Assembly: GCF_000738005.1 (NCBI RefSeq)
Contig: NZ_JHAL01000002.1
Location: forward strand, 494,634-558,633
Source of the DNA: Bifidobacterium crudilactis
GTDB lineage: Bacteria; Actinomycetota; Actinomycetes; Actinomycetales; Bifidobacteriaceae
Reading direction: 5' to 3'
Length of the DNA stretch: 64,000 nucleotides
The notes under the pieces were generated by a model. The model was not told where the DNA came from, made no database searches, and worked only from the letters and a program-made list of their open reading frames with translations. Within the stretch, counting starts at the first letter, position 1. Every line of letters begins with the position of its first letter. Below are positions 1-64,000 of this stretch, piece by piece. The position numbers were made by a program, and so were the translations under genes.

Positions 1-220
1 AGAAGGCAACGCGTTTGAGTGTCACCCAGAGCTTGTATTTGGACGCAACCTGCTCGTTGTGCAGGTCGGCATTAACGTTCCAGCTGAGAGCGTCCTGCTC
101 TCGGTCGATTATCGGGGGACGCCGTTTTCCGCGCATCCAAATGTATGTCAGAAGCGCTACGGCGATAATCGCCGCCAGGAGCGCGGCCCACGGCCAACGC
201 CATATCAATACTGTATTCAT
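1..220 (-). CDS. Membrane-anchored protein, N-terminal fragment (MoxR operon, probable VWA-type protein)
   Basis: Only the first 73 residues are in the window; the gene continues past the left edge. The start is ATG at 220, eight bases after the stop of the preceding gene. The product begins MNTVLIWRWPW, followed by a single hydrophobic segment at about residues 10-28 and a basic stop-transfer stretch (RGKRRP), so the remainder probably faces the other side of the membrane from the N-terminus. In MoxR/DUF58 operons this position is commonly held by a von Willebrand factor A (BatA-like) protein. That assignment is inference from gene order, because the MIDAS motif would lie outside the window. 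Confidence 0.6.
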   Translation of the reverse strand, partial: MNTVLIWRWPWAALLAAIIAVALLTYIWMRGKRRPPIIDREQDALSWNVNADLHNEQVASKYKLWVTLKRVAF

Positions 221-228
221 TGACTCTT

Positions 229-756
229 TCACCGTCCCCAACGGTCTATCAGATTCAGCACCCAGTCCGAGGCTTCGTCCACGGTGGTGTCTCGGGCCTG
301 GGAGTTGAGCATGGCATCGGCGAACTCGGGAGGATACAGTGCGGCGATGGTTTGCCGCAGCAGATCAAGGCCCCGTTGGCGCACGTTGCGACTTTCGATG
401 TTCAAATCCAGTAGGGTGTGCGATCCCATGTTTCTGCCGGTGGCGTTCGATGCGAAATCTCGTGCCGTCTGGGCCAGAGCCAGGAATGCCTCCTCCTTGC
501 TGATGCGGTCCGACTGGTATGCCTCCAGAATCTCCTGCACTCTGATGCGCCAGGGGTTGGAACGAGCCTCGCTGCTGTGCGAGCTGACAACCTTGGTGAC
601 CTGCGGGCGCGGGCGTCCGAGATACCAAGCCAGGGCGCCGAGAGCCACTGCGAAGAGTAGACAGGCGAGCACTGTAAACCACAGCGAGGCCGTCGTCTGC
701 GGTCCGAGCACGTTGAGCTTGCTGACATCTAAATCCGCCAGAACAGCCTTATTCAT
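229..756 (-). CDS. Single-pass membrane protein of the MoxR operon, function unknown
   Basis: This 175-residue protein has a short N-terminal stretch, one strong transmembrane helix at about residues 25-46 (LWFTVLACLLFAVALGALAWYL), then a basic linker and a soluble alpha-helical C-terminal domain of about 110 residues. No catalytic motif is visible. The start overlaps the end of the DUF58 gene by 8 bases, which indicates translational coupling. The neighbours are a MoxR ATPase, a DUF58 protein and another membrane-anchored protein. In such operons small anchored proteins of this kind are thought to assemble with MoxR and VWA proteins, but no function can be assigned from sequence. Confidence 0.75.
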   Translation of the reverse strand: MNKAVLADLDVSKLNVLGPQTTASLWFTVLACLLFAVALGALAWYLGRPRPQVTKVVSSHSSEARSNPWRIRVQEILEAYQSDRISKEEAFLALAQTARDFASNATGRNMGSHTLLDLNIESRNVRQRGLDLLRQTIAALYPPEFADAMLNSQARDTTVDEASDWVLNLIDRWGR

Positions 757-1723
757 CAGTGCCTCCTGAACCAGTGCCTCCCAATTTCGGTGTCTTGGGG
801 GTGGCCAACTGCATGTGTCCCGCCCGGGTCAGGCTGCTCGAGATGATTCTGATGAATTCTCCGAACATCAGTTCACTCGAGGCGCAGTGCAGCAGGGTGG
901 AACCGGCATGATCGAGTTCCTGTCTCAACGCCGCGGTCGTGAAGCCACGATGGGTGTCGATAACCTTCGCCGTCTCGGGTTGAGCAAGAAACGCGGGAAT
1001 CCTTCTAGCGGTTTTCGCATCCACCACATGCCGAAATCCCGAGGGTTTTGAGAAGGGGTTGACCGTCGCCACATCGACGACGACGATCGGGTGGCTTTGC
1101 GCGAGTCTGCTGATCGCGTGAAGCTGCCGCTCTCCAAGCGCGCTTTCGTCGGTTGCCAGTACCACCAGGGCGTTGCGGTCGGTTATCGTGTTCGCATAAT
1201 CCAACAGGGCGTCGATGTGTCTGGGATGTCTCAGCTGGTTTTCAAGTGAATGGTCGAGTCGATGCTCGAATTCGGTGAATCCGCCGCTGAACTGCATGCG
1301 GGTGATGCTTGCCGCATCTGCGAGCACCAGGGAGATGTCATCGGAACGACGCAGACATAATGCGCCGAACATGGCCAAGGCGTTGGCTGCGACATCAATG
1401 GCACGTTCTCCACCGACGCAGCTACCGCTCATTTCGCGGCCGACGTCGAGAAGCATCCACACGCGACTCGTGGCAAGACGCTCGCGCTGTGCGATCATCG
1501 GACGGCCGGCACGTGCGCTGCTCTTCCAGTCGATGAAGCGAGCCTCGTCACCGGATTCGTATGCACGAATATCCATGGTGTCTCCGGTGCCGCCCGAGCG
1601 GTGGGAGAGATGTTCGCCCTCCAAGATGCCGAGTGCTCGACGCACGGTCGGAAGGGAGAGCTTGATGCCAAGAGCCTCGATTTTCCTACGTACCGGGTCC
1701 CTCGTATCTTGAGCCGAACTCAT
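749..1723 (-). CDS. DUF58 domain-containing protein
   Basis: This 324-residue protein carries the DUF58 signature at about residues 50-75 (IRAYESGDEARFIDWKSSARAG), which resembles the family pattern Y..GD..R.IDW. A VWA-like fold follows (VWMLLDVGREM). It has no N-terminal transmembrane pair, unlike many DUF58 proteins, so it may be cytosolic. Its ATG overlaps the moxR stop in an ATGA arrangement (1720-1723), so the two are almost certainly translated together. DUF58 proteins are consistent partners of MoxR ATPases and are proposed to act in chaperone-like assembly or stress functions. The exact substrate is unknown. Confidence 0.88.
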   Translation of the reverse strand: MSSAQDTRDPVRRKIEALGIKLSLPTVRRALGILEGEHLSHRSGGTGDTMDIRAYESGDEARFIDWKSSARAGRPMIAQRERLATSRVWMLLDVGREMSGSCVGGERAIDVAANALAMFGALCLRRSDDISLVLADAASITRMQFSGGFTEFEHRLDHSLENQLRHPRHIDALLDYANTITDRNALVVLATDESALGERQLHAISRLAQSHPIVVVDVATVNPFSKPSGFRHVVDAKTARRIPAFLAQPETAKVIDTHRGFTTAALRQELDHAGSTLLHCASSELMFGEFIRIISSSLTRAGHMQLATPKTPKLGGTGSGGTDE

Positions 1724-2793
1724 GGTACGGGCACCGCCTGGAGCATTGAGTCGATGACCTGGTCACTGGAGACATCATCAGCGAGTGCCTCGAAAGTCAG
1801 CAGGATACGGTGGCGCAGCACTTCATGCGCGAAGAGCTTGACGTCCTCCGGAATCACGTAATCCCTGCCGGCTATCAAGGCGTTGGCCTGCGCGATTCTC
1901 ACCAGGGCTATGGAAGCACGCGGGCTGGCGCCGAGACGCACAAGACTGGAGAGTCCCTGAATGGGGTGTTTTCCCGCGCCTCGGCTTGTGGCCACGAGGT
2001 CAACGGCGTAGTCGACGATGGAGTCCGAAATATGCACTCTGCGGGAGGCTGAACGCAGGAACTCCACATCGGCTATGGAGATGGTGTCGTCATGTTCCGG
2101 ATGCCGGAAATCGGGGGTGTCCGAACCCCGTTCCGCCAGCATGTGCAGCATGCGCTGCTCTTCGTCGGCGGTGGGGTAGGTCATTTGCGATTTCATCATA
2201 AAACGGTCCATCTGGGCTTCGGGAAGGTTGTAGGTCCCTTCCTCCTCGATGGGGTTCTGGGTGGCTATCACCATGAACGGCTTCGGCAATGCGATGCGTT
2301 CTCCGCCGATGGTGGTGTTACCTTCGGACATGGCTTCGAGCATGGCCGACTGTGTTTTAGCGTTGGACCGGTTGATTTCATCGAGAAGCACGAAGTTCGC
2401 GTGAATCGGTCCGATAATCGTGGTGAACTTCTGTGCCGAGAAATCAAAGACCTGAGTGCCCACCAGATCGGACGGCATGAGGTCGGGGGTGCACTGCACA
2501 CGTTTGAAGCTGCCGGAAACCGAGGTTGCCAGGGTCTGGGCGGCGGTGGTCTTGGCGAGTCCGGGAACGGACTCGATCAGGATGTGCCCTGCGGCGACCA
2601 ATGTCACGATGAGTGAGTCCCGCAGGTTGTCCTGACCTACGAGTGTGCGTGCAAAACGTGCCCGTACCTTGCCCACGAGATTGCGTGTTCTGTCCAAATC
2701 AGCTCGGCTGAGAGGGTGTTTCTGCCCGTTCTCCGGCGAGGGCATCTTGGGTTGAGGGATGCTGTTCTGTGGTTGCACTGGAAATAAAGCCAT
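1720..2793 (-). CDS. MoxR-family AAA+ ATPase
   Basis: A 357-residue AAA+ ATPase and the first gene of the leftward operon. The Walker A region reads ESVPGLAKTTAAQTL, the Walker B region VLLDEINRSNAKTQSAMLEAM, and the sensor 1 region VIATQNPIEEEGTYNLPEAQMDRF is the diagnostic MoxR block (NP.E..GTY.LPEAQ.DRF). A lid domain follows (HPIQGLSSLVRLGASPRASIAL). MoxR ATPases act as chaperones that mature or activate partner proteins, often VWA proteins encoded beside them, and here DUF58 and membrane proteins follow directly. The first roughly 30 residues are proline-rich and probably disordered. The family assignment is secure; the substrate is not known. Confidence 0.95.
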   Translation of the reverse strand: MALFPVQPQNSIPQPKMPSPENGQKHPLSRADLDRTRNLVGKVRARFARTLVGQDNLRDSLIVTLVAAGHILIESVPGLAKTTAAQTLATSVSGSFKRVQCTPDLMPSDLVGTQVFDFSAQKFTTIIGPIHANFVLLDEINRSNAKTQSAMLEAMSEGNTTIGGERIALPKPFMVIATQNPIEEEGTYNLPEAQMDRFMMKSQMTYPTADEEQRMLHMLAERGSDTPDFRHPEHDDTISIADVEFLRSASRRVHISDSIVDYAVDLVATSRGAGKHPIQGLSSLVRLGASPRASIALVRIAQANALIAGRDYVIPEDVKLFAHEVLRHRILLTFEALADDVSSDQVIDSMLQAVPVP

Positions 2794-2907
2794 GCCAACA
2801 CTCTAACCGCTGTTTCTGACCAGCCGCTGATTTCAGCTTCTGGGGCCATGGGATATCGCATGCTTTCGGGACTTTTCAGGTTCCGGCGTGGAAGGGGCCG
2901 CCTAATT

Positions 2908-2981
2908 CGGTAACTGCACCACCAGGACAGCCTTTTCGAGAATGCATGCTGCATCGCTGTACTAATGATGCAGGTATCTCA
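2908..2981. repeat. Family 2 inverted repeat, degenerate copy (a)
   Basis: This is a diverged member of the short palindromic repeat family also found at 23958, 32245, 42410 and 56694. It keeps the order TAACTGCAC...AGGACAGC, the internal CTTTTCGAGAAT, then GCTGT...GATGCAGGTATCTC, but the two arms no longer pair perfectly. It lies between the 3' end of ung (3025) and the start of moxR (2793), both leftward. Confidence 0.65.
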
Positions 2982-3024
2982 TATCTCATCGCTGCGTGGT
3001 GCTGATTTGGCCGGGTGCGTTGCA

Positions 3025-3738
3025 TTACGGCAAACGCCAGTCGACTGGATCCGCTCCCATCGATGCCAAGGCCTCGTTCGCCTTGGAGAAGGGGCGGGAG
3101 CCGAAGAAGCCGTACCGCGCCGACAGGGGGCTCGGGTGGGGTGAGGCAAGGATGACGGCGTTGCTGAGCAGAGGCGCGAGGCTCTGTGCCTGGCGACCCC
3201 AGAGGATGGCGACCAGAGGCTTGACCTGTCCTGTCGCATCCCGTCGATTGTTCAATGCGGTGATGGCGGCATCGGTGATTCGCTCCCAGCCCTTGCCGCG
3301 ATGGCTTGCCGGCGCCCCTACTGCCACGGTGAGGCATCTGTTGAGCAGCATGACCCCCTGGCGTGTCCATGGCGTGAGATCGCCGTTGGAGGGTTGTGCG
3401 ACGTGCAGGTCGTCCTGAAGCTCCTTGAAGATATTGCGTAGACTGCCGGGCAGCGGTTTCACTGCCGGATCGACGCAAAAGCTCAGACCGACGGGATGAC
3501 CGGGAGTGGGGTAGGGGTCCTGTCCGACGATCAGTACTTTGACATCGTCGAAGGGAATCGTGAAGGCGCGCAGAATGTTCTTGCTGGCTGGGAGATACTG
3601 GCGGCCTTGTGCGTGCTCCTGACGCAGGAAGTCACCCATGCGGTGAATGTCATCTTCGACGTCTCCAAGGGCCTGGGCCCATCCTGGGTCTATGAGTTCG
3701 CTCAGTGCCTTGGGATGGGTGTTGATGGTCTCCGTCAT
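3025..3738 (-). CDS. ung: Uracil-DNA glycosylase
   Basis: Family 1 uracil-DNA glycosylase of 237 residues. It excises uracil from DNA after cytosine deamination or dUMP incorporation and so starts base-excision repair. The water-activating loop GQDPYP is at residues 72-77 (catalytic Asp74). The uracil-recognition block LLNRCLTV lies mid-protein, and the DNA-intercalation loop [13 protein letters not shown] near the C-terminus carries the catalytic His. The reading frame is open up to 3900, but the extra residues are unlike the family. The ATG at 3738 ([10 protein letters not shown]) gives the usual length and avoids overlap with the divergent gene starting at 3870. Confidence 0.96.
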
Positions 3739-3869
3739 GCCACCCACAGTAGTATGTAGACAGGAATGAGCGGTGTCGGTGCGGCGCATGCATATGCTGC
3801 ACGTATCGGACCGCAGATGCTTGACCGGATATCCCATTACACTCGGGTGTAGCCGAATGAGGAGTTTAC

Positions 3870-4550
3870 ATGACACAGCAGCGCAACACGGGTGACGCAC
3901 ATGAGTCGTACACGCCTGATGATTTCGATAACCCGCCCGCGGGGCCGGTGGGTGTTCATCGAGGGTCGCGTTCTCTGGCGATCAGGCTCATACCTTATGT
4001 GGTGGTGCTTGTGGTAGCTGCGCTTATGGGCTTGTTGGCCTGGGGATTGTTCTCGGGAAGCATCAACAATCTCAAACTGCCTTGGTCTTCTGCGGATAGT
4101 TCGCAGAGTTCGAGCACTGCAGCCAGTTCAACGGCCTCTTCGAGTGCGGCCGAGTCGTCATCCTCTTCGGCCGAATCCTCTTCCTCTGCCAGTGACGATG
4201 CGAGCTCATCAGCATCGTCAGAGCCTTCGGACAGCGAAAGCGCATCCGCTTCCGCTTCGGAGTCGAGCAGCGCCGCGCAGAGTGTGAACAAAGCCACCAG
4301 CATCAGGGTTATCAACGGCACCGGTACCAGCGGTTACGCCGCGCGCAAGAAGACCGTGCTGACCCAGGCCGGATACAGCAATGTGGTTGCAGGCAACCCC
4401 TCCGGCACGCTTCCCTCATCCAGCGTCGTCTGGTACCAGAACGAGACGGATAAAGCGACTGCGGAGAATGTGGCAAGCTCGCTGGGGATTTCGGCCGTTT
4501 CGCAGGCATCCAGCATTTCGGCGCCTGTTGTCGTAGTTTTGATGAATTAG
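3870..4550 (+). CDS. LytR C-terminal domain membrane protein with Ser-rich linker
   Basis: A 226-residue protein with three parts. A cytoplasmic N-terminus of about 37 residues is followed by one transmembrane helix (about 38-62, [22 protein letters not shown]). A roughly 65-residue linker made almost only of Ser, Ala, Glu and Asp comes next. A C-terminal LytR_C-type domain then covers about residues 145-226 ([21 protein letters not shown] ... [21 protein letters not shown]). That domain accompanies LytR-CpsA-Psr enzymes, which attach glycopolymers to peptidoglycan, but no LCP catalytic domain is present here. The linker probably spans the wall. The start is supported by GAGGAG six bases upstream of the ATG. 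A role in the envelope is likely; the precise function is unknown. Confidence 0.85.
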
Positions 4551-4662
4551 TGTCCGTTCGGCGTTTCCTGACGAAACTCGCTTACAATGGTTAAGCCGAC
4601 CGGTAAGAAGCGGTGAGTTTCGCCTCTGCCGTGAAGCGGCACATTTTCTAAGGAAGTTAGTT

Positions 4663-4866
4663 ATGGCACAAGGCACTGTGAAATTCTTCAGCGCTGGCAA
4701 GGGTTACGGTTTCATCAACCCCGATGACGGTGGCGAGGACGTATTCGTTCACTTCTCCGCTATCCAGTCAGATGGATTCAAATCTCTTGATGAGGGCGAT
4801 AAGGTCGAGTACGAGGTAGAGCAGGGAGCCAAGGGTCTCCAGGCAACTAAGGTCTCCAAGATCTGA
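4663..4866 (+). CDS. Cold-shock protein, CspA family
   Basis: A 67-residue single cold-shock domain covering the whole protein. The RNA-binding motifs RNP1 (KGYGFINP) and RNP2 (VFVHFSAI) are intact. Such proteins bind single-stranded nucleic acid and act as RNA chaperones during cold shock and growth. The gene has its own transcription unit: an extended 5' region of about 110 bases with a possible -10 box TACAAT near 4583, an AAGGAAG ribosome-binding site, and a rho-independent terminator at 4891-4921. A second, longer cold-shock-domain protein is encoded at 13389. Confidence 0.96.
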
Positions 4867-4890
4867 GATTCCTCGGGCATCGTCCTGATC

Positions 4891-4921
4891 AAGGCTTCGG
4901 GCATCGTCCGGGGCCTTTTTT
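4891..4921 (+). terminator. Rho-independent terminator of the cold-shock gene
   Basis: A ten-pair stem with two G-T wobbles (4891-4900 with 4908-4917) and a seven-base loop runs into a T tract at 4916-4921. It sits 24 bases after the cold-shock stop and also separates that gene from the convergent hipA. Confidence 0.85.
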
Positions 4922-4995
4922 CATGCCCAAAATCCTATTCGGTGGGTTATACGACAGGGGATATGAGACAAGGGCTATACGGCAAAATGTTGGGC

Positions 4996-6300
4996 CTATG
5001 CTTCTCGACACGACTTGAGCAGTGCGGAATGCTCGCGTATCGCCTCAACGGTTCGAGTAATAATGCCGTCATAATCAAACTGTGCCATCTCCTCCGCTGT
5101 ATGGTCGAGAGCCATATCGATTCCGGTGAGAGTCTTGCTGATGATTGTCTCAGCCTCGTCTTTTCCTATACGGAGCCGTGCTGCTTCGCCAACCATGGTC
5201 TTTGGAAATACCTGTTCCAAATCGAATCCCTTCCCCAATTTCATGGGGAACAGAGGATGAACACCGTCTTGAAGAAATGCACCAAAGGACAGCACATCAT
5301 ACATTGGCGCAAGCTTTACCGAGGGACCCGCAAGCATAAGCGAGTAATTCTTGGCATGGGCATCGGTATTCAGCAGTGCGGCGTTGGCGGTGAGCGCTAC
5401 GAGAAACTGTCGAGTCACGATTCCGGTGTCGATGGGAGAAATCTTAGTCGTGAGCAGTCGTCCGATCTGCCCGATACCCGGTCCTCCTTCATCACGTTGA
5501 TATTTTTTAGCAGGCTGGACAGATAATGCCTGGCATAAGTCTTCCTGATGCGTTCGGCGAAAGGTGCCATCGAGCATCCGCAGTCGGTCATAGCGCTCAG
5601 AGACGATACCCCTTACCGATCCGTCCTCTGAATTCCACAGAGTTGTTGAAGCAGCGGGAATCCCTGCTGCGCTGACGACTCGCTGACAAAACAGTTCCAC
5701 AATGTCTGATTCAGGGAAACTGGTTTGCCCAACGCGCTGGGGCTTGAAAATATGCGTAGTTGGCACACCACGCGACGGAAGTGCCCATCCGCCGTCCTTC
5801 GTTTGTGAGACTCCCAGCTTCGCCTGTGTTCCCGCTAGGCTCATACGTTGCACACCTTGGAATATTGCGCCATTGTCATACGTGTTGATGACGTTGTGTA
5901 ACTCTTGCGTCAAAGCGGCATCATCAAGAGCCGTCACCATTGCTCTATCTGCATTAGCGTCATCCGACTGCTCTTCTGGGCCAATAATTTGCAGCGCACC
6001 TGCAACATCACAGCCGACATGCCTGAGCATCGCGAAAGGCGAATCTTTGGAAACCTGATACTTGCGCGCCATTGACTCCAGCGCGTTTGGATTATCGGGT
6101 AGTAGACCTTGGAGAAAGGCGCTGACCACTCGATTGCCAAAGTTGCGACCTTGCAAAGGCATTGATAGCGAAACTGGGGTGGCATCAGGGTTGGCGGCGT
6201 ACTCGCTGTCATATTCAAAAGACAGTGCACCCGTGGCTGACATCTGTAATATCCCGATGAATATACCGTCCATCCACACATGCAGTCGTCGGTTATTCAC
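4996..6300 (-). CDS. hipA: HipA-family serine/threonine kinase toxin
   Basis: A 434-residue HipA-type kinase, about the length of the E. coli enzyme. HipA toxins phosphorylate a translation component (glutamyl-tRNA synthetase in E. coli) and cause growth arrest. The N-terminal subdomain (about 1-110) is followed by the P-loop SLAGTQAK (154-161), the HIFKP lysine (187), the catalytic loop NTDAHAKN (311-318, with Asp313 and Asn318) and the metal-binding YD of APMYDVLSF (Asp335). All active-site residues are present, so the toxin looks functional. The start is GTG at 6300 with GGAGG six bases upstream and an 8-base overlap with hipB. Base composition is visibly lower in G+C than in the neighbours, which suggests acquisition. 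Confidence 0.93.
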   Translation of the reverse strand: MNNRRLHVWMDGIFIGILQMSATGALSFEYDSEYAANPDATPVSLSMPLQGRNFGNRVVSAFLQGLLPDNPNALESMARKYQVSKDSPFAMLRHVGCDVAGALQIIGPEEQSDDANADRAMVTALDDAALTQELHNVINTYDNGAIFQGVQRMSLAGTQAKLGVSQTKDGGWALPSRGVPTTHIFKPQRVGQTSFPESDIVELFCQRVVSAAGIPAASTTLWNSEDGSVRGIVSERYDRLRMLDGTFRRTHQEDLCQALSVQPAKKYQRDEGGPGIGQIGRLLTTKISPIDTGIVTRQFLVALTANAALLNTDAHAKNYSLMLAGPSVKLAPMYDVLSFGAFLQDGVHPLFPMKLGKGFDLEQVFPKTMVGEAARLRIGKDEAETIISKTLTGIDMALDHTAEEMAQFDYDGIITRTVEAIREHSALLKSCREA

Positions 6301-6508
6301 TGCTTGCCTCCAATTTCAACTGGAGTGCGCTGAATACCATCAACACCATACGGAAATCGAATGAAGTTTTTCCTGTCTCGACCTTGGCCAGCCAACTTCT
6401 CGAAACTCCTGCCAGAGCTGCCAGAGCCTCTTGGGATAATCCCAGCTGCTCGCGACGCTGCCGAATGGCCAATCCGATGTCGTACATGGTTCTGATAATT
6501 ATGGACAC
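6293..6508 (-). CDS. hipB: HipB-like antitoxin, XRE-family repressor
   Basis: A small Cro/C1-type helix-turn-helix protein of about 71 residues (IGLAIRQRREQLGLSQEALAALAGVSRSWLAKVETGK). As in other hipBA modules it should bind HipA and repress the operon through the palindromes just upstream. I chose GTG at 6508 because AGGGGG lies five bases before it. The ATG at 6487 (MYDIGLAIRQ) is the alternative and would give 64 residues; it has no clear ribosome-binding site. The frame is open up to 6580, but that would run through the operators. The stop overlaps the hipA start, so the pair is translationally coupled. Confidence 0.88.
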   Translation of the reverse strand: MSIIIRTMYDIGLAIRQRREQLGLSQEALAALAGVSRSWLAKVETGKTSFDFRMVLMVFSALQLKLEASSE

Positions 6509-6528
6509 GCAAGCCCCCTGCATCAACG

Positions 6529-6600
6529 TTGTATATGGACGGATACGCCACTCATTGTATATGTACGTATACAATACCATTTGTATACGTACATATACAA
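6529..6600. promoter_or_regulatory. Three phased operator palindromes of hipBA
   Basis: Two 20-bp sites of form TTGTATA-N6-TATACAA lie at 6555-6574 and 6581-6600. They are exact reverse complements of each other, separated by six bases. A third, degenerate site at 6529-6548 keeps TTGTATA and part of the right half (GATACGC). All three begin exactly 26 bp apart. They lie directly upstream of hipB, where autoregulatory HipB operators are expected. AT-rich promoter elements for hipBA probably overlap them. Confidence 0.8.
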
Positions 6601-6700
6601 GGTAGATTTCTATACGGTTCTTTTTATGAATAGCAGTAAACGCGACACCAACAAGTTATCGCTGGCACTCAGCATGAAGCAGTGTTCGCAGCACGCGTAG

Positions 6701-6727
6701 TTGGCACTCTCTCGGGCAGAGTGCTAA
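6701..6727. promoter_or_regulatory. CIRCE operator 1 upstream of groEL
   Basis: TTGGCACTC-N9-GAGTGCTAA differs from the CIRCE consensus TTAGCACTC-N9-GAGTGCTAA at one base. CIRCE is the binding site of the HrcA repressor, which is titrated away by misfolded protein through the GroE chaperonin. It lies 110 bases upstream of the groEL start. Confidence 0.92.
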
Positions 6728-6735
6728 TCTCTGAT

Positions 6736-6762
6736 TTAGCACTCAAGGAGTGAGAGTGATAA
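6736..6762. promoter_or_regulatory. CIRCE operator 2 upstream of groEL
   Basis: TTAGCACTC-N9-GAGTGATAA is a second CIRCE element with one change in its right arm, starting exactly 35 bp after the first. Two HrcA sites so close together imply tight or cooperative repression of groEL. Confidence 0.85.
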
Positions 6763-6794
6763 TCCGGCAGCTGACGGTCTGGTTATCCTCTTGA

Positions 6795-8453
<1,659 letters not shown>

Positions 8454-8494
8454 TCGTAGCAACCGCAACCGCTTACACGGTTGAGTCGTAGATT

Positions 8495-8527
8495 GCAGTG
8501 CGGCATCCCATCGGGGTGCCGCACTGC
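8495..8527. terminator. Bidirectional terminator between groEL and the WXG100 gene
   Basis: A fifteen-pair hairpin (8495-8509 with 8513-8527, one wobble) with the three-base loop ATC. It lies between two convergent genes and can serve both. T-rich sequence after the stem is short. Confidence 0.8.
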
Positions 8528-8543
8528 TGTATTTGCGGAGTGC

Positions 8544-8834
8544 TCAGTTTGCGAACAGCATGGTCGCCTGGCTCTCCGCCTCCGCATACAGCGATGAAGC
8601 CTGGGCGAGTGCATGCTGGATGGCTTCGAGGGATTGCTCCATCTGATTCTGCGCATTGCGCCACTGCTGGGAAAGTTGCGTGAATTGCGTTGCGGCGGCG
8701 CCGGTCCAGATGCCCTCAAGACCCTGCAGGTTGCCATACATGCCTTGCACCGAATCACGTATGGCTTCGATGGAATTCTGCACGGCGGCGCTTGACGTCA
8801 ATATACGTTCCGAATCCACTTGATAACTGCTCAT
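8544..8834 (-). CDS. WXG100-family (ESAT-6-like) secreted protein
   Basis: A 96-residue all-helical protein with the central W-x-G turn (Trp43-Thr44-Gly45, in GIWTGAAATQF), the hallmark of WXG100 proteins. These form helical-hairpin dimers exported by type VII (ESX) secretion systems. The ATG at 8834 is chosen over the ATG at 8837 because AAGGAG stands at better spacing from it. No second WXG100 gene and no FtsK/EssC ATPase is nearby, so secretion would need a system encoded elsewhere. A C-terminal YxxxE-like export signal may be present (SLYAEAES). Confidence 0.88.
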   Translation of the reverse strand: MSSYQVDSERILTSSAAVQNSIEAIRDSVQGMYGNLQGLEGIWTGAAATQFTQLSQQWRNAQNQMEQSLEAIQHALAQASSLYAEAESQATMLFAN

Positions 8835-8915
8835 CATCACTCCTTGTTGTTCCACATGGATGCTGAAGTTGAATAATTCAGCCGCGGTGCGTGCACAACC
8901 GCTATGGTGGAGGGT

Positions 8916-10076
8916 ATGACACGTTGGGATTCTTCAAGCACGGATTGCACCGCTGTGGACGAATGTGCCACCAGTAGAGCCCATGAGGGTGGAGCGCGTG
9001 GTGCAGGATTGACGCACGCGATGCCGTCGGCGGTTGCTGGGCGTACAGACCTTGCGAATGACGCCGGCAAACACGTTTCGGAGTGGCGCTTGCGCGCGAC
9101 GGCATGCCTGATGACGGTGCTTATCGCATGCTTCCCCGCGCTGCTTTCCTCGCAGGCCTTTGCCGATGAGAGTCCCTCCGACAGTGCTTCCGCAACGCCT
9201 TCGGCATCCTCGTCGTCCTCAACAGGGGAGAACGGTGACAGCGGTATGACCGTCACCGATTCCATCACCGACACCCAGAATCTTCTGGGTTCGCAAGCCA
9301 GTCTGGTGAATGATACGATTGCGAAGACCAAAAGCGATACCGGCGTGACGGTTCGGCTGCTGTACTTGTCGACATTCTCCGGGAACAGCAATCCTGAGAA
9401 GTGGACCAGCGCCGTACTCGAATCCACGGACCCTCCGGTCAACACCGTGCTGCTGGCGGTGGCATCGCAAGACGGCAATCTGGTCGTAGCGGTTTCCGGC
9501 AATTCGGAACAGTGGTTGCAGCAACAGTCGACGGTGGATGAGCTTTCGGATGCCGCATTGAAGCCAATCACCGAAGGCAGCACACCTGATTGGGCGAATT
9601 CAGCGATAGATATGATGACCACGCTCACTCAGATCAAACAAACCTCCACGAATTCCACCGCCCAGCATCTGGGGACAACGGCTTTCATCGCGGTGCTGGT
9701 GATTCTGCTGATTGCGGCCTGCGTGATGTTCGCTCTCCACCAGCGTCGAAAGCGCAAAGGAGAGGCCGGAACGCACGATGGCAGACGTACGCGCGACAAC
9801 CGGAGGTCAAGGCGGGAGTCCAAGGCTCCGACGAAAAGACAGTCGAAGAGAAGGGCTTCCCGCCCGCGCGACGGCAGAGGTCAGAATCGTTCACGGCGAG
9901 AGAACCAGCGGCAGGAGGATTCCGCTGAACATCAGAACACAGGGCGGCGGGACGACATGCGGGCTGATTCAGCTTCCACCGAACAGCACAGCTTGTCGCC
10001 GCAATCCACGTCGGCCGATGCTGAATCCGAACATAGGGCAGACATCAGCGCGGATGAGTCCAAGCATGTCGCATAG
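8916..10076 (+). CDS. TPM-domain membrane protein with basic C-terminal tail
   Basis: A protein of about 386 residues. A long N-terminal stretch precedes a hydrophobic signal-like segment (ACLMTVLIACFPALLSSQAFA). A Ser-rich linker follows, then a TPM-type extracytoplasmic domain (DTQNLLGSQASLVNDTIAKTKSDTGVTVRLLYLST ... NTVLLAVASQDGNLVVAVSG). A transmembrane helix (TTAFIAVLVILLIAACVMFAL) leads into a cytoplasmic tail very rich in Arg, Lys and Ser. TPM domains occur in YgcG-like proteins and a thylakoid phosphatase; the bacterial role is unclear. The start is uncertain: the ATG at 8916 has GGAGG only two bases away, and an in-frame ATG at 8904 exists. The 60-residue cytoplasmic leader is unusually long for a signal peptide. 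Confidence 0.75.
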   Translation: MTRWDSSSTDCTAVDECATSRAHEGGARGAGLTHAMPSAVAGRTDLANDAGKHVSEWRLRATACLMTVLIACFPALLSSQAFADESPSDSASATPSASSSSSTGENGDSGMTVTDSITDTQNLLGSQASLVNDTIAKTKSDTGVTVRLLYLSTFSGNSNPEKWTSAVLESTDPPVNTVLLAVASQDGNLVVAVSGNSEQWLQQQSTVDELSDAALKPITEGSTPDWANSAIDMMTTLTQIKQTSTNSTAQHLGTTAFIAVLVILLIAACVMFALHQRRKRKGEAGTHDGRRTRDNRRSRRESKAPTKRQSKRRASRPRDGRGQNRSRRENQRQEDSAEHQNTGRRDDMRADSASTEQHSLSPQSTSADAESEHRADISADESKHVA

Positions 10077-10316
10077 CGTGCAGCTTCAGGCTTCTGCATC
10101 GCGGATGCCCGGATGGGTATGCGGGCTGGGGTGGTGGCGGAGAGGAGTGGCAGAAGGTCGGGGACTCACGTTCTCGGCCTTCCTGCTATCAAGCCATCGA
10201 ATGGCTTATCTTCGACCCATTGCCGCGACTCATTTCGGAGCATGACGTGTGCGATTCCAAGAACAATTCAGATGGCATTCAGGAAACCTCCAGAGAATCG
10301 GGTCAAGCTATAAACC

Positions 10317-11063
10317 ATGACTAAGCCTATAGAAGCATCAATTGTTGTCGTGGATGATGAGCCTTCGATCCGTGAGCTGCTGGTGGCCTCGCTGCATTTC
10401 GCGGGGTTCGAGGTGAACGCCGCGGCCTCCGGCTCCCAAGCCATAGAGGTTATCGAGAAGGTTCAGCCTGACCTCATCGTTCTCGATGTCATGCTCCCTG
10501 ACATCGACGGTTTTACGGTCACCAGGAGAATCAGACAGGAAGGCATCGACGCACCGGTGCTTTTCCTGACGGCAAGGGATGACACTCAGGACAAGGTGAT
10601 GGGCCTTACCGTCGGTGGAGACGACTATGTGACCAAGCCATTCAGCCTTGAGGAGGTCGTGGCGCGAATCAGGGCGATTCTGCGCAGAACTCGCGAGCAG
10701 GTGGAGGACGATCCGATAATTCGTGTGGGTGACCTGGAAATCAACGAGGATTCCCACGATGTCTCCAGGGCAGGGCAGCCCATAGATCTGAGTCCTACCG
10801 AATACAAGCTGCTGAGGTATCTGATGGACAACGAGGGCCGGGTTCTCAGCAAGGCGCAGATTCTTGATCATGTCTGGCAATACGACTGGGGCGGGGATGC
10901 GGCCATCGTCGAATCCTACATCTCGTATCTCCGCAAAAAAGTCGACGGTATCGAAACCACCGACGATAACGGGGAAGCACGGAAAGTGGTGCCTTTGATT
11001 CAGACCAAGCGTGGCATCGGCTACATGATCAGAGAGCCCAAAACCGCATCGGGCGCACAGTGA
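10317..11063 (+). CDS. OmpR/PhoB-family response regulator
   Basis: A 248-residue two-component response regulator. The receiver domain (about 8-120) has the acidic pair DDE, the phosphoacceptor Asp57 in LIVLDVMLPDIDG, the Thr of LFLTARD and the Lys of YVTKPF. The winged-helix DNA-binding domain (about 145-245) contains LSPTEYKLLRYLMDNEGRVLSKAQILDHVW. It overlaps the following kinase gene by four bases, so they form one operon. Organisation and sequence resemble actinobacterial MprA/TcrA-type regulators, but the regulon cannot be inferred. No clear ribosome-binding site precedes the ATG. The 240 bases upstream hold only a small hairpin at about 10191-10207. Confidence 0.95.
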   Translation: MTKPIEASIVVVDDEPSIRELLVASLHFAGFEVNAAASGSQAIEVIEKVQPDLIVLDVMLPDIDGFTVTRRIRQEGIDAPVLFLTARDDTQDKVMGLTVGGDDYVTKPFSLEEVVARIRAILRRTREQVEDDPIIRVGDLEINEDSHDVSRAGQPIDLSPTEYKLLRYLMDNEGRVLSKAQILDHVWQYDWGGDAAIVESYISYLRKKVDGIETTDDNGEARKVVPLIQTKRGIGYMIREPKTASGAQ

Positions 11064-13252
11064 ACAAGCCGAAGCGCGGCGAATCCGCATCTTCATCAAA
11101 CGCCGACCATGCGAAAAGCACCGGGCTCTCCAACGTCAAGGACAGCCTGCACAGGTGGTCGGAACATATCCGCAGACCTGTGATGAGGCAGCTGGATGCA
11201 GTTCCTCTGAGCACCAAGCTCGTGGCCTGCACCCTCGTCGTGCTGGTCATGGGGACTCTGGGCATCACCTTCGCCATACGCTATCTGGTGGGCGGATATC
11301 TGCTGGACAAGACCGATCAGCAGTTGACGCGCCAGGCATCGTTGATATTCAACAACATACGTCAGCTCAGTCAGGAAGACAACGGCAAGGGCGGAGTGGG
11401 TCCGACCGATTACTACCTGCAGATTCGCGACGCCAACTATCAGATCATGACCACCGCATTGACCCCGACACTGTCTTCGGGAGTGACCTCATCTCCTGCA
11501 TTGCCGGCTTCGGGTTCGATGGGAAGCATTCAGATAGGGCAGCCCTTCACCACGACTGCGACGGTGAACGTGAGCGCCGACCACAACCAGTCGGATAGCG
11601 CGACCCTGAAGATGGCCAATGCTCCATGGCGTGTCGTCGCACTGGAGTGGCAGATACAGGGGCAGAGCAGCGATCAGGATTCTTCGCATGGCGTGCTCTT
11701 CATCGGTCTGTCCCTGAGCGACCAGTTGGACACCACGGAGACTCTGACCAGATACAGTCTGTTCGTCGGCATCGGCATCGTCCTGCTTGGCGCGTTGCTG
11801 GCGATGCTGACGATACAACGAACCCTGCTGCCCCTGAAACGCATTGAGAAAACGGCGGCCCAGATAGCGGCCGGTGACCTGTCGCAACGTATTCCGCCTG
11901 CTCCCGACAATACCGAGGTCGGTTCCTTGTCCACATCGCTCAATGCGATGCTCGCCCGCATCGAACAGAGCTTCGACGAGCAGACCGAGACGACGGAGAA
12001 GATGAAACGTTTCGTCTCTGATGCCAGCCACGAGCTCCGTACTCCTTTGGCGGCCATCCATGGCTATGCGGAACTGTACAAGATGCAACGGGATTATCCT
12101 GGTGCGCTGGAACGCGCGGATGAATCGATACAGCATATCGAGGCGTCGAGTACCAGGATGGCCATTCTGGTGGAGGATTTGCTGTCGCTGGCCAGACTGG
12201 ACGAGGGGCGCGGCATCGATGTGCATCAGCAGGTGCGTCTGAGCTCAGTGGTCAACGACGCGGTCGACGATTTGCATGCTCTCGATCCAAGCAGGGACAT
12301 AGCTTTCGGCACGCTCTCCATTCACGGTCCTGCGCCGGAGGACAATGTGACCGGCCTGGCCAGTCTGAACAGGAAGGCTTCGACCGGACATCCGCAATTC
12401 GGTATGGTGCAGAAAGAATCAAGTGAAGGTCCCTCCTTCGCCTTCTCTTCGGGCACCGTCCCCGATGTCACCATTCCCGGAGACCCTTCCAGGCTCCGTC
12501 AGGTGGTCACCAATATCGTGGGAAACATCCATCGCTACACGCCGAGCGATTCGCCTGTGCGCGTGGGGTTGGGCGTCATGCCGGCCTCCATCAGCGCGGC
12601 GGCGCTGTCAAGACTCCCATCGAAGGCGTCTTCGCTTGCGCGTTTCATCGAGGCCGCAGAGGTCGGCCAGGGCAACAACATGGGTACCAGGTATGCCGTG
12701 GTGCAGTTCTCCGACCATGGACCCGGGGTGCCTGAAGCCTCGCTTCATCAGTTGTTCGAGCGATTCTATACGGCTGACCCCTCCCGTGCCAGAGAGAAGG
12801 GTGGTACCGGTCTGGGCCTGGCCATTGCCTTCTCGGTGGTCAAGGCGCATCAGGGCATGATATGCGCGACGCAGACCCCCGGCGGAGGGTTGACCTTCAC
12901 CGTCGTGTTGCCCTTGGGCGTCGAGGAGCGGCATGAGACCCCGACGGCGACGTCATCCTCCGACAATTATGGCGGTCGAAAAGCCAGGCAGAACGCCAAA
13001 GCCCAGGCTAAGGCACAGTCCAAGGCACAGGCACGGTCAAAGGTGTCTTCACCGTCACCGGCACAGCAGCAGGAGTCAGCGTCGTCTGCACTTCCATCCG
13101 CATCGAATGCCGGGAATTCACAGAGGGATGTAAGCGGAGGCTCGGTTTACGACTCCCGTGGCGTACAGGGACTGCAGGAGCCGCAAGCTGAGGGGATGCA
13201 AGGTGACGGCGCTGATACAGGCCTCGATAAGACCGCAAGGCACGGTTCGTAG
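11060..13252 (+). CDS. Membrane sensor histidine kinase with long low-complexity tail
   Basis: A 730-residue kinase partnered with the regulator upstream; its GTG start overlaps that stop (GTGA). The order is: a cytoplasmic N-terminus of about 50 residues, transmembrane helix 1 (about 53-78), an extracytoplasmic sensor of about 155 residues, helix 2 (about 232-253), HAMP, HisKA with phosphoacceptor His324 in FVSDASHELRTPLA, and an ATPase domain. The ATPase domain has an N box (VVTNIVGNIHRYTP), DHGPGVPE and GGTGLGLAIAFSVV. After the catalytic domain there is an unusual tail of about 110 residues rich in Ala, Lys, Gln and Ser, including repeated KAQ units. The ATPase domain also has inserted segments between the H and N boxes. 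The signal sensed is unknown. Confidence 0.94.
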   Translation: MNKPKRGESASSSNADHAKSTGLSNVKDSLHRWSEHIRRPVMRQLDAVPLSTKLVACTLVVLVMGTLGITFAIRYLVGGYLLDKTDQQLTRQASLIFNNIRQLSQEDNGKGGVGPTDYYLQIRDANYQIMTTALTPTLSSGVTSSPALPASGSMGSIQIGQPFTTTATVNVSADHNQSDSATLKMANAPWRVVALEWQIQGQSSDQDSSHGVLFIGLSLSDQLDTTETLTRYSLFVGIGIVLLGALLAMLTIQRTLLPLKRIEKTAAQIAAGDLSQRIPPAPDNTEVGSLSTSLNAMLARIEQSFDEQTETTEKMKRFVSDASHELRTPLAAIHGYAELYKMQRDYPGALERADESIQHIEASSTRMAILVEDLLSLARLDEGRGIDVHQQVRLSSVVNDAVDDLHALDPSRDIAFGTLSIHGPAPEDNVTGLASLNRKASTGHPQFGMVQKESSEGPSFAFSSGTVPDVTIPGDPSRLRQVVTNIVGNIHRYTPSDSPVRVGLGVMPASISAAALSRLPSKASSLARFIEAAEVGQGNNMGTRYAVVQFSDHGPGVPEASLHQLFERFYTADPSRAREKGGTGLGLAIAFSVVKAHQGMICATQTPGGGLTFTVVLPLGVEERHETPTATSSSDNYGGRKARQNAKAQAKAQSKAQARSKVSSPSPAQQQESASSALPSASNAGNSQRDVSGGSVYDSRGVQGLQEPQAEGMQGDGADTGLDKTARHGS

Positions 13253-13388
13253 AGGCTTCCGGCTCTCGCAGGAGTTGACCATGAGAGAACATGCATCGAG
13301 TCTGGGCTTGCGCTAGACTGGGTATTCGGTTTTCCTATACGAACACACATGTGGTGTGTGCCGATTCAGATTGCAGTGAGGAGTAGAT

Positions 13389-13778
13389 ATGCCCAGCGGG
13401 AAAGTACGTTGGTTCGATGCCGCCAGAGGCTTCGGATTCATAACCGGCGACGACGGGGAAGATGTCTTTCTTCCTTCAAGCGCGTTGCCCGCAGGCGTAT
13501 CGACCCTACGCAAGGGCGCGAAGGTGGAGTTCTCGGTGGCGGAAGGCAGAAAAGGCCCGCAGGCCCTTGACCTCACTGTGGTCGGCCCCGCACCGTCGGT
13601 TATCAAGGCGACTCGGCCGAAGCCGGATGACATGGCCGCGATCGTCGAGGACCTGATAAAGCTGCTCGACTCCGCAGGCAACGGTTTGCGCAGACATCAC
13701 TATCCGGCACCCGCCGATTCCAGGAAGCTGGCGACATTGCTGCGTGCGGTCGCCGATAACTTCGACGTTCAGGACTGA
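13389..13778 (+). CDS. Cold-shock-domain protein with C-terminal extension
   Basis: A 129-residue protein. The first 65 residues form a cold-shock domain (SGKVRWFDAARGFGFITGDDGEDVFLPSSAL) with RNP1-like RGFGFI. RNP2 reads VFLPSSAL instead of the usual VFVHFSAI, losing an aromatic residue used in RNA stacking. A helical C-terminal extension of about 55 residues follows, of a kind typical of actinobacterial CspB-like proteins. It probably acts as a nucleic-acid binding protein with modified specificity. GAGGAG precedes the ATG at good spacing. The next gene (DUF3027) is co-directional 47 bases downstream and may be co-transcribed. Confidence 0.9.
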   Translation: MPSGKVRWFDAARGFGFITGDDGEDVFLPSSALPAGVSTLRKGAKVEFSVAEGRKGPQALDLTVVGPAPSVIKATRPKPDDMAAIVEDLIKLLDSAGNGLRRHHYPAPADSRKLATLLRAVADNFDVQD

Positions 13779-13825
13779 TTATCCCGGCGTCATCACAACA
13801 ATCATCGCCATCGAAGGTGTGACAG

Positions 13826-15043
13826 ATGTCTCAACAACTCAGCGGCCCGCAAGAGCTTGCCAAATCAGTGGCGCTAGACGTTGCCTCGGAGCCCGATGAA
13901 GTGGGTGAATTCGTCGTCGCCCATGATGACGGCGACAATATCACCGATTTTCGTTTCGCTTCGCGGGTACGTGGATACGAGAACTGGCAGTGGTCGGTAA
14001 CCCTGTTCCACGACGAGGAACTCGACAGCTGGACCGTGGACGAGTCCTCGCTGATACCCGCCGAGGGTGCGTTGCTTCCTCCGCAGTGGATTCCATGGAA
14101 GGACCGTCTGCGTCCCGAGGACCTATCGGTGACGGATTCCCTGGGAACGGAAGCGGACGATCCGCGCATCGAACAGGGCTTGCCCGAAAACGTCCTTGAG
14201 AGTGCCGAACGACAGATTCATGAGGGTGCCGGCTTGGAGAGCGCCGATTCTCAGTCGCCAACTGACGGTGTGGCGGATGACGGAAGTGCGGCAGACGCCG
14301 GTGCGGCCGAGAAAGAGGAAGGCGCTTCGGAATCCTCCTCGACGGTATCTTCAACATCGGTATCCTCCACTGTGTCGTCATCCATATCGGCTGACGATAA
14401 GGCGACATCCGAGGAGTTCTCCCGCAATGCCGAGGATTTGGCGGATGCCGCGGTCGCCTTCCATCTGACCAGATCGCATGTCATGACCGCAGAAGGCAGG
14501 GCGGAAACAACGAAACGCTGGTATGCAGGTCAACATGGGCCGAAGTCTCTGTCGACAAAGACCGCCGATGGACTGACCTGCGAGGAATGCGGGTTCCTGA
14601 TTCCATTGCAGGGGGAGTTGGGGCGGATGTTCGCCGTATGCGCGAACAAGTGGAGCCCCGATGACGGCAAGGTCGTCTCTTTGGACCACGGATGCGGCGA
14701 GCATTCGGAAATCGAAGCCGCCGAGGCAAGCCCGCTGTGGGTGCAATCCGAACCTGCTTATGACGATGTTCATGTCGATATCGTCAGGCGCAGTCCCGTC
14801 GCGGTCTTAGGCGCTGAAAAACTCTCACCGACGACGTCAGAGCCGGCTTCGGATACGGAGCTTCCGGAAGTCGAGATACTGGAGTCCATCGAGGCCGAGT
14901 CCGCCAGCCCGACCGCAACACGCACGGCATCGAAGCGGAAAGCGACTGGGGACGTTACTCCTCGCAAGAAGACGGTTCGCCGTACGTCGAAGGCGACCAA
15001 ACAGACAGATGGTGACTCCGGTACGACCTCGGAGACCGAGTGA
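13826..15043 (+). CDS. DUF3027 domain-containing protein
   Basis: A 405-residue protein in three parts. The N-terminal part (about 1-110) has the DUF3027 pattern (VRGYENWQWSVTLFHDEEL ... SLIPAEGALLPPQWIPWKDRLRPEDL). An acidic, Ser/Glu/Asp-rich spacer covers about 125-200. The second conserved block (about 225-300) has C-x2-C (CEECGFLIPLQGELGRMFAVCANKWSPDDGKVVSLDHGCGEHSE), which suggests a metal-binding fold. The last 100 residues are basic and low in complexity (KRKATGDVTPRKKTVRR). The family is restricted to Actinomycetota and its function is not known. It follows the cold-shock-domain gene in the same direction. Confidence 0.88.
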   Translation: MSQQLSGPQELAKSVALDVASEPDEVGEFVVAHDDGDNITDFRFASRVRGYENWQWSVTLFHDEELDSWTVDESSLIPAEGALLPPQWIPWKDRLRPEDLSVTDSLGTEADDPRIEQGLPENVLESAERQIHEGAGLESADSQSPTDGVADDGSAADAGAAEKEEGASESSSTVSSTSVSSTVSSSISADDKATSEEFSRNAEDLADAAVAFHLTRSHVMTAEGRAETTKRWYAGQHGPKSLSTKTADGLTCEECGFLIPLQGELGRMFAVCANKWSPDDGKVVSLDHGCGEHSEIEAAEASPLWVQSEPAYDDVHVDIVRRSPVAVLGAEKLSPTTSEPASDTELPEVEILESIEAESASPTATRTASKRKATGDVTPRKKTVRRTSKATKQTDGDSGTTSETE

Positions 15044-15059
15044 GACGCCATTCGGTCTC
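15032..15059. terminator. Possible bidirectional hairpin between DUF3027 and usp genes
   Basis: GAGACCGA (15032-15039) pairs with TCGGTCTC (15052-15059). It straddles the DUF3027 stop codon and lies just beyond the end of the convergent universal stress gene. No T tract is present, so termination is only suggested. Confidence 0.45.
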
Positions 15060-15070
15060 AGGCGGAGTAT

Positions 15071-16102
15071 TCAGCGCACGATGGTAACCGTGCAGTCGGT
15101 CATCGTCAGCATCTGCCTGCTGACGGACCCCAGGAAATGCGCATCGAGACCGGACAATCCGCGCGACCCCACAATCACCCATGAGGTGTGGTTTGCTGCG
15201 TGAATAAGCCCTTTCGCCGGCGAAATGTGGAAGGCATGCGTGCGCACAGTCACGGTATCCGGGATTCTGGCCTTGGCGACGAGTTCGGCGAGTGTATCCT
15301 CCGCTGTCTGCTGCCCGACTTCGATGGGTGCGATTGCGTTTTGGTAACCCGGGATATTTCCCAGTTCCTTCAACTGCCAGCAATAGAGCACATGCAGCGT
15401 GGCTTGGTGCAGGGAGGCCTCGCGTGCGGCGAATTCCAAGGCCTTCATGGACAGGCGTGAGCCGTCGACCCCGACGACGATGGACTTCGCCTTGCGCGCC
15501 TGCTGACCCTGATATTCCTCATGTCTCTGCATGCTCTTCACATCGGCGTCGGGAACGTTGCTGGGAAGGTCATCAACGAAGGCCTGCTCCATATCCTGTT
15601 CGACCTGCTCGGCGTCATCAGCCGGAATTCTGACGACGGTGACGGGCACGGTGGCGTCCTCGGCGAGCGAAGCGGATGTGGAACCCAGGAACCATCTCGC
15701 GACACGGCCGAGCGAACGTCGACCGACCACGATCTGCTGCGCCTGATGCCCGATCTCGAGAAGTGCCTCGGGTCCTGAAGCCTTGACCGGGGTGAATACC
15801 AGCGAAGCCCTGTCAACGGGAATGTCGGCGCATTCGGTGGACACCCAGCTGTTGAGCACCTTGATGATGCTTGCGCGGACCCTCGTCCAGTCCTCTTCGT
15901 CGTGGGGTTCGGCGCCGAGATCCCACGAGCGCGTCCACCCGAAAACGATGTTCACCCGTTGTTCGCTCAGTACGGACTCGGCAAGGGCCCAGCGTAAGGC
16001 GGCAAAGGATTCCCGGGAGCCATCGACACCAACGACGATGTCGGCTTCGGTGGCGGTGGCGGCGTGTTCCGTTCCTGTGTAGGTCTCGTTCTGATGCGTC
16101 AT
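15071..16102 (-). CDS. Tandem universal stress protein (two UspA domains)
   Basis: A 343-residue protein of two Usp domains (about 20-165 and 190-340). Both contain VGVDGS at strand 1 and the ATP-binding signature G-x2-G-x9-G-(S/T): VGRRSLGRVARWFLGSTSAS and VGSRGLSGLDAHFLGSVSRQ. It is therefore of the nucleotide-binding class. Such proteins modulate survival in stress or growth arrest. An AGGAGG box stands nine bases before the ATG at 16102; the ATG at 16108 lies only three bases from it. The gene is divergent from clpC, and a candidate ClgR site sits between them, so it might share stress control. Confidence 0.92.
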   Translation of the reverse strand: MTHQNETYTGTEHAATATEADIVVGVDGSRESFAALRWALAESVLSEQRVNIVFGWTRSWDLGAEPHDEEDWTRVRASIIKVLNSWVSTECADIPVDRASLVFTPVKASGPEALLEIGHQAQQIVVGRRSLGRVARWFLGSTSASLAEDATVPVTVVRIPADDAEQVEQDMEQAFVDDLPSNVPDADVKSMQRHEEYQGQQARKAKSIVVGVDGSRLSMKALEFAAREASLHQATLHVLYCWQLKELGNIPGYQNAIAPIEVGQQTAEDTLAELVAKARIPDTVTVRTHAFHISPAKGLIHAANHTSWVIVGSRGLSGLDAHFLGSVSRQMLTMTDCTVTIVR

Positions 16103-16150
16103 CGCCATCACCCTCCTAAAATGGTTGATATAGACCAGCATAACCGCGAA

Positions 16151-16168
16151 TTTGCGTTCATAGCGCAA
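16151..16168. promoter_or_regulatory. Candidate ClgR-like operator between usp and clpC
   Basis: CGT-TCATA-GCG (16155-16165) matches the C. glutamicum ClgR core CGC-YNANR-GCG at all spacer positions and at five of six arm bases. ClgR is known to control clp genes in actinobacteria, including bifidobacteria. The site lies 74-91 bases upstream of the clpC start. It is an inspection-level match only. Confidence 0.4.
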
Positions 16169-16241
16169 TAGAGAAACGGCCGTGAATAAACGTCATCGCA
16201 AATCTGTAGAGTGAGTGACAGTTTCAAAGGGAAGGACAAGC

Positions 16242-18839
16242 ATGTTCGAACGGTTTACCGACCGTGCGCGGCGCGTCATCGTGCTCGCGCAGGAAGAGGC
16301 TCGCGCCCTTCAACACAATTACATCGGTACCGAGCACCTCCTGCTCGGACTGATTCGTGAGGGTGAAGGTGTCGCCGCCAAGGCGCTCGCTGCCAAGGGT
16401 GTGGAGTTGGATGCCACCCGTAAGCAGGTCGAGGAAATGATCGGCAAGGGGAATGCGGCCCCGAACGGGCACATCCCATTCACGCCGCATGCCAAGCAAG
16501 TGCTGGAGCTGAGTTTGCGCGAGGCGCTGCAACTGGGCCACAGCTATATCGGCACCGAGCATATTCTGCTCGGTTTGATTCGTGAGGGCGAGGGTGTCGG
16601 CACACAGGTCCTCATCAAGATGGGTGTCGATCTCGGTGAGCTCCGCACCTCGACGATTGATTTGATTCGTGGCAGCCATGAAGGTTCCGACGCCGCGAAG
16701 GCTGATCTCGCCAACGCCGGAAGCGTGCAGAACAAGCAGGGCCAGACCGGTTCGGCCATTCTGGACCAGTTCGGACGCAACCTCACTCAGGAGGCGGCCG
16801 AAGGCAAGCTCGATCCGGTAATCGGACGCAGTGCGGAAATCGAACGTGTGATGGTGGTTCTGTCCCGACGCACGAAGAACAATCCGGTGCTGATAGGAGA
16901 GCCTGGCGTAGGCAAGACCGCCGTGGTCGAAGGGCTGGCTCAGAAGATTCATGTGGGAGACGTGCCGGAGACGCTGAAGGGCAAGCAGGTCTATTCGCTT
17001 GACCTCGGCTCCATGGTTGCGGGTTCCCGGTACCGTGGCGATTTCGAAGAGCGTCTCAAGAAGGTCCTCAAAGAGATCAAGACGCGCGGTGACATCGTGC
17101 TGTTCATCGACGAGATTCACACCATCGTCGGTGCCGGCTCCGCAGACGGTGCCCTCGGGGCATCCGATATGCTCAAGCCCATGCTGGCCCGTGGCGAGCT
17201 GCAGACCATCGGCGCCACCACCACCGAGGAATACCGCAAATACATCGAGAAGGATGCCGCGCTGGAACGTCGTTTCCAGCCGATTCAGGTTCCTGAACCT
17301 ACGGTCGCGGAAACGATCGAGATTCTCAAGGGGCTGCGCGACCGTTACGAGAACCATCACCATGTGACGATTACCGACGGTGCATTGCAATCGGCGGCCG
17401 AACTGTCCGCGCGGTACATTCAGGACCGCAATCTGCCGGACAAGGCCATCGATCTGATCGATGAGGCCGGAGCGCGACTGCGTATCAAGCGTCTGACCGC
17501 GCCTCCCGAGCTTCGCGATCTTGACGAGAAGATCGCCAAGCTGAGCGAGCAGAAGGACCAGGCCATCAAGGACCAGGACTTCGAGAAGGCCGCCGAATTG
17601 CGTGACGGCCAGGAGAAGCTTGAAACCGAGCGCAAGGAGAAGGAACAGTCCTGGCGCGAGGGCGAGTCCGATGTGCGTATGGTCGTGGATGAGGACGTCA
17701 TCGCCGAGGTGATTTCGTCGAGTACCGGCATACCGGTGTTCAAGCTCACCCAGGCGGAGTCGAAGAAGCTGCTCAACATGGAAGGTGAGCTGCACAAGCG
17801 CATCATCGGCCAGGATGAAGCGGTCAGCGCACTGTCTCGTTCGATTCGTAGAACCCGTGTAGGGCTCAAGGATCCCAAGCGTCCTGCCGGTTCATTCATC
17901 TTCGCCGGGCCGACCGGTGTGGGCAAGACCGAGCTCGCCAAGACGCTCGCGTCTTTCCTCTTCGATGATGAGGATGCACTGATTCGCGTCGATATGTCCG
18001 AATTCGCCGAGAAGTACGCGGCATCGCGTCTCTTCGGCGCTCCTCCGGGGTATGTCGGTTACGAAGAGGGCGGCGAGCTGACCGAGAAGGTCCGTCGCAA
18101 GCCCTTCTCGGTGGTGCTCTTCGACGAGATCGAGAAGGCACACCCGGATATCTTCAACACGCTGCTGCAGGTGCTTGATGAAGGTCATCTCACCGACGGT
18201 CAGGGCCGCAAGGTGGACTTCAAGAACACGATCATCATTCTGACGACCAACCTTGGTACTCGGGACATTGCCCGTGCCGCCAACACCGGTTTCAATCTCG
18301 GCAACAACACCGAGACCAGCTACCAGCGGATGAAGGATCAGGTCACCAGCGAACTCAAGCAGCAGTTCCGTCCGGAGTTCCTGAACCGTCTCGACGACAT
18401 CATCGTGTTCCAGCAGCTCAATGAGCAGCAGGTTCGTCAGATCGTCGATCTGGACGTCAAGCAGCTCAACGACCGTCTGTTCGAGCGTCATATGTCTCTC
18501 GAACTCAGCGACGCCGCCAAGGATCTGCTCGCGCAGAAGGGCTTCGACCCGCTGCTGGGTGCCAGGCCCTTGCGTCGCGTCATTCAGCGGGATATCGAGG
18601 ATGCGATTTCCGAGAAGATTCTGCTGGGCGAGCTGGGCGACAACGAGCATGTGTTGGTCGATGCCGAAGGCGAAGGCATTCTCGGCGAATTCACCTTCAC
18701 CGGCAAACCCTTCGAACAGGATGCCGAAGGCAACAAGCCGGAACTGGTCGGAGCCTCGACAGGGGCCTCGAACGGTGCGGATGTCACCGATGACGGCGCA
18801 GACGACGCCGGCGCGGATACGGCGGATAGTGCCGAATAG
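16242..18839 (+). CDS. clpC: ATP-dependent Clp protease ATP-binding subunit ClpC
   Basis: An 865-residue Hsp100 unfoldase that feeds proteins to ClpP. The N-domain has two Clp-N repeats ([21 protein letters not shown] and [21 protein letters not shown]). The first AAA+ module has Walker A GEPGVGKT at 219-226. A UVR motif ([23 protein letters not shown]) lies in the linker and is diagnostic of ClpC rather than ClpB. The second AAA+ module has Walker A GPTGVGKT at 556-563. The start [13 protein letters not shown] at 16242 is the conserved one. The last 40 residues form an acidic Ala/Asp-rich tail. The gene stands alone with its own promoter region and strong terminator. Confidence 0.98.
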
Positions 18840-18861
18840 CCGCTGAACCATTTCCGCCAGT

Positions 18862-18899
18862 GAAAACGGGCCACGAACTCTTGTTCGTGGCCCGTTTTC
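18862..18899. terminator. Strong terminator after clpC
   Basis: A perfect 17-pair stem (18862-18878 with 18883-18899) with a four-base loop. Its base carries AAAA on the left arm and TTTT on the right arm, so it can terminate in both directions. Confidence 0.92.
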
Positions 18900-18923
18900 G
18901 TGTTTCTGGCGGTGCGAATGCTG

Positions 18924-19032
18924 TTCTGTAGGGATTGTTCGCGTGACTCGACCCTCGTGAAGGAGGCCTTGCTGCAATTCCAACGAATTCAGTTGCAATT
19001 ATCGGATGAATACCTGTGAATCCCTACACAAA
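18924..19032. repeat. Family 1 inverted-terminus repeat, copy A
   Basis: About 109 bp with ends TTCTGTAGGGATT and AATCCCTACACAA. It lies between convergent clpC and the MFS gene, after the clpC terminator. The interior shares GCGTGAC and GGCCTTGCTGCAATTCC with copy C, so the copies are related beyond their ends. Confidence 0.8.
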
Positions 19033-19067
19033 CGCAGCTCCGCAAGAATTCAGTGTTTCGCGGAGGA

Positions 19068-20357
19068 TTATATGTCCTCGAAACGCCCTTCTGCGGGGAT
19101 TGACGTGAGACGTGCCTGCAGCCGTCTGTCATAAAGGCGGGTGGAGGGCACGGCGAACATCAGCAGCCCGCAGAACAGCGAGCCGACTCCGGAAAGCACG
19201 AAAATCCATTCCACTCCAAGCGCATCGGCCAACGGTCCGACGAATAGCAACCCGATTGGTCCGGCAATCCCGGAAAGGGACATGCACACCCCGAACACCC
19301 TGCCAAGTTCGTCTGGAGGGAAGGACTGCTGAATCATCGCCATCGGTAGCGTGCTAGGGAAGGCTATCGCCATACCTGCGAAGGCATTGAGGATGACGAA
19401 GAGCACGAATCCGCTCGATGTCCCAGGAAGCAGGCCGCTCAAGGAGAAGGCGACTCCCAATACCCCAATCGCCAGTACCACCGGCCGCATGCGGTCCTTC
19501 CATGTGCCGAAGACGCCGATGATTGCGCCGCCGACCAGTGAACCGATGGACCATACCATCTCCACCACACCAGCCTGGAACACGCTTCCCTTGAAATACT
19601 GGAAGGTCATCAGAGGATACAGGCTTGCGGCAGGCATGAACATCAAGGTGAACAGCGAACTGATAATCAGCATGGACCAGAGCCCACGTGCGCTCGCAAT
19701 CCGCTTGAACCCGAATACGGCATCGGCGATGACCCGTGGCTTCTCCACCAGATTGCTGAGATTGGAGGGGATGCTGATGAGGGCCAGTATGCCCACGCCC
19801 AGCGCAGCCCCCAGAACATCTGCGAGAATCAGATAGTTGATGGGAATGAAGGCGTACAGCAGCGCTCCCAAGGCAGGGGAGACGACCATCGTCGCGGACT
19901 GCACCATGCCGAGTTGCCCGTTGATTTTGGTGATTTCGTCATCCGGCACGATGGTCGGCAGAATCGATTGAATCGTGGGCATCTGGAAGGCCTGGGCGAG
20001 TGAACGTACGAAGAGCGAGACGAATACCAGCCAAAGCGGGAAGGTGGAATTCAGCGTGCCAACGACGGAGAGAATGACCGCGAAGGCGGCAGCCACGAGG
20101 TCGGGCACGATGAGCAAAGCCTTCTTGTTCCACCGGTCGATGAAGGTTCCGACGAATGGGCTGAGCAACACCATCGGCAGCATGGCCAGCAGCGTGGCGT
20201 AGCTCAGGATCGTGGCCGAACCCGATTCCTGTGTGAGATACCAGATAATCGCGTATTGCACGATCATCGAGGTGATGCCGGTCATGAATTGGCTGAACAG
20301 AAACAGGTAACTGTTGCGTCGCCAATTCGTCATCTCGCGAAATGGTGCCTGAGCCAT
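19068..20357 (-). CDS. MFS transporter
   Basis: A 429-residue major facilitator with about twelve hydrophobic segments. The loop between helices 2 and 3 has the MFS signature form GTFIDRWNKKALLIV (compare G.lADR.GRR). The overall pattern resembles the MFS_3/enterobactin-exporter-like and macrolide-efflux groups (NWRRNSYLFLFSQFMTGITSMIVQYAIIWYLTQ), so drug or small-molecule export is likely. I chose ATG at 20357 (MAQAPFREM), where similarity to these exporters begins. The frame is open well upstream, but that sequence is not membrane-protein-like. It is transcribed alone. A roughly 400-base gap separates it from the divergent methyltransferase gene. Confidence 0.9.
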   Translation of the reverse strand: MAQAPFREMTNWRRNSYLFLFSQFMTGITSMIVQYAIIWYLTQESGSATILSYATLLAMLPMVLLSPFVGTFIDRWNKKALLIVPDLVAAAFAVILSVVGTLNSTFPLWLVFVSLFVRSLAQAFQMPTIQSILPTIVPDDEITKINGQLGMVQSATMVVSPALGALLYAFIPINYLILADVLGAALGVGILALISIPSNLSNLVEKPRVIADAVFGFKRIASARGLWSMLIISSLFTLMFMPAASLYPLMTFQYFKGSVFQAGVVEMVWSIGSLVGGAIIGVFGTWKDRMRPVVLAIGVLGVAFSLSGLLPGTSSGFVLFVILNAFAGMAIAFPSTLPMAMIQQSFPPDELGRVFGVCMSLSGIAGPIGLLFVGPLADALGVEWIFVLSGVGSLFCGLLMFAVPSTRLYDRRLQARLTSIPAEGRFEDI

Positions 20358-20757
20358 AGTGAAGCCTTTGCCATTGGGTGGTATAGATACGGAGACACAG
20401 CGGACTCCATGAACAACTATCGCACAGCCTGAATGAAACATGCGCATCAGCTGATGGTGTAAAGCCGCGGTAAGGTTCACCGGATGCGAACGCCCGCATG
20501 CTTCGTGTAATTCCCAATCCTTCGAAGTGACAACCGCATTAGCCTTCGTATGTGATAGACTCGCTGCGCCTGGTATGTATGAAGATGTGAGCACCCATAA
20601 CGTCCGTTGAGACGTAGCACCGCGGCCGAATCCTAAGATTCGGACGGTGCGGTCCGGTGCAACCCGGTGCATTCGGCACCACCTGCCTTCAGTCGCGCTT
20701 CGCTCGGCATTCCGCAACATCACACAACACAACAACATACGTATCAAGGAACATCTG
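20358..20757. other. 400-base divergent intergenic region with a large hairpin
   Basis: This gap separates the leftward MFS gene and the rightward methyltransferase gene and should hold both promoters. At 20617-20650 GCACCG and CCGAATC pair with GATTCGG and CGGTGC around a CTAA loop, forming a long hairpin in the probable 5' leader of the methyltransferase. Directly after it come G/C-rich short repeats of the CCGGTGC type. No T tract follows and no known riboswitch class was recognised. Confidence 0.5.
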
Positions 20758-21675
20758 ATGAATATTTCAAGACCGCAATCCGTGGATCATTCACGGGACA
20801 TCGCCGACAATATGGACAATTGGAACGACCGTGCCACGGTGCACGTCGAAGGAGTGGTGAACGCCACGCGACCGGACGGCGATACAACGCCCAATGGTGC
20901 CTATGGTGATATCCAGGCCTTCATGAAGGACCCGAGGGCCATTTCCTCCGTGGTCCGCCGCGACATGGCCGTGCTGTCACCCCATCTCACCGCAGACGGG
21001 CTGGAGGGCAGCCGTCTGCTGCACCTGCAATGCCATATCGGAACAGATACCTTGAGCTGGGCCAGACTTGGGGCTTCGGAAGTATGGGGATTGGACTTTT
21101 CCGAGACGTCGCTGTCTTATGCCAGGGATATCTGCGCCCGGGCAGGGGAGAGGATTCACTTCGTGCAAAGCGATGCGCGATATGCATCCGAAGCGATGCC
21201 TGAGATGCGCGGCACTTTCGATGTGGTGGTGACCAGCGTCGGCACGATTACCTGGCTGCCTGATTTACGGGACTGGGCGCAGTCCATCGCTGATTTGCTC
21301 ACCGAAGGCGGCGTGTTCATGATCCGTGACACGCACCCGATGCTCTTCGCCCTCGATAATGATGGACTGACGGTCGTGCAGGACTATTTCAGTGGTACGG
21401 AGACCTCGTACGATTCGGACTCATCGTATACCGCGGGTTCCGAAGGCGGCATCACCCATACGCGCAACCATAATTGGGCGCACGACTTCCAGGAGATTAC
21501 GTCCTGCCTTCTGGCGGCCGGGCTGAGTATAGAAGCCCTTGGCGAGCATCGGGACATCGATTGGAAGGCGTTGCCGATGCTGGTGCACGGACCGGAATCC
21601 GAGGACAGCTGGCGTATGCCCGAAGACATGCCGTCCGTTCCGTTGAGCTTCTCGGTAGTCGCCAGGAAACGATAA
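20758..21675 (+). CDS. Class I SAM-dependent methyltransferase
   Basis: A 305-residue Rossmann-fold methyltransferase. Motif I is LLHLQCHIGTDTLSWARLGA, with the usual acidic strand-2 end in WGLDFSETSL. Motif II is present as SDARYASEAMPEMRGTFDVVVTS. The C-terminal third (HNWAHDFQEITSCLLAAGLSIEALGEHRDIDW) resembles small-molecule methyltransferases of the UbiE/SAM_MT_11 kind. The natural substrate is unknown. AAGGAAC eight to ten bases before the ATG at 20758 supports this start. The frame is open upstream through a long structured leader, but that part is unlike a protein. A symmetric terminator follows. Confidence 0.88.
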   Translation: MNISRPQSVDHSRDIADNMDNWNDRATVHVEGVVNATRPDGDTTPNGAYGDIQAFMKDPRAISSVVRRDMAVLSPHLTADGLEGSRLLHLQCHIGTDTLSWARLGASEVWGLDFSETSLSYARDICARAGERIHFVQSDARYASEAMPEMRGTFDVVVTSVGTITWLPDLRDWAQSIADLLTEGGVFMIRDTHPMLFALDNDGLTVVQDYFSGTETSYDSDSSYTAGSEGGITHTRNHNWAHDFQEITSCLLAAGLSIEALGEHRDIDWKALPMLVHGPESEDSWRMPEDMPSVPLSFSVVARKR

Positions 21676-21679
21676 GGAA

Positions 21680-21714
21680 ACGGTGTGTGCCATGGTCCAA
21701 CAGGCACACACCGT
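21680..21714. terminator. Bidirectional terminator between methyltransferase and ABC genes
   Basis: A perfect 12-pair stem (21680-21691 with 21703-21714) with an eleven-base loop lies between convergent genes. It starts five bases after the methyltransferase stop. Confidence 0.75.
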
Positions 21715-21759
21715 CCGGCACGTATATCGCCCTTTGCCGCAAAACCTACCTAGGAACGG

Positions 21760-22500
21760 TCAGACCTGCTGTGAAGCCTGTTCCGGTGTGCTTTCCTGCA
21801 ACTTGCCGTCCTGGATGGTGAGTACCCGGTCGCACTCGCCGAGCAGACGCTCGTCGTGCGTCACCATCACCACTGCGGTGTGCTCCCGCCGCGTGGCCTG
21901 TGCGAAGATGTCGGCAACGCCCATCGCCCGTGAAGTGTCGAGGCTGGCGGTGGGCTCATCCGCAAGAATCACCGCAGGACGTCCGTACAAGGCCACGCAT
22001 ATGGCTGCACGCTGCTTCTCGCCGCCTGAAAGTTCGTCGGGGTACTTTCCGCGGAGTTTCTCGATATCCAAATCCTCCATCAGACTTGCTGCGCGGCGGG
22101 CGTCGTACTTTTCGTGGGCATAGGAGGAATGGAGTTTCAATTGTTCCTCAAGCGTCAGGAAAGGCACCAGGTTCGAGGATTGCAATACGAAACCGACGGT
22201 GCTGAAGCGAAGCTGCGCGAGTTCCTTCCTCGACATACGGGAGTATTCCTTGCCGTCCAGACTCACCGAGCCGCCCGTCGGTTGCTGCAATCCTCCCATG
22301 ATGGTCAGCAACGTCGATTTCCCGGAGCCACTGGGGCCTACGACGGCCACGAATTCGCCGGCATGAATGGTGCAGGTGGTGGGAGCGAGCGCATGCACGG
22401 TTGTGTCACCGTCCGGGTAGTCCTTGTAGACGTCTTTGAAGGCGAGCACCTCCGTGGAGGTGGAGGACGTCTGTTCGTCGTTCGTGTTCTTGATGGTCAT
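21760..22500 (-). CDS. ABC transporter ATP-binding protein, MacB/LolD type
   Basis: A 246-residue ABC ATPase with Walker A GPSGSGKST, signature LSGGEKQRAAIC, Walker B VILADEPTAS and switch His (VTHDERLLG). The family (MacB/LolD/FtsE-like) couples ATP hydrolysis to an FtsX-fold permease. The permease gene precedes it and overlaps by four bases (ATGA at 22497-22500), so the two form one complex. The likely role is export or envelope stress, for example antimicrobial peptide or lipoprotein handling. The substrate cannot be read from sequence. A terminator lies beyond its 3' end. Confidence 0.93.
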   Translation of the reverse strand: MTIKNTNDEQTSSTSTEVLAFKDVYKDYPDGDTTVHALAPTTCTIHAGEFVAVVGPSGSGKSTLLTIMGGLQQPTGGSVSLDGKEYSRMSRKELAQLRFSTVGFVLQSSNLVPFLTLEEQLKLHSSYAHEKYDARRAASLMEDLDIEKLRGKYPDELSGGEKQRAAICVALYGRPAVILADEPTASLDTSRAMGVADIFAQATRREHTAVVMVTHDERLLGECDRVLTIQDGKLQESTPEQASQQV

Positions 22501-23732
22501 GACAAAGCCTCGATAGCGTCTATGGATGAAACGGCTCGTGCGGAGAACGCCGCGCCGATAAGACTGAAGAGCACCAGCACGCCCGAAATGATGGCGAACC
22601 AGTAGGTGCTTACCGTGATGGGAACGGTGACCGGCATGAAGGCGATGGTCAGCAGGGAGAGCAGCAGACCGACAAGCGTGCCGATGACGGAGAGTATCAG
22701 CGTCTGCGCGAGTATCGAGCGGGAGATGAAGCTGTTCGAGTAGCCCTGCGCCTTGAGCACTCCGAAGAGGTGACGCTTGTGCATGGTCAGGATGTAGATG
22801 AAGATGCCCACGACCAGAGCGGACACGCCGACCAGGAATCCTATCATCAGGGCGAAGGTGAGCACCTGCGCCTGATATCCGGGAATGTTGTTGATGAAGG
22901 ACTGCATGTCGAGTGAAACCATGCCATCTGGCACCGAGACCTTGGCCGAGGCGTCGCGAATGACCAGACCACTGGCCACGACCGCGTCATCGGAGCTTGC
23001 GCTTGCGGCATTCCGCGTCGATTGCTGCTGGGTGTTGGCGCTGGTGGCGGTTGCGGTGCTCGATGAATCGGCGGTGGCTCCGGTGACGCTTGCATCCGAG
23101 GACATCGAAGCATAGGCCGAGGGGAGTGTGAAGGTGCCGTTGCGTACGTAGATCACCGGCTCGGTGTTGTATTCCGCGGTTTTGGTGAATCCTACGATTT
23201 TGTAGGTGTATCCGGCCCGGCCGACGCTGACGCTGTCGCCGAGCTGGACGCCGTCCTTGGTGGACAGGCTTTCGCTGGCGACCGCTTCCTTCTCGTCGGC
23301 GGCGTTGCGTCCACTCACCAGTTGCGGTATGAGGGTCGAATCCTCGCGCACGCCAAGCAACACGGTGTTGAATCCTTCGCCGCTGGTGCTTCCGGACTCC
23401 TTGATTTTCGTCACCGCCTGCAGCACACTGACCGGCTCGATGTCCTTGGTGCCGGATTTGCCGGTATTGTCGGTGCCGGTGTTCGCGTCAGTGCCGAGTA
23501 CTTTGGATTCCTCGGCCCTGGTCACTGACGATGATACGAGGTTGCCGTTCGCGTCGTCCGACAGCAGGATGCTCGACGCATTCCAGGCATCGACCGATGT
23601 GCGATTCGCTTGGGCGAGACCATATGACAGCGCTGTCAAAAAGAACGACAGATACCCGACGAGTACGATAACCGCCAGTATCAAGGCGTAACGCCCCTTT
23701 GAGTGGCGGATTTCCTTCCATGCAAGTTGCAT
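22497..23732 (-). CDS. ABC transporter permease, FtsX/MacB fold
   Basis: A 411-residue permease. One N-terminal transmembrane helix (about 15-38) is followed by a large extracytoplasmic domain (about 40-285). That domain contains a Ser/Ala/Thr-rich, probably disordered insertion (SDASVTGATADSSSTATATSAN). Three C-terminal helices form the FtsX core (VLTFALMIGFLVGVSALVVGIFIYILTMHKRHLFGVLKAQGYS ...). This matches a MacB-type half transporter working with the ATPase downstream. AGGGG four bases before the ATG supports the start. About 225 bases of apparently empty sequence and a family 2 repeat lie upstream. Confidence 0.9.
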   Translation of the reverse strand: MQLAWKEIRHSKGRYALILAVIVLVGYLSFFLTALSYGLAQANRTSVDAWNASSILLSDDANGNLVSSSVTRAEESKVLGTDANTGTDNTGKSGTKDIEPVSVLQAVTKIKESGSTSGEGFNTVLLGVREDSTLIPQLVSGRNAADEKEAVASESLSTKDGVQLGDSVSVGRAGYTYKIVGFTKTAEYNTEPVIYVRNGTFTLPSAYASMSSDASVTGATADSSSTATATSANTQQQSTRNAASASSDDAVVASGLVIRDASAKVSVPDGMVSLDMQSFINNIPGYQAQVLTFALMIGFLVGVSALVVGIFIYILTMHKRHLFGVLKAQGYSNSFISRSILAQTLILSVIGTLVGLLLSLLTIAFMPVTVPITVSTYWFAIISGVLVLFSLIGAAFSARAVSSIDAIEALS

Positions 23733-23957
23733 GCATCCCCTGCTTCCCCCGATATGAACGTCGGATTAGGTGCGTCGCATGGCTTTGGCGGTCTGACCTC
23801 GGACGGGCCAGTTCCCCAACCGCCAGAGTCCTGCGATAATTCCTCGACCAACAATACGCATCGTCATATGTCCCCGTAGGATTCACGCCCTAAGAGTATG
23901 AAGACCGTAAAGAATGCTGATGGTGTTCGGTCTGATGGGTGCTTGAAACCGATACGT

Positions 23958-24034
23958 TGAGATAACTGCACTAAAAGGACAGCAAATTAGCCAGAATTTC
24001 TCTGGAAAGCTGTCCTTTTAGTGCAGTTATCTCA
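23958..24034. repeat. Family 2 inverted repeat, best copy (b)
   Basis: Two perfect 26-bp arms (23958-23983 and 24009-24034, starting TGAGATAACTGCACTAAAAG) flank a 25-base centre that itself contains CCAG...CTGG. It starts 12 bases beyond the 3' end of the ecfT fragment gene (24047, leftward) and is upstream of the permease gene at 23732. Four relatives occur in the window. Confidence 0.9.
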
Positions 24035-24046
24035 TTGGGGGGACTC

Positions 24047-25477
24047 TTATAACAGCACCAGCAGCGCCAGAATATAGCAGACCACCAGTGCGGAGAACAC
24101 GCCATCGCGTTTCGACAACCGCAGCACTCGCAGGTGCGTGCGATTGGCCCCGCCCTCATAGCATCGCGCGTCAAGCGCAAGACCGAGATTGTCCGCATGA
24201 CGCAATGTCCCGGCGAACACCGGAACGATGATGGCGGTGACCGCTCTGATGCGTTGCAGAGGACCGCCGCTTTCCACACTGCCGCCCCTCGCCGCCTGAG
24301 CGTCCATCACGGAAGCAGTTTCCTTGGTGAGGATGGGAATGAATCGCAGAGCCAGAGACATCACCAGGGAAATCTCATGAGTGTGCATACCCAGCATTTT
24401 GAAGGGTTTGAGCAGAGACTCGAAGGCATCGGTCATCTGTGTCGGAGTCGTGGTTTGCATGACCACCGCACCAAGAATGATGACCATGGCGAAGCGGCAT
24501 GTGTACAGCACGGCGCTCCACATCCCACCGCTGCTGAGTGTCAGGGGCCCCCATTGCATGAGAATCGTCCCTGTATGCACGACGAGCAGGTTGAGCAGGC
24601 CCATGATGACGAACATCGCCAGAAAGACACGAACCGAACGCAGAATGCGCAGGGGAGGGATACGCGACGCCGCCGTGACCACAAGCGTCATCATCGCGCC
24701 CAGGGCGAGCTGGTAGGGAGTGGTGATGAAAAAGGCGGTGAGCATCATCGCCAGGCATCCCAGCATTTTCGCTCGCGGGTCAATGCGAGCGAAGCTCGAA
24801 GAAGCCTTCGGGTCATCGCCCACGGTGCCGGCATCTGTCACATCGGTGCGGCTGCGGCCATGGGTGTCCAGAGTCGCCGATGTGTCGTGCTTCGCCCCGG
24901 TCGAGGGCGTGGCGGACAGCGGATGCCGGTACTCGTTCAGCACCTGCGCGGAGGCACCGAATGCCTTGACCTCGCCTTCCTCTAGCCACAGAGTGCGATG
25001 GGCGAGCGTTCGGGCATCCTCCAGTGAGTGGGTGGTCATGATGATGGTGACGCCGCGCTCGCTGAGATCCTCTATCAGGGCGTTCATACGAGTCCTTGCT
25101 GCGGAGTCGAGGTTCGCGGTCGGCTCGTCCATCACCAGAACATCAGGCGTGCAGGCGATGACACCGGCTATGGCGGCCAGACGCTGCTGGCCACCTGACA
25201 ATTCGAATGGCGAGCGATCGCGCAGCCCCGCGATGCCGAGGAATTCCATCGCCTGATCTGCTCTGTGACGGACTTCCTGTGGTGAATACCCGAGGTTCTT
25301 CGGGCCATAGGATACGTCATCAACAACCGTGTCCGCGAACAGTTGCCGTTCGGGATGCTGCATGACATAGCCGACCCGGTGCCGCAAAGCTTTGAGTGCC
25401 TTGCGACCGGCGCTTTTGCCCTTCCGGGTCACAGGGATTCCGCAGACCCTGATGGTGCCCGTCGTGGGGGCAGCCAA
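24047..25477 (-). CDS. ECF transporter fragment: ATPase 2 lacking Walker A, fused to EcfT
   Basis: About 476 residues. The first 190 are an ABC ATPase that begins only after its Walker A motif. Q loop (YVMQHPERQLF), signature LSGGQQRLAAIAG, Walker B VLVMDEPTANLD and switch His (TTHSLED) are present. A linker leads to a four- to five-helix EcfT domain (about 225-476) with the coupling motif AQAARGG. There is no good start codon; TTG at 25477 is only the first possible one. The Walker A lies in the upstream gene in another frame, so this is the downstream half of a frameshifted ATPase-ATPase-EcfT fusion. Energy for the riboflavin S component RibU is the inferred role. Confidence 0.8.
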   Translation of the reverse strand: MAAPTTGTIRVCGIPVTRKGKSAGRKALKALRHRVGYVMQHPERQLFADTVVDDVSYGPKNLGYSPQEVRHRADQAMEFLGIAGLRDRSPFELSGGQQRLAAIAGVIACTPDVLVMDEPTANLDSAARTRMNALIEDLSERGVTIIMTTHSLEDARTLAHRTLWLEEGEVKAFGASAQVLNEYRHPLSATPSTGAKHDTSATLDTHGRSRTDVTDAGTVGDDPKASSSFARIDPRAKMLGCLAMMLTAFFITTPYQLALGAMMTLVVTAASRIPPLRILRSVRVFLAMFVIMGLLNLLVVHTGTILMQWGPLTLSSGGMWSAVLYTCRFAMVIILGAVVMQTTTPTQMTDAFESLLKPFKMLGMHTHEISLVMSLALRFIPILTKETASVMDAQAARGGSVESGGPLQRIRAVTAIIVPVFAGTLRHADNLGLALDARCYEGGANRTHLRVLRLSKRDGVFSALVVCYILALLVLL

Positions 25478-26559
25478 GGCACATAGAGCAGTCTGGAGAG
25501 TGTGGATTTTCCCGAACCGTTATGCCCTACGATGGCGATGACTTCGCCCCGCTGCGCTTGGAACGACACATCGCGTAGAGCATCGTGATCCCCGTCGCCG
25601 AACCGAAAGGAGACATGCCGGGCATAGATGACCGTCCCTTCGGAGACCTCGGCCTGCCAGGACATGGAGGACGGCGGCAATGGGGTGGGGCCCTTCAAGC
25701 CGTTTGCGGCTTGCGGATGCTCACGCAGGGAATCTACTGGCCCGGATTGCGATGCATCGGGAAGGTCTGAAATACCCGGAACACCGCATGCATCGAGGAT
25801 GTGAGCGTCATGATGCACTCCCGATGATTTGTCGAGTGCGGATTGCAACGAGGCAGGTGGGCAGTCCGCGATAAGCGTCCCGTGATCGAGAACGATTACG
25901 CGGTCTGCCGCCGAGAGGTCCTCGACGTCATGAGTGACATGCACGATGGCGGTGCCTCGCGATGAGAGTTCATCAAGGACCTGCATCACATCCTGCCGGC
26001 CCTCGCTGTCCAACATGGCTTCGGGCTCGTCAAGTACCAGCAGATCGGGATGCATCGCCAGAGCCCCGGCAATCGCCACCCGCTGCTGCTGTCCTCCGGA
26101 CATCTTCGTGGGGTCGCGCAGGGCGGAACTCGCCATGGAGACCTGTTCCAGCGATTGCCCGACCCGTTCGATAATCTCATCGCGTGGAACGGAGAGATTC
26201 TCCGGCCCGAAGGCCACATCGTCCTTGGTCACCGTGGTGACGATCTGGTCCTCGGTGTTCTGGAACACCATGCCGATGCGATGTCTGGCCTGTCTATAGC
26301 TTTCGGCGTCTATCGCACCGTCGTCGAAGCTTTCCGTACCGAAATAGGATACGCGCCCAGCATCGGGGCTGACGAATGCCGCGATGATGCGTGACAGTGT
26401 GGACTTCCCCGAACCGTTGGCCCCTACGACGAAGATGCGCTCGCCTGCGTGGATGTCGAGGCTGATATGACGCAATGACCAGGTGTGCCCGCGGTCATAG
26501 CTGAATGCGACATCGCGAAGACTGACGATGCATGACGATGAATCTGACGATTCCTTCAT
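25429..26559 (-). CDS. ECF transporter fragment: complete ATPase 1 plus start of ATPase 2
   Basis: About 376 residues. ATPase 1 is complete: Walker A GANGSGKST, Q loop FQNTEDQIV, signature MSGGQQQRVAIAG, Walker B LLVLDEPEAML and switch His (VTHDVED). A linker of about 70 residues leads into ATPase 2, which breaks off just after its own Walker A (GHNGSGKSTLSRLLY), followed by 15 out-of-frame residues. Removing two bases in the CACA at 25480-25483 would restore LLYALAAPTTG with the same spacing as ATPase 1 and give one 836-residue protein through 24047. ATG at 26559 is 11 bases after the ribU stop, so it is in the ribU operon. Confidence 0.85.
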   Translation of the reverse strand: MKESSDSSSCIVSLRDVAFSYDRGHTWSLRHISLDIHAGERIFVVGANGSGKSTLSRIIAAFVSPDAGRVSYFGTESFDDGAIDAESYRQARHRIGMVFQNTEDQIVTTVTKDDVAFGPENLSVPRDEIIERVGQSLEQVSMASSALRDPTKMSGGQQQRVAIAGALAMHPDLLVLDEPEAMLDSEGRQDVMQVLDELSSRGTAIVHVTHDVEDLSAADRVIVLDHGTLIADCPPASLQSALDKSSGVHHDAHILDACGVPGISDLPDASQSGPVDSLREHPQAANGLKGPTPLPPSSMSWQAEVSEGTVIYARHVSFRFGDGDHDALRDVSFQAQRGEVIAIVGHNGSGKSTLSRLLYVPWLPPRRAPSGSAESL

Positions 26560-26570
26560 ACGTACCGACC

Positions 26571-27197
26571 TCAGCGATGGACGAGCATCGAAATCGGCTT
26601 GTAGATCAGGAAGGTCACCACGCCGTGGATGGCGAGTTTCATCAGGTTGAAGGGCAGGAGGACGGGCAGAATCATCGTCGCCACGGCGCTGACCGAGATA
26701 TTGGCATAGAGCGGTGTGATGATGAGGTTGCCGATGATCGCCACGGCCAAGGCGCACACCGAACCGACGATGATGCCGAGCAAGGCGCCCTTGCGTGTAT
26801 GTACGCGGCGGTAGACGAGAGATGCGGGAACGCTTAGCGACAGTGCCACGGCAACAGCCATCAAGGTTCCGTATGGGTCGGTGAAGAGGTGTGGCACCCA
26901 TGACAAGATACTGACGAGAACGGCCGCCATCGGCCCGAAGGCGAATCCCGAGATTAGCGACACGATGCCGGAAGGATCGTATTTCAGATACGGTGCCGCC
27001 GGGAACAGCGGCAGTTCGATGAAGCTGGCCACAATCGACAGCGCCACGAATAATGCGTATATGGCGATTCTCCGTGTCGACCAGCGTCCCTCCTGCACAT
27101 CGCTTGTGGAATGCGGGTCCCTCTTCGGAGACAACGGCTGATGCGAGGAATTTCGCGGAGTGTTTGCGGGTTTGGACCCGTCTGAAGGCATGCTCAT
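26571..27197 (-). CDS. ribU: ECF transporter substrate-binding protein, riboflavin (RibU-like)
   Basis: A 208-residue integral membrane S component. A hydrophilic leader of about 45 residues precedes about six helices beginning RRIAIYALFVALSIVASFI. The block PYLKYDPSGIVSLISGFAFGP is the RibU-type conserved loop that lines the flavin site. An FMN riboswitch stands directly upstream, which makes riboflavin the strongly expected substrate. The start ATG at 27197 has GAGG six bases before it. An in-frame ATG at 27218 lies inside the riboswitch 3' end and is less likely. ATPase and EcfT genes for the energizing module follow after 11 bases, but their fused frame is broken. Confidence 0.93.
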   Translation of the reverse strand: MSMPSDGSKPANTPRNSSHQPLSPKRDPHSTSDVQEGRWSTRRIAIYALFVALSIVASFIELPLFPAAPYLKYDPSGIVSLISGFAFGPMAAVLVSILSWVPHLFTDPYGTLMAVAVALSLSVPASLVYRRVHTRKGALLGIIVGSVCALAVAIIGNLIITPLYANISVSAVATMILPVLLPFNLMKLAIHGVVTFLIYKPISMLVHR

Positions 27198-27211
27198 ATT
27201 GAGCCTCGTTT

Positions 27212-27350
27212 CTTTCATCCGGACTGTAACCGTTGGCCTCGGATTCTCACCGAATCAGCCGCTTGCGCGGGTCGCGGGCTTCGGCATATCGCTGTTATGA
27301 CTCTCGGCGTTGCCGTTACCGCCAGTAAGGAGTTGCACCTTCCCTGAAAC
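27212..27350 (-). promoter_or_regulatory. FMN riboswitch (RFN element)
   Basis: Read leftward, the conserved blocks occur in order: AGGGAAGGTGCAACTCC, ACTGGCGGTAACGGC, AGCCCGCGA, GATTCGGTGAGAATCCGAGGCC and GGTTACAGTCCGGATGAAA. The outer stem pairs TTTCA near 27346 with TGAAA near 27214. It controls the ribU operon. The aptamer ends about 15 bases before the chosen start codon, so control of translation initiation is likely. No separate terminator hairpin is visible. Confidence 0.95.
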
Positions 27351-27655
27351 TGACGACATAAATTTACCACACCGTATTCATCTCACCGTGTGATTCTGCT
27401 CGCGTGGGGTGATTCCACAGGGTACTGGGCTGCCTGCAATATGCATGTGCCACATGACTATGGTGCGTCATGCGAATCACCTTGGGAGAGTTGTCGTAGC
27501 GCCGCTTGTTGCGCCGAGAAGACTAGCGCGCAGGCCTGCATACGGCACGGCAGCGAGGATGTCAGGAAGAGGGCAAGGCACTCGAATGCACTTGACCTGA
27601 CTCTTCCCAGCACTCCGGAATGCGGGCAACCGTCATGCGTGCAAGAATGGTGAGC

Positions 27656-28639
27656 ATGGATAAAGTGGCAATTGTTGTGGTGACCTATCGCAGGCAGGAA
27701 CTGCTGGCGACTCTCTTCGAATCGATACTCAACCTCACCAAGGCTCCCTGGCGAGTGGTGATCGTCGACAACGAGCATTCCGATACGACCAGGCAGATGG
27801 TCGAGGAATTCGAGAGCGCGGTCACCGGCCAATGGGGCAAGACCATCCCGGATTCGTCGGGCGAAGACAGCAGGGTCGTATACGCTCCGCAAAGCGACAA
27901 TCTCGGGGGGGCGGGCGGTTTCTCAGCAGGGGTAAAACGAGCCTACGAACTGGGTGCCCAGTGGTTCTGGGTGATGGACGATGATGTGGCCGTCGAACCC
28001 GAAGGACTCGACAAGCTTGCCAAGTGGTCGGACAAGCATGAGGTCATCCAGGGGTCACGTCTCGACTATGACGGCGGTCCCTTCTACTGGCAGTACCATT
28101 TCATCGTGTCGCTCGGCATTCCCGATCCCATCGCACCCGCCGCGTTCGGGCAGGCGGGCTACCGGGTGATGAACACCATGTGCTTCGAGGGCGGATTCTT
28201 CTCCAGACGAGTGGTTGAGCGCATCGGATTCCCGGACCCGCGCTTCTTCATCTATTGGGATGACACCCTGTACGGCTATCTTGCCAGCAAGGTCACCACA
28301 CCCATCGTGGTGCCTGATGTGGTGATGCGACGTACCCGCGAAATCGGCAACTGGGATATCGCAGGTGTGCGTCAGCTCAATTCGACGTCTGATATGAACC
28401 GGTACCACATCATGCGCAACAGAGGGTACATGGCCCGGTACTTCATGCAGCACGGCGATTACCGTCCGGCCCTGTTCGCCCTGGGGACGGCAGCAACCTT
28501 CACGAAGGAACTCATCAGGCTCGTGGCCGTTGACCGCAGCAGTTTTGGCAGCGGCGTCAAGAAGCTCGTCACTGGGTGGTGGGACTCCAGAAAACTCCTC
28601 CATGACCCCGAGTGGAAGCCCATGCCCCCTCTGAAATAG
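27656..28639 (+). CDS. Glycosyltransferase family 2
   Basis: A 327-residue GT-A fold glycosyltransferase. The nucleotide-sugar site begins VAIVVVTYRRQELL with VVIVDNEHSD. DNLGGAGGFSAGVKRA and WFWVMDDDV form the acceptor and DxD metal motif region, and FFIYWDDTLYGY carries a probable catalytic acidic pair. The pattern is like GlfT1-type and rhamnosyl or galactofuranosyl transferases of actinobacteria, so cell-wall or exopolysaccharide glycan synthesis is likely. It appears soluble or peripheral. The start (MDKVAIV) is chosen because the fold begins there. Upstream in-frame codons exist and the ribosome-binding site is weak (GGTGAG). Confidence 0.9.
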   Translation: MDKVAIVVVTYRRQELLATLFESILNLTKAPWRVVIVDNEHSDTTRQMVEEFESAVTGQWGKTIPDSSGEDSRVVYAPQSDNLGGAGGFSAGVKRAYELGAQWFWVMDDDVAVEPEGLDKLAKWSDKHEVIQGSRLDYDGGPFYWQYHFIVSLGIPDPIAPAAFGQAGYRVMNTMCFEGGFFSRRVVERIGFPDPRFFIYWDDTLYGYLASKVTTPIVVPDVVMRRTREIGNWDIAGVRQLNSTSDMNRYHIMRNRGYMARYFMQHGDYRPALFALGTAATFTKELIRLVAVDRSSFGSGVKKLVTGWWDSRKLLHDPEWKPMPPLK

Positions 28640-28651
28640 GGGAGTGATGCG

Positions 28652-28751
28652 TTTCTGTAGGGATTTGTGCGTAGACCATCGGTGCAAGGCCAGTGATTCG
28701 GCTGTTTTCCAGTGCCTACGAGCTCGATATATCTATAAATCCCTACACAAA
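28652..28751. repeat. Family 1 inverted-terminus repeat, copy B
   Basis: About 100 bp with ends TTTCTGTAGGGATTT and AAATCCCTACACAAA, 12 bases after the glycosyltransferase stop and before the convergent nitroreductase gene. It shares the subterminal GCGTAG..CC with copies A and C. Confidence 0.8.
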
Positions 28752-28785
28752 CGACAGATGAGCGTGAAGTGCATGCGAATTTCGG

Positions 28786-29568
28786 CTAGGGGCGGCTGAA
28801 TGAAGCCTCGTTTCCCCATTGCCAGGTGCCTCCGCCGGCTCCAATCTGAAAATGCAGCTTCGCGATTCCCAAATCGTTGAGCAGAAAGCGGCCGGAAGCA
28901 TCTGACGCGATGAACGCTTTGGCCGTGCCTGTGGCGGCGTCATAGAAGAACCGCGTGGTCTGAGCGTTCATGGCCGAAGGTGCCTTCAGTGCGGCAGTGA
29001 CGCCGTCCTTGAACCAGTCCGGCGCTGCTTCGACTTCGGCGGCGCTCATGTCGGGTGTCGCCTCTGCCAAGGAAATCGAAGGACGATGCTTCGATTGAAT
29101 TTCACGAAGTTCCTTGAAGTCGCTGCGGAGCAACTGAGCCTGGTCTATCGGATACCCGATGGTGATACCCAGATACAGCTCCTCGCCAGGTAATATCGAG
29201 CAGCGTTGTGCGGCAGCCTGACGGTCCCAGCTGCCCGCCACCCATCCCGTGCCAAGACCGTAGAGCGTTGCGGCCAGCACGATACGCTGCGCATAGAAGC
29301 CTGCCTGTTCATATGCCTCCGGGGATTCTTTCGGCCCCACGACGGCTATGACATTGTTGGCGTTCCTGAAATGGCCTGAGGCGTTCGCTTCTGCGAACAC
29401 GTCGGGACAGTCGCTGATGAGCTGGATATGCAGACCCGAGAGAGTGTTCACTGCGGAGATCGTCGTGTCGAGTTTTCTGATGTGATCCTCGGCTAGTGAA
29501 GTGGGATCGTAATTTCTGGTGGTGGTGCGGATGTCGATCGCGTCGATGAGTCGTGGTTGTTCTGCCAT
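28786..29568 (-). CDS. Nitroreductase-family protein
   Basis: A 260-residue protein of the putative TM nitroreductase family (two-lobed FMN-dependent fold). The N-terminal part has AIDIRTTTRNYDPTSL, matching the Arg-rich FMN phosphate site. The middle has YEQAGFYAQRIVLAATLYGLGTGWVAGSW, typical of the helix and flavin loop (GLGT.W). The C-terminal part contains APSAMNAQTTRFFY, a second flavin-contacting block. It probably reduces quinones or nitro compounds with NAD(P)H. The substrate is unknown. ATG at 29568 is preferred over the GTG directly before it. The gene stands alone. Confidence 0.88.
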   Translation of the reverse strand: MAEQPRLIDAIDIRTTTRNYDPTSLAEDHIRKLDTTISAVNTLSGLHIQLISDCPDVFAEANASGHFRNANNVIAVVGPKESPEAYEQAGFYAQRIVLAATLYGLGTGWVAGSWDRQAAAQRCSILPGEELYLGITIGYPIDQAQLLRSDFKELREIQSKHRPSISLAEATPDMSAAEVEAAPDWFKDGVTAALKAPSAMNAQTTRFFYDAATGTAKAFIASDASGRFLLNDLGIAKLHFQIGAGGGTWQWGNEASFSRP

Positions 29569-29732
29569 CACTCTATTATTATGCCTACATGAAGAAAATC
29601 CACCATCGTGTCGCCGTTCAGTGTGGCCTATGGGATGCGGTGGGGATATGATTCATACGCACCGCTCCGACACCCAAAGTCTCGGCGGGTGTATTCGGGC
29701 ACGAAGAGTTTCCAGCAACAAGGAGATCAAGG

Positions 29733-30494
29733 ATGATTGAGACAGCGCAGGCATTTGGCATTGATATTGGAGGATCCGGCATCAAAGGTGCTCCTGTCGA
29801 TCTGAATATCGGAGATTTCGCCGAGCCACGTTTGAAGATTCTGACACCAGAGGAATCAACCCCTGAAGCCGTTGGCGCTATCACCAAGCAGATGCTCGAG
29901 CATTTCGAGGTTCCTGATGACGTACCTGTCGGCATCGCGTTTCCTGCGCCTATCAAGCCCGGAAAACCCTTGGATTTCATGGCTAATCTCGATAAGTCAT
30001 GGCTTGGCGTGGATGTTCAGGCGGCGTTCAGCGAAGCCTGCGGTCGTCCTGTGAAGCTCGTCAACGATGCTGACGCGGCAGGCCTTGCAGAAGTGCAGTT
30101 CGGTGCGGCGAAGGGCGAGAACGGCCTGGTCATTGCCACCACGCTGGGCACCGGCATCGGTACCGCCATCATCTATGACGGCGTGCTGGTCCCGAACAGC
30201 GAGCTTGGGCACCTGACGTTGAAGGACCAGGATGCCGAGAAGTATGCCGCCGCTTCTGTGCGTGAGCAGAAGAACCTCGGATACAAGAAGTGGGCTGGTC
30301 GCCTGACCAAGTACTACGGCCTTCTGGAGACCTATCTCAATCCCGACCTGTTCGTCGTAGGCGGCGGAGTCAGCCGCATGAGCGAAAAGTTCCTGCCTCT
30401 TATTGATATCAAGACCCCGATTGTCCCGGCCAAGCTGCGTAATCAGGCCGGTATCGTCGGCGCGGCGTACTTCGCCAGCATTCATCAGGACTGA
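29733..30494 (+). CDS. ppgK: Polyphosphate glucokinase
   Basis: A 253-residue ROK-fold kinase that phosphorylates glucose using polyphosphate and often ATP, feeding the bifid shunt. The phosphate-binding loop GIDIGGSGIKGAPVDL is the PpgK form. Also present are NDADAAGLAEVQFGA (catalytic Asp region), TTLGTGIGTAII and the C-terminal VVGGGVSRMSEKFLPL with PIVPAKLRNQAGIVGAA. There is no N-terminal DNA-binding domain, so it is an enzyme and not a ROK repressor. AAGGAG stands at good spacing before the ATG, and a clear terminator follows at 30553. It is monocistronic. Confidence 0.96.
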   Translation: MIETAQAFGIDIGGSGIKGAPVDLNIGDFAEPRLKILTPEESTPEAVGAITKQMLEHFEVPDDVPVGIAFPAPIKPGKPLDFMANLDKSWLGVDVQAAFSEACGRPVKLVNDADAAGLAEVQFGAAKGENGLVIATTLGTGIGTAIIYDGVLVPNSELGHLTLKDQDAEKYAAASVREQKNLGYKKWAGRLTKYYGLLETYLNPDLFVVGGGVSRMSEKFLPLIDIKTPIVPAKLRNQAGIVGAAYFASIHQD

Positions 30495-30552
30495 TGCCGA
30501 TGGCAGGCTGCTTCGCCTGCCGAGCCGGTGATTTGAGTTGCATCACATACGA

Positions 30553-30597
30553 GGAGCACTGTTAAGACCATAACGCGGTTGTAACAGTGCTCCTTTT
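30553..30597 (+). terminator. Rho-independent terminator of ppgK
   Basis: GGAGCACTGTTA (30553-30564) pairs perfectly with TAACAGTGCTCC (30582-30593) over a 17-base loop, followed by TTTT. Confidence 0.92.
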
Positions 30598-30811
30598 CAT
30601 ATGGGAGTAACAAGGCAGTGCAGATGGCTATACGGCTACCCACGAGTATGCGATTCACTGTCTGCAGAGCGCGGATTACGGCGAGTCATGCGGGTGGAGG
30701 CACATTCCCCAACGGAATTCCGTCGCTCTTGGCAGCCCTCGAAGAAGCAGGAACAGCAGTCAATCAGCGTATTTTGCGTGCTTGTGCCATGATGCGGCAC
30801 GAAGCGTCGCA

Positions 30812-30920
30812 TTTGTGTAGGGATCGTCGCGTAGCCCAAGGCAGTCGTATGCCGGAAGGCTTGCAATTCCGTCGCACATTTTCGTGATGGTTCGAGTCTC
30901 GTGGAAAATCCCTACACAAA
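30812..30920. repeat. Family 1 inverted-terminus repeat, copy C
   Basis: About 109 bp with ends TTTGTGTAGGGAT and ATCCCTACACAAA. It lies between ppgK and the aminotransferase gene. The 215 bases before it (30598-30811) hold no recognisable gene. Its right end is only 12 bases from the ATG at 30933. Confidence 0.82.
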
Positions 30921-30932
30921 CGGAATCGAAGG

Positions 30933-32231
30933 ATGCGCAGCACCGTTTCCGGCCACGTTTTCTCTGTACTGCCTACGGTTCGGCGTAGTTTTGATACGGT
31001 GAACACAGCAATACGCTTTTCCTCAAGAACCGTTCCGTTCGAACCGAATCCCATCGCACTCGCCGAGGCCGACATGAACCGTGCCGGACGTACGCTGCGC
31101 AAACTCAACGATTCCAATCCCACCAAGCATGGGCTTGGGCCGAAGAGCATCGAAGGCGCATACGATGCCGACCCCAAAGGCCCACGGCAGGCACGCGAAG
31201 CCCTGTCGGTGATGGTGAACTCACGGAATCGGCGATTCGCTGACGGATGGGGAGACGACGCTCCCGCCCAGCACGTAGACCCCGCCTCGCTGTATCTGCT
31301 CAGTTCGACATCACAGGCCTATTCATGGCTCATCAAGCTGCTCTGCGACGCAGGGGATGCCGTGCTGGTACCGAAACCCGGGTATCCGCTCGTGGAATCG
31401 ATAGCCCGACTTGAGTGTGTGGAGGCCCTGAGCTATCCCTTGCGGTACGACGGTTCCTGGACGATAGACGTAGCGGCCATAGCCGGCATGCTCGAATCCG
31501 ACACGCATGGGCGTATACGGGCATTGATAGTAATCAACCCCAACAACCCCACCGCATCCTACCTTCGTGAAGAGGAGCGTGAAGCCATACTCGCGTTGTG
31601 CAGACGGTATGGTGTGGCCATCATCGCCGACGAAGTGTTCTACGAGTACGCCTTCGCAGATGAGCAGGACTGCCCGAAACGACGGCGATTCGCCGGGGAA
31701 CCCTCGGTATTGACCTTCGCCCTTGACGGATTCTCCAAACTGCTCGCAGCGCCGCATGCCAAGGTTGGATGGATTCAGCTTTCAGGACCGGATGCCGATG
31801 TGCGCGAGGCTACGTTGAGATTGGACGCCATAGCCGACGACTATCTGCCCATGAGTTCCATCATCGCCGACCGCATCCCGGAGCTGCTGGGAATAGCGGA
31901 CTCTCAGTTGGACCTGGTGGGGCACAGAGTGAGCGGGAATCTGGCGACGCTCAGGCAGATGCTCAAAGAGGATGAGCATGGTCTGGTCAATGTGCTTCAT
32001 GCCGAGGGAGGATGGAATGTGCTGCTGCGGTTTCCCGCGGTCATCGATGAGGATGAACTGGTGATTGCCTTGATGCGCGATTGCGGTCTGACCGCTCAGC
32101 CCGGCTATTTCTTCGATATGGATTCCAACGGTTTCCTGGCATTGTCCCTGTTGCCAGAACCCCCTGAATTCGAACGCAACGTCGGTGATGTGCTGCAGGA
32201 GGTGAATTCTCGAATCGCTTCGATGTCCTAA
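30933..32231 (+). CDS. PLP-dependent aminotransferase, class I/II
   Basis: A fold-type I aminotransferase of up to 432 residues. The cofactor loop is STSQAYSWLIKLLCDAGDAVLVPKPGYPL. NPNNPTASYL and the Asp of IIADEVFYEYAF bind the pyridine ring, and the Schiff-base lysine is in LDGFSKLLAAPHAKVGWI. A C-terminal small domain follows (EGGWNVLLRFP). Spacing of motifs resembles alanine/aspartate-type aminotransferases of subgroup I-gamma, but the substrate is not certain. The start is unclear: ATG at 30933 overlaps its own weak Shine-Dalgarno (GAAGG), and GTG at 30999 would remove 22 poorly conserved residues. Confidence 0.9.
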   Translation: MRSTVSGHVFSVLPTVRRSFDTVNTAIRFSSRTVPFEPNPIALAEADMNRAGRTLRKLNDSNPTKHGLGPKSIEGAYDADPKGPRQAREALSVMVNSRNRRFADGWGDDAPAQHVDPASLYLLSSTSQAYSWLIKLLCDAGDAVLVPKPGYPLVESIARLECVEALSYPLRYDGSWTIDVAAIAGMLESDTHGRIRALIVINPNNPTASYLREEEREAILALCRRYGVAIIADEVFYEYAFADEQDCPKRRRFAGEPSVLTFALDGFSKLLAAPHAKVGWIQLSGPDADVREATLRLDAIADDYLPMSSIIADRIPELLGIADSQLDLVGHRVSGNLATLRQMLKEDEHGLVNVLHAEGGWNVLLRFPAVIDEDELVIALMRDCGLTAQPGYFFDMDSNGFLALSLLPEPPEFERNVGDVLQEVNSRIASMS

Positions 32232-32244
32232 TCCACTTTGAGAT

Positions 32245-32315
32245 GATAACTGCACTACAAGGACAGCTTTTCCGAGAATTATTTCCGTATTGCTGTCCTT
32301 TTAGTGCAGTTATTC
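32245..32315. repeat. Family 2 inverted repeat, copy c
   Basis: The arms GATAACTGCACTACAAGGACAGC and GCTGTCCTTTTAGTGCAGTTAT pair with one mismatch, around a central TTTTCCGAGAATTATTTCCGTATT. It begins 14 bases after the aminotransferase stop, between convergent genes. Confidence 0.88.
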
Positions 32316-32381
32316 TATTTGGCTGCCCTGTGCACACCAAACCTGAAGAGTCCAACGGCTCCTGCTCCCGTGAAGCCGTGT

Positions 32382-34700
32382 TCAGAAGCTGAACCAGCTT
32401 TGCATCTGAGCGTAGGCATCGGGATTGGCATGCATGCTGATTGTCGCACCGGCGAGCAGGCTCGTCAACAGTCCTGCCAGCACCAGAACCGTCATCAGGC
32501 TGATGACAAGACTCCTTGCACAACCCGCACGGTAGGCGTGCCCTCTTCCGACGGCTTGCGAGGCAGACGGCTGCGATACCGTCGCGAGGCCGGGAGCATT
32601 AGGGTTCGCTCCGTCGCGTCGCTCCGCGACGGCGGCTATGACCATAACCGAGCTCAATCCGAGTAACCATCCGAAATCCGCCATGTAACGCCATACGAAG
32701 CCGCCTGCATATGCGTCGAAAACGATGATGAGCACAGCGAGCGCCGGCATCGAGCATGCGAGTCCGAACAAGCGGCGAGAGCGCAGCGTGCGCCGCAATG
32801 ACGGCAGCAGCAGCAGGACGATGAGCACGGGGCATAGCAGCAAAATTCCGCCTACGCCGCTTTCGGTGTACTGCCAGTGGGGAAGCGGGGCGGGAGCATA
32901 GGAAATCCAAGGGAAGCGACTGCCGAAACTTGGCGGCTGGGCGAGGTAATAGCCCAGAATGTGGGGAATGTTGCCCAACGGTGTCTGGTATGTCTGCAGA
33001 TTCACCACCGTCATCTGATTGAGATTGCCGAAGTTCAGAGGAGAGCCGAAACGCCAGAGGTTGTACGTCAGGGCCCCTATCACGGCCAATGCGGCAGGGA
33101 GCACCGCGCTGGCGGCGAACAGCAGCAGTGCCTGTACGCGTTTGCCCGCCTGTATGGTTCCCGCGTACCGGTACTTGACGTGTTTCACGGAAAGCAGCGC
33201 CACAATCTCATCCCAGAAGATAGGCAGCGCCAGCAGGCATGCCAGGATGAACTGAGGTCGGCACGCCACATTCGCCCCCAGGCACAGGGAGCCCAAAGCC
33301 ACGCGTTTCAGCGACAGGGTCGTGGTGAGGTCGCCCCGGAGCGTTGCCTTGATATCGGTGAATCGCCACATTCGCGTACCGTCGTGGGTGCTCACCCGAC
33401 GTGCGCCAAGCCATATCCACAGCCCCAGTGCACTGAGCGCCAACGAGGCGGCGAAGGGAACCGTGTAGAAGTTGGCCTTATGCCAGAGGTACACCAGATT
33501 CGAAGCGGTGATAACGGTGATAGACCCCAGTGCCACGACGGCGAGGGGCATGGCTTCGAAATGCCGATTGATGATGCGAATGACGAGCAGAATCATCAGC
33601 ACCATCGCGATGAACAGCAGGAGTGCGTTTGCTGCCTCTGAGGGCAGCATCAACCCGCCGGGAACCCACAGCGAGGTGATGGCCTGGTATGGCAGGAACA
33701 GCACAATCGCAGGCAGCACGCCGAAGTATGAGTACCAACGACCTTCGAATAGCACATAATCCCAGTAGAGAGGCTGCACACCTTGGTCAAGCAGTTTCTG
33801 CCTGGTGGCGATGTCCAGTGGATTCTGGCTGAGCAGGAGCTGGTCGGGTACCTTGAGATCAAGCCACGGTCGGCCGTGGAGCAGGGCATCGGCAATGTAG
33901 CCGTACTGATTGAAATCGTAGGTGTAGCCGTTGGCGTTGTGGAATATCTGCTGACCCGGCCATGCGATGGAGCCGACGATAACCGAGATGGCAAGCAGGG
34001 CGAAAGGCGTCAGGACTCCGCATAACAGCAGACCCTGTCGTCGATTCCCGCTGCGCAATCGAGTTCTCCACAGCCAGGAATGAGGCAGAAAGGCCAGTAT
34101 GATGACGGCGATAACGGCCAGTAGGGCTACGCGCAGTATATTGACGCGGAACGGAACTCGTGGGTTGATATCAAGTCCCTTGACGCCTACGGTGCTGCCG
34201 GTGGGCTCCTGAATCCACAGGCGTAGCCCTTCGCTGCTCTTCCCGGGCGCAGGGCTCCTGATATAGGTACTTGCATCCACGTTTTCGCGTACGGTCACGA
34301 CGTTCCCGGCATCCCAGAACTGCTGGTCGTCCGAGTTTTCGGCGAGCGCGTCGAGTCGGATCTGAACGCTGGAGTCCCTTTGCGTTGGTTCGGCGTCGTC
34401 TTTCCCGCCCCGTGCATCGCTGAAGGTCACATGCACATACCCCACCTTCGTCTTGACCCGCTCCACTTGGATATAGGCCTTGGTGGGCTCCGTCACGGTA
34501 AGGGTGCCATCGGCGTTTCGCTCAAGCCCCGAGCCGATGAGGGTGGAGGATTGCGAAGACGCCTGCTTTCCCGCAGTGGTCAAAGAGAGGAAATGAGGCA
34601 TGTTGAACAGCAGCAGTTCAGCTATCAGCACTGCCATCAGGGCCAGAAGGTACCGCCAACGATGACGAGGGCGCGGCTTGAGAGGGCGGGGAGCAATCAC
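32382..34700 (-). CDS. Large polytopic membrane protein, GT-C glycosyltransferase-like
   Basis: 772 residues. One helix near the N-terminus (about 17-36) is followed by an extracytoplasmic beta-rich domain of about 150 residues. Around ten or eleven further helices then extend to the C-terminus. The first large loop after the second helix has TYDFNQYGYIADALLHGRPWLDLKVP and DYVLFEGRWYSYFGVLPAIVLFLPYQ, which resembles the acidic catalytic loop of GT-C enzymes that use polyprenyl-phosphate sugars. The assignment is by architecture only. The start is GTG at 34700. The nearest functional neighbour is the GT2 gene at 27656, so a shared role in surface glycan synthesis is possible. Confidence 0.75.
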   Translation of the reverse strand: MIAPRPLKPRPRHRWRYLLALMAVLIAELLLFNMPHFLSLTTAGKQASSQSSTLIGSGLERNADGTLTVTEPTKAYIQVERVKTKVGYVHVTFSDARGGKDDAEPTQRDSSVQIRLDALAENSDDQQFWDAGNVVTVRENVDASTYIRSPAPGKSSEGLRLWIQEPTGSTVGVKGLDINPRVPFRVNILRVALLAVIAVIILAFLPHSWLWRTRLRSGNRRQGLLLCGVLTPFALLAISVIVGSIAWPGQQIFHNANGYTYDFNQYGYIADALLHGRPWLDLKVPDQLLLSQNPLDIATRQKLLDQGVQPLYWDYVLFEGRWYSYFGVLPAIVLFLPYQAITSLWVPGGLMLPSEAANALLLFIAMVLMILLVIRIINRHFEAMPLAVVALGSITVITASNLVYLWHKANFYTVPFAASLALSALGLWIWLGARRVSTHDGTRMWRFTDIKATLRGDLTTTLSLKRVALGSLCLGANVACRPQFILACLLALPIFWDEIVALLSVKHVKYRYAGTIQAGKRVQALLLFAASAVLPAALAVIGALTYNLWRFGSPLNFGNLNQMTVVNLQTYQTPLGNIPHILGYYLAQPPSFGSRFPWISYAPAPLPHWQYTESGVGGILLLCPVLIVLLLLPSLRRTLRSRRLFGLACSMPALAVLIIVFDAYAGGFVWRYMADFGWLLGLSSVMVIAAVAERRDGANPNAPGLATVSQPSASQAVGRGHAYRAGCARSLVISLMTVLVLAGLLTSLLAGATISMHANPDAYAQMQSWFSF

Positions 34701-34743
34701 GACCCCATTCTATACGGGAGGTTTACCTCTGCCCCCTGTAGTT

Positions 34744-34787
34744 GGTTTACTCGGTGTTGGTTTACCCAGTGTTGTTTACCCGGTGTC
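34744..34787 (+). repeat. Three tandem 14-15 bp units upstream of the TPR gene
   Basis: The units GGTTTACTCGGTGTT, GGTTTACCCAGTGTT and GTTTACCCGGTGTC follow each other without gaps. They lie in the divergent region between the membrane-protein gene and the TPR gene, so they could be regulatory. Confidence 0.55.
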
Positions 34788-34872
34788 GTTTCCGCTTGCA
34801 TGCGATGGCGCCAGATCGGCGGGTGTCTTTTTCTCAGGGCATGATGTCGGGTTGGATTGGGAGAATACCTCT

Positions 34873-41077
<6,205 letters not shown>

Positions 41078-41219
41078 AGACTCATGGAATGGTGTGCAAT
41101 CCGGAGTGCGGAGCCGATGTCGGTCATCAGAGCTTTCACCGGCTCTGCACACGCGGTATGAGGGGTCGCATTAGGGTGGTTGATGCAAGAGTGAATGAGG
41201 AGATGAGCCGAGGATGAGT

Positions 41220-42368
41220 ATGACCGAAGTGCGTGCAGACGAGGAAGCCGTCTCACAGAGCATCGAGCAGCATCTGTACCAGCGTCTCAGCAAGGTCATC
41301 GATCCGGAACTCGGCCGGTCCATCACCGATATGGGCATGATCGTCTCCATCGAAGCGGTGCCGAGAGCTCAGAGCGATGAAGACTCCCTCGCCGCATATG
41401 ACGTGGTGGTTCAGGTCGAACTGACCGTCAAGGGCTGCCCGCTGTCCGAAACCATCACCAACCAGATCAAAGGTGCCGTCGCCTCATACCCTGATGCCCG
41501 GCTGACGCCACATATCGAAGTGTCTTCGATGAGCAAGGAGAAGCTCTCTCACTTGGTGGAAGGTCTGAAGGAGGCTCGTCGCACCAACCCCTTCTCCAAA
41601 AAGGGCGTCAAAACAAGGATATTCGCCATCGCTTCGGGCAAAGGAGGGGTCGGAAAATCTTCCGTGACGGCGAATCTGGCTGCGGCCTTCGCCGCGCTCG
41701 GCTATGACACGGCGGCCATCGACGCCGACATCTATGGATTCTCGTTGCCGGGGATATTCGGAGTGCACACCCAGCCAACGAATCTCAACGGCATGCTGAT
41801 GCCGGTCACGGCCTGGGGAGTCAAGCTCATGTCCATCGGCATGTTCACCGGCGCCGACCGTGCGATTCTCTGGAGGGGGCCGCGTCTGCAGCGTTCCCTC
41901 GAACAGTTCCTCTCGGATGTGTGGTGGGGCGAGCCGGACGTCCTACTGCTCGACCTGGCACCGGGCACCGGGGATATGGCGATTTCCGTAGCTCAGACCC
42001 TGCCGAACGCGGAGCTGGTGGTGGTGACCACACCGCAGCCTTCGGCCTCGGATGTGGCCGTTCGCGCGGGTCTGGTCGCTTTGCAGGTGCCGATGAAAGT
42101 GCGCGGCGTTGTGGAGAACATGAGTTGGTTCGATCATGACGGTGAGCATCTGCATATCTTCGGCGAAGGCGGAGGGGAACGTGTGTCCGAACGTCTGTCC
42201 GAGGCGCTGCACTACGAGGTTCCGCTGCTTGCTCAGCTGCCATTGGAAACGGATATGCGCACCACTGCGGAGTCCGGTCGTCCCGTGGTGCTCAATGACG
42301 AGGGTGCTCTCGACAGCTCCGAACTGGCCCGTTCGTTCACCAAGCTTGCTAAATCGCTGATGTCGTAA
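41220..42368 (+). CDS. mrp: Mrp/ApbC-family iron-sulfur carrier ATPase
   Basis: 382 residues. The N-terminal MIP18/DUF59 domain (about 12-105, IDPELGRSITDMGMIVSIE ... GCPLSETI) is fused to a ParA/MinD-type ATPase with the deviant Walker A SGKGGVGKSSVTANLA. Walker B is LLLDLAPGTGD. Proteins of this build bind and transfer iron-sulfur clusters. The C-terminal CxxC seen in many Mrp proteins is not visible; the region reads VVENMSWFDHDGEHLHIFGEGGG, a variant also seen in actinobacteria. ATG at 41220 has GAGG six bases upstream; ATG at 41214 is also possible. A family 2 repeat follows the stop. Confidence 0.93.
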   Translation: MTEVRADEEAVSQSIEQHLYQRLSKVIDPELGRSITDMGMIVSIEAVPRAQSDEDSLAAYDVVVQVELTVKGCPLSETITNQIKGAVASYPDARLTPHIEVSSMSKEKLSHLVEGLKEARRTNPFSKKGVKTRIFAIASGKGGVGKSSVTANLAAAFAALGYDTAAIDADIYGFSLPGIFGVHTQPTNLNGMLMPVTAWGVKLMSIGMFTGADRAILWRGPRLQRSLEQFLSDVWWGEPDVLLLDLAPGTGDMAISVAQTLPNAELVVVTTPQPSASDVAVRAGLVALQVPMKVRGVVENMSWFDHDGEHLHIFGEGGGERVSERLSEALHYEVPLLAQLPLETDMRTTAESGRPVVLNDEGALDSSELARSFTKLAKSLMS

Positions 42369-42409
42369 GAGGCTCTTTGTATTTTGGCGTGAAAGAACCC
42401 ACCCAATAC

Positions 42410-42480
42410 GATAACTGCACTAAAAGGACAGCTTTTCGGAGAAATTTTCACCATATTGCTGTCCTTTTAGTGCAGTTATC
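42410..42480. repeat. Family 2 inverted repeat, copy d
   Basis: Perfect 23-bp arms (42410-42432 with 42458-42480) flank a 25-base centre, TTTTCGGAGAAATTTTCACCATATT. It starts 42 bases after the mrp stop and may serve as its terminator. Confidence 0.9.
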
Positions 42481-42962
42481 TCCTCCTACATGAGTATGAG
42501 CATCCCGATGTAGCCGTTAGTTTCGCGATATTCGGACCTTACTGTTACAGTGTGTTGTTGAGATATACGCGAGGTTCCCCCACATGCCAAGGGAGCTGCA
42601 CATAAGGAGCTGTTCTTACGATTTCACGATAACCGACGAGATGGCGCACGGCCGATGGTGGCCTGAGTGTGCCTGAGCGTCCCGTTATTCGTGAATCGTC
42701 AATCGAATCCACCCCGTGCACACTATGGGCCATTGGGCTTCGGCCGCGTTTCTTGGAATCAGTACTGTTCAAGCGTTACTGTTCAAGCGACATAGTTGAA
42801 ACGGCACTGCGTGAACTCCATACGGTGGAATCGATATCCTGACGTCACATGCCGGCATGACATCAAGGCCGACATCATCACGGTTGCGGACTGCGAAGGT
42901 ATCCATCCTCGTCATGAAACACATCAATCAGACATACATATTGATAGGTGGACCGAGGAATC
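42481..42962 (+). other. 480-base region upstream of the ABC-F gene
   Basis: No convincing gene is seen in this interval. It contains a 13-bp direct repeat TACTGTTCAAGCG at 42763-42775 and 42777-42789. The base composition is lower in G+C than the flanks. ABC-F resistance genes often have long regulatory leaders, so the stretch may hold the promoter and an attenuator, but no clear terminator or leader peptide could be defined. Confidence 0.4.
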
Positions 42963-44537
42963 ATGTTTCAAACATCCGTATTGACAATCAGCAATCTCAC
43001 AGTGCATCAGACAGGTACATCGAACGCTCTGTTCGAGAACGCCAATATGACCTTCTCGCAGGGGTGGACGGCGATACTCGGAGATAACGGCATCGGTAAA
43101 ACGACTATGGTGCGGGTCATCATGGGGGAGCTCCAGCCCTTCAGCGGCAACATCGCGCCGGCACCGAAGAATCTGGTATTCGGCTACTGTCCGCAGGACA
43201 ATGCGGTGCGACCGCACAACATCGAGGAGTTCGCTACGGACTGGTCACCCTTGGCGATTCGCATCAGAGAGCAGCTCGGCATAGATGAGTCCTGGCTCTG
43301 GCGTTTTCAGACTCTTTCCGGCGGCGAGCAGAAACGCGTCCAGTTGGCCTGCTCGATGGTGTTGGAACCCGATGTACTCATTTTCGACGAACCGAGCAAC
43401 CATGTGGATGAGGACACCGCTCAGGCGATAGCTTCGGCTATGCAGGGCTATCGGGGCATCGGTCTACTGATCTCACACGATGTTGCGCTGATAGACGCCA
43501 CCGTTCAGCAGTGCCTCTTCATGGAACGTAAACATGTGCAAGGGCGGAACGTCACTGTGCTGACCATGAGAAAGGGCAACTACACACAGTCGGCCGCACA
43601 GGTCGAGCTAGAGGAGGACAGCGCGGCGCAGGAGCTGAAACAAGCCAAACGTACTGCGGACCGTATCGACGCGGCGAAGGCGCATCGCGTGTATGAGGCT
43701 GCACAGTCGGCAGCCAAACGACGCGGTGACAAGATCGACAGAAAGGACCATGATGCCATCGCCAAACGGCGTTTCGCCATCGTTACCGGGAAGGACGCCC
43801 GTGCCGGTGCCGCCAGCGCTCGCATCGACCACCAGGTCAAGTCCGCGCATGAACGAGTCCAGGGGCTGGTGACCTCGAGCAAACGGTATGACGGCGACAT
43901 CTGGCTCGATGCGAGAGCCAGCCACCGCAAGGAACTGGTACGACTTGACGAAGGTCTGCTGCCCTATGCGCCGGAGAGTGACAACACCTCAGCGGCATTG
44001 TCACGGGGCCTGCATATCCCCACACTCAGCGTCGGACCACATGACCATATCGGTATTTCAGGACCGAACGGCACAGGGAAAACCACGCTGTTCAAAGCCA
44101 TCCAAGCAGCCATCACACGACAGACCGACAGTATCCCGGCGCTGTCCATCGACCAGATCACCGGTGCTGGCCAGGCCGAGCAAGCCTTTGAAAGCTTGCG
44201 GAACATGTCGTCTCAGGACCGTGCGGCCGTGTTCAGTTCCATGGCGCAGCTCAATGCCGACCCGGACAAACTCCTGTCAGGAGAATCGCCTTCTCCCGGT
44301 GAGTTGCGTAAGTTGCTGCTTTGCCTCGGAGCCAGAAAGCATCCGGAACTGATTCTGATGGATGAGCCCACCAATCATTTGGATTTGCATTCCAAACAGG
44401 CGCTGGGTAGGACATTGGCGGCATTCCCCGGCGCAGTCATCATCATCTCCCATGACATCTACTTCCTGAATCTCGTCGCGCAGATACGCTGGCGTCTGCA
44501 CAGGACCGAAGACGGGGCTGAATTGGACTTACGATGA
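42963..44537 (+). CDS. ABC-F family ATPase (ribosome-associated type)
   Basis: A 524-residue protein with two ABC ATPase domains on one chain and no membrane helices, as in ABC-F. Domain 1 has Walker A GDNGIGKTT, signature LSGGEQKRVQLA and Walker B VLIFDEPSNHVDE. Domain 2 has Walker A GPNGTGKTT, a divergent signature (LSGESPSPGELRKLLLCLGA) and Walker B LILMDEPTNHLD. A charged helical linker lies between. ABC-F proteins bind the ribosomal E site; some protect ribosomes from antibiotics. The Lsa/Vga-like compactness suggests that class, but specificity cannot be told. The ATG at 42963 has GAGG four bases upstream. Confidence 0.9.
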   Translation: MFQTSVLTISNLTVHQTGTSNALFENANMTFSQGWTAILGDNGIGKTTMVRVIMGELQPFSGNIAPAPKNLVFGYCPQDNAVRPHNIEEFATDWSPLAIRIREQLGIDESWLWRFQTLSGGEQKRVQLACSMVLEPDVLIFDEPSNHVDEDTAQAIASAMQGYRGIGLLISHDVALIDATVQQCLFMERKHVQGRNVTVLTMRKGNYTQSAAQVELEEDSAAQELKQAKRTADRIDAAKAHRVYEAAQSAAKRRGDKIDRKDHDAIAKRRFAIVTGKDARAGAASARIDHQVKSAHERVQGLVTSSKRYDGDIWLDARASHRKELVRLDEGLLPYAPESDNTSAALSRGLHIPTLSVGPHDHIGISGPNGTGKTTLFKAIQAAITRQTDSIPALSIDQITGAGQAEQAFESLRNMSSQDRAAVFSSMAQLNADPDKLLSGESPSPGELRKLLLCLGARKHPELILMDEPTNHLDLHSKQALGRTLAAFPGAVIIISHDIYFLNLVAQIRWRLHRTEDGAELDLR

Positions 44538-44570
44538 AGAATTAGTCCCCGGCAGTCGCCGATTTGACGC

Positions 44571-44678
44571 TTGTGTAGGGATTGTTCCGGATTCGGTCTC
44601 CTGACCCGTATAGAAACGTTGAAATCCAGGCAATATGAATTTCGGATGCTGACCGGCGCACCACAAATCCCTACACAG
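44571..44678. repeat. Family 1 inverted-terminus repeat, copy D
   Basis: About 108 bp with ends TTGTGTAGGGATT and AATCCCTACACAG, between the convergent ABC-F and rarD genes. It nearly fills the gap and ends 8 bases from the rarD stop. Confidence 0.78.
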
Positions 44679-44685
44679 GCGACAA

Positions 44686-45636
44686 TTACACGTCGCCAGG
44701 GGCGGATGAAGCCAGCTTCCGGCGACTGGCATGTCGGTGGCGGGCAATCAGCGCAAAGGAATAGACCGCCAGCGAGAGCCATATGATGCAGAAGGCAAGC
44801 AACATCGTGTGGTTGATGGCTTCGTGCAGAAAGAGAATAGCCGAAAGGAATTGCAACGTCGGATTGATGTACTGCACGAATCCAACGGTCAGATACTGCG
44901 AGTGCTGCACCCCGTAAGCGAAGGTGATGAGCGGTATCGCCGTCACTATCCCGGCACCCATCAGCAGCACGAGGATACCGGTGCTCTGGTGGTCGATGCC
45001 GAAGTGCGGCTGCCACACGAGCCAGAGCAGCGCCAGGGGAGTGACGGCTGCGGTCTCGAAGGTGATGGACTGCAGAGAATCCAGGGGGACGACTCGTTTG
45101 AGCAGACCATATCCGCAGAAGGTCAACGCCATGATCAGACCCAGCCAGGGAACGCCGCCGCTGCCGACGATGAATACGCACACTCCCACACCCGCCAAGG
45201 CTATGGAAATCCAGCCGAAGACATTGGTGCGCTCACGCAACACGATGATGGCGATGAGCATGTTCATCACCGGCATCAGGAAGTATGAGGCCGATGCTTC
45301 CAGGGTTTTGCCGACGCTCACCAGAATGATGTACAGCAGCCAGTTCACGCTGATCAGCATCGCGGCGATGACGGCGAGCAGAACAAGCGTTTTGGTCTTC
45401 CACAGTTTCGCCACGGCTACAAGGAAACTGCGGTGCCTACGCAACAACGCCAGCACCAGCACCATCGTTACCATAGTGGTGATGATGCGATAGGACAGGA
45501 CGGTGTTCGGCGGCACGGTGCTCAGGGCGTCCCAATACACGGGAAACAGTCCCCAGGCGACGCTGGAAACGGTGATCGTGAGCAGACCGCGAGGCGTCTG
45601 TGTGACAGGTGTGGCCGTAGGCATAGCGGTCATCAT
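44686..45636 (-). CDS. rarD: RarD-like EamA-family transporter
   Basis: A 316-residue membrane protein with about ten helices in two repeated halves, the DMT/EamA fold. The N-terminal half starts GLLTITVSSVAWGLFPVYWDALS, and RarD-like YRIITTMVTMVLVLALLRR, NWLLYIILVSVGKTLEASASYFLMP and GFVQYINPTLQFLSAILFLHE match the RarD subgroup strongly. RarD proteins are named after chloramphenicol sensitivity, but their true substrate is uncertain. The start is either of two adjacent ATG codons (45636 or 45633), and no strong ribosome-binding site is visible. It is convergent with ABC-F, and the next gene upstream is 89 bases away. Confidence 0.9.
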   Translation of the reverse strand: MMTAMPTATPVTQTPRGLLTITVSSVAWGLFPVYWDALSTVPPNTVLSYRIITTMVTMVLVLALLRRHRSFLVAVAKLWKTKTLVLLAVIAAMLISVNWLLYIILVSVGKTLEASASYFLMPVMNMLIAIIVLRERTNVFGWISIALAGVGVCVFIVGSGGVPWLGLIMALTFCGYGLLKRVVPLDSLQSITFETAAVTPLALLWLVWQPHFGIDHQSTGILVLLMGAGIVTAIPLITFAYGVQHSQYLTVGFVQYINPTLQFLSAILFLHEAINHTMLLAFCIIWLSLAVYSFALIARHRHASRRKLASSAPGDV

Positions 45637-45725
45637 ACAGGTGCCACGTAAGCAATGGTTTTCGTCAGGTAGTCGGGTCTCTGAAGACGGTTGGTCTGGG
45701 GTAGCCGAGCGTATGCTCCTGAGCT

Positions 45726-46388
45726 TTAGCCGAGGGCCGTCAGGGCATTCTGAATATCCGTATCGCCGTCATGGAAGTTGACTGTCTTCCCGATGGTATC
45801 GGGGGAGTGCACGGCCGCGACCAGTACCGCTGCCACATTGCCACGAGAGGTAGGCGGTATCGCTGCGGTTTTCCTTGCGGTGTCGACGGTAATCCGCCCG
45901 CTGGGTGTTTGCAAAGTAAGTGCGGTAGGCCCCAGAATCGTCCACTCAAGCTCGGATTCGCGCAGATACGTGTCTGCGGCCGCCTTCGCCTGGGCATAGG
46001 CATACATGGAATCCTCCGGTCCGAACACCTCCGGATGGTCGGCATCGTAGTAGGACACCGTGATGTACCGCTTCACCCCAGCAAGGGCAGCCGCATCAAT
46101 GCAGCGTTTCGCGGCATCGCGGTCAACGGCGTATGTTCTCGCGGCATCGCCGCCACCTGCTCCGGCGGACCAGATAATCGTGTCACTGCCGGAAAAGGCC
46201 TTCGCCAGTTCGTCGGTCGATGCGTGCTCGATATCGAGTATCAGGGCCTGTGCTCCTGTTTTTTCGACATCGAAGGCCTGTGTGGGGTTACGAATAATCG
46301 ACGTGACCGAATCTCCCTGCGAGTTGAACAACCGGCTGGCCAACAATGCGACTTTGCCGTGACCACCGATAATCGTGACCTGTGCCAT
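45726..46388 (-). CDS. NAD(P)-binding atypical SDR-family protein
   Basis: A 220-residue Rossmann-fold protein of the NmrA/atypical short-chain dehydrogenase group. The dinucleotide loop is IIGGHGKVALLASRLF (G-x-H-G-x-V instead of G-x-x-G-x-x-G), followed by SIIRNP, DTIIWSAGAG and ITVSYYDADHPE. The classical YxxxK catalytic pair is replaced by YAYAQAKAAAD, a partial match. Such proteins can act as flavin/quinone reductases or redox sensors. The role here is not known. GGAGG at good spacing precedes ATG 46388. It is followed by rarD in the same direction. Confidence 0.88.
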   Translation of the reverse strand: MAQVTIIGGHGKVALLASRLFNSQGDSVTSIIRNPTQAFDVEKTGAQALILDIEHASTDELAKAFSGSDTIIWSAGAGGGDAARTYAVDRDAAKRCIDAAALAGVKRYITVSYYDADHPEVFGPEDSMYAYAQAKAAADTYLRESELEWTILGPTALTLQTPSGRITVDTARKTAAIPPTSRGNVAAVLVAAVHSPDTIGKTVNFHDGDTDIQNALTALG

Positions 46389-46579
46389 AGTGTCCTCCCC
46401 TTGCTGCTGTGTCCGTGATAAGGCGACATGCATCCAATACCCGTCTTTCCAACACTATGACAGCTGCGAGATGAGATGTGACCGTTTCACCGAGTGCATA
46501 GAGACGACCATACCGCCTGACGCTGTGTCCTCAGATGATGAAGCGTCCTGCCTCGCGGTCAGAGTGCTGCCGCGCAAAG

Positions 46580-46615
46580 CAATGCCCCTCCATGCAATGG
46601 CACGGAGGGGCATTG
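46580..46615 (-). terminator. Terminator after glnA
   Basis: CAATGCCCCTCC (46580-46591) pairs with GGAGGGGCATTG (46604-46615), a perfect 12-pair stem, 18 bases beyond the glnA stop. The following T content on the minus strand is weak (CTTTGC). Confidence 0.8.
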
Positions 46616-46633
46616 ATGCGACGAAGGACGAAC

Positions 46634-48070
46634 TCAGATGTGGAAGTAGAGTTCGTACTCAAGCGGCGTCGGGGCGAGGCGTGCCTCGTCGATTTCGCCC
46701 TGCTTGAGCTCAATCCAGGTGTCGATCAGATCGTCGGTGAACACGTCGCCGGCGGTCAGGAAGTCGTGGTCTGCCTCGAGAGCCTTCAGAGCCTCACCCA
46801 ATGAACCTGGGACCTGAGCGATCTGGTCATGCTCTTCGGGAGGAAGCTCGTAGAGGTCCTTGTCGACTGGTTCCGGTGGCTCGATGTGGTTGAGGATGCC
46901 GTCAAGGCCGGCCATGAGCTGCGCGGAGAAGGCCAGGAAGGGGTTCGAGCTTGGGTCCGGTGCGCGGAACTCGATGCGCTTCGCTGCAGGTGAGGTACCC
47001 GCGAGCGGGATACGAATAGCGGCGGAACGGTTACGGGCCGAGTAGACGAGGTTGACGGGAGCTTCGAAGCCGGGAACCAGACGATGGTAGGAGTTCATCG
47101 AGGGGTTGGTGAAGGCCAGAACTGAGGGAGCATGCTTGATCAGACCGCCGATGTACCAGCGGGCGATGTCGGAAAGGCCGCCATATCCTCTCTCGTCGTA
47201 GAAGAGGGGCTTGCCGTCTTTCCACAGCGACTGGTGGCAGTGCATGCCGGTACCGTTGTCTCCGGCGATTGGCTTCGGCATGAAGGTCGCCGCTTTGCCT
47301 GCGATGGCCGCGGTCTCGTGAACGACGTACTTGTACTTCATCAGATCGTCGCCCGCGTGCTGCAGGGTGTTGAAGCGGTAGTTGATTTCCTGCTGTCCGG
47401 CGCCGCCGACCTCATGGTGCGAACGCTCAAGAATCAGGCCGACCTCCTGGAGCTTCGCGACCATGTCATCGCGCAGATCCTGGTTGTGGTCGATTGGCGG
47501 AACGGGGAAATACCCCTTCTTCACACGGTTCTTGAAACCGATGTTCGGAGTGCCGTCGTCTTCGATGTCGGTTCCCGAATTCCATGGGGCTTCGATGGAG
47601 TCGACTTCGTAGAAGGAGCGGCTCATGCTGTTCTCGTAGCGGACCTTGTCGAAGATGAAGAACTCGGCCTCTGGTGCGAAGGATGCGGTGTCGGCGATGC
47701 CGGTGGACTTGAGGTACGCCTCGGCCTTGGCGGCCACCTGACGAGGATCGCGTGAGTAGGGCTCATCGGTGAGAGGATCCACGATGGAGAATGCCACGTT
47801 CAGGGTCTTGTGCTTACGGAAAGGATCGATGAATGCAGTGCTGACATCGGGCACGAGCTTCATATCGGATTCGTTGATGGCCTGGAAGCCCTGGACCGAT
47901 GACCCGTCGAAAGGCATGCCTTCGTCGAACGCATTGTCAAGGAACTCATTTGTCGGCACCGTGAAGTGCTGCTGAACACCAATGAGGTCAGTAAAACGGA
48001 CAGAGACGTATTCCACGCCCTCCGTATTGATAAGAGCCTCGGCGTCGGCCTTTGTTTTCAGTTCAGTCAC
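46634..48070 (-). CDS. glnA: Glutamine synthetase, type I
   Basis: A 478-residue GSI that forms glutamine from glutamate, ammonia and ATP. Conserved parts are the N-terminal beta-grasp with [11 protein letters not shown], the metal/ATP site [11 protein letters not shown], the substrate block [28 protein letters not shown] and the Arg block [31 protein letters not shown]. The adenylylation site is conserved as [10 protein letters not shown], which indicates control by GlnE as in GSI-beta enzymes. The start is GTG at 48070 with AAAGGAG at good spacing. It is transcribed alone with its own terminator. Confidence 0.98.
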
Positions 48071-48273
48071 TGAACTGCTCCTTTCATGAGAACTTACGAA
48101 TCCCAAGTCTAGAAGAACGCGTTACCCGTACGCGCCCGTCAGGTTACGAGGATGTTTCGGCGTATGCCGAATCGTGGAATTGCGGGGGACACCCGCATGG
48201 CATCGAGGTATTCACTATGTGGACGTGGACGGTTTCGGATGTTCGTCTGTCACGGCGATGGGCAGGGAAGTCC

Positions 48274-49011
48274 TCAGCGTCCACGCATGGCTCGACGGTT
48301 GACGCGGACCTTCGTGGGGTCGACGCCCTTCGGCACACCGATGCCTGATTGCTGCTGCAGGGTGCGAAGACGGTCGTTGAGTTGTTCGAGTTCGAGCTTG
48401 GTGAGCTTGATTTTCTTGCGCATCACCGTTTTCTGCAGATTGGCCAGAGGCACCTGCTGCTCGCCTTTGCCGACGCTGATCTTATGAATCGGGATGGCAG
48501 AACCGCGAGTGATGCGGTGGACCTTGGTCTCCTCCCGATCCATGGCCTTGCTGACTCTGGCGAAATCGCCTTCACCGACGAGATACACACCTGAACGACC
48601 GGTGCCCCGCCAAACGGCATCCTTGGTCTTCATATCAATCCACACGGGTTCCTGAGGGAAGCTGAAGCCGCCCTTGGTGATGTTGTTCAGCACTGCTCCG
48701 GTGGCTCCGGGGCGACCTTCCATGCGTCGGTATCCGACTTTGTCCGAACGCCTGGTCAGGGTGATGGTCGCCAGCAGCAGGCCGCACATGATGCCTGTCA
48801 GTACGACCATAATCCACGTGAACCATCCGGCCTTGATGACCACGCCCAGAATCACGGCGATAAGCACCGGCCCGAGAAAGGCGATGGCCAGAAAACCCGG
48901 AAGAGCCTTGTCTTCTTTCGCGGTGAACGAATAGATCTGCTTGATCTGGGACAGCGTGCCCTTGGATTGCTTTGTTTTCTTGGACTGTGCCTTGTCAGCG
49001 TTGTCTGCCAT
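48274..49011 (-). CDS. DUF4191 domain-containing membrane protein
   Basis: A 245-residue protein of the actinobacterial DUF4191 family. A Lys-rich N-terminus (about 1-35) precedes two adjacent transmembrane helices (about 38-60 and 63-85). A soluble domain follows with the family block GYRRMEGRPGATGAVLNNITKGGFSFPQEPVWIDMKTKDAVWRGTGRSGVYLVGEG. The C-terminus is basic and helical (MRKKIKLTKLELEQLNDRLRTLQQQ). The function is not known. It has been linked by conserved position with lipoate or glutamine metabolism genes in actinobacteria, and here it is next to glnA and lpd. GAGGG precedes the ATG. Confidence 0.9.
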   Translation of the reverse strand: MADNADKAQSKKTKQSKGTLSQIKQIYSFTAKEDKALPGFLAIAFLGPVLIAVILGVVIKAGWFTWIMVVLTGIMCGLLLATITLTRRSDKVGYRRMEGRPGATGAVLNNITKGGFSFPQEPVWIDMKTKDAVWRGTGRSGVYLVGEGDFARVSKAMDREETKVHRITRGSAIPIHKISVGKGEQQVPLANLQKTVMRKKIKLTKLELEQLNDRLRTLQQQSGIGVPKGVDPTKVRVNRRAMRGR

Positions 49012-49168
49012 ACCACCCTCACTTAAGTTGCATTACTGGAAAGACAGTCTATCAATAGACACATCGAATCGCTCGCCGTGGCCTCCTGAGCCATGAGCCA
49101 TGCTGTTCACCGCTCGTGTATCAGGTGGTACCTGCTTGATGGACCGAGGATTCGTCGGGCGCATCGCG

Positions 49169-49277
49169 TTTGTGTAGGGATTCTGTCGATGATTTTGACT
49201 TTTGCGGTTTCAATCTCGTGTCATTCCGCCAAATACATCAACGATCAGCTCGCTTGTATTCGAGAATCCCTACACAA
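49169..49277. repeat. Family 1 inverted-terminus repeat, copy E
   Basis: Exactly 109 bp with perfect 15-bp ends TTTGTGTAGGGATTC and GAATCCCTACACAAA. It lies 13 bases from the lpd stop and upstream of the DUF4191 gene. This copy has the best-matched ends. Confidence 0.85.
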
Positions 49278-49290
49278 ATGTCAGCCGCCG

Positions 49291-50832
49291 TCACCGCAAA
49301 TGCAGAGGACGGTTGTCGGCCTTGAGCAGGCTTTCCCCCAGAGCCTCGCCGAAAGTGGGGTGAGGATGAATCAGCCTTGCTGCATCGGCGAGCGGAATAT
49401 GATTGCCCACCAGCTGCTCGACCTCTGCGATAATCTCGCTGGCGTGCGGGCCGATGAGCTGTGCACCGAGGACGAGGGGAGTGTCCGGATCGGCGCTGTC
49501 GCAACCGGTGACCACGGAGAGCGAACCGCCTTGGCCGGACATCAGGACGCGTGCATTCGACATCAGCGGAATCGCGGTCTCGCTGACGCTTTCGTAGCCT
49601 TCGTCATCCTGCGCGGCGTCGAGCGTCAGGCCGACTGAGGCTGCTTCAGGAGTGGAAAACACCACTTGAGGGATGCTGGCATTGTCGACCGGCTTGGGCT
49701 TCAAGCCCGCAATGGCCTCGGCGACGGTGATGCCCTGCTCGAAGGCGCGGTGCGCCAGTTGGTGCCCGGGCGTGATGTCGCCAACCGCCCAGACATGCTT
49801 TACACTGCTCTCTCCGAGCTCGTTGGTCTTGACGAGCCCACGCTCGGTCAGCTCGATACCCGCGGAGGAGAACCAGTCCGCGTCGGTGGCTGCCTGACGT
49901 CCGATGGCGACCAGCACCACATCGGCCTCGACGCTGAGGGACTCATCGTCGGCATTCGTGTAGTGCACGGTGGCGCCGAGGTTTTCTCCGGTGTCGATAC
50001 CGGTACAGGAGGCATGCGTGATGATTTCGATGCCCTGACGCTTCAACTCCCGTCCGAGCGTCATTCCTGCGCGTTTGCTCCATCCGGACAGTACTCGGTC
50101 CTTGCGTGCCAGGACCGTGACCTTGCATCCCGCGGTGTTCCACAGGCTGGCGAATTCGAGTCCGATCGCTCCGGAGCCGATGATGACCGCGCTAGAGGGG
50201 AAGGTATCCAGTGTCAACGCACGGTCCGAGTCGAGCACGACATCCGAGAAGGGGATGTTCTCGAGGGGGCGCGGGCGTGAACCCGTGGCGATGATGATGT
50301 CGTCGGCGGTGATGTCGTAAGAATCGCCGTCCTGGGCATTGCCACCCTCACCGTTGCCGCCGTCATCATCGGTGCCGGCACCGGCTGTGACGACATGGAT
50401 TTTTCCGGCGGAAACGATACTCGCCTCGCCGTGGACGACCTCGATGCCGCGATGCTTCAGCAGTCCCGACAATCCCTCGGTCATCGTGCTCACCATGTGT
50501 TCGCGATGATCTCGGAGCTTGCCGAAATCAATACCCTGGAACGCCACGTCGATTCCCAGGCTTTGGGCGTGTTTCGCTTCGCCGATGGTCGATACGGCGG
50601 TAATCAGGGCTTTGGTGGGTATGCAGCCACGATTGAGGCAGGTGCCGCCCACCACGGCATCACGTTCGATGAGGATGACGCTGCTGCCGAGTTCGCTGGC
50701 CCGCAATGCTGCGGAGTATCCTCCAGGACCGGCACCGATGACGGCCACGTCGACGTGTCGTTCATCGTCACGCCCCTCACCCTGGTCCGCAGACCTCTGG
50801 CGCCCGTCGCTATCCTTGTCGCTTCCGCTCAT
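49291..50832 (-). CDS. lpd: Dihydrolipoyl dehydrogenase
   Basis: A flavoprotein disulfide reductase of 513 residues. FAD site VAVIGAGPGGYSAALRASELG, redox-active disulfide GGTCLNRGCIPTK, NAD site AVIIGSGAIGLEFASLWN, FAD-binding HVWAVGDITPGHQLAHRA, and the C-terminal catalytic His-Glu of HPHPTFGEAL are all present. A Gly/Asp-rich loop (about 150-175) is longer than usual. It reoxidises lipoyl groups in 2-oxoacid dehydrogenase or glycine-cleavage complexes. No E1, E2 or lipoate genes are in the window, so its partner is not evident. AGGGGGA precedes two adjacent ATG codons; 50832 has the better spacing. Confidence 0.93.
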   Translation of the reverse strand: MSGSDKDSDGRQRSADQGEGRDDERHVDVAVIGAGPGGYSAALRASELGSSVILIERDAVVGGTCLNRGCIPTKALITAVSTIGEAKHAQSLGIDVAFQGIDFGKLRDHREHMVSTMTEGLSGLLKHRGIEVVHGEASIVSAGKIHVVTAGAGTDDDGGNGEGGNAQDGDSYDITADDIIIATGSRPRPLENIPFSDVVLDSDRALTLDTFPSSAVIIGSGAIGLEFASLWNTAGCKVTVLARKDRVLSGWSKRAGMTLGRELKRQGIEIITHASCTGIDTGENLGATVHYTNADDESLSVEADVVLVAIGRQAATDADWFSSAGIELTERGLVKTNELGESSVKHVWAVGDITPGHQLAHRAFEQGITVAEAIAGLKPKPVDNASIPQVVFSTPEAASVGLTLDAAQDDEGYESVSETAIPLMSNARVLMSGQGGSLSVVTGCDSADPDTPLVLGAQLIGPHASEIIAEVEQLVGNHIPLADAARLIHPHPTFGEALGESLLKADNRPLHLR

Positions 50833-50902
50833 CATTCCCCCTGGTATCGCGTAATTGTCTGAGCGGTCGAAGCATCACAGGAAGTACCGTGAAGCAAAGA
50901 CC

Positions 50903-51517
50903 CTACTTCGGCCAGTTTCCCCTCTTCGGGCTGCGCGGGCGCGGCATACGCCAACGGCGCAACTGCAAGGCGCGGGACCATGCGTAGGTTGCCGAACGCG
51001 AACCCTTCGAGACGGCCCCTTCCCCGTACTTCTCGACGAGCTTCGCCTTGAGCTTGCGCCACATCAGGGCGATGTCGATAACCGCCGCGATGAGGTATGC
51101 GTACATGAGAATCAGCAGAGGCATGGAAAGCTGGGGGTAGAAGGCGGTGACGGCCATGGACCCCAGCAGGATGACGAAGGCGACGGGAATGAAGAACTCG
51201 GCGAGATTCCAGCGCGCATCGATGTAATCGCGGATGTAGACACGGGCCGGGATGCGTTCGGCGACGGGCATGTGCCGCACATCGCCGTTGCGCATGGCGT
51301 CGTACTCTTCGTTCTGCTTTTCACGCATCTTGTCGCGTTCCACTTTACGGCTCGCTTTGCGATCCTTGGGAACGATGGGTCGGAGGTTCTCCGCCTCCAC
51401 CTGTTTGCGCTTGGGCGTGGGACGTCCTTTGCCGGTGGGGTTGTCATCAAGCTCGGTCGGGGTGATCTGGACTTGGGCGTCCTCGTCGGCGCCGCGTTTG
51501 AATGGGTTCCATGTCAT
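50903..51517 (-). CDS. DUF3043 domain-containing membrane protein
   Basis: A 204-residue member of the actinobacterial DUF3043 family. The conserved N-terminal GKGRPTPKRKQVEAENLRP block is followed by a basic helical stretch and RIPARVYIRDYIDARWNLAEFFIP. Two transmembrane helices (about 110-130 and 133-153) come next, then a basic C-terminal tail rich in Arg. It is probably an inner-membrane protein with both ends in the cytosol. The function is unknown. No clear Shine-Dalgarno stands before the ATG. It is upstream of lpd with a gap of 70 bases and divergent from the peptidase gene. Confidence 0.9.
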   Translation of the reverse strand: MTWNPFKRGADEDAQVQITPTELDDNPTGKGRPTPKRKQVEAENLRPIVPKDRKASRKVERDKMREKQNEEYDAMRNGDVRHMPVAERIPARVYIRDYIDARWNLAEFFIPVAFVILLGSMAVTAFYPQLSMPLLILMYAYLIAAVIDIALMWRKLKAKLVEKYGEGAVSKGSRSATYAWSRALQLRRWRMPRPRSPKRGNWPK

Positions 51518-51590
51518 ACGAGCAGGTTACGGTGACGCCTAGACGCATATGGCTTTACGAGCCTATGACAAACACCGTTGGGAGATGGAT

Positions 51591-52958
51591 ATGACTGGGT
51601 TGAGTGGTGATGATATTCGTGCACGAGTGCAGGACGATTGGGACAGGATCGTTGCCTTGCTCACGGATAAGGTGGCCTGCGCTTCGGTGTCGGCCAAGGG
51701 GATTACCGGCGAACATATGCAGCGTTCCGCGCAGTTCGTGGCTGAGGAATTCACCGGACTGGGTTTGGACGCCCATGTGGTGCAATCCCGGAATCCCGAT
51801 GGGACGCCAGGCGCCTATGAGGTCGTCGGCTCCCGTATCGTCAGTCCGGACGCTCCCACCGTGCTGCTGTATGCGCACCACGATGTGCAGCCCGTTCCAG
51901 ATCCGGGCCAGTGGGACACCGACCCGTTCGTCGCAGTCGAGAAGGACGGACGCCTGTATGGCCGCGGTTCGGCGGATGACGGCGGCGGCATCGCCATCCA
52001 TTCCGGCACGCTGAAGGCTCTTGGGGATGATCTGGGTGTGAATGTGAAGATCTTCTTCGAAGGAGAGGAGGAGATGGGGTCTCCCAGTTTCATCCCCTTC
52101 ATCGAGGAGCATCGAGAGGAGTTCGAGGCCGATGTCATCATCGTCGCCGATTCGGGCAACTGGTCGGCCGATGTGCCGAGTCTGACGACCTCCTTGAGGG
52201 GTAACACCACACTGGATGTGACCGTTCGGGTATTGGGGCACCCGGTGCATTCCGGTCAGTTCGGCGGGCCGATTCTCGATGCGAACACCCTGTCGGCAAT
52301 GCTGATTTCCAGCTTGTACAACGAATCCGGGGAGCTCGATGTCCCCGGTGTGATCGCGCAGGAGCCGATCGGCGGATTGCAACGCGATCTCGACGAGGAG
52401 ACCTTGCGTGGCGATGCCGCCACTGTGGAGGGTCTGCGCTTTGCCGGCACAGGTTCCCTGGCTTCAAGGCTGTGGACCAAACCAAGCCTCACCGTCATAG
52501 GTATCGACGCCCATCCGGTGGACGGCTCGTTCAATGTTCTCGCTGATGCGACCAGATTCAGACTGTCGCTGCGCACAGCGCCGTCCCAACGTCCTCAAGA
52601 GGCTCAGCAGGCACTGACGACCTACCTGATACGCCACGCGCCTTTTGGTGCCGAAGTCACCGTCGAAGCCCTGGACAATGGCATGGGTTGGGCTATGGAC
52701 CCCGATGCCGAATCGGTGAATATCGCCGAAAAAGCGATGCAGGAGGCATTCGGTACCGAGGTCATCAACAAGGGAGAGGGTGGTTCGATTCCGTTCATAC
52801 CCGAATTGCAGCGGATTTTCCCGCACGCCCAAGTGCTGGTGACAGGCCCTGAAGACCCGAAGTCCAACGCTCACAGCCCCAACGAGTCCATCTCGCTCTC
52901 AGGCTTGCGCAACAACATCATCACCGAAACGCTGCTGTTGGACCGTCTGGCCCACTAG
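51591..52958 (+). CDS. M20-family metallopeptidase/dipeptidase
   Basis: A 455-residue di-zinc hydrolase of the M20/M25/M40 family. Metal ligands and catalytic residues sit in LLYAHHDVQPVPD, LYGRGSADDGGGIAIH (bridging Asp), FFEGEEEMGSPSF (catalytic Glu pair) and IVADSGNW. A C-terminal His occurs in the stretch DPKSNAHSPNES. The dimerisation domain carries VLGHPVHSGQFGG. It probably cleaves dipeptides or N-acyl amino acids in the cytosol. ATG at 51591 has GGGAG six bases upstream; earlier in-frame ATGs at 51549 and 51585 lack this. It is monocistronic with a hairpin at 53009 beyond its stop. Confidence 0.94.
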   Translation: MTGLSGDDIRARVQDDWDRIVALLTDKVACASVSAKGITGEHMQRSAQFVAEEFTGLGLDAHVVQSRNPDGTPGAYEVVGSRIVSPDAPTVLLYAHHDVQPVPDPGQWDTDPFVAVEKDGRLYGRGSADDGGGIAIHSGTLKALGDDLGVNVKIFFEGEEEMGSPSFIPFIEEHREEFEADVIIVADSGNWSADVPSLTTSLRGNTTLDVTVRVLGHPVHSGQFGGPILDANTLSAMLISSLYNESGELDVPGVIAQEPIGGLQRDLDEETLRGDAATVEGLRFAGTGSLASRLWTKPSLTVIGIDAHPVDGSFNVLADATRFRLSLRTAPSQRPQEAQQALTTYLIRHAPFGAEVTVEALDNGMGWAMDPDAESVNIAEKAMQEAFGTEVINKGEGGSIPFIPELQRIFPHAQVLVTGPEDPKSNAHSPNESISLSGLRNNIITETLLLDRLAH

Positions 52959-53008
52959 CTCCGCAGGGGCCTCGGGTCAGGTCAAGGCGCTGGTCTGTTT
53001 TTCGCGGC

Positions 53009-53041
53009 GACCTGTTCGAAGCGTCTCACTTCGAACAGGTC
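53009..53041. terminator. Hairpin after the M20 peptidase gene
   Basis: A perfect 13-pair stem GACCTGTTCGAAG/CTTCGAACAGGTC with a seven-base loop. It lacks a T tract, so it is a probable but not certain terminator. Confidence 0.6.
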
Positions 53042-53128
53042 GATGGTTTGTGTGTGGTGTTCCGCCGAAAGCGGCAGGTGCAGGCCGGGGGATTGTATTT
53101 GGTCATGCCCTTCGCTAGTATCGGCTGA

Positions 53129-53223
53129 TGACACGGGGGCTGTGTGCGTGAGCGCACGGCTGAGATGAGGCGCAGCCTCAACCGAACGAACGTATACCGG
53201 GTAATGCCGGCGCACGGATGTCG
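53129..53223 (+). promoter_or_regulatory. TPP riboswitch (THI element)
   Basis: Conserved blocks occur in order: ACACGGGGGC, the P3 hairpin GTGCGTGAGCGCAC, CTGAGATGAGGC with a GAGGC/GCCTC side hairpin, ACCGGGTAATGCCGGCGCACGGATG. The outer stem TGACA/TGTC closes it. It stands about 60 bases before ykoE. Downstream, GTGCCTT (53234-53240) can pair with the ribosome-binding region AAGGCAC (53278-53284), which suggests control at translation. Confidence 0.95.
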
Positions 53224-53284
53224 CTCTTTTCCCGTGCCTTGAATTGCACCTCATGCGTGTCGAACGCATGGATATGAAAGGCAC

Positions 53285-53917
53285 ATGATCATCATGACTA
53301 CAACAACATCGAACGGTGTTCGTCCGATTCTTCGCTGGCGCGTAGTGGATATCGCCGTGGCATCCGTCATCGGCGTCGCCAGCTCGCTCATCTACTGGAT
53401 GGTGGCTCTGGTCTCCACAGGACCTTGGAACTTCCTGGAAGCGGTGATTCCGGGTTTCGGGGGAATCATCAACGGACTCTGGCTGTTTGCCGGACCACTC
53501 GCAGCGGTTATCGTACGAAAGCCCGGCGCGGCTCTGTACGCAGAAGTAGTCGCGGCCGTGCTGGAAGCGCTGATGGGCAACATGTGGGGAGGCGGCTCCA
53601 CCTTCGTCATCGGCCTTGTTCAAGGGCTGATGGCTGAGCTGGCCTTTGTCATACTGATGTACCGCAAGTGGAACCCCGCAACGCTGATTCTTTCCGGCGC
53701 ACTCTCCGGTGTGGGATGCTGGGGATACTCCTTCTTCACCAACCTTCAGGCCATCGACTGGGGCGGCTCCTACGGTGTCATCTATCTGGTGGCCACGGTG
53801 ATATCCGGCGCGGTGATCGCCGGTATTCTCATGTGGTATCTGTATATCGCCATCGCAAAAACGGGGGCTTTGGATCATTTCGTCTCCGGGCGCGAGGTAC
53901 GCGGAGTCAACGACTGA
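53285..53917 (+). CDS. ykoE: ECF transporter S component YkoE (thiamine precursor uptake)
   Basis: A 210-residue membrane protein with about six helices, matching the YkoE family (RWRVVDIAVASVIGVASSLIYWMVALV, GGIINGLWLFAGPLAAVIVRKPGAALYAEVVAAVLEALMG). YkoE is the substrate-binding component of the YkoEDC transporter, which imports hydroxymethylpyrimidine or thiamine. A TPP riboswitch upstream and the fused ATPase/EcfT gene 34 bases downstream confirm this context. The block GNMWGGGSTFVIGLVQGL is typical. Start: ATG at 53285 with AAAGG three bases away, in the region that can be masked by the riboswitch; ATG at 53294 is in frame. Confidence 0.95.
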   Translation: MIIMTTTTSNGVRPILRWRVVDIAVASVIGVASSLIYWMVALVSTGPWNFLEAVIPGFGGIINGLWLFAGPLAAVIVRKPGAALYAEVVAAVLEALMGNMWGGGSTFVIGLVQGLMAELAFVILMYRKWNPATLILSGALSGVGCWGYSFFTNLQAIDWGGSYGVIYLVATVISGAVIAGILMWYLYIAIAKTGALDHFVSGREVRGVND

Positions 53918-53951
53918 GCGGATATTTCGGTACGGATTGGATCTATGAGTG

Positions 53952-56681
53952 ATGAATCGCGAAACGGCGCAACAGCATGGGACGACGACGGTCGATAAGA
54001 CCACCGTGCCTCGAAGCGAGCAACTGCATGACATCGCGGAGGAAGAATCGGCATCGTCGCTGACCTTTGACCATTGGGGGTACAAGCATGCCTCGCGCCG
54101 CCATTTCGCGGTTCGTGACCTCAACCTTCACATCAGGGCAGGGGAGCGTGTGCTGCTTCTCGGCGCTTCAGGAATAGGCAAGTCCACCATCCTCGAAGGT
54201 GCCGCGGGCCTTATCGGAGGGCAGACCAAGTCGGCGACGCCACCCGAGGACTCCGACTCCGCTGATAGCGACGCATCCCAAAGCGCCCAGACTCCATCCG
54301 TCACTGACGCAGATGGTGGTCTGACCGAGGGGCGCGTCCTGATCGGTGAGCGAAGCATCCAGGAATCCATCGGCAGAGTAGGCCTGGTGCTGCAGGACCC
54401 GGACGCGCAGGCGATATTCCAGCGCCTGGGCGACAACGTCGCCTTCGGGCCCGAGAACCTGAATGTGCCCAGGGACCGGATATGGCAGCGCACCAGGGAG
54501 AGTCTCTCCGCCGTCGGCATGGATGAACTCAAACTCACCCACTCCATCCTGCACCTCAGCGGGGGGCAGATGCAGCGGTGTGCGCTCGCGGGAGCCTTGG
54601 CCATGCGTCCGGGAGTGCTGTTGCTCGATGAGCCGACGGCGAATCTTGACCCGGACGGTGTGCACCAGATTGTCGGTGCGGTCGCGGATGTCGTGAAGAA
54701 ACGGGATTGCACGATGGTGCTGGTCGAGCATCGCGCCGGTCCGTGGATCGACATGATCGACAGGGTCGTGGTGCTGGGGCTTGAATCCGATCAAGCAGCG
54801 GAACGGGACGCAGCATACAACGACGCAGCGAAAACCGGGTCGGCGAATCCGGGCGGGGATGCAGCTCGAGGTCTTGCCGATGACGACCTTGATCGCACGG
54901 CTTTCCGCAGAACCGTGATCGTGGCGGACGGCACGCCCGAAGAGGTGTTCACCGATGAGGCTCTTGACTTCGCGCAGCTGGGCATCTGGGTTCCCGACCG
55001 TTTCCGCAGGGCGGGTGACGTCGTCACGCAGATGCACACCTCGGACGAGCCTGACTATCCTGCGTCCGAAGGGGAGGGCGAGGTCGTGCTCAGCACCCGG
55101 AAGCTCTCCATCGGTAGACACGACGTGCCTATTGCGACATCGATTGACCTTGCCTTTCATCCAGGGCAGATCACCGCGCTGGTAGGACCGAACGGAGTGG
55201 GCAAATCCACGTTGTCGTTGACCTTGGCCGGTCTGCTCAAAGCGGTTGACGGCGAGGTCGTTGCCTCGCGGGAACTGGTCGACGGGTTGTCGAGCAGCAA
55301 TCCCTTCACATGGAAGTCCAGCGATCTGGCTTCGAGGATTTCGTACGTCTTCCAGAACCCCGAACACCAGTTTGCCAAAGGCACGGTGATGGAGGAGATG
55401 ATGCTCGCGCCTTTGCGATCCGGCATGGCACCGGAACAGGCGCAGGAAAGAGCAAACGACCTGCTCGAACGCTTCAATCTGCGCAGATACGCGAAGGTCA
55501 ACCCGTATACCCTCTCCGGTGGTGAGAAACGGCGCCTGACAGTGGCCTCCGCTCTGGCCGCCGCACCGCGTGTGCTGCTGCTGGATGAGCCGACCTTCGG
55601 TCAGGACCGGCGGACATGGATGCAAATCGTGAAGCTGATTCACTCCCTCCGTTCCGACGGCGTGAGCATCATCGTCATCACTCATGACCGTGACCTGGTC
55701 ACGGCGTTGGGCGCCAAAGTCGTGGAACTGTCCGCAGCGGGCAGCGGCGCATCCTGGAACGACGCCAAATCCCATGCGGCTGTTCCGGCGCCGCAAGTGA
55801 TGGATGCCCCGCCCGCTGCTTCGGTGAATCCTCACGAGGGGATACCTGCGGAGGTACCGGCAATCTCCCATGTGGAGGTGAGCCCGATGGATAGCCGTGA
55901 CGAGCCTGAACGACCATCGAGTCGTTCGCCTTTCCTGGCTTCACTGAATCCCGCATATCGCGTGATCGGAGGTCTCGTGGCCACGCTGCCTCTGCTGATC
56001 AGTCTTGATTGGGTTTCGGCAACGGTCGCTTTGGCTTTGGAATTCGTGCTGCTGATGATTGCGGGAATCGCGCCCTGGCATGTGATTCGTTCGACCTGGC
56101 CACTGTTCATCGGAGCCCCGGGCTCCGCGGTCGCCGTGCTGCTCTATGGAAAGAGTGGCGGTGACACGCTTTGGCAGTGGGGTCTGATTCTGGTCACGGA
56201 TCGCTCCGTGGACCTGGCGATAGCCACGGCATTGAGGATTCTGGCGATAGGCATCCCTGCCATCATCGCCGTGCTCGGCATTGATGCTACGGATTTGGCG
56301 GACGCCTTCAGCCAGGTGCTCCATTTCCCCGACCGTTTCGTGTATGGGGGACTGGCGGGCATGCGACTCTTCACGGTCCTGCAGGATGACTGGAGCGCCC
56401 TCACTGCTTCGCGCCGCTCACGAGGTCTTGGTGACGACAGCGCCGTGCGTACCTTCTTCCCTCAGGCCTTCGCGTTGCTGGTGCTGTCCATCAGACGCTC
56501 CACCACGCTTGCCACGGCCATGCAGGCACGCGGATTCGGCGGTTCCGGACCGCGGAGTCATGCCAGAGTTTCCGCATACGGCGTCAGGGATTACTGCTAT
56601 CTGCTGATCGCTCTCTCAGTTCCGGTGATCGCATTGATTTCGGCCGCGTGCCTGGGGACCTTCACCTTCTTCGGTGGCTGA
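53952..56681 (+). CDS. ykoD: Fused YkoD-YkoC: double ATPase plus EcfT in one chain
   Basis: 909 residues comprising three ECF subunits. ATPase 1 (about 20-320): Walker A GASGIGKST, signature LSGGQMQRCALAG, Walker B LLLDEPTANLD, His in VLVEHRAG. ATPase 2 (about 380-600): Walker A GPNGVGKST, LSGGEKRRLTVASAL, LLLDEPTFGQD, ITHDRD. After a linker, an EcfT domain (about 660-909) has about five helices and the coupling motif AMQARGFGG. With YkoE it makes a complete thiamine-precursor importer. In Bacillus, YkoD and YkoC are separate; here they are fused. ATG 53952 follows a GTG at 53949, and the ribosome-binding site is weak, so coupling to ykoE is probable. Confidence 0.94.
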   Translation: MNRETAQQHGTTTVDKTTVPRSEQLHDIAEEESASSLTFDHWGYKHASRRHFAVRDLNLHIRAGERVLLLGASGIGKSTILEGAAGLIGGQTKSATPPEDSDSADSDASQSAQTPSVTDADGGLTEGRVLIGERSIQESIGRVGLVLQDPDAQAIFQRLGDNVAFGPENLNVPRDRIWQRTRESLSAVGMDELKLTHSILHLSGGQMQRCALAGALAMRPGVLLLDEPTANLDPDGVHQIVGAVADVVKKRDCTMVLVEHRAGPWIDMIDRVVVLGLESDQAAERDAAYNDAAKTGSANPGGDAARGLADDDLDRTAFRRTVIVADGTPEEVFTDEALDFAQLGIWVPDRFRRAGDVVTQMHTSDEPDYPASEGEGEVVLSTRKLSIGRHDVPIATSIDLAFHPGQITALVGPNGVGKSTLSLTLAGLLKAVDGEVVASRELVDGLSSSNPFTWKSSDLASRISYVFQNPEHQFAKGTVMEEMMLAPLRSGMAPEQAQERANDLLERFNLRRYAKVNPYTLSGGEKRRLTVASALAAAPRVLLLDEPTFGQDRRTWMQIVKLIHSLRSDGVSIIVITHDRDLVTALGAKVVELSAAGSGASWNDAKSHAAVPAPQVMDAPPAASVNPHEGIPAEVPAISHVEVSPMDSRDEPERPSSRSPFLASLNPAYRVIGGLVATLPLLISLDWVSATVALALEFVLLMIAGIAPWHVIRSTWPLFIGAPGSAVAVLLYGKSGGDTLWQWGLILVTDRSVDLAIATALRILAIGIPAIIAVLGIDATDLADAFSQVLHFPDRFVYGGLAGMRLFTVLQDDWSALTASRRSRGLGDDSAVRTFFPQAFALLVLSIRRSTTLATAMQARGFGGSGPRSHARVSAYGVRDYCYLLIALSVPVIALISAACLGTFTFFGG

Positions 56682-56693
56682 TGGGCTTCACAG

Positions 56694-56766
56694 AGATAAC
56701 TGCACTACAAGGACAGCTTTTCCGAGGAATTATTGCCCAATTGCTGTCCTTATAGTGCAGTTATCT
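56694..56766. repeat. Family 2 inverted repeat, copy e
   Basis: 24-bp arms (56694-56717 with 56743-56766), perfect except for one pair, starting AGATAACTGCACTACAAGG. It begins 12 bases after the ykoDC stop and lies between convergent genes. Confidence 0.88.
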
Positions 56767-56788
56767 GGCTTGCGACATGAACATACAG

Positions 56789-56825
56789 TATGGGCCCGGC
56801 ATGTGTATCACATGCCGGGCCCATA
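56789..56825. terminator. Perfect 17-bp palindrome between ykoDC and sodA
   Basis: The stem 56789-56805 pairs fully with 56809-56825 around the loop TAT and is G/C-rich (GGGCCCGGC). It is symmetrical between convergent genes and is a likely bidirectional terminator, though no T tract follows. Confidence 0.7.
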
Positions 56826-56869
56826 CCCCCGTACGCGCTGTTGCGTGCGGTGCCCTTCCCCCAAGGAAG

Positions 56870-56887
56870 TGCGCGAATTATCGCGCA
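56870..56887 (-). terminator. Hairpin after sodA
   Basis: TGCGCGA pairs with TCGCGCA over a four-base loop. It begins 11 bases beyond the sodA stop. On the minus strand CTTCCTT follows, so it is a plausible terminator. Confidence 0.55.
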
Positions 56888-56897
56888 AGTACCATAT

Positions 56898-57518
56898 TTA
56901 TCGAGCCAGTACGGTATTCAGATTGCGTACTTCGTCGAAGCGAGCTGCCGCGTCGGCCCAATTGACCACGTTCCACCAGGCCTTGACATAATCCGGGCGA
57001 ACGTTGAGATAATCCAGGTAGTAGGCGTGCTCCCACAGATCCAGGAGAATCAGGGGAAATACGGTGACGGGTAGATTGCCCTGGTGATCGTACATCTGCA
57101 GGGTCACGAGCTTCTCGCCGAGTGAATCCCATGCGAGCACAGCCCAGCCGGAGCCTTGGATGCCGGCGCACATCGAAGCGAAATACTTCTTGAACCCTTC
57201 GAAGGAACCGAATTGGTCGTCGATGGCTGCACGGAGCTCGCCCTCTGGTTCCTGACCGTCCGCCGGAGCCATGTTCTTCCAGAAAATGGTGTGGTTCTTA
57301 TGGCCTGCGAGGTTGAACGCCAGATTCTTCTCGAAGAGGTTGGAGTTCTCCACGTTGCCTGATTCGGCGGCGTCGTGAATCTGTTCCAGTGCCTTGTTCG
57401 CGCCGGTGACGTAGGTCTGATGATGCTTGTCGTGGTGAAGCTCCATGATCTTCCCCGAGATAAACGGCTCCAGCGCCGAGTAGTCGTAAGGAAGTTCCGG
57501 CAAAGTATATTCTGGCAT
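56898..57518 (-). CDS. sodA: Superoxide dismutase, Fe/Mn family
   Basis: A 206-residue cytosolic superoxide dismutase. Metal ligands are visible: His28 in [13 protein letters not shown], His in [15 protein letters not shown], and Asp/His in [12 protein letters not shown]. The Tyr/Gln gate residues are also in place. Sequence blocks [27 protein letters not shown] and [12 protein letters not shown] resemble mycobacterial and actinobacterial enzymes. Whether Fe or Mn is used cannot be decided by eye. ATG at 57518 has AGGAGGA at ideal spacing. The gene is unusual for the genus, since most bifidobacteria lack SOD. It stands alone with a long upstream gap. Confidence 0.96.
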
Positions 57519-57902
57519 ATCGCTCCTCCTGATCTGCAGATCGGGTAGTTTCCCCGTAACTGAATATGTATCGAATGTGTAGCTGCTTGCGGGAGTCGGA
57601 CCTTTTCGGCTCCTGTTCAATCAGCTTAGTCCCGTTTGGAAAAGCCGATTTGGAGTTGTGCTTACAGAATGAGTGATATACAACACAAACGGCGCTGAAG
57701 CCGAGCACTGGTGCTATTTCCGTATCTTCCAGCGGCCCAGACGGGATGCTGGACGCTTGACAATCTGATGGCACGTCCCCCCGCGGTGCTGTCTCCATGT
57801 GGTTTCCGGAGATATGCACAAGGCATGAGATGTGTCCGCGAAATGGTGTTGCGGACGCGTCTCGTGCCGAAATGTGCGGTGAGCGTCTGATACTACGGAC
57901 GG
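57519..57902 (-). other. 384-base gap upstream of sodA
   Basis: This interval separates sodA from the 3' end of the ABC ATPase gene (57903). It must contain the sodA promoter, but no clear operator, palindrome or small gene was recognised. Confidence 0.4.
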
Positions 57903-58688
57903 TCAGCGTTGCCTTGCAGATGCGGAAGCTTTCTTTCCTGCCGGACGCTTGCGCAACGGTGCCAGCTGGAAGACTTCATCGGAACGTTGTGCGACTTCGG
58001 GGCTGTGCGTGACGATGATGACGCACTTGCCGTGTTCATGGGCGAGATCTCTGAAGATATCCATGATGTCGTTCTGCGTGTTGAGATCCAGATTGCCCGT
58101 GGGCTCGTCGGCGACGATGACCTCCGGCTCATAGCTCAGCGCGCGGGCGATTGCGACGCGTTGCTGCTCGCCTCCGGAAAGGTGAAGAATGCGTTCGTTC
58201 GCATATTCTGCAGGCAGATGGACCTCACTGAGCAGTTCCTCGGCTATCTTCTTTTTCGATTCGTCGAATTTCTTGCCCGAGGCGTCCATCGACAGGATGA
58301 TGTTCTCGCTCACAGTAAGCGAGGGGAGCAGATTGAAGCTTTGGAAAATCACGCCGATGTCATGACTGCGGAAGTCATAGCGATTCTGTTTCGCCAAATC
58401 TTTTCCCTGGTATACGACCTGTCCTTCGGTTGGTGAGGTCAACCCGGAAATGAGCGAAAGCAGGGTGGTCTTTCCTGCGCCTGAAGGGCCTGTTATCGAA
58501 TACACGGTGCCGCTGTTGAATGAGTAGCTGATGTCGTGAAGCACCTTTTTGCCGCCTTTGGTGTAGGCGTAGGAGACCTTCCTCAACTCCAGCGTGGCGC
58601 TTTTGCCGGATGTGTCGTCTTTCGACGTTCTGGCAGGGTTCTCGCTGGCGTGTGTATGGGTTGCTGTGGAATCTGTGGTTGAACTCAT
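57903..58688 (-). CDS. ABC transporter ATP-binding protein, MacB/LolD type (second set)
   Basis: A 261-residue ABC ATPase. An N-terminal 30-residue polar leader precedes Walker A GPSGAGKTT, Q loop FQSFNLLPSLTV, signature LSGGEQQRVAIARAL, Walker B VIVADEPTGNLD and switch His (VTHSPEVA). These are the typical MacB/LolD forms. A permease gene with the FtsX fold lies upstream in the same direction, 141 bases away, so the two probably form one exporter. The C-terminus is basic (RKRPAGKKASASARQR). It is a different gene pair from the one at 21.8-23.7 kb, with only family-level similarity. Confidence 0.94.
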   Translation of the reverse strand: MSSTTDSTATHTHASENPARTSKDDTSGKSATLELRKVSYAYTKGGKKVLHDISYSFNSGTVYSITGPSGAGKTTLLSLISGLTSPTEGQVVYQGKDLAKQNRYDFRSHDIGVIFQSFNLLPSLTVSENIILSMDASGKKFDESKKKIAEELLSEVHLPAEYANERILHLSGGEQQRVAIARALSYEPEVIVADEPTGNLDLNTQNDIMDIFRDLAHEHGKCVIIVTHSPEVAQRSDEVFQLAPLRKRPAGKKASASARQR

Positions 58689-58829
58689 GATGCTGTCCTT
58701 GTTGAGATGAATACGTGTTCCTCGGAATGCCGGTGAAAATGCTGAATGCTGTCGGGTTCCACTCCATGCCGCGCGTTCTTCATATATCTGCGTGGAGCCA
58801 GGGGGTGGAGCAATCGGGGGGGAGGTGGC

Positions 58830-60494
58830 TTAGGATCGGTCTGCAAGTATCTGGAGCGGTTCGTATCGCATGACGAATATCACGCCGACAAGAGCCGATA
58901 GCAGAGTCAGACCCAAACCTATCAACACGAGTTGGCCGACCATCGAGAGGCTGACGGTGGAGTTGATGGACGATACATAACTGACCGCCCTGGTGCCTAT
59001 GCGCCCTGGGCCGCCGTTGCCCTGCGAAGGTGGTGCCTGGGTGGTGGAACCGGAATTGCCGCCTGCATTCGAGCCACTGTTCGAGCTGCTGCCGGAACCG
59101 TTAGGTCCAGCCCCACCCTGCATGCCTCGGCCGAACTGAGCCTGCTGGCTGCTGTTTTCGCTCTCCTGCTGGGCGACCTGGCTGGCAAGCAGCTGATTCG
59201 ATACGGGAAGCGAGGTTGCGGCTCCGGCTATCGCACCGATACCGAGTCCGATCATCGTGACAATCAGCAGTTCGATGGCGAACTGGGCCGCGACCTTCGT
59301 CTTCTTCACACCCATGGCCGTCAGCACGCCCACCTCGTATTTTCGTTCCCTGACGTTGAAGAGGCTGAGCACTATGAGGACGACAGCGCCGACACCCAGC
59401 ACGATGAGCAGCAGTGTCAGAGCGAATTGCGAGAGGTTGTTCAACGGGACCAGACTGGATTCGTATTCCTCGACATCCGAGGAGGACACAGCATAGTCGC
59501 TGCTCAGCCCTGCCTTGGTGGCCTGGGTCTTGAAGCTCGTGTAGTCGCTTTTGTTGCTGAATACATAGGTGTAGCTGATCTGTGCGGCGGCGGACGTGGA
59601 GCTGGTGCCGGATGAGTCGGTGGTCGTGAGTGTGCTGGAGGCGTCGAGTCCGAGAGCCTTCAGCGTCGCCACGGAAGTGTAGATGGCGTTTGCCGGATCA
59701 CTGGCCGTGGATGAATTGCCCGGGCCGCCGGTGGAGCCGCTGGTCTCCGTGGAGTTCTTGTAGATGCCGACGACCTTCAGCGTGTAGGTCTTGCTCGAAT
59801 CGCTGGGATTCGCCGCCGTTATCGTGCTGCCAACCTTCAGGTTGTTGAAGTCGGCGAGTGATTTGGAGATGATGACCTCGTTATCGTCGGTGGCGTCATA
59901 GCCGAAGACTTCACCGGAGGTCATCGTGAAACTGCCGTTGGAAGCGTTCTTCACGGCCTGGTCCGAGGAGAATCCGACCAGTTGGAAGTCCCCGGAAATC
60001 GTCGTCGCCCCCATGCCGCCACCCATGCCGCCACCGGGCCCTTGTTGAGCATCGGCGTTCGATGATTCCGAACTGGAGCTTGAGTTGTCGCTGGAGGTTG
60101 TGGAGACCGCCTGGAAGGAATCGGTTTTCGCCAGTGATGACGTTTCCGTGTAATACGACGAGGCCACCGAGCTCAGCTTGGCGTACTTCTGATAGTCACT
60201 CAGCTTGAGTTCCTTGTCGCTGAGCGCCTCGCGGATTGCGCTGAAATCAGGCCGAGCGTCGGTGGTTGATGAACCACTGGTGTTGGAGGCACTGATGAGC
60301 TTGCTTCTGTCAACGCTGATCTGACCGGTAACGCTCGTGTTCTCAAGTCCGGTCTCCCTTGCGGAGTTGGCCGCCTGGCGTATCGACAACCCGATTGTGG
60401 CCGCAGCGGCGATGATGGCCACGATGATGGCGATGAGTATGTTGCGCCCTTTGTTGCGTATAACGCTTTTCCAAGCATTCTTGAACACGAACAT
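58830..60494 (-). CDS. ABC transporter permease, MacB/FtsX fold, with Gly/Ser/Asn-rich insertions
   Basis: 554 residues. A first helix (about 17-38) is followed by a large extracytoplasmic domain (about 40-345). Three C-terminal helices (about 355-385, 405-430, 520-545) form the FtsX core (FALTLLLIVLGVGAVVLIVLSLFNVRERKYEVGVLTAMG). Two low-complexity stretches stand out: a Ser/Gly region around QQGPGGGMGGGMGA in the extracytoplasmic domain, and a Gly/Ser/Asn stretch (GPNGSGSSSNSGSNAGGN) between the last two helices. AAGGA seven bases before the ATG supports the start. It probably acts with the ATPase downstream in export. Confidence 0.92.
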   Translation of the reverse strand: MFVFKNAWKSVIRNKGRNILIAIIVAIIAAAATIGLSIRQAANSARETGLENTSVTGQISVDRSKLISASNTSGSSTTDARPDFSAIREALSDKELKLSDYQKYAKLSSVASSYYTETSSLAKTDSFQAVSTTSSDNSSSSSESSNADAQQGPGGGMGGGMGATTISGDFQLVGFSSDQAVKNASNGSFTMTSGEVFGYDATDDNEVIISKSLADFNNLKVGSTITAANPSDSSKTYTLKVVGIYKNSTETSGSTGGPGNSSTASDPANAIYTSVATLKALGLDASSTLTTTDSSGTSSTSAAAQISYTYVFSNKSDYTSFKTQATKAGLSSDYAVSSSDVEEYESSLVPLNNLSQFALTLLLIVLGVGAVVLIVLSLFNVRERKYEVGVLTAMGVKKTKVAAQFAIELLIVTMIGLGIGAIAGAATSLPVSNQLLASQVAQQESENSSQQAQFGRGMQGGAGPNGSGSSSNSGSNAGGNSGSTTQAPPSQGNGGPGRIGTRAVSYVSSINSTVSLSMVGQLVLIGLGLTLLSALVGVIFVMRYEPLQILADRS

Positions 60495-60721
60495 TGCAAT
60501 CCTTAATCGTTTGTGTGAAGTGGACGGGTCAATAGCCGTATCTGCACCGGCCCGTACTGCACAGTAAACTGCACGGCCGTGGCAGAGTTCTGTGTGGGTT
60601 CTGCGATTGTTCTGCGGTATTTCTGAAAGACAGCTGTGAATCCTTTATCGAGAGTGGTACATGCTCCGTGCAGGCGACACAGCGACCCGGTGCTTGGGCG
60701 TCGCTTGGATAGAGTTAAGGC

Positions 60722-61603
60722 ATGCCCATATATTCTGAAATACTCGACAACCCCAAGGCGGACCGGATACGCAAGGTCAGCGATCTGAGTTCACGAAAAC
60801 GCAGGGAGGAGTATGGGCGGTTTTGCATCGAAGGCCCTCAGGCGGTGCGTGAGGCCATCGTCAACCGGGCGGAGATCATCCAGGACATCTTCGTTCAGGT
60901 CAAGGAGGACGATGGGCAGATGCAGGTGGTGTCCCCAGTGGTCGAACAGTTGCAGGAGCTGTCCCAGGAGTCGGACATCTACGTCCACCAAGTCACCGAG
61001 AGGGTGATGCACCGCATCAGCACCGACAGCCAGGGCATCGTGGCCGTTGCTGAATCGGAAGCCATGCATCCGAAGGCATCCGCGCTGACATTGCGAGACC
61101 ATGCAATGATCGCGGCGTTCTGGCAGATCAGGGACCCGGGCAATGCCGGTACCGTCATCAGGTCGGCCGACGCTTCCGGGTGCGATGCGGTGATATTCGT
61201 CGACGAATGCGTGGACCCGCTGAATCCGAAAGTGGTGCGTTCCACCGTGGGGTCGCTGTTCCACATTCCAGTGGTGATGATGGGCAGCGAAGACTTCTTC
61301 ACCTGGACGAAGCAGCTCGGCGCACAGGTGAGTGCGGCCGATGTCTACGGAATCGAAGGCAGACCGTCCTTGCAGCTTCCCGAATTCATCGATCGCGAGG
61401 TATCCATGTCGTCCTCCGATGTGAGTCCGCAGGCCTTTCTCTTCGGCAACGAGGCCCGGGGTCTGCCGGAACGCATACTCAGACAGGTCGATCGCACGGT
61501 ATTCATACCGATGTACGGCAAGGCCGAATCGATGAATCTGGCGACGAGTGCAGCGATTCTTCTGCACACCGTGGCTATGTCGAGTCACTTTGAAAGAATC
61601 TGA
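60722..61603 (+). CDS. TrmH/SpoU-family RNA 2'-O-methyltransferase
   Basis: A 293-residue SPOUT-fold methyltransferase. An N-terminal substrate-binding domain (about 10-110) precedes the catalytic knot domain, with motif 1 AFWQIRDPGNAGTVIRSADASG, motif 2 LFGNEARGLP and motif 3 IPMYGKAESMNLATSAAILL, which form the AdoMet-binding deep knot. These enzymes methylate ribose 2'-OH in tRNA or rRNA. The target nucleotide cannot be deduced. In actinobacteria this gene commonly lies directly before pheS, as here, with a gap of 96 bases. ATG at 60722 lacks a strong ribosome-binding site. Confidence 0.94.
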   Translation: MPIYSEILDNPKADRIRKVSDLSSRKRREEYGRFCIEGPQAVREAIVNRAEIIQDIFVQVKEDDGQMQVVSPVVEQLQELSQESDIYVHQVTERVMHRISTDSQGIVAVAESEAMHPKASALTLRDHAMIAAFWQIRDPGNAGTVIRSADASGCDAVIFVDECVDPLNPKVVRSTVGSLFHIPVVMMGSEDFFTWTKQLGAQVSAADVYGIEGRPSLQLPEFIDREVSMSSSDVSPQAFLFGNEARGLPERILRQVDRTVFIPMYGKAESMNLATSAAILLHTVAMSSHFERI

Positions 61604-61699
61604 AGTCGGTAAACGCTGAAAAAAGGCTGTTTCTGAGGTCACTTGGTAGACAGACTCAGGGGTAGATGAACTCAGGGGACAGATGAAGGAAGGTCCAAG

Positions 61700-62767
61700 T
61701 TGGCAAATGAAGTGACGTTCGACGCCGAGATGGTTTCTGATCAGGTCGCACTCGGCATCAGCAAAATCCGGGAAGCCTCCGACTTGCAGGAGTTGAAGGC
61801 TTTGCGCTCGCAGTACGCAGGCGCGGATTCCGCCATGACCCACGCAAGCAAGGCCATCGGTTCCTTGCCGAAGGAGCAGAAGAAGGATGCAGGCAAGCTC
61901 ATGGGGGAGCTGCGTGCCAACTTCGGTCGTGCATTCTCCGCCAAGGAGCAGGAGCTCAGTGAGGCCGCCCAGGCCCAGGCATTGGCACAGGAAAGCGTCG
62001 ACATGACACTTCCCGTGAATCGGCGTCCTCTGGGCGCTAGGCACCCCTTGGCGAAGCTGCTTGAGGATGTCGAGGACTTCTTCGTGTCGATGGGCTGGCA
62101 GATTGCCCAAGGTCCCGAAGTGGAGGCCGAATGGTATGACTTCGATGCCCTCAACTTCGGTCCCGATCATCCTGCCCGACAGATGCAGGACACCTTCTAC
62201 GTCAAGGGAAACCAGGCGAAGGACGCGGCAGGATTCGTCGGTTCCAACATGGTCATGAGAACCCACACCTCGCCGGTGCAGGCGCGCTCCCTGCTGCAGC
62301 GCGGCGTGCCCCTGTACGTGGCCTGCCCGGGAAGGGTGTTCCGTACGGACGAGCTGGATGCCACCCACACCCCGGTATTTCACCAATGCGAAGCCATAGC
62401 GGTGGACAAGCATCTGACGATGGCCGATCTCAAAGGTGTGCTGGACAAGCTTGCCGTCGCGATGTTCGGAGAGGGAGCCAAAACGAGACTGCGCCCCTCG
62501 TACTTCCCCTTTACCGAGCCGAGCGCGGAGATGGATCTGTGGTTCCCCGACAAAAAGGGCGGCCCGGGATGGATCGAATGGGGCGGATGCGGGATGGTGA
62601 ATCCCAATGTGCTCAAATCGGCTGGCATTGATCCCGATGTCTATTCGGGTTTTGCCTTCGGAGTGGGTATGGAGCGCACCTTGCTGCTGCGTCATGACAT
62701 CAACGACATGCATGACTTGGTCGAAGGCGACGTGAGGTTCAGCGAACAGTTTGTTATGGGGGAGTGA
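61700..62767 (+). CDS. pheS: Phenylalanine-tRNA ligase alpha subunit
   Basis: The 355-residue catalytic alpha subunit of the alpha2-beta2 enzyme that charges tRNA-Phe. An N-terminal coiled coil (about 15-95) is followed by class II motifs: GPEVEAEWYDFDALNFGPDHPARQMQDTFYV (motif 1 area), RTHTSPVQAR (motif 2) and the Phe pocket; motif 3 is GFAFGVGMERTLLLRHDINDM. The start is TTG at 61700 with GGAAGG upstream at good spacing. No ATG lies nearby. pheT follows after seven bases, so they are one operon. No phenylalanine leader peptide was recognised upstream. Confidence 0.97.
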   Translation: MANEVTFDAEMVSDQVALGISKIREASDLQELKALRSQYAGADSAMTHASKAIGSLPKEQKKDAGKLMGELRANFGRAFSAKEQELSEAAQAQALAQESVDMTLPVNRRPLGARHPLAKLLEDVEDFFVSMGWQIAQGPEVEAEWYDFDALNFGPDHPARQMQDTFYVKGNQAKDAAGFVGSNMVMRTHTSPVQARSLLQRGVPLYVACPGRVFRTDELDATHTPVFHQCEAIAVDKHLTMADLKGVLDKLAVAMFGEGAKTRLRPSYFPFTEPSAEMDLWFPDKKGGPGWIEWGGCGMVNPNVLKSAGIDPDVYSGFAFGVGMERTLLLRHDINDMHDLVEGDVRFSEQFVMGE

Positions 62768-62774
62768 TTACACC

Positions 62775-64000
62775 ATGCCTATGGTTGATATTGATTGGTT
62801 GTCGGACCACGTCGAGCTGAAGAAGGACCTGAGCTACGAACAGCTCGCCGCTGATCTCGTTCGCGTCGGTCTGGAAGAAGAGATGATTCACCGTTCCTCG
62901 GTGACCGGTCCCATCGTGGTCGGGTATGTCGTGGATGCCACGCCTGAACCGCAGAAGAACGGCAAGACCATCAACTGGTGTCATGTCGATGTCGGCGACG
63001 CCTTCAACGACAAGGACGAGCAGGGCAACTCTGTTCCTCGCGGAATCGTCTGCGGCGCCCCGAACATGGCAGCGGGCGAAAAGGTGGTCGTCACACTTCC
63101 GGGAGCCGTGCTGCCGGGTGACTTCCGCATAGAGCCGCGTAAGACATACGGACACGTTTCGGACGGCATGTGCGCCTCGGAACGTGAGCTTGGCATCGGA
63201 GACAGCCACGACGGCATCATTCTGCTGCGCGAACATGGTTTCACCGCAGAGGAATACGAGGCGCTGAAGCCCGGAGACGACGCGATCAGCCTGCTGCATC
63301 TCAACAATCCGATTCTGGAGATCAACATCACCCCGGATCGCGGATATGCCTTCTCGTACAGAGGCATCGCCCGGGAGTATCACAATTCCACAGGTGCCGT
63401 GTTCACGGACCCGGTGAAGCGCCTAAACTCCTTGATTCCTGATATCGCTGCCGCAGAAGTCGAGCCTTCCTACGTGCCTGATGTCGATGTGGAGATCGAG
63501 GACGACAATCCGATTCACGGTGTGATCGGCTGCGACCGCTACTACGCTCGCGCGATTCATCACGTCAATACCGCGTCGCGGACTCCGAACACCATGAGAC
63601 GCAGGCTGATTCGTGCGGGCATGCGGCCGATCTCACTGCCTGTCGACGTGACCAACTACGTGATGATGGATCTTGGCCAGCCCCTGCATGCCTATGATCT
63701 CGACGCCATAGAAGGCCCGATTGTGGTGCGTCGCGCCCGCGAGGGCGAAGAGCTCGTCACTCTGGACGGCAAATCCCATACCCTGAGTGTGGAGGATCTC
63801 CTGATCACCGATTCGCCAAACGGCGAGCGTGCATCCAGAATCCTCGGTATCGCAGGGGTTATGGGTGGCCAGTATGGTGAGGTCACCGACGAGACCACCA
63901 ACATTCTTATCGAGGCGGCGCATTTCGATCCGATCTCCATCGCACGCTCGGCGCGTCGGCACAAGATTCCCTCCGAGGCTTCACGCAGGTTCGAGCGAGG
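62775..64000 (+). CDS. pheT: Phenylalanine-tRNA ligase beta subunit, N-terminal part
   Basis: The first 408 codons of pheT; the gene runs past the right edge. Start ATG at 62775 (MPMVDIDWLSDHVELKKDL). The EMAP-like tRNA-binding domain (about 40-160) is clear in IVVGYVVDATPEP and IVCGAPNMAAGEKVVVTLPGAVLPG. The B3/B4 editing domain follows with ISLPVDVTNYVMMDLGQPLHAYD, and the last visible block is IPSEASRRFERG, typical of PheT. It pairs with PheS and removes mischarged tyrosine. The reading frame is uninterrupted to the window end. Confidence 0.97.
   Translation, partial: MPMVDIDWLSDHVELKKDLSYEQLAADLVRVGLEEEMIHRSSVTGPIVVGYVVDATPEPQKNGKTINWCHVDVGDAFNDKDEQGNSVPRGIVCGAPNMAAGEKVVVTLPGAVLPGDFRIEPRKTYGHVSDGMCASERELGIGDSHDGIILLREHGFTAEEYEALKPGDDAISLLHLNNPILEINITPDRGYAFSYRGIAREYHNSTGAVFTDPVKRLNSLIPDIAAAEVEPSYVPDVDVEIEDDNPIHGVIGCDRYYARAIHHVNTASRTPNTMRRRLIRAGMRPISLPVDVTNYVMMDLGQPLHAYDLDAIEGPIVVRRAREGEELVTLDGKSHTLSVEDLLITDSPNGERASRILGIAGVMGGQYGEVTDETTNILIEAAHFDPISIARSARRHKIPSEASRRFER

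Follow-up and report, generated by a model that had tools for sequence, protein, structure and literature searches.

Bacterial MITEs are elements of about 100 bp with inverted ends, dispersed between genes. RIT elements, which are grouped with the mobile integrase cassettes, consist of a trio of tyrosine recombinases, and in resolvase res sites, the Hin enhancer and lac-type loops, distant sites cooperate best when they are separated by whole helical turns. REPINs, which go with RAYT transposases, have conserved inverted ends and a length-constrained, less conserved spacer; they are extragenic and randomly distributed, and several end types may occur per genome (PMC3116915). The internal eliminated sequences of Paramecium are short, and their lengths are quantised by about 10 bp, which is read as DNA looping between paired ends; their interiors decay, and they are single-copy, excised, and at least partly derived from Tc1/mariner elements (PMC3464196, which also mentions helical-twist experiments). 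In B. longum, mobile integrase cassettes combine three integrase genes with an inverted repeat of about 96 bp (PMC2430713).

The elements of Bifidobacterium crudilactis and its relatives described here share features with each of these systems. Like REPINs, they have conserved inverted ends, extragenic and random placement and more than one end type; unlike REPINs, they lack a RAYT-type Y1 transposase partner (none in 27 genomes of the genus) and show no spacer pairing above background, and they have a conserved core and lengths set by the turn of the dsDNA helix. Quantised lengths and changing interiors recall the eukaryotic Paramecium sequences, from which they differ in being bacterial and intergenic; their core keeps phase with both ends, and they are not known to be excised. 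Being short, non-coding and bounded by terminal inverted repeats, they look like MITEs, but most have no common interior, few have worn ends, a core is conserved and phased, and no parent element was found among the listed box places. The B. longum cassettes likewise have their inverted repeat, of about 96 bp, in bifidobacteria, yet the sequence is unrelated and no integrase trio was found in B. crudilactis or the related genome G024. Finally, the whole-turn spacing is that of res, Hin and lac loops, which are single regulatory or recombination sites, whereas here dozens of dispersed symmetric copies are found.

The window, by which we mean the whole 64,000-nucleotide stretch analysed, contains five copies (A to E). 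A sequence-only reading had recognised them as dispersed elements with inverted ends, and all five were found in place with exact 9-bp inverted ends, against 0 such pairs expected (100 shuffles). TGTAGGGAT occurs 10 times in the window, always within these elements (0.07 occurrences expected). As had been claimed, they lack a coding frame: the gene caller placed no gene over any of them. None is assigned a strand. Their TGTAGGGAT-to-ATCCCTACA lengths are, in order, 102, 92, 101, 102 and 102 bp. Element A (18921..19034 with its end boxes) measures 102 bp between outer 9-mers, with arms of 51 and 51 bp on either side of a core dyad between about 18977 and 18978, and its left outer box is imperfect. 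It lies between a ClpC-type gene (16215-18839, + strand) and a convergent gene, near a separate terminator-like structure, a hairpin at about 18867-18894 followed by TTTT. Element B (28650..28753), of the 92-bp class, is one helical turn shorter; its convergent neighbours are the genes at 27620-28639 (+) and 28786-29571 (-), and in a related genome, G024, a 102-bp element occupies the orthologous gap. Both genes flanking element C (30810..30922, 101 bp) are on the + strand. Element D (44568..44681, 102 bp, arms 51 and 51) has convergent neighbours, whose 3' ends are 37 and 11 bp away, and element E (49167..49280, 102 bp, arms 51 and 51) has - strand genes on both sides, the 3' end of one of them (49291-50835, -) being 17 bp away.

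Inverted ends of about 14 bp had been proposed; on aligning the copies they reach 16 bp, forming an end box that we call type 1 (CGTTTGTGTAGGGATT, inverted at the other end). When the flanks were read for target-site duplications, the outer bases proved to be inverted too, and therefore to belong to the element. The length, first thought to be nearly constant, takes discrete values spaced by one helical turn: 142 type-1 elements measure solely 82, 91-93, 101-104 or 113-115 bp, and all 35 elements outside 101-104 bp show whole-turn offsets. This set omits a doubtful pair (L164, with a 5-mismatch partner, which would be 105 bp long and off the classes by 1), a pair with a 4-mismatch partner at 102-bp spacing (L057:7984-8097), a solitary box (L169) and two inside-out pairs (L159 and L160). 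From each end to the central dyad core the distance is 41, 51-52 or 62 bp, to within 1 bp in 140 of the 142 elements; the core was located by an unconstrained search with a profile trained on 56 of them. Among the arms of non-modal elements, 59 of 70 fell at 41, 51, 52 or 62 bp, versus 8% with shuffled interiors. Box-core distances thus change by a helical turn. The GGCTTG(CTG)CAATTCC sequence reported as a core shared by A and C is real, and turns out to be part of this dyad core, present across the whole set. Among the interpretations offered at the outset, that of protein-binding bipartite sites gains support and is extended to a tripartite, helix-phased site made of the two ends and the core.

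The core follows a simple grammar. Each half-site has either GGC or GTT, and GGT or GTC are rare: in 208 type-1 halves, GT was seen 5 times versus 40.2 expected, and TC 4 times versus 39.0 (Fisher P 1e-33). The same architecture and core rule are present, with a different end box (type 2), in three relatives including B. aquikefiri; type-2 carriers include the genomes G006 and G016. In 88 type-2 halves from these other species, GT was counted 4 times versus 20.5 expected, and TC 0 versus 14.3 (P 4e-16). The type-2 end box is about 23 bp long and is accompanied by weaker inner boxes. Type-1 core halves abut, and mixed cores are not in excess, whereas type-2 halves are spaced and mostly mixed, one C-type (GGC) with one T-type (GTT) half (33 of 40, 20 expected).

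Searching the whole 2.36-Mb B. crudilactis genome (G000) for further copies yielded 52-53 exact ones (0 with a reversed-pattern control), or very roughly 70-75 when imperfect ends are included, and 74 are present in G024. An exact type-1 search of 189 genomes of the family found the pattern in these two only. In the close relative G023, the whole genome gave no exact copy, and 400 kb of it showed no paired ends that recur. No type-1 match was obtained in a named-species collection, which may omit near relatives, or in viral contigs. The type-2 pattern retrieved from the same collection 10 B. aquikefiri stretches and one Bacteroidetes record, the latter being an unrelated TTTTGTGGCA-type repeat. 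No description of such elements appeared among the matches listed in the open-licence literature.

The elements are intergenic and near gene 3' ends, convergent gaps being rich and divergent-promoter gaps poor in them. On the G024 chromosome their spacing is random (CV 1.02 versus 0.98 for random), with no sign of even placement, and no bias towards high-codon-adaptation neighbours was detected (P = 0.10 in B. crudilactis and 0.71 in G024, from 4 and 7 reference genes only). No partner gene was seen beside the elements: by eye, immediate neighbours were ordinary for 51 elements of B. crudilactis, 74 of G024 and 39 of the 46 type-2 elements of G006 and G016, in a survey that used protein ends or whole sequences and excluded G005 elements and 17 worn type-1 elements. 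The inverted ends are also conserved at loci shared with G024, so that neither outcome which the sequence-only reading had named as refuting it (no additional copies, or ends that vary between relatives) was observed. Over 19 positions at which both neighbours are orthologous, identity is 83% in the outer six bases, 30-41% in interiors and 37% in the flank (the 9-mer further in is exact by selection), and the turn class is the same at 18 of the 19. Ends therefore persist at these positions while interiors have been randomised. The empty site in G023 does not align to the base. What speaks for copying is limited to three clear groups whose members are related (7 elements among 125 compared, with one or two further weak pairs), and the likeness of interiors within groups ends at the boxes.

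Constant-phase ends and centre, with a changing remainder, point to a protein machine gripping and looping the elements. On balance, and at little better than even confidence, we favour the view that they are dsDNA sites on which a trans-acting protein complex would assemble by recognising specific sequences; this complex is probably a domesticated transposase or recombinase. A dimer would bind the central dyad core, and each arm's end box would have to lie whole helical turns (41, 51-52 or 62 bp) away, so that short loops could place the two ends on one face; the remaining sequence would be free to change. The complex would be, or derive from, a single domesticated transposase or recombinase gene elsewhere in the genome. 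It would occasionally have copied or converted whole elements, insertions into genes or promoters would have been lost, and copies would have been retained because functioning sites are still needed. Several candidate partners were tried. Serine recombinases (PF00239, E <= 0.001) gave no match in G024 and are therefore not a conserved partner. Among 15 tyrosine recombinase matches in B. crudilactis, G024 and G023, none was confined to both type-1 genomes; no integrase-gene trio was present among those of the first two, and a RIT element or mobile integrase cassette was rejected on this ground and on the difference from the B. longum repeat. A RAYT partner was likewise discarded, PF01797 (E <= 0.001) being absent from all 27 genomes of the genus and present in 5 of 14 control genomes, E. 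coli among them.

A host function could explain the conservation of ends at orthologous positions just as well. The elements might be sites for a chromosome-organising, insulating or transcription-end factor, each kept for its own effect with little mobility, a possible though rather unlikely account. Persistence of ends, spacing class and position against randomised interiors agrees with it, as does the scarcity of worn copies; location near 3' ends, and just past the terminator at the Clp gene, would suit insulation or relief of supercoiling. It accords poorly with random positions on the G024 chromosome, with the ordinary codon adaptation of neighbours, and with a close relative, G023, in which neither an exact copy nor, over 400 kb, recurring paired ends were found.

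A classic MITE family, in which short, non-autonomous derivatives of insertion sequences would have inserted and then drifted, appears improbable. The MITE-like character suggested by the sequence-only reading survives in the inverted ends, the dispersed intergenic copies, the presence in two sister species and not in the next, and the three interior-sharing groups. Some drift occurs: a few elements have an end worn by 3 to 5 mismatches, one box with the exact sequence stands alone, and two pairs of boxes face inside-out. However, worn ends are rare, interiors are otherwise unrelated, and among the 100 of 117 exact 12-bp boxes listed in B. crudilactis no two were seen at insertion-sequence distance, as the ends of a longer element would be; ends held at orthologous sites with saturated interiors, and a conserved core phased to them, also count against it.

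It is very improbable that the elements are sites of the Xer/dif kind, or of another tyrosine recombinase, with accessory boxes that follow a cer/psi or resolvase logic. Helix-phased accessory sites fit such a scheme, the mixed type-2 core resembles a XerC/XerD heterodimer, and the elements weakly resemble the local dif site in its arms; however, the halves of type-1 cores adjoin directly, with no 6-8 bp crossover region of the usual kind between them, and show no preference for mixing, and G023, free of elements, also has a dif-like site and Xer-type genes. An RNA element with a closing terminal stem, as proposed initially, or a bidirectional terminator with such a stem is hardly credible despite strong central hairpins in some copies, partly common to orthologues: interiors as a set pair no better than background (arm-to-arm complementarity 0.27-0.35 within versus 0.30-0.35 between elements), an Rfam scan of the window at gathering score found only an FMN riboswitch elsewhere, the Clp-gene terminator is separate and its hairpin is retained where the element is absent, and the length steps are DNA helical turns.

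The 187 sites parsed in five genomes amount to a natural helical-twist experiment, in which box-core distances shift by whole turns, and the either-or core rule, common to species with different end boxes, should help greatly in tracking down the protein. Tentatively, the elements may be a bacterial counterpart of ciliate eliminated sequences: chromosome-wide miniature double-stranded elements, functional through a host-encoded looping recombinase that would read a two-state core code (GGC/GTT) and an end box specific to the lineage, which related species would have exchanged at dozens of sites. Should the complex be a domesticated recombinase, the elements would illustrate the passage from selfish miniature elements to fixed sites in the chromosome; should it be a host factor, they would be boundary elements of a large class that has gone unrecognised in bifidobacteria. 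Type-2 elements sometimes occupy the same intergenic gap as type-1 elements. Unpaired type-2 boxes with 4 mismatches are in slight surplus (12 versus 5 in the control).

All five copies that the sequence-only reading had placed in the window were recovered at 18924-19032, 28652-28751, 30812-30920, 44571-44678 and 49169-49277, and have nine-base inverted ends, the chance expectation being none. The search of the genome and genus that it proposed yielded further copies. In the B. crudilactis genome (G000; 2,362,816 bases, 6 contigs), 52 exact copies were found with a gap of 65-90 between the ends and 53 with 65-95, and a reversed-pattern control gave 0 copies. Among the 27 genomes of the genus, only one other, the related G024, had exact copies (74). 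With 12-bp ends, the same two genomes were the only ones found among 189 of the family (40 copies in G000, 63 in G024). Exact 12-bp boxes numbered 56 + 61 in G000, and the 100 listed boxes fell at 62 separate places, over contigs C1 and C2 up to 1.42 Mb. Extrapolation from these listed boxes puts the total very roughly at 70-75 elements, some with imperfect ends. The pattern had 0 matches in a named-species collection, from which near relatives may be missing. The close relative G023 had 0 exact copies of this type 1 or of the type 2 described below, and 400 kb of its sequence showed no inverted pair that recurs.

Of the exact copies, 51 of 53 in G000 and all 74 in G024 were parsed. Adding 17 elements with a mismatched end (13 and 4, respectively) brought the total to 142; this total does not include the doubtful pair L164, whose length would be 105. 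The type-1 end box is 16 bp long, CGTTTGTGTAGGGATT. Two weak inner boxes follow, GnAnAC at about positions 16-21 and AGTAT at about 26-30, and then a central dyad core. Lengths were discrete: 82 (1 element), 91-93 (25), 101-104 (107) and 113-115 bp (9), with nothing between. The 102- and 104-bp elements served to train a core profile, which was then slid freely along every element; the core lay at most 1 bp from 41, 51, 52 or 62 bp off the ends in 140 of 142; this placement is circular for the 56 training elements and not for the other 86. In the non-modal elements, 59/70 real arms fell at these four distances, versus 8% of arms in shuffled interiors. The discrete lengths and the core placement together indicate that the core-to-end distance varies by whole DNA turns. 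Elements of the 92-bp class almost always have an A at position 41 counted from either end (21/22 and 20/24 halves), so they may contain three half-sites spaced by one turn.

The core follows a grammar of its own. At bases -6,-5 of 208 type-1 core halves, which are not fully independent so that the P value is nominal, GC occurred 81 times and TT 69 times, GT only 5 times versus 40.2 expected and TC 4 versus 39.0; CC and CT (20 each) occurred about as often as expected. The two positions obey one joint rule (GGC or GTT) rather than two separate preferences.

Nineteen places were compared where each species carries an element with orthologous neighbours on either side. The earlier claim that the ends are constrained while the centre drifts held there: the outer six bases agreed at 83%, the interior at 30-41% and the flank beyond at 37%, the inner nine bases being exact by selection. 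The turn class was the same at 18 of the 19. These figures indicate that change has saturated the interiors, whereas the ends and the spacing are conserved. Interiors were more alike between species in a few cases (0.61-0.70), mostly those with a central hairpin. Worn copies were rare, a handful of elements having one end at 3 to 5 mismatches, and boxes with at most 2 mismatches outside exact elements were nearly all halves of further elements. One exact box, L169 (G000 C2:276479), had no regular partner. Boxes with 4 mismatches were not above control for type 1 (11 vs 22; 39 vs 50) and slightly above it for type 2 (12 vs 5). Two box pairs were inside out, with boxes facing outward and exactly 113 bp between box starts, both in convergent-gene gaps: L159:4000-4128 (G000 C1:235403) and L160:4000-4128 (442964).

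Three clear groups of elements had whole interiors in common, some inverted, and the likeness ended at the boxes. In one group, two near-identical, equally oriented copies (L024:4001-8009, G000 C1:133554-137562) bracket a 3.8-kb sugar cassette encoding by Pfam a LacI-type regulator (as called, lacking the DNA-binding part), a sugar transporter and a GH32 glycosidase; G024 has a single element at this position. The central six bases of these twins are exact reverse complements, as might result from inversion of the central palindrome. G024 has two twin elements at positions where G000 has two unrelated ones, which looks like conversion.

The gap 3' of a ClpC-type gene (Pfam), site of the window's first element, was compared across other genomes. 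G023, the outgroup to G000 and G024 in the ClpC-type gene tree (pair 100/99, trio 99/97), lacks an element at this place, while the separate terminator hairpin is retained. In three relatives, G005 (B. aquikefiri LMG 28769), G006 and G016, the gap contains an element of about 103 bp whose ends are different, GAGTTTTGYGGCAATT. In a family-wide search, exact copies of this type 2 numbered 10, 18 and 28, respectively, and none were found in any other genome. The 45 copies parsed (6/10, 18/18 and 21/28) have the box AGATTnCGAGTTTTGYGGCAATT, then AAGTAT, and measure 96-98 bp, except for one of 107, again a one-turn step. The GGC-or-GTT rule also applies (88 halves: GC 39, TT 29, GT 4, TC 0). Type-2 cores usually combine one C-type and one T-type half (33/40 vs 20 expected, P = 2e-5); type-1 cores are not preferentially mixed (14/39, 32/63, and 9/23 in the 92-bp class). 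Type-2 cores such as L234:3001-3097 also show polarity, one GGC and one GTT half, with a CGWCG-like centre, which type-1 cores lack. In raw counts, at 15 of the 39 type-2 loci examined in G006 and G016, at least one neighbour is common with a type-1 element (at least 55% identity), and both are in 7; some places count twice across the two genomes. This overlap may reflect either common ancestry or a shared site preference. The ClpC-type gene of G024 (C1:1178126-1180748) is split over two frames (query residues 1-148 and 147-874), which is a frameshift or an assembly error.

With genes called by a custom script, the 51 G000 elements lay in co-directional (27), convergent (22) and divergent (1) gaps, one overlapping a called gene. 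The 74 of G024 were distributed 40, 27 and 3, with 4 unclassified, and the 39 type-2 elements 17, 20 and 2. Placement was far from chance against intergenic bases of the same stretches (P = 7e-10 and 3e-6). In each genome, 81 genes had their 3' end no more than 150 bp from a parsed element (64 elements in G000, 78 in G024), against 12 genes with only the 5' end that close. No enrichment for high codon adaptation was seen among neighbour genes, and the elements were randomly spaced along the G024 chromosome. In both species, one element lies between an rplT-like gene (by eye) and an XerC-like gene (L054, G000 C2:1159120; L085, G024 C1:1819242).

A protein complex that would grip core and ends on one DNA face via short DNA loops is consistent with the one-turn length steps, the conserved centre, the inverted ends and the unconstrained interiors. 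PMC3464196 proposes the same looping logic for Paramecium eliminated sequences, citing bacterial transposon and repressor loops. On this evidence and that of the protein searches, we lean slightly towards a putative domesticated transposase- or recombinase-type complex acting on the elements, which we infer it to bind and loop. That a host structural factor binds them instead seems rather unlikely. Interiors pair no more within an element than between elements, so neither RNA nor single-stranded hairpins are what the elements have in common.

The searches for the putative transposase- or recombinase-type protein found no serine recombinase in G024. The three tyrosine recombinases common to G000 and G024 are all also in G023, and none of the immediate neighbour genes that were inspected looks like a partner gene. 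In population behaviour, the way of life of REPINs, as described in PMC3116915, is nearest, but the elements differ in that the REPIN transposase was found in 0/27 genomes.

A 450-aa tyrosine recombinase (L152, G000 C2:1682746; L154, G024 C1:2333939) is 100% identical between these genomes and 99% in G023 (L153, C2:184298), far above the other recombinases compared, and is therefore, judging by sequence, probably a recent mobile element. A dif-like site was present in all five genomes searched; G006 has a second (3 mismatches) at C1:2359762-2359785, near a contig end.

The window also holds a second dispersed family, at 23961-24031, 32245-32314, 42410-42480 and 56695-56765, with a degenerate copy at 2909. 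Each is 70-71 bp long: GATAACTGCACTAAAAGGACAGC and its inverse enclose a variable centre of 24-25 bp, and the arms, being long and complementary, could fold into a hairpin. In G000, 0.58 Mb contained 33 copies; in G024, 0.50 Mb contained 4, all of them divergent. An FMN riboswitch lies at 27203-27355 on the minus strand (83.4 bits).
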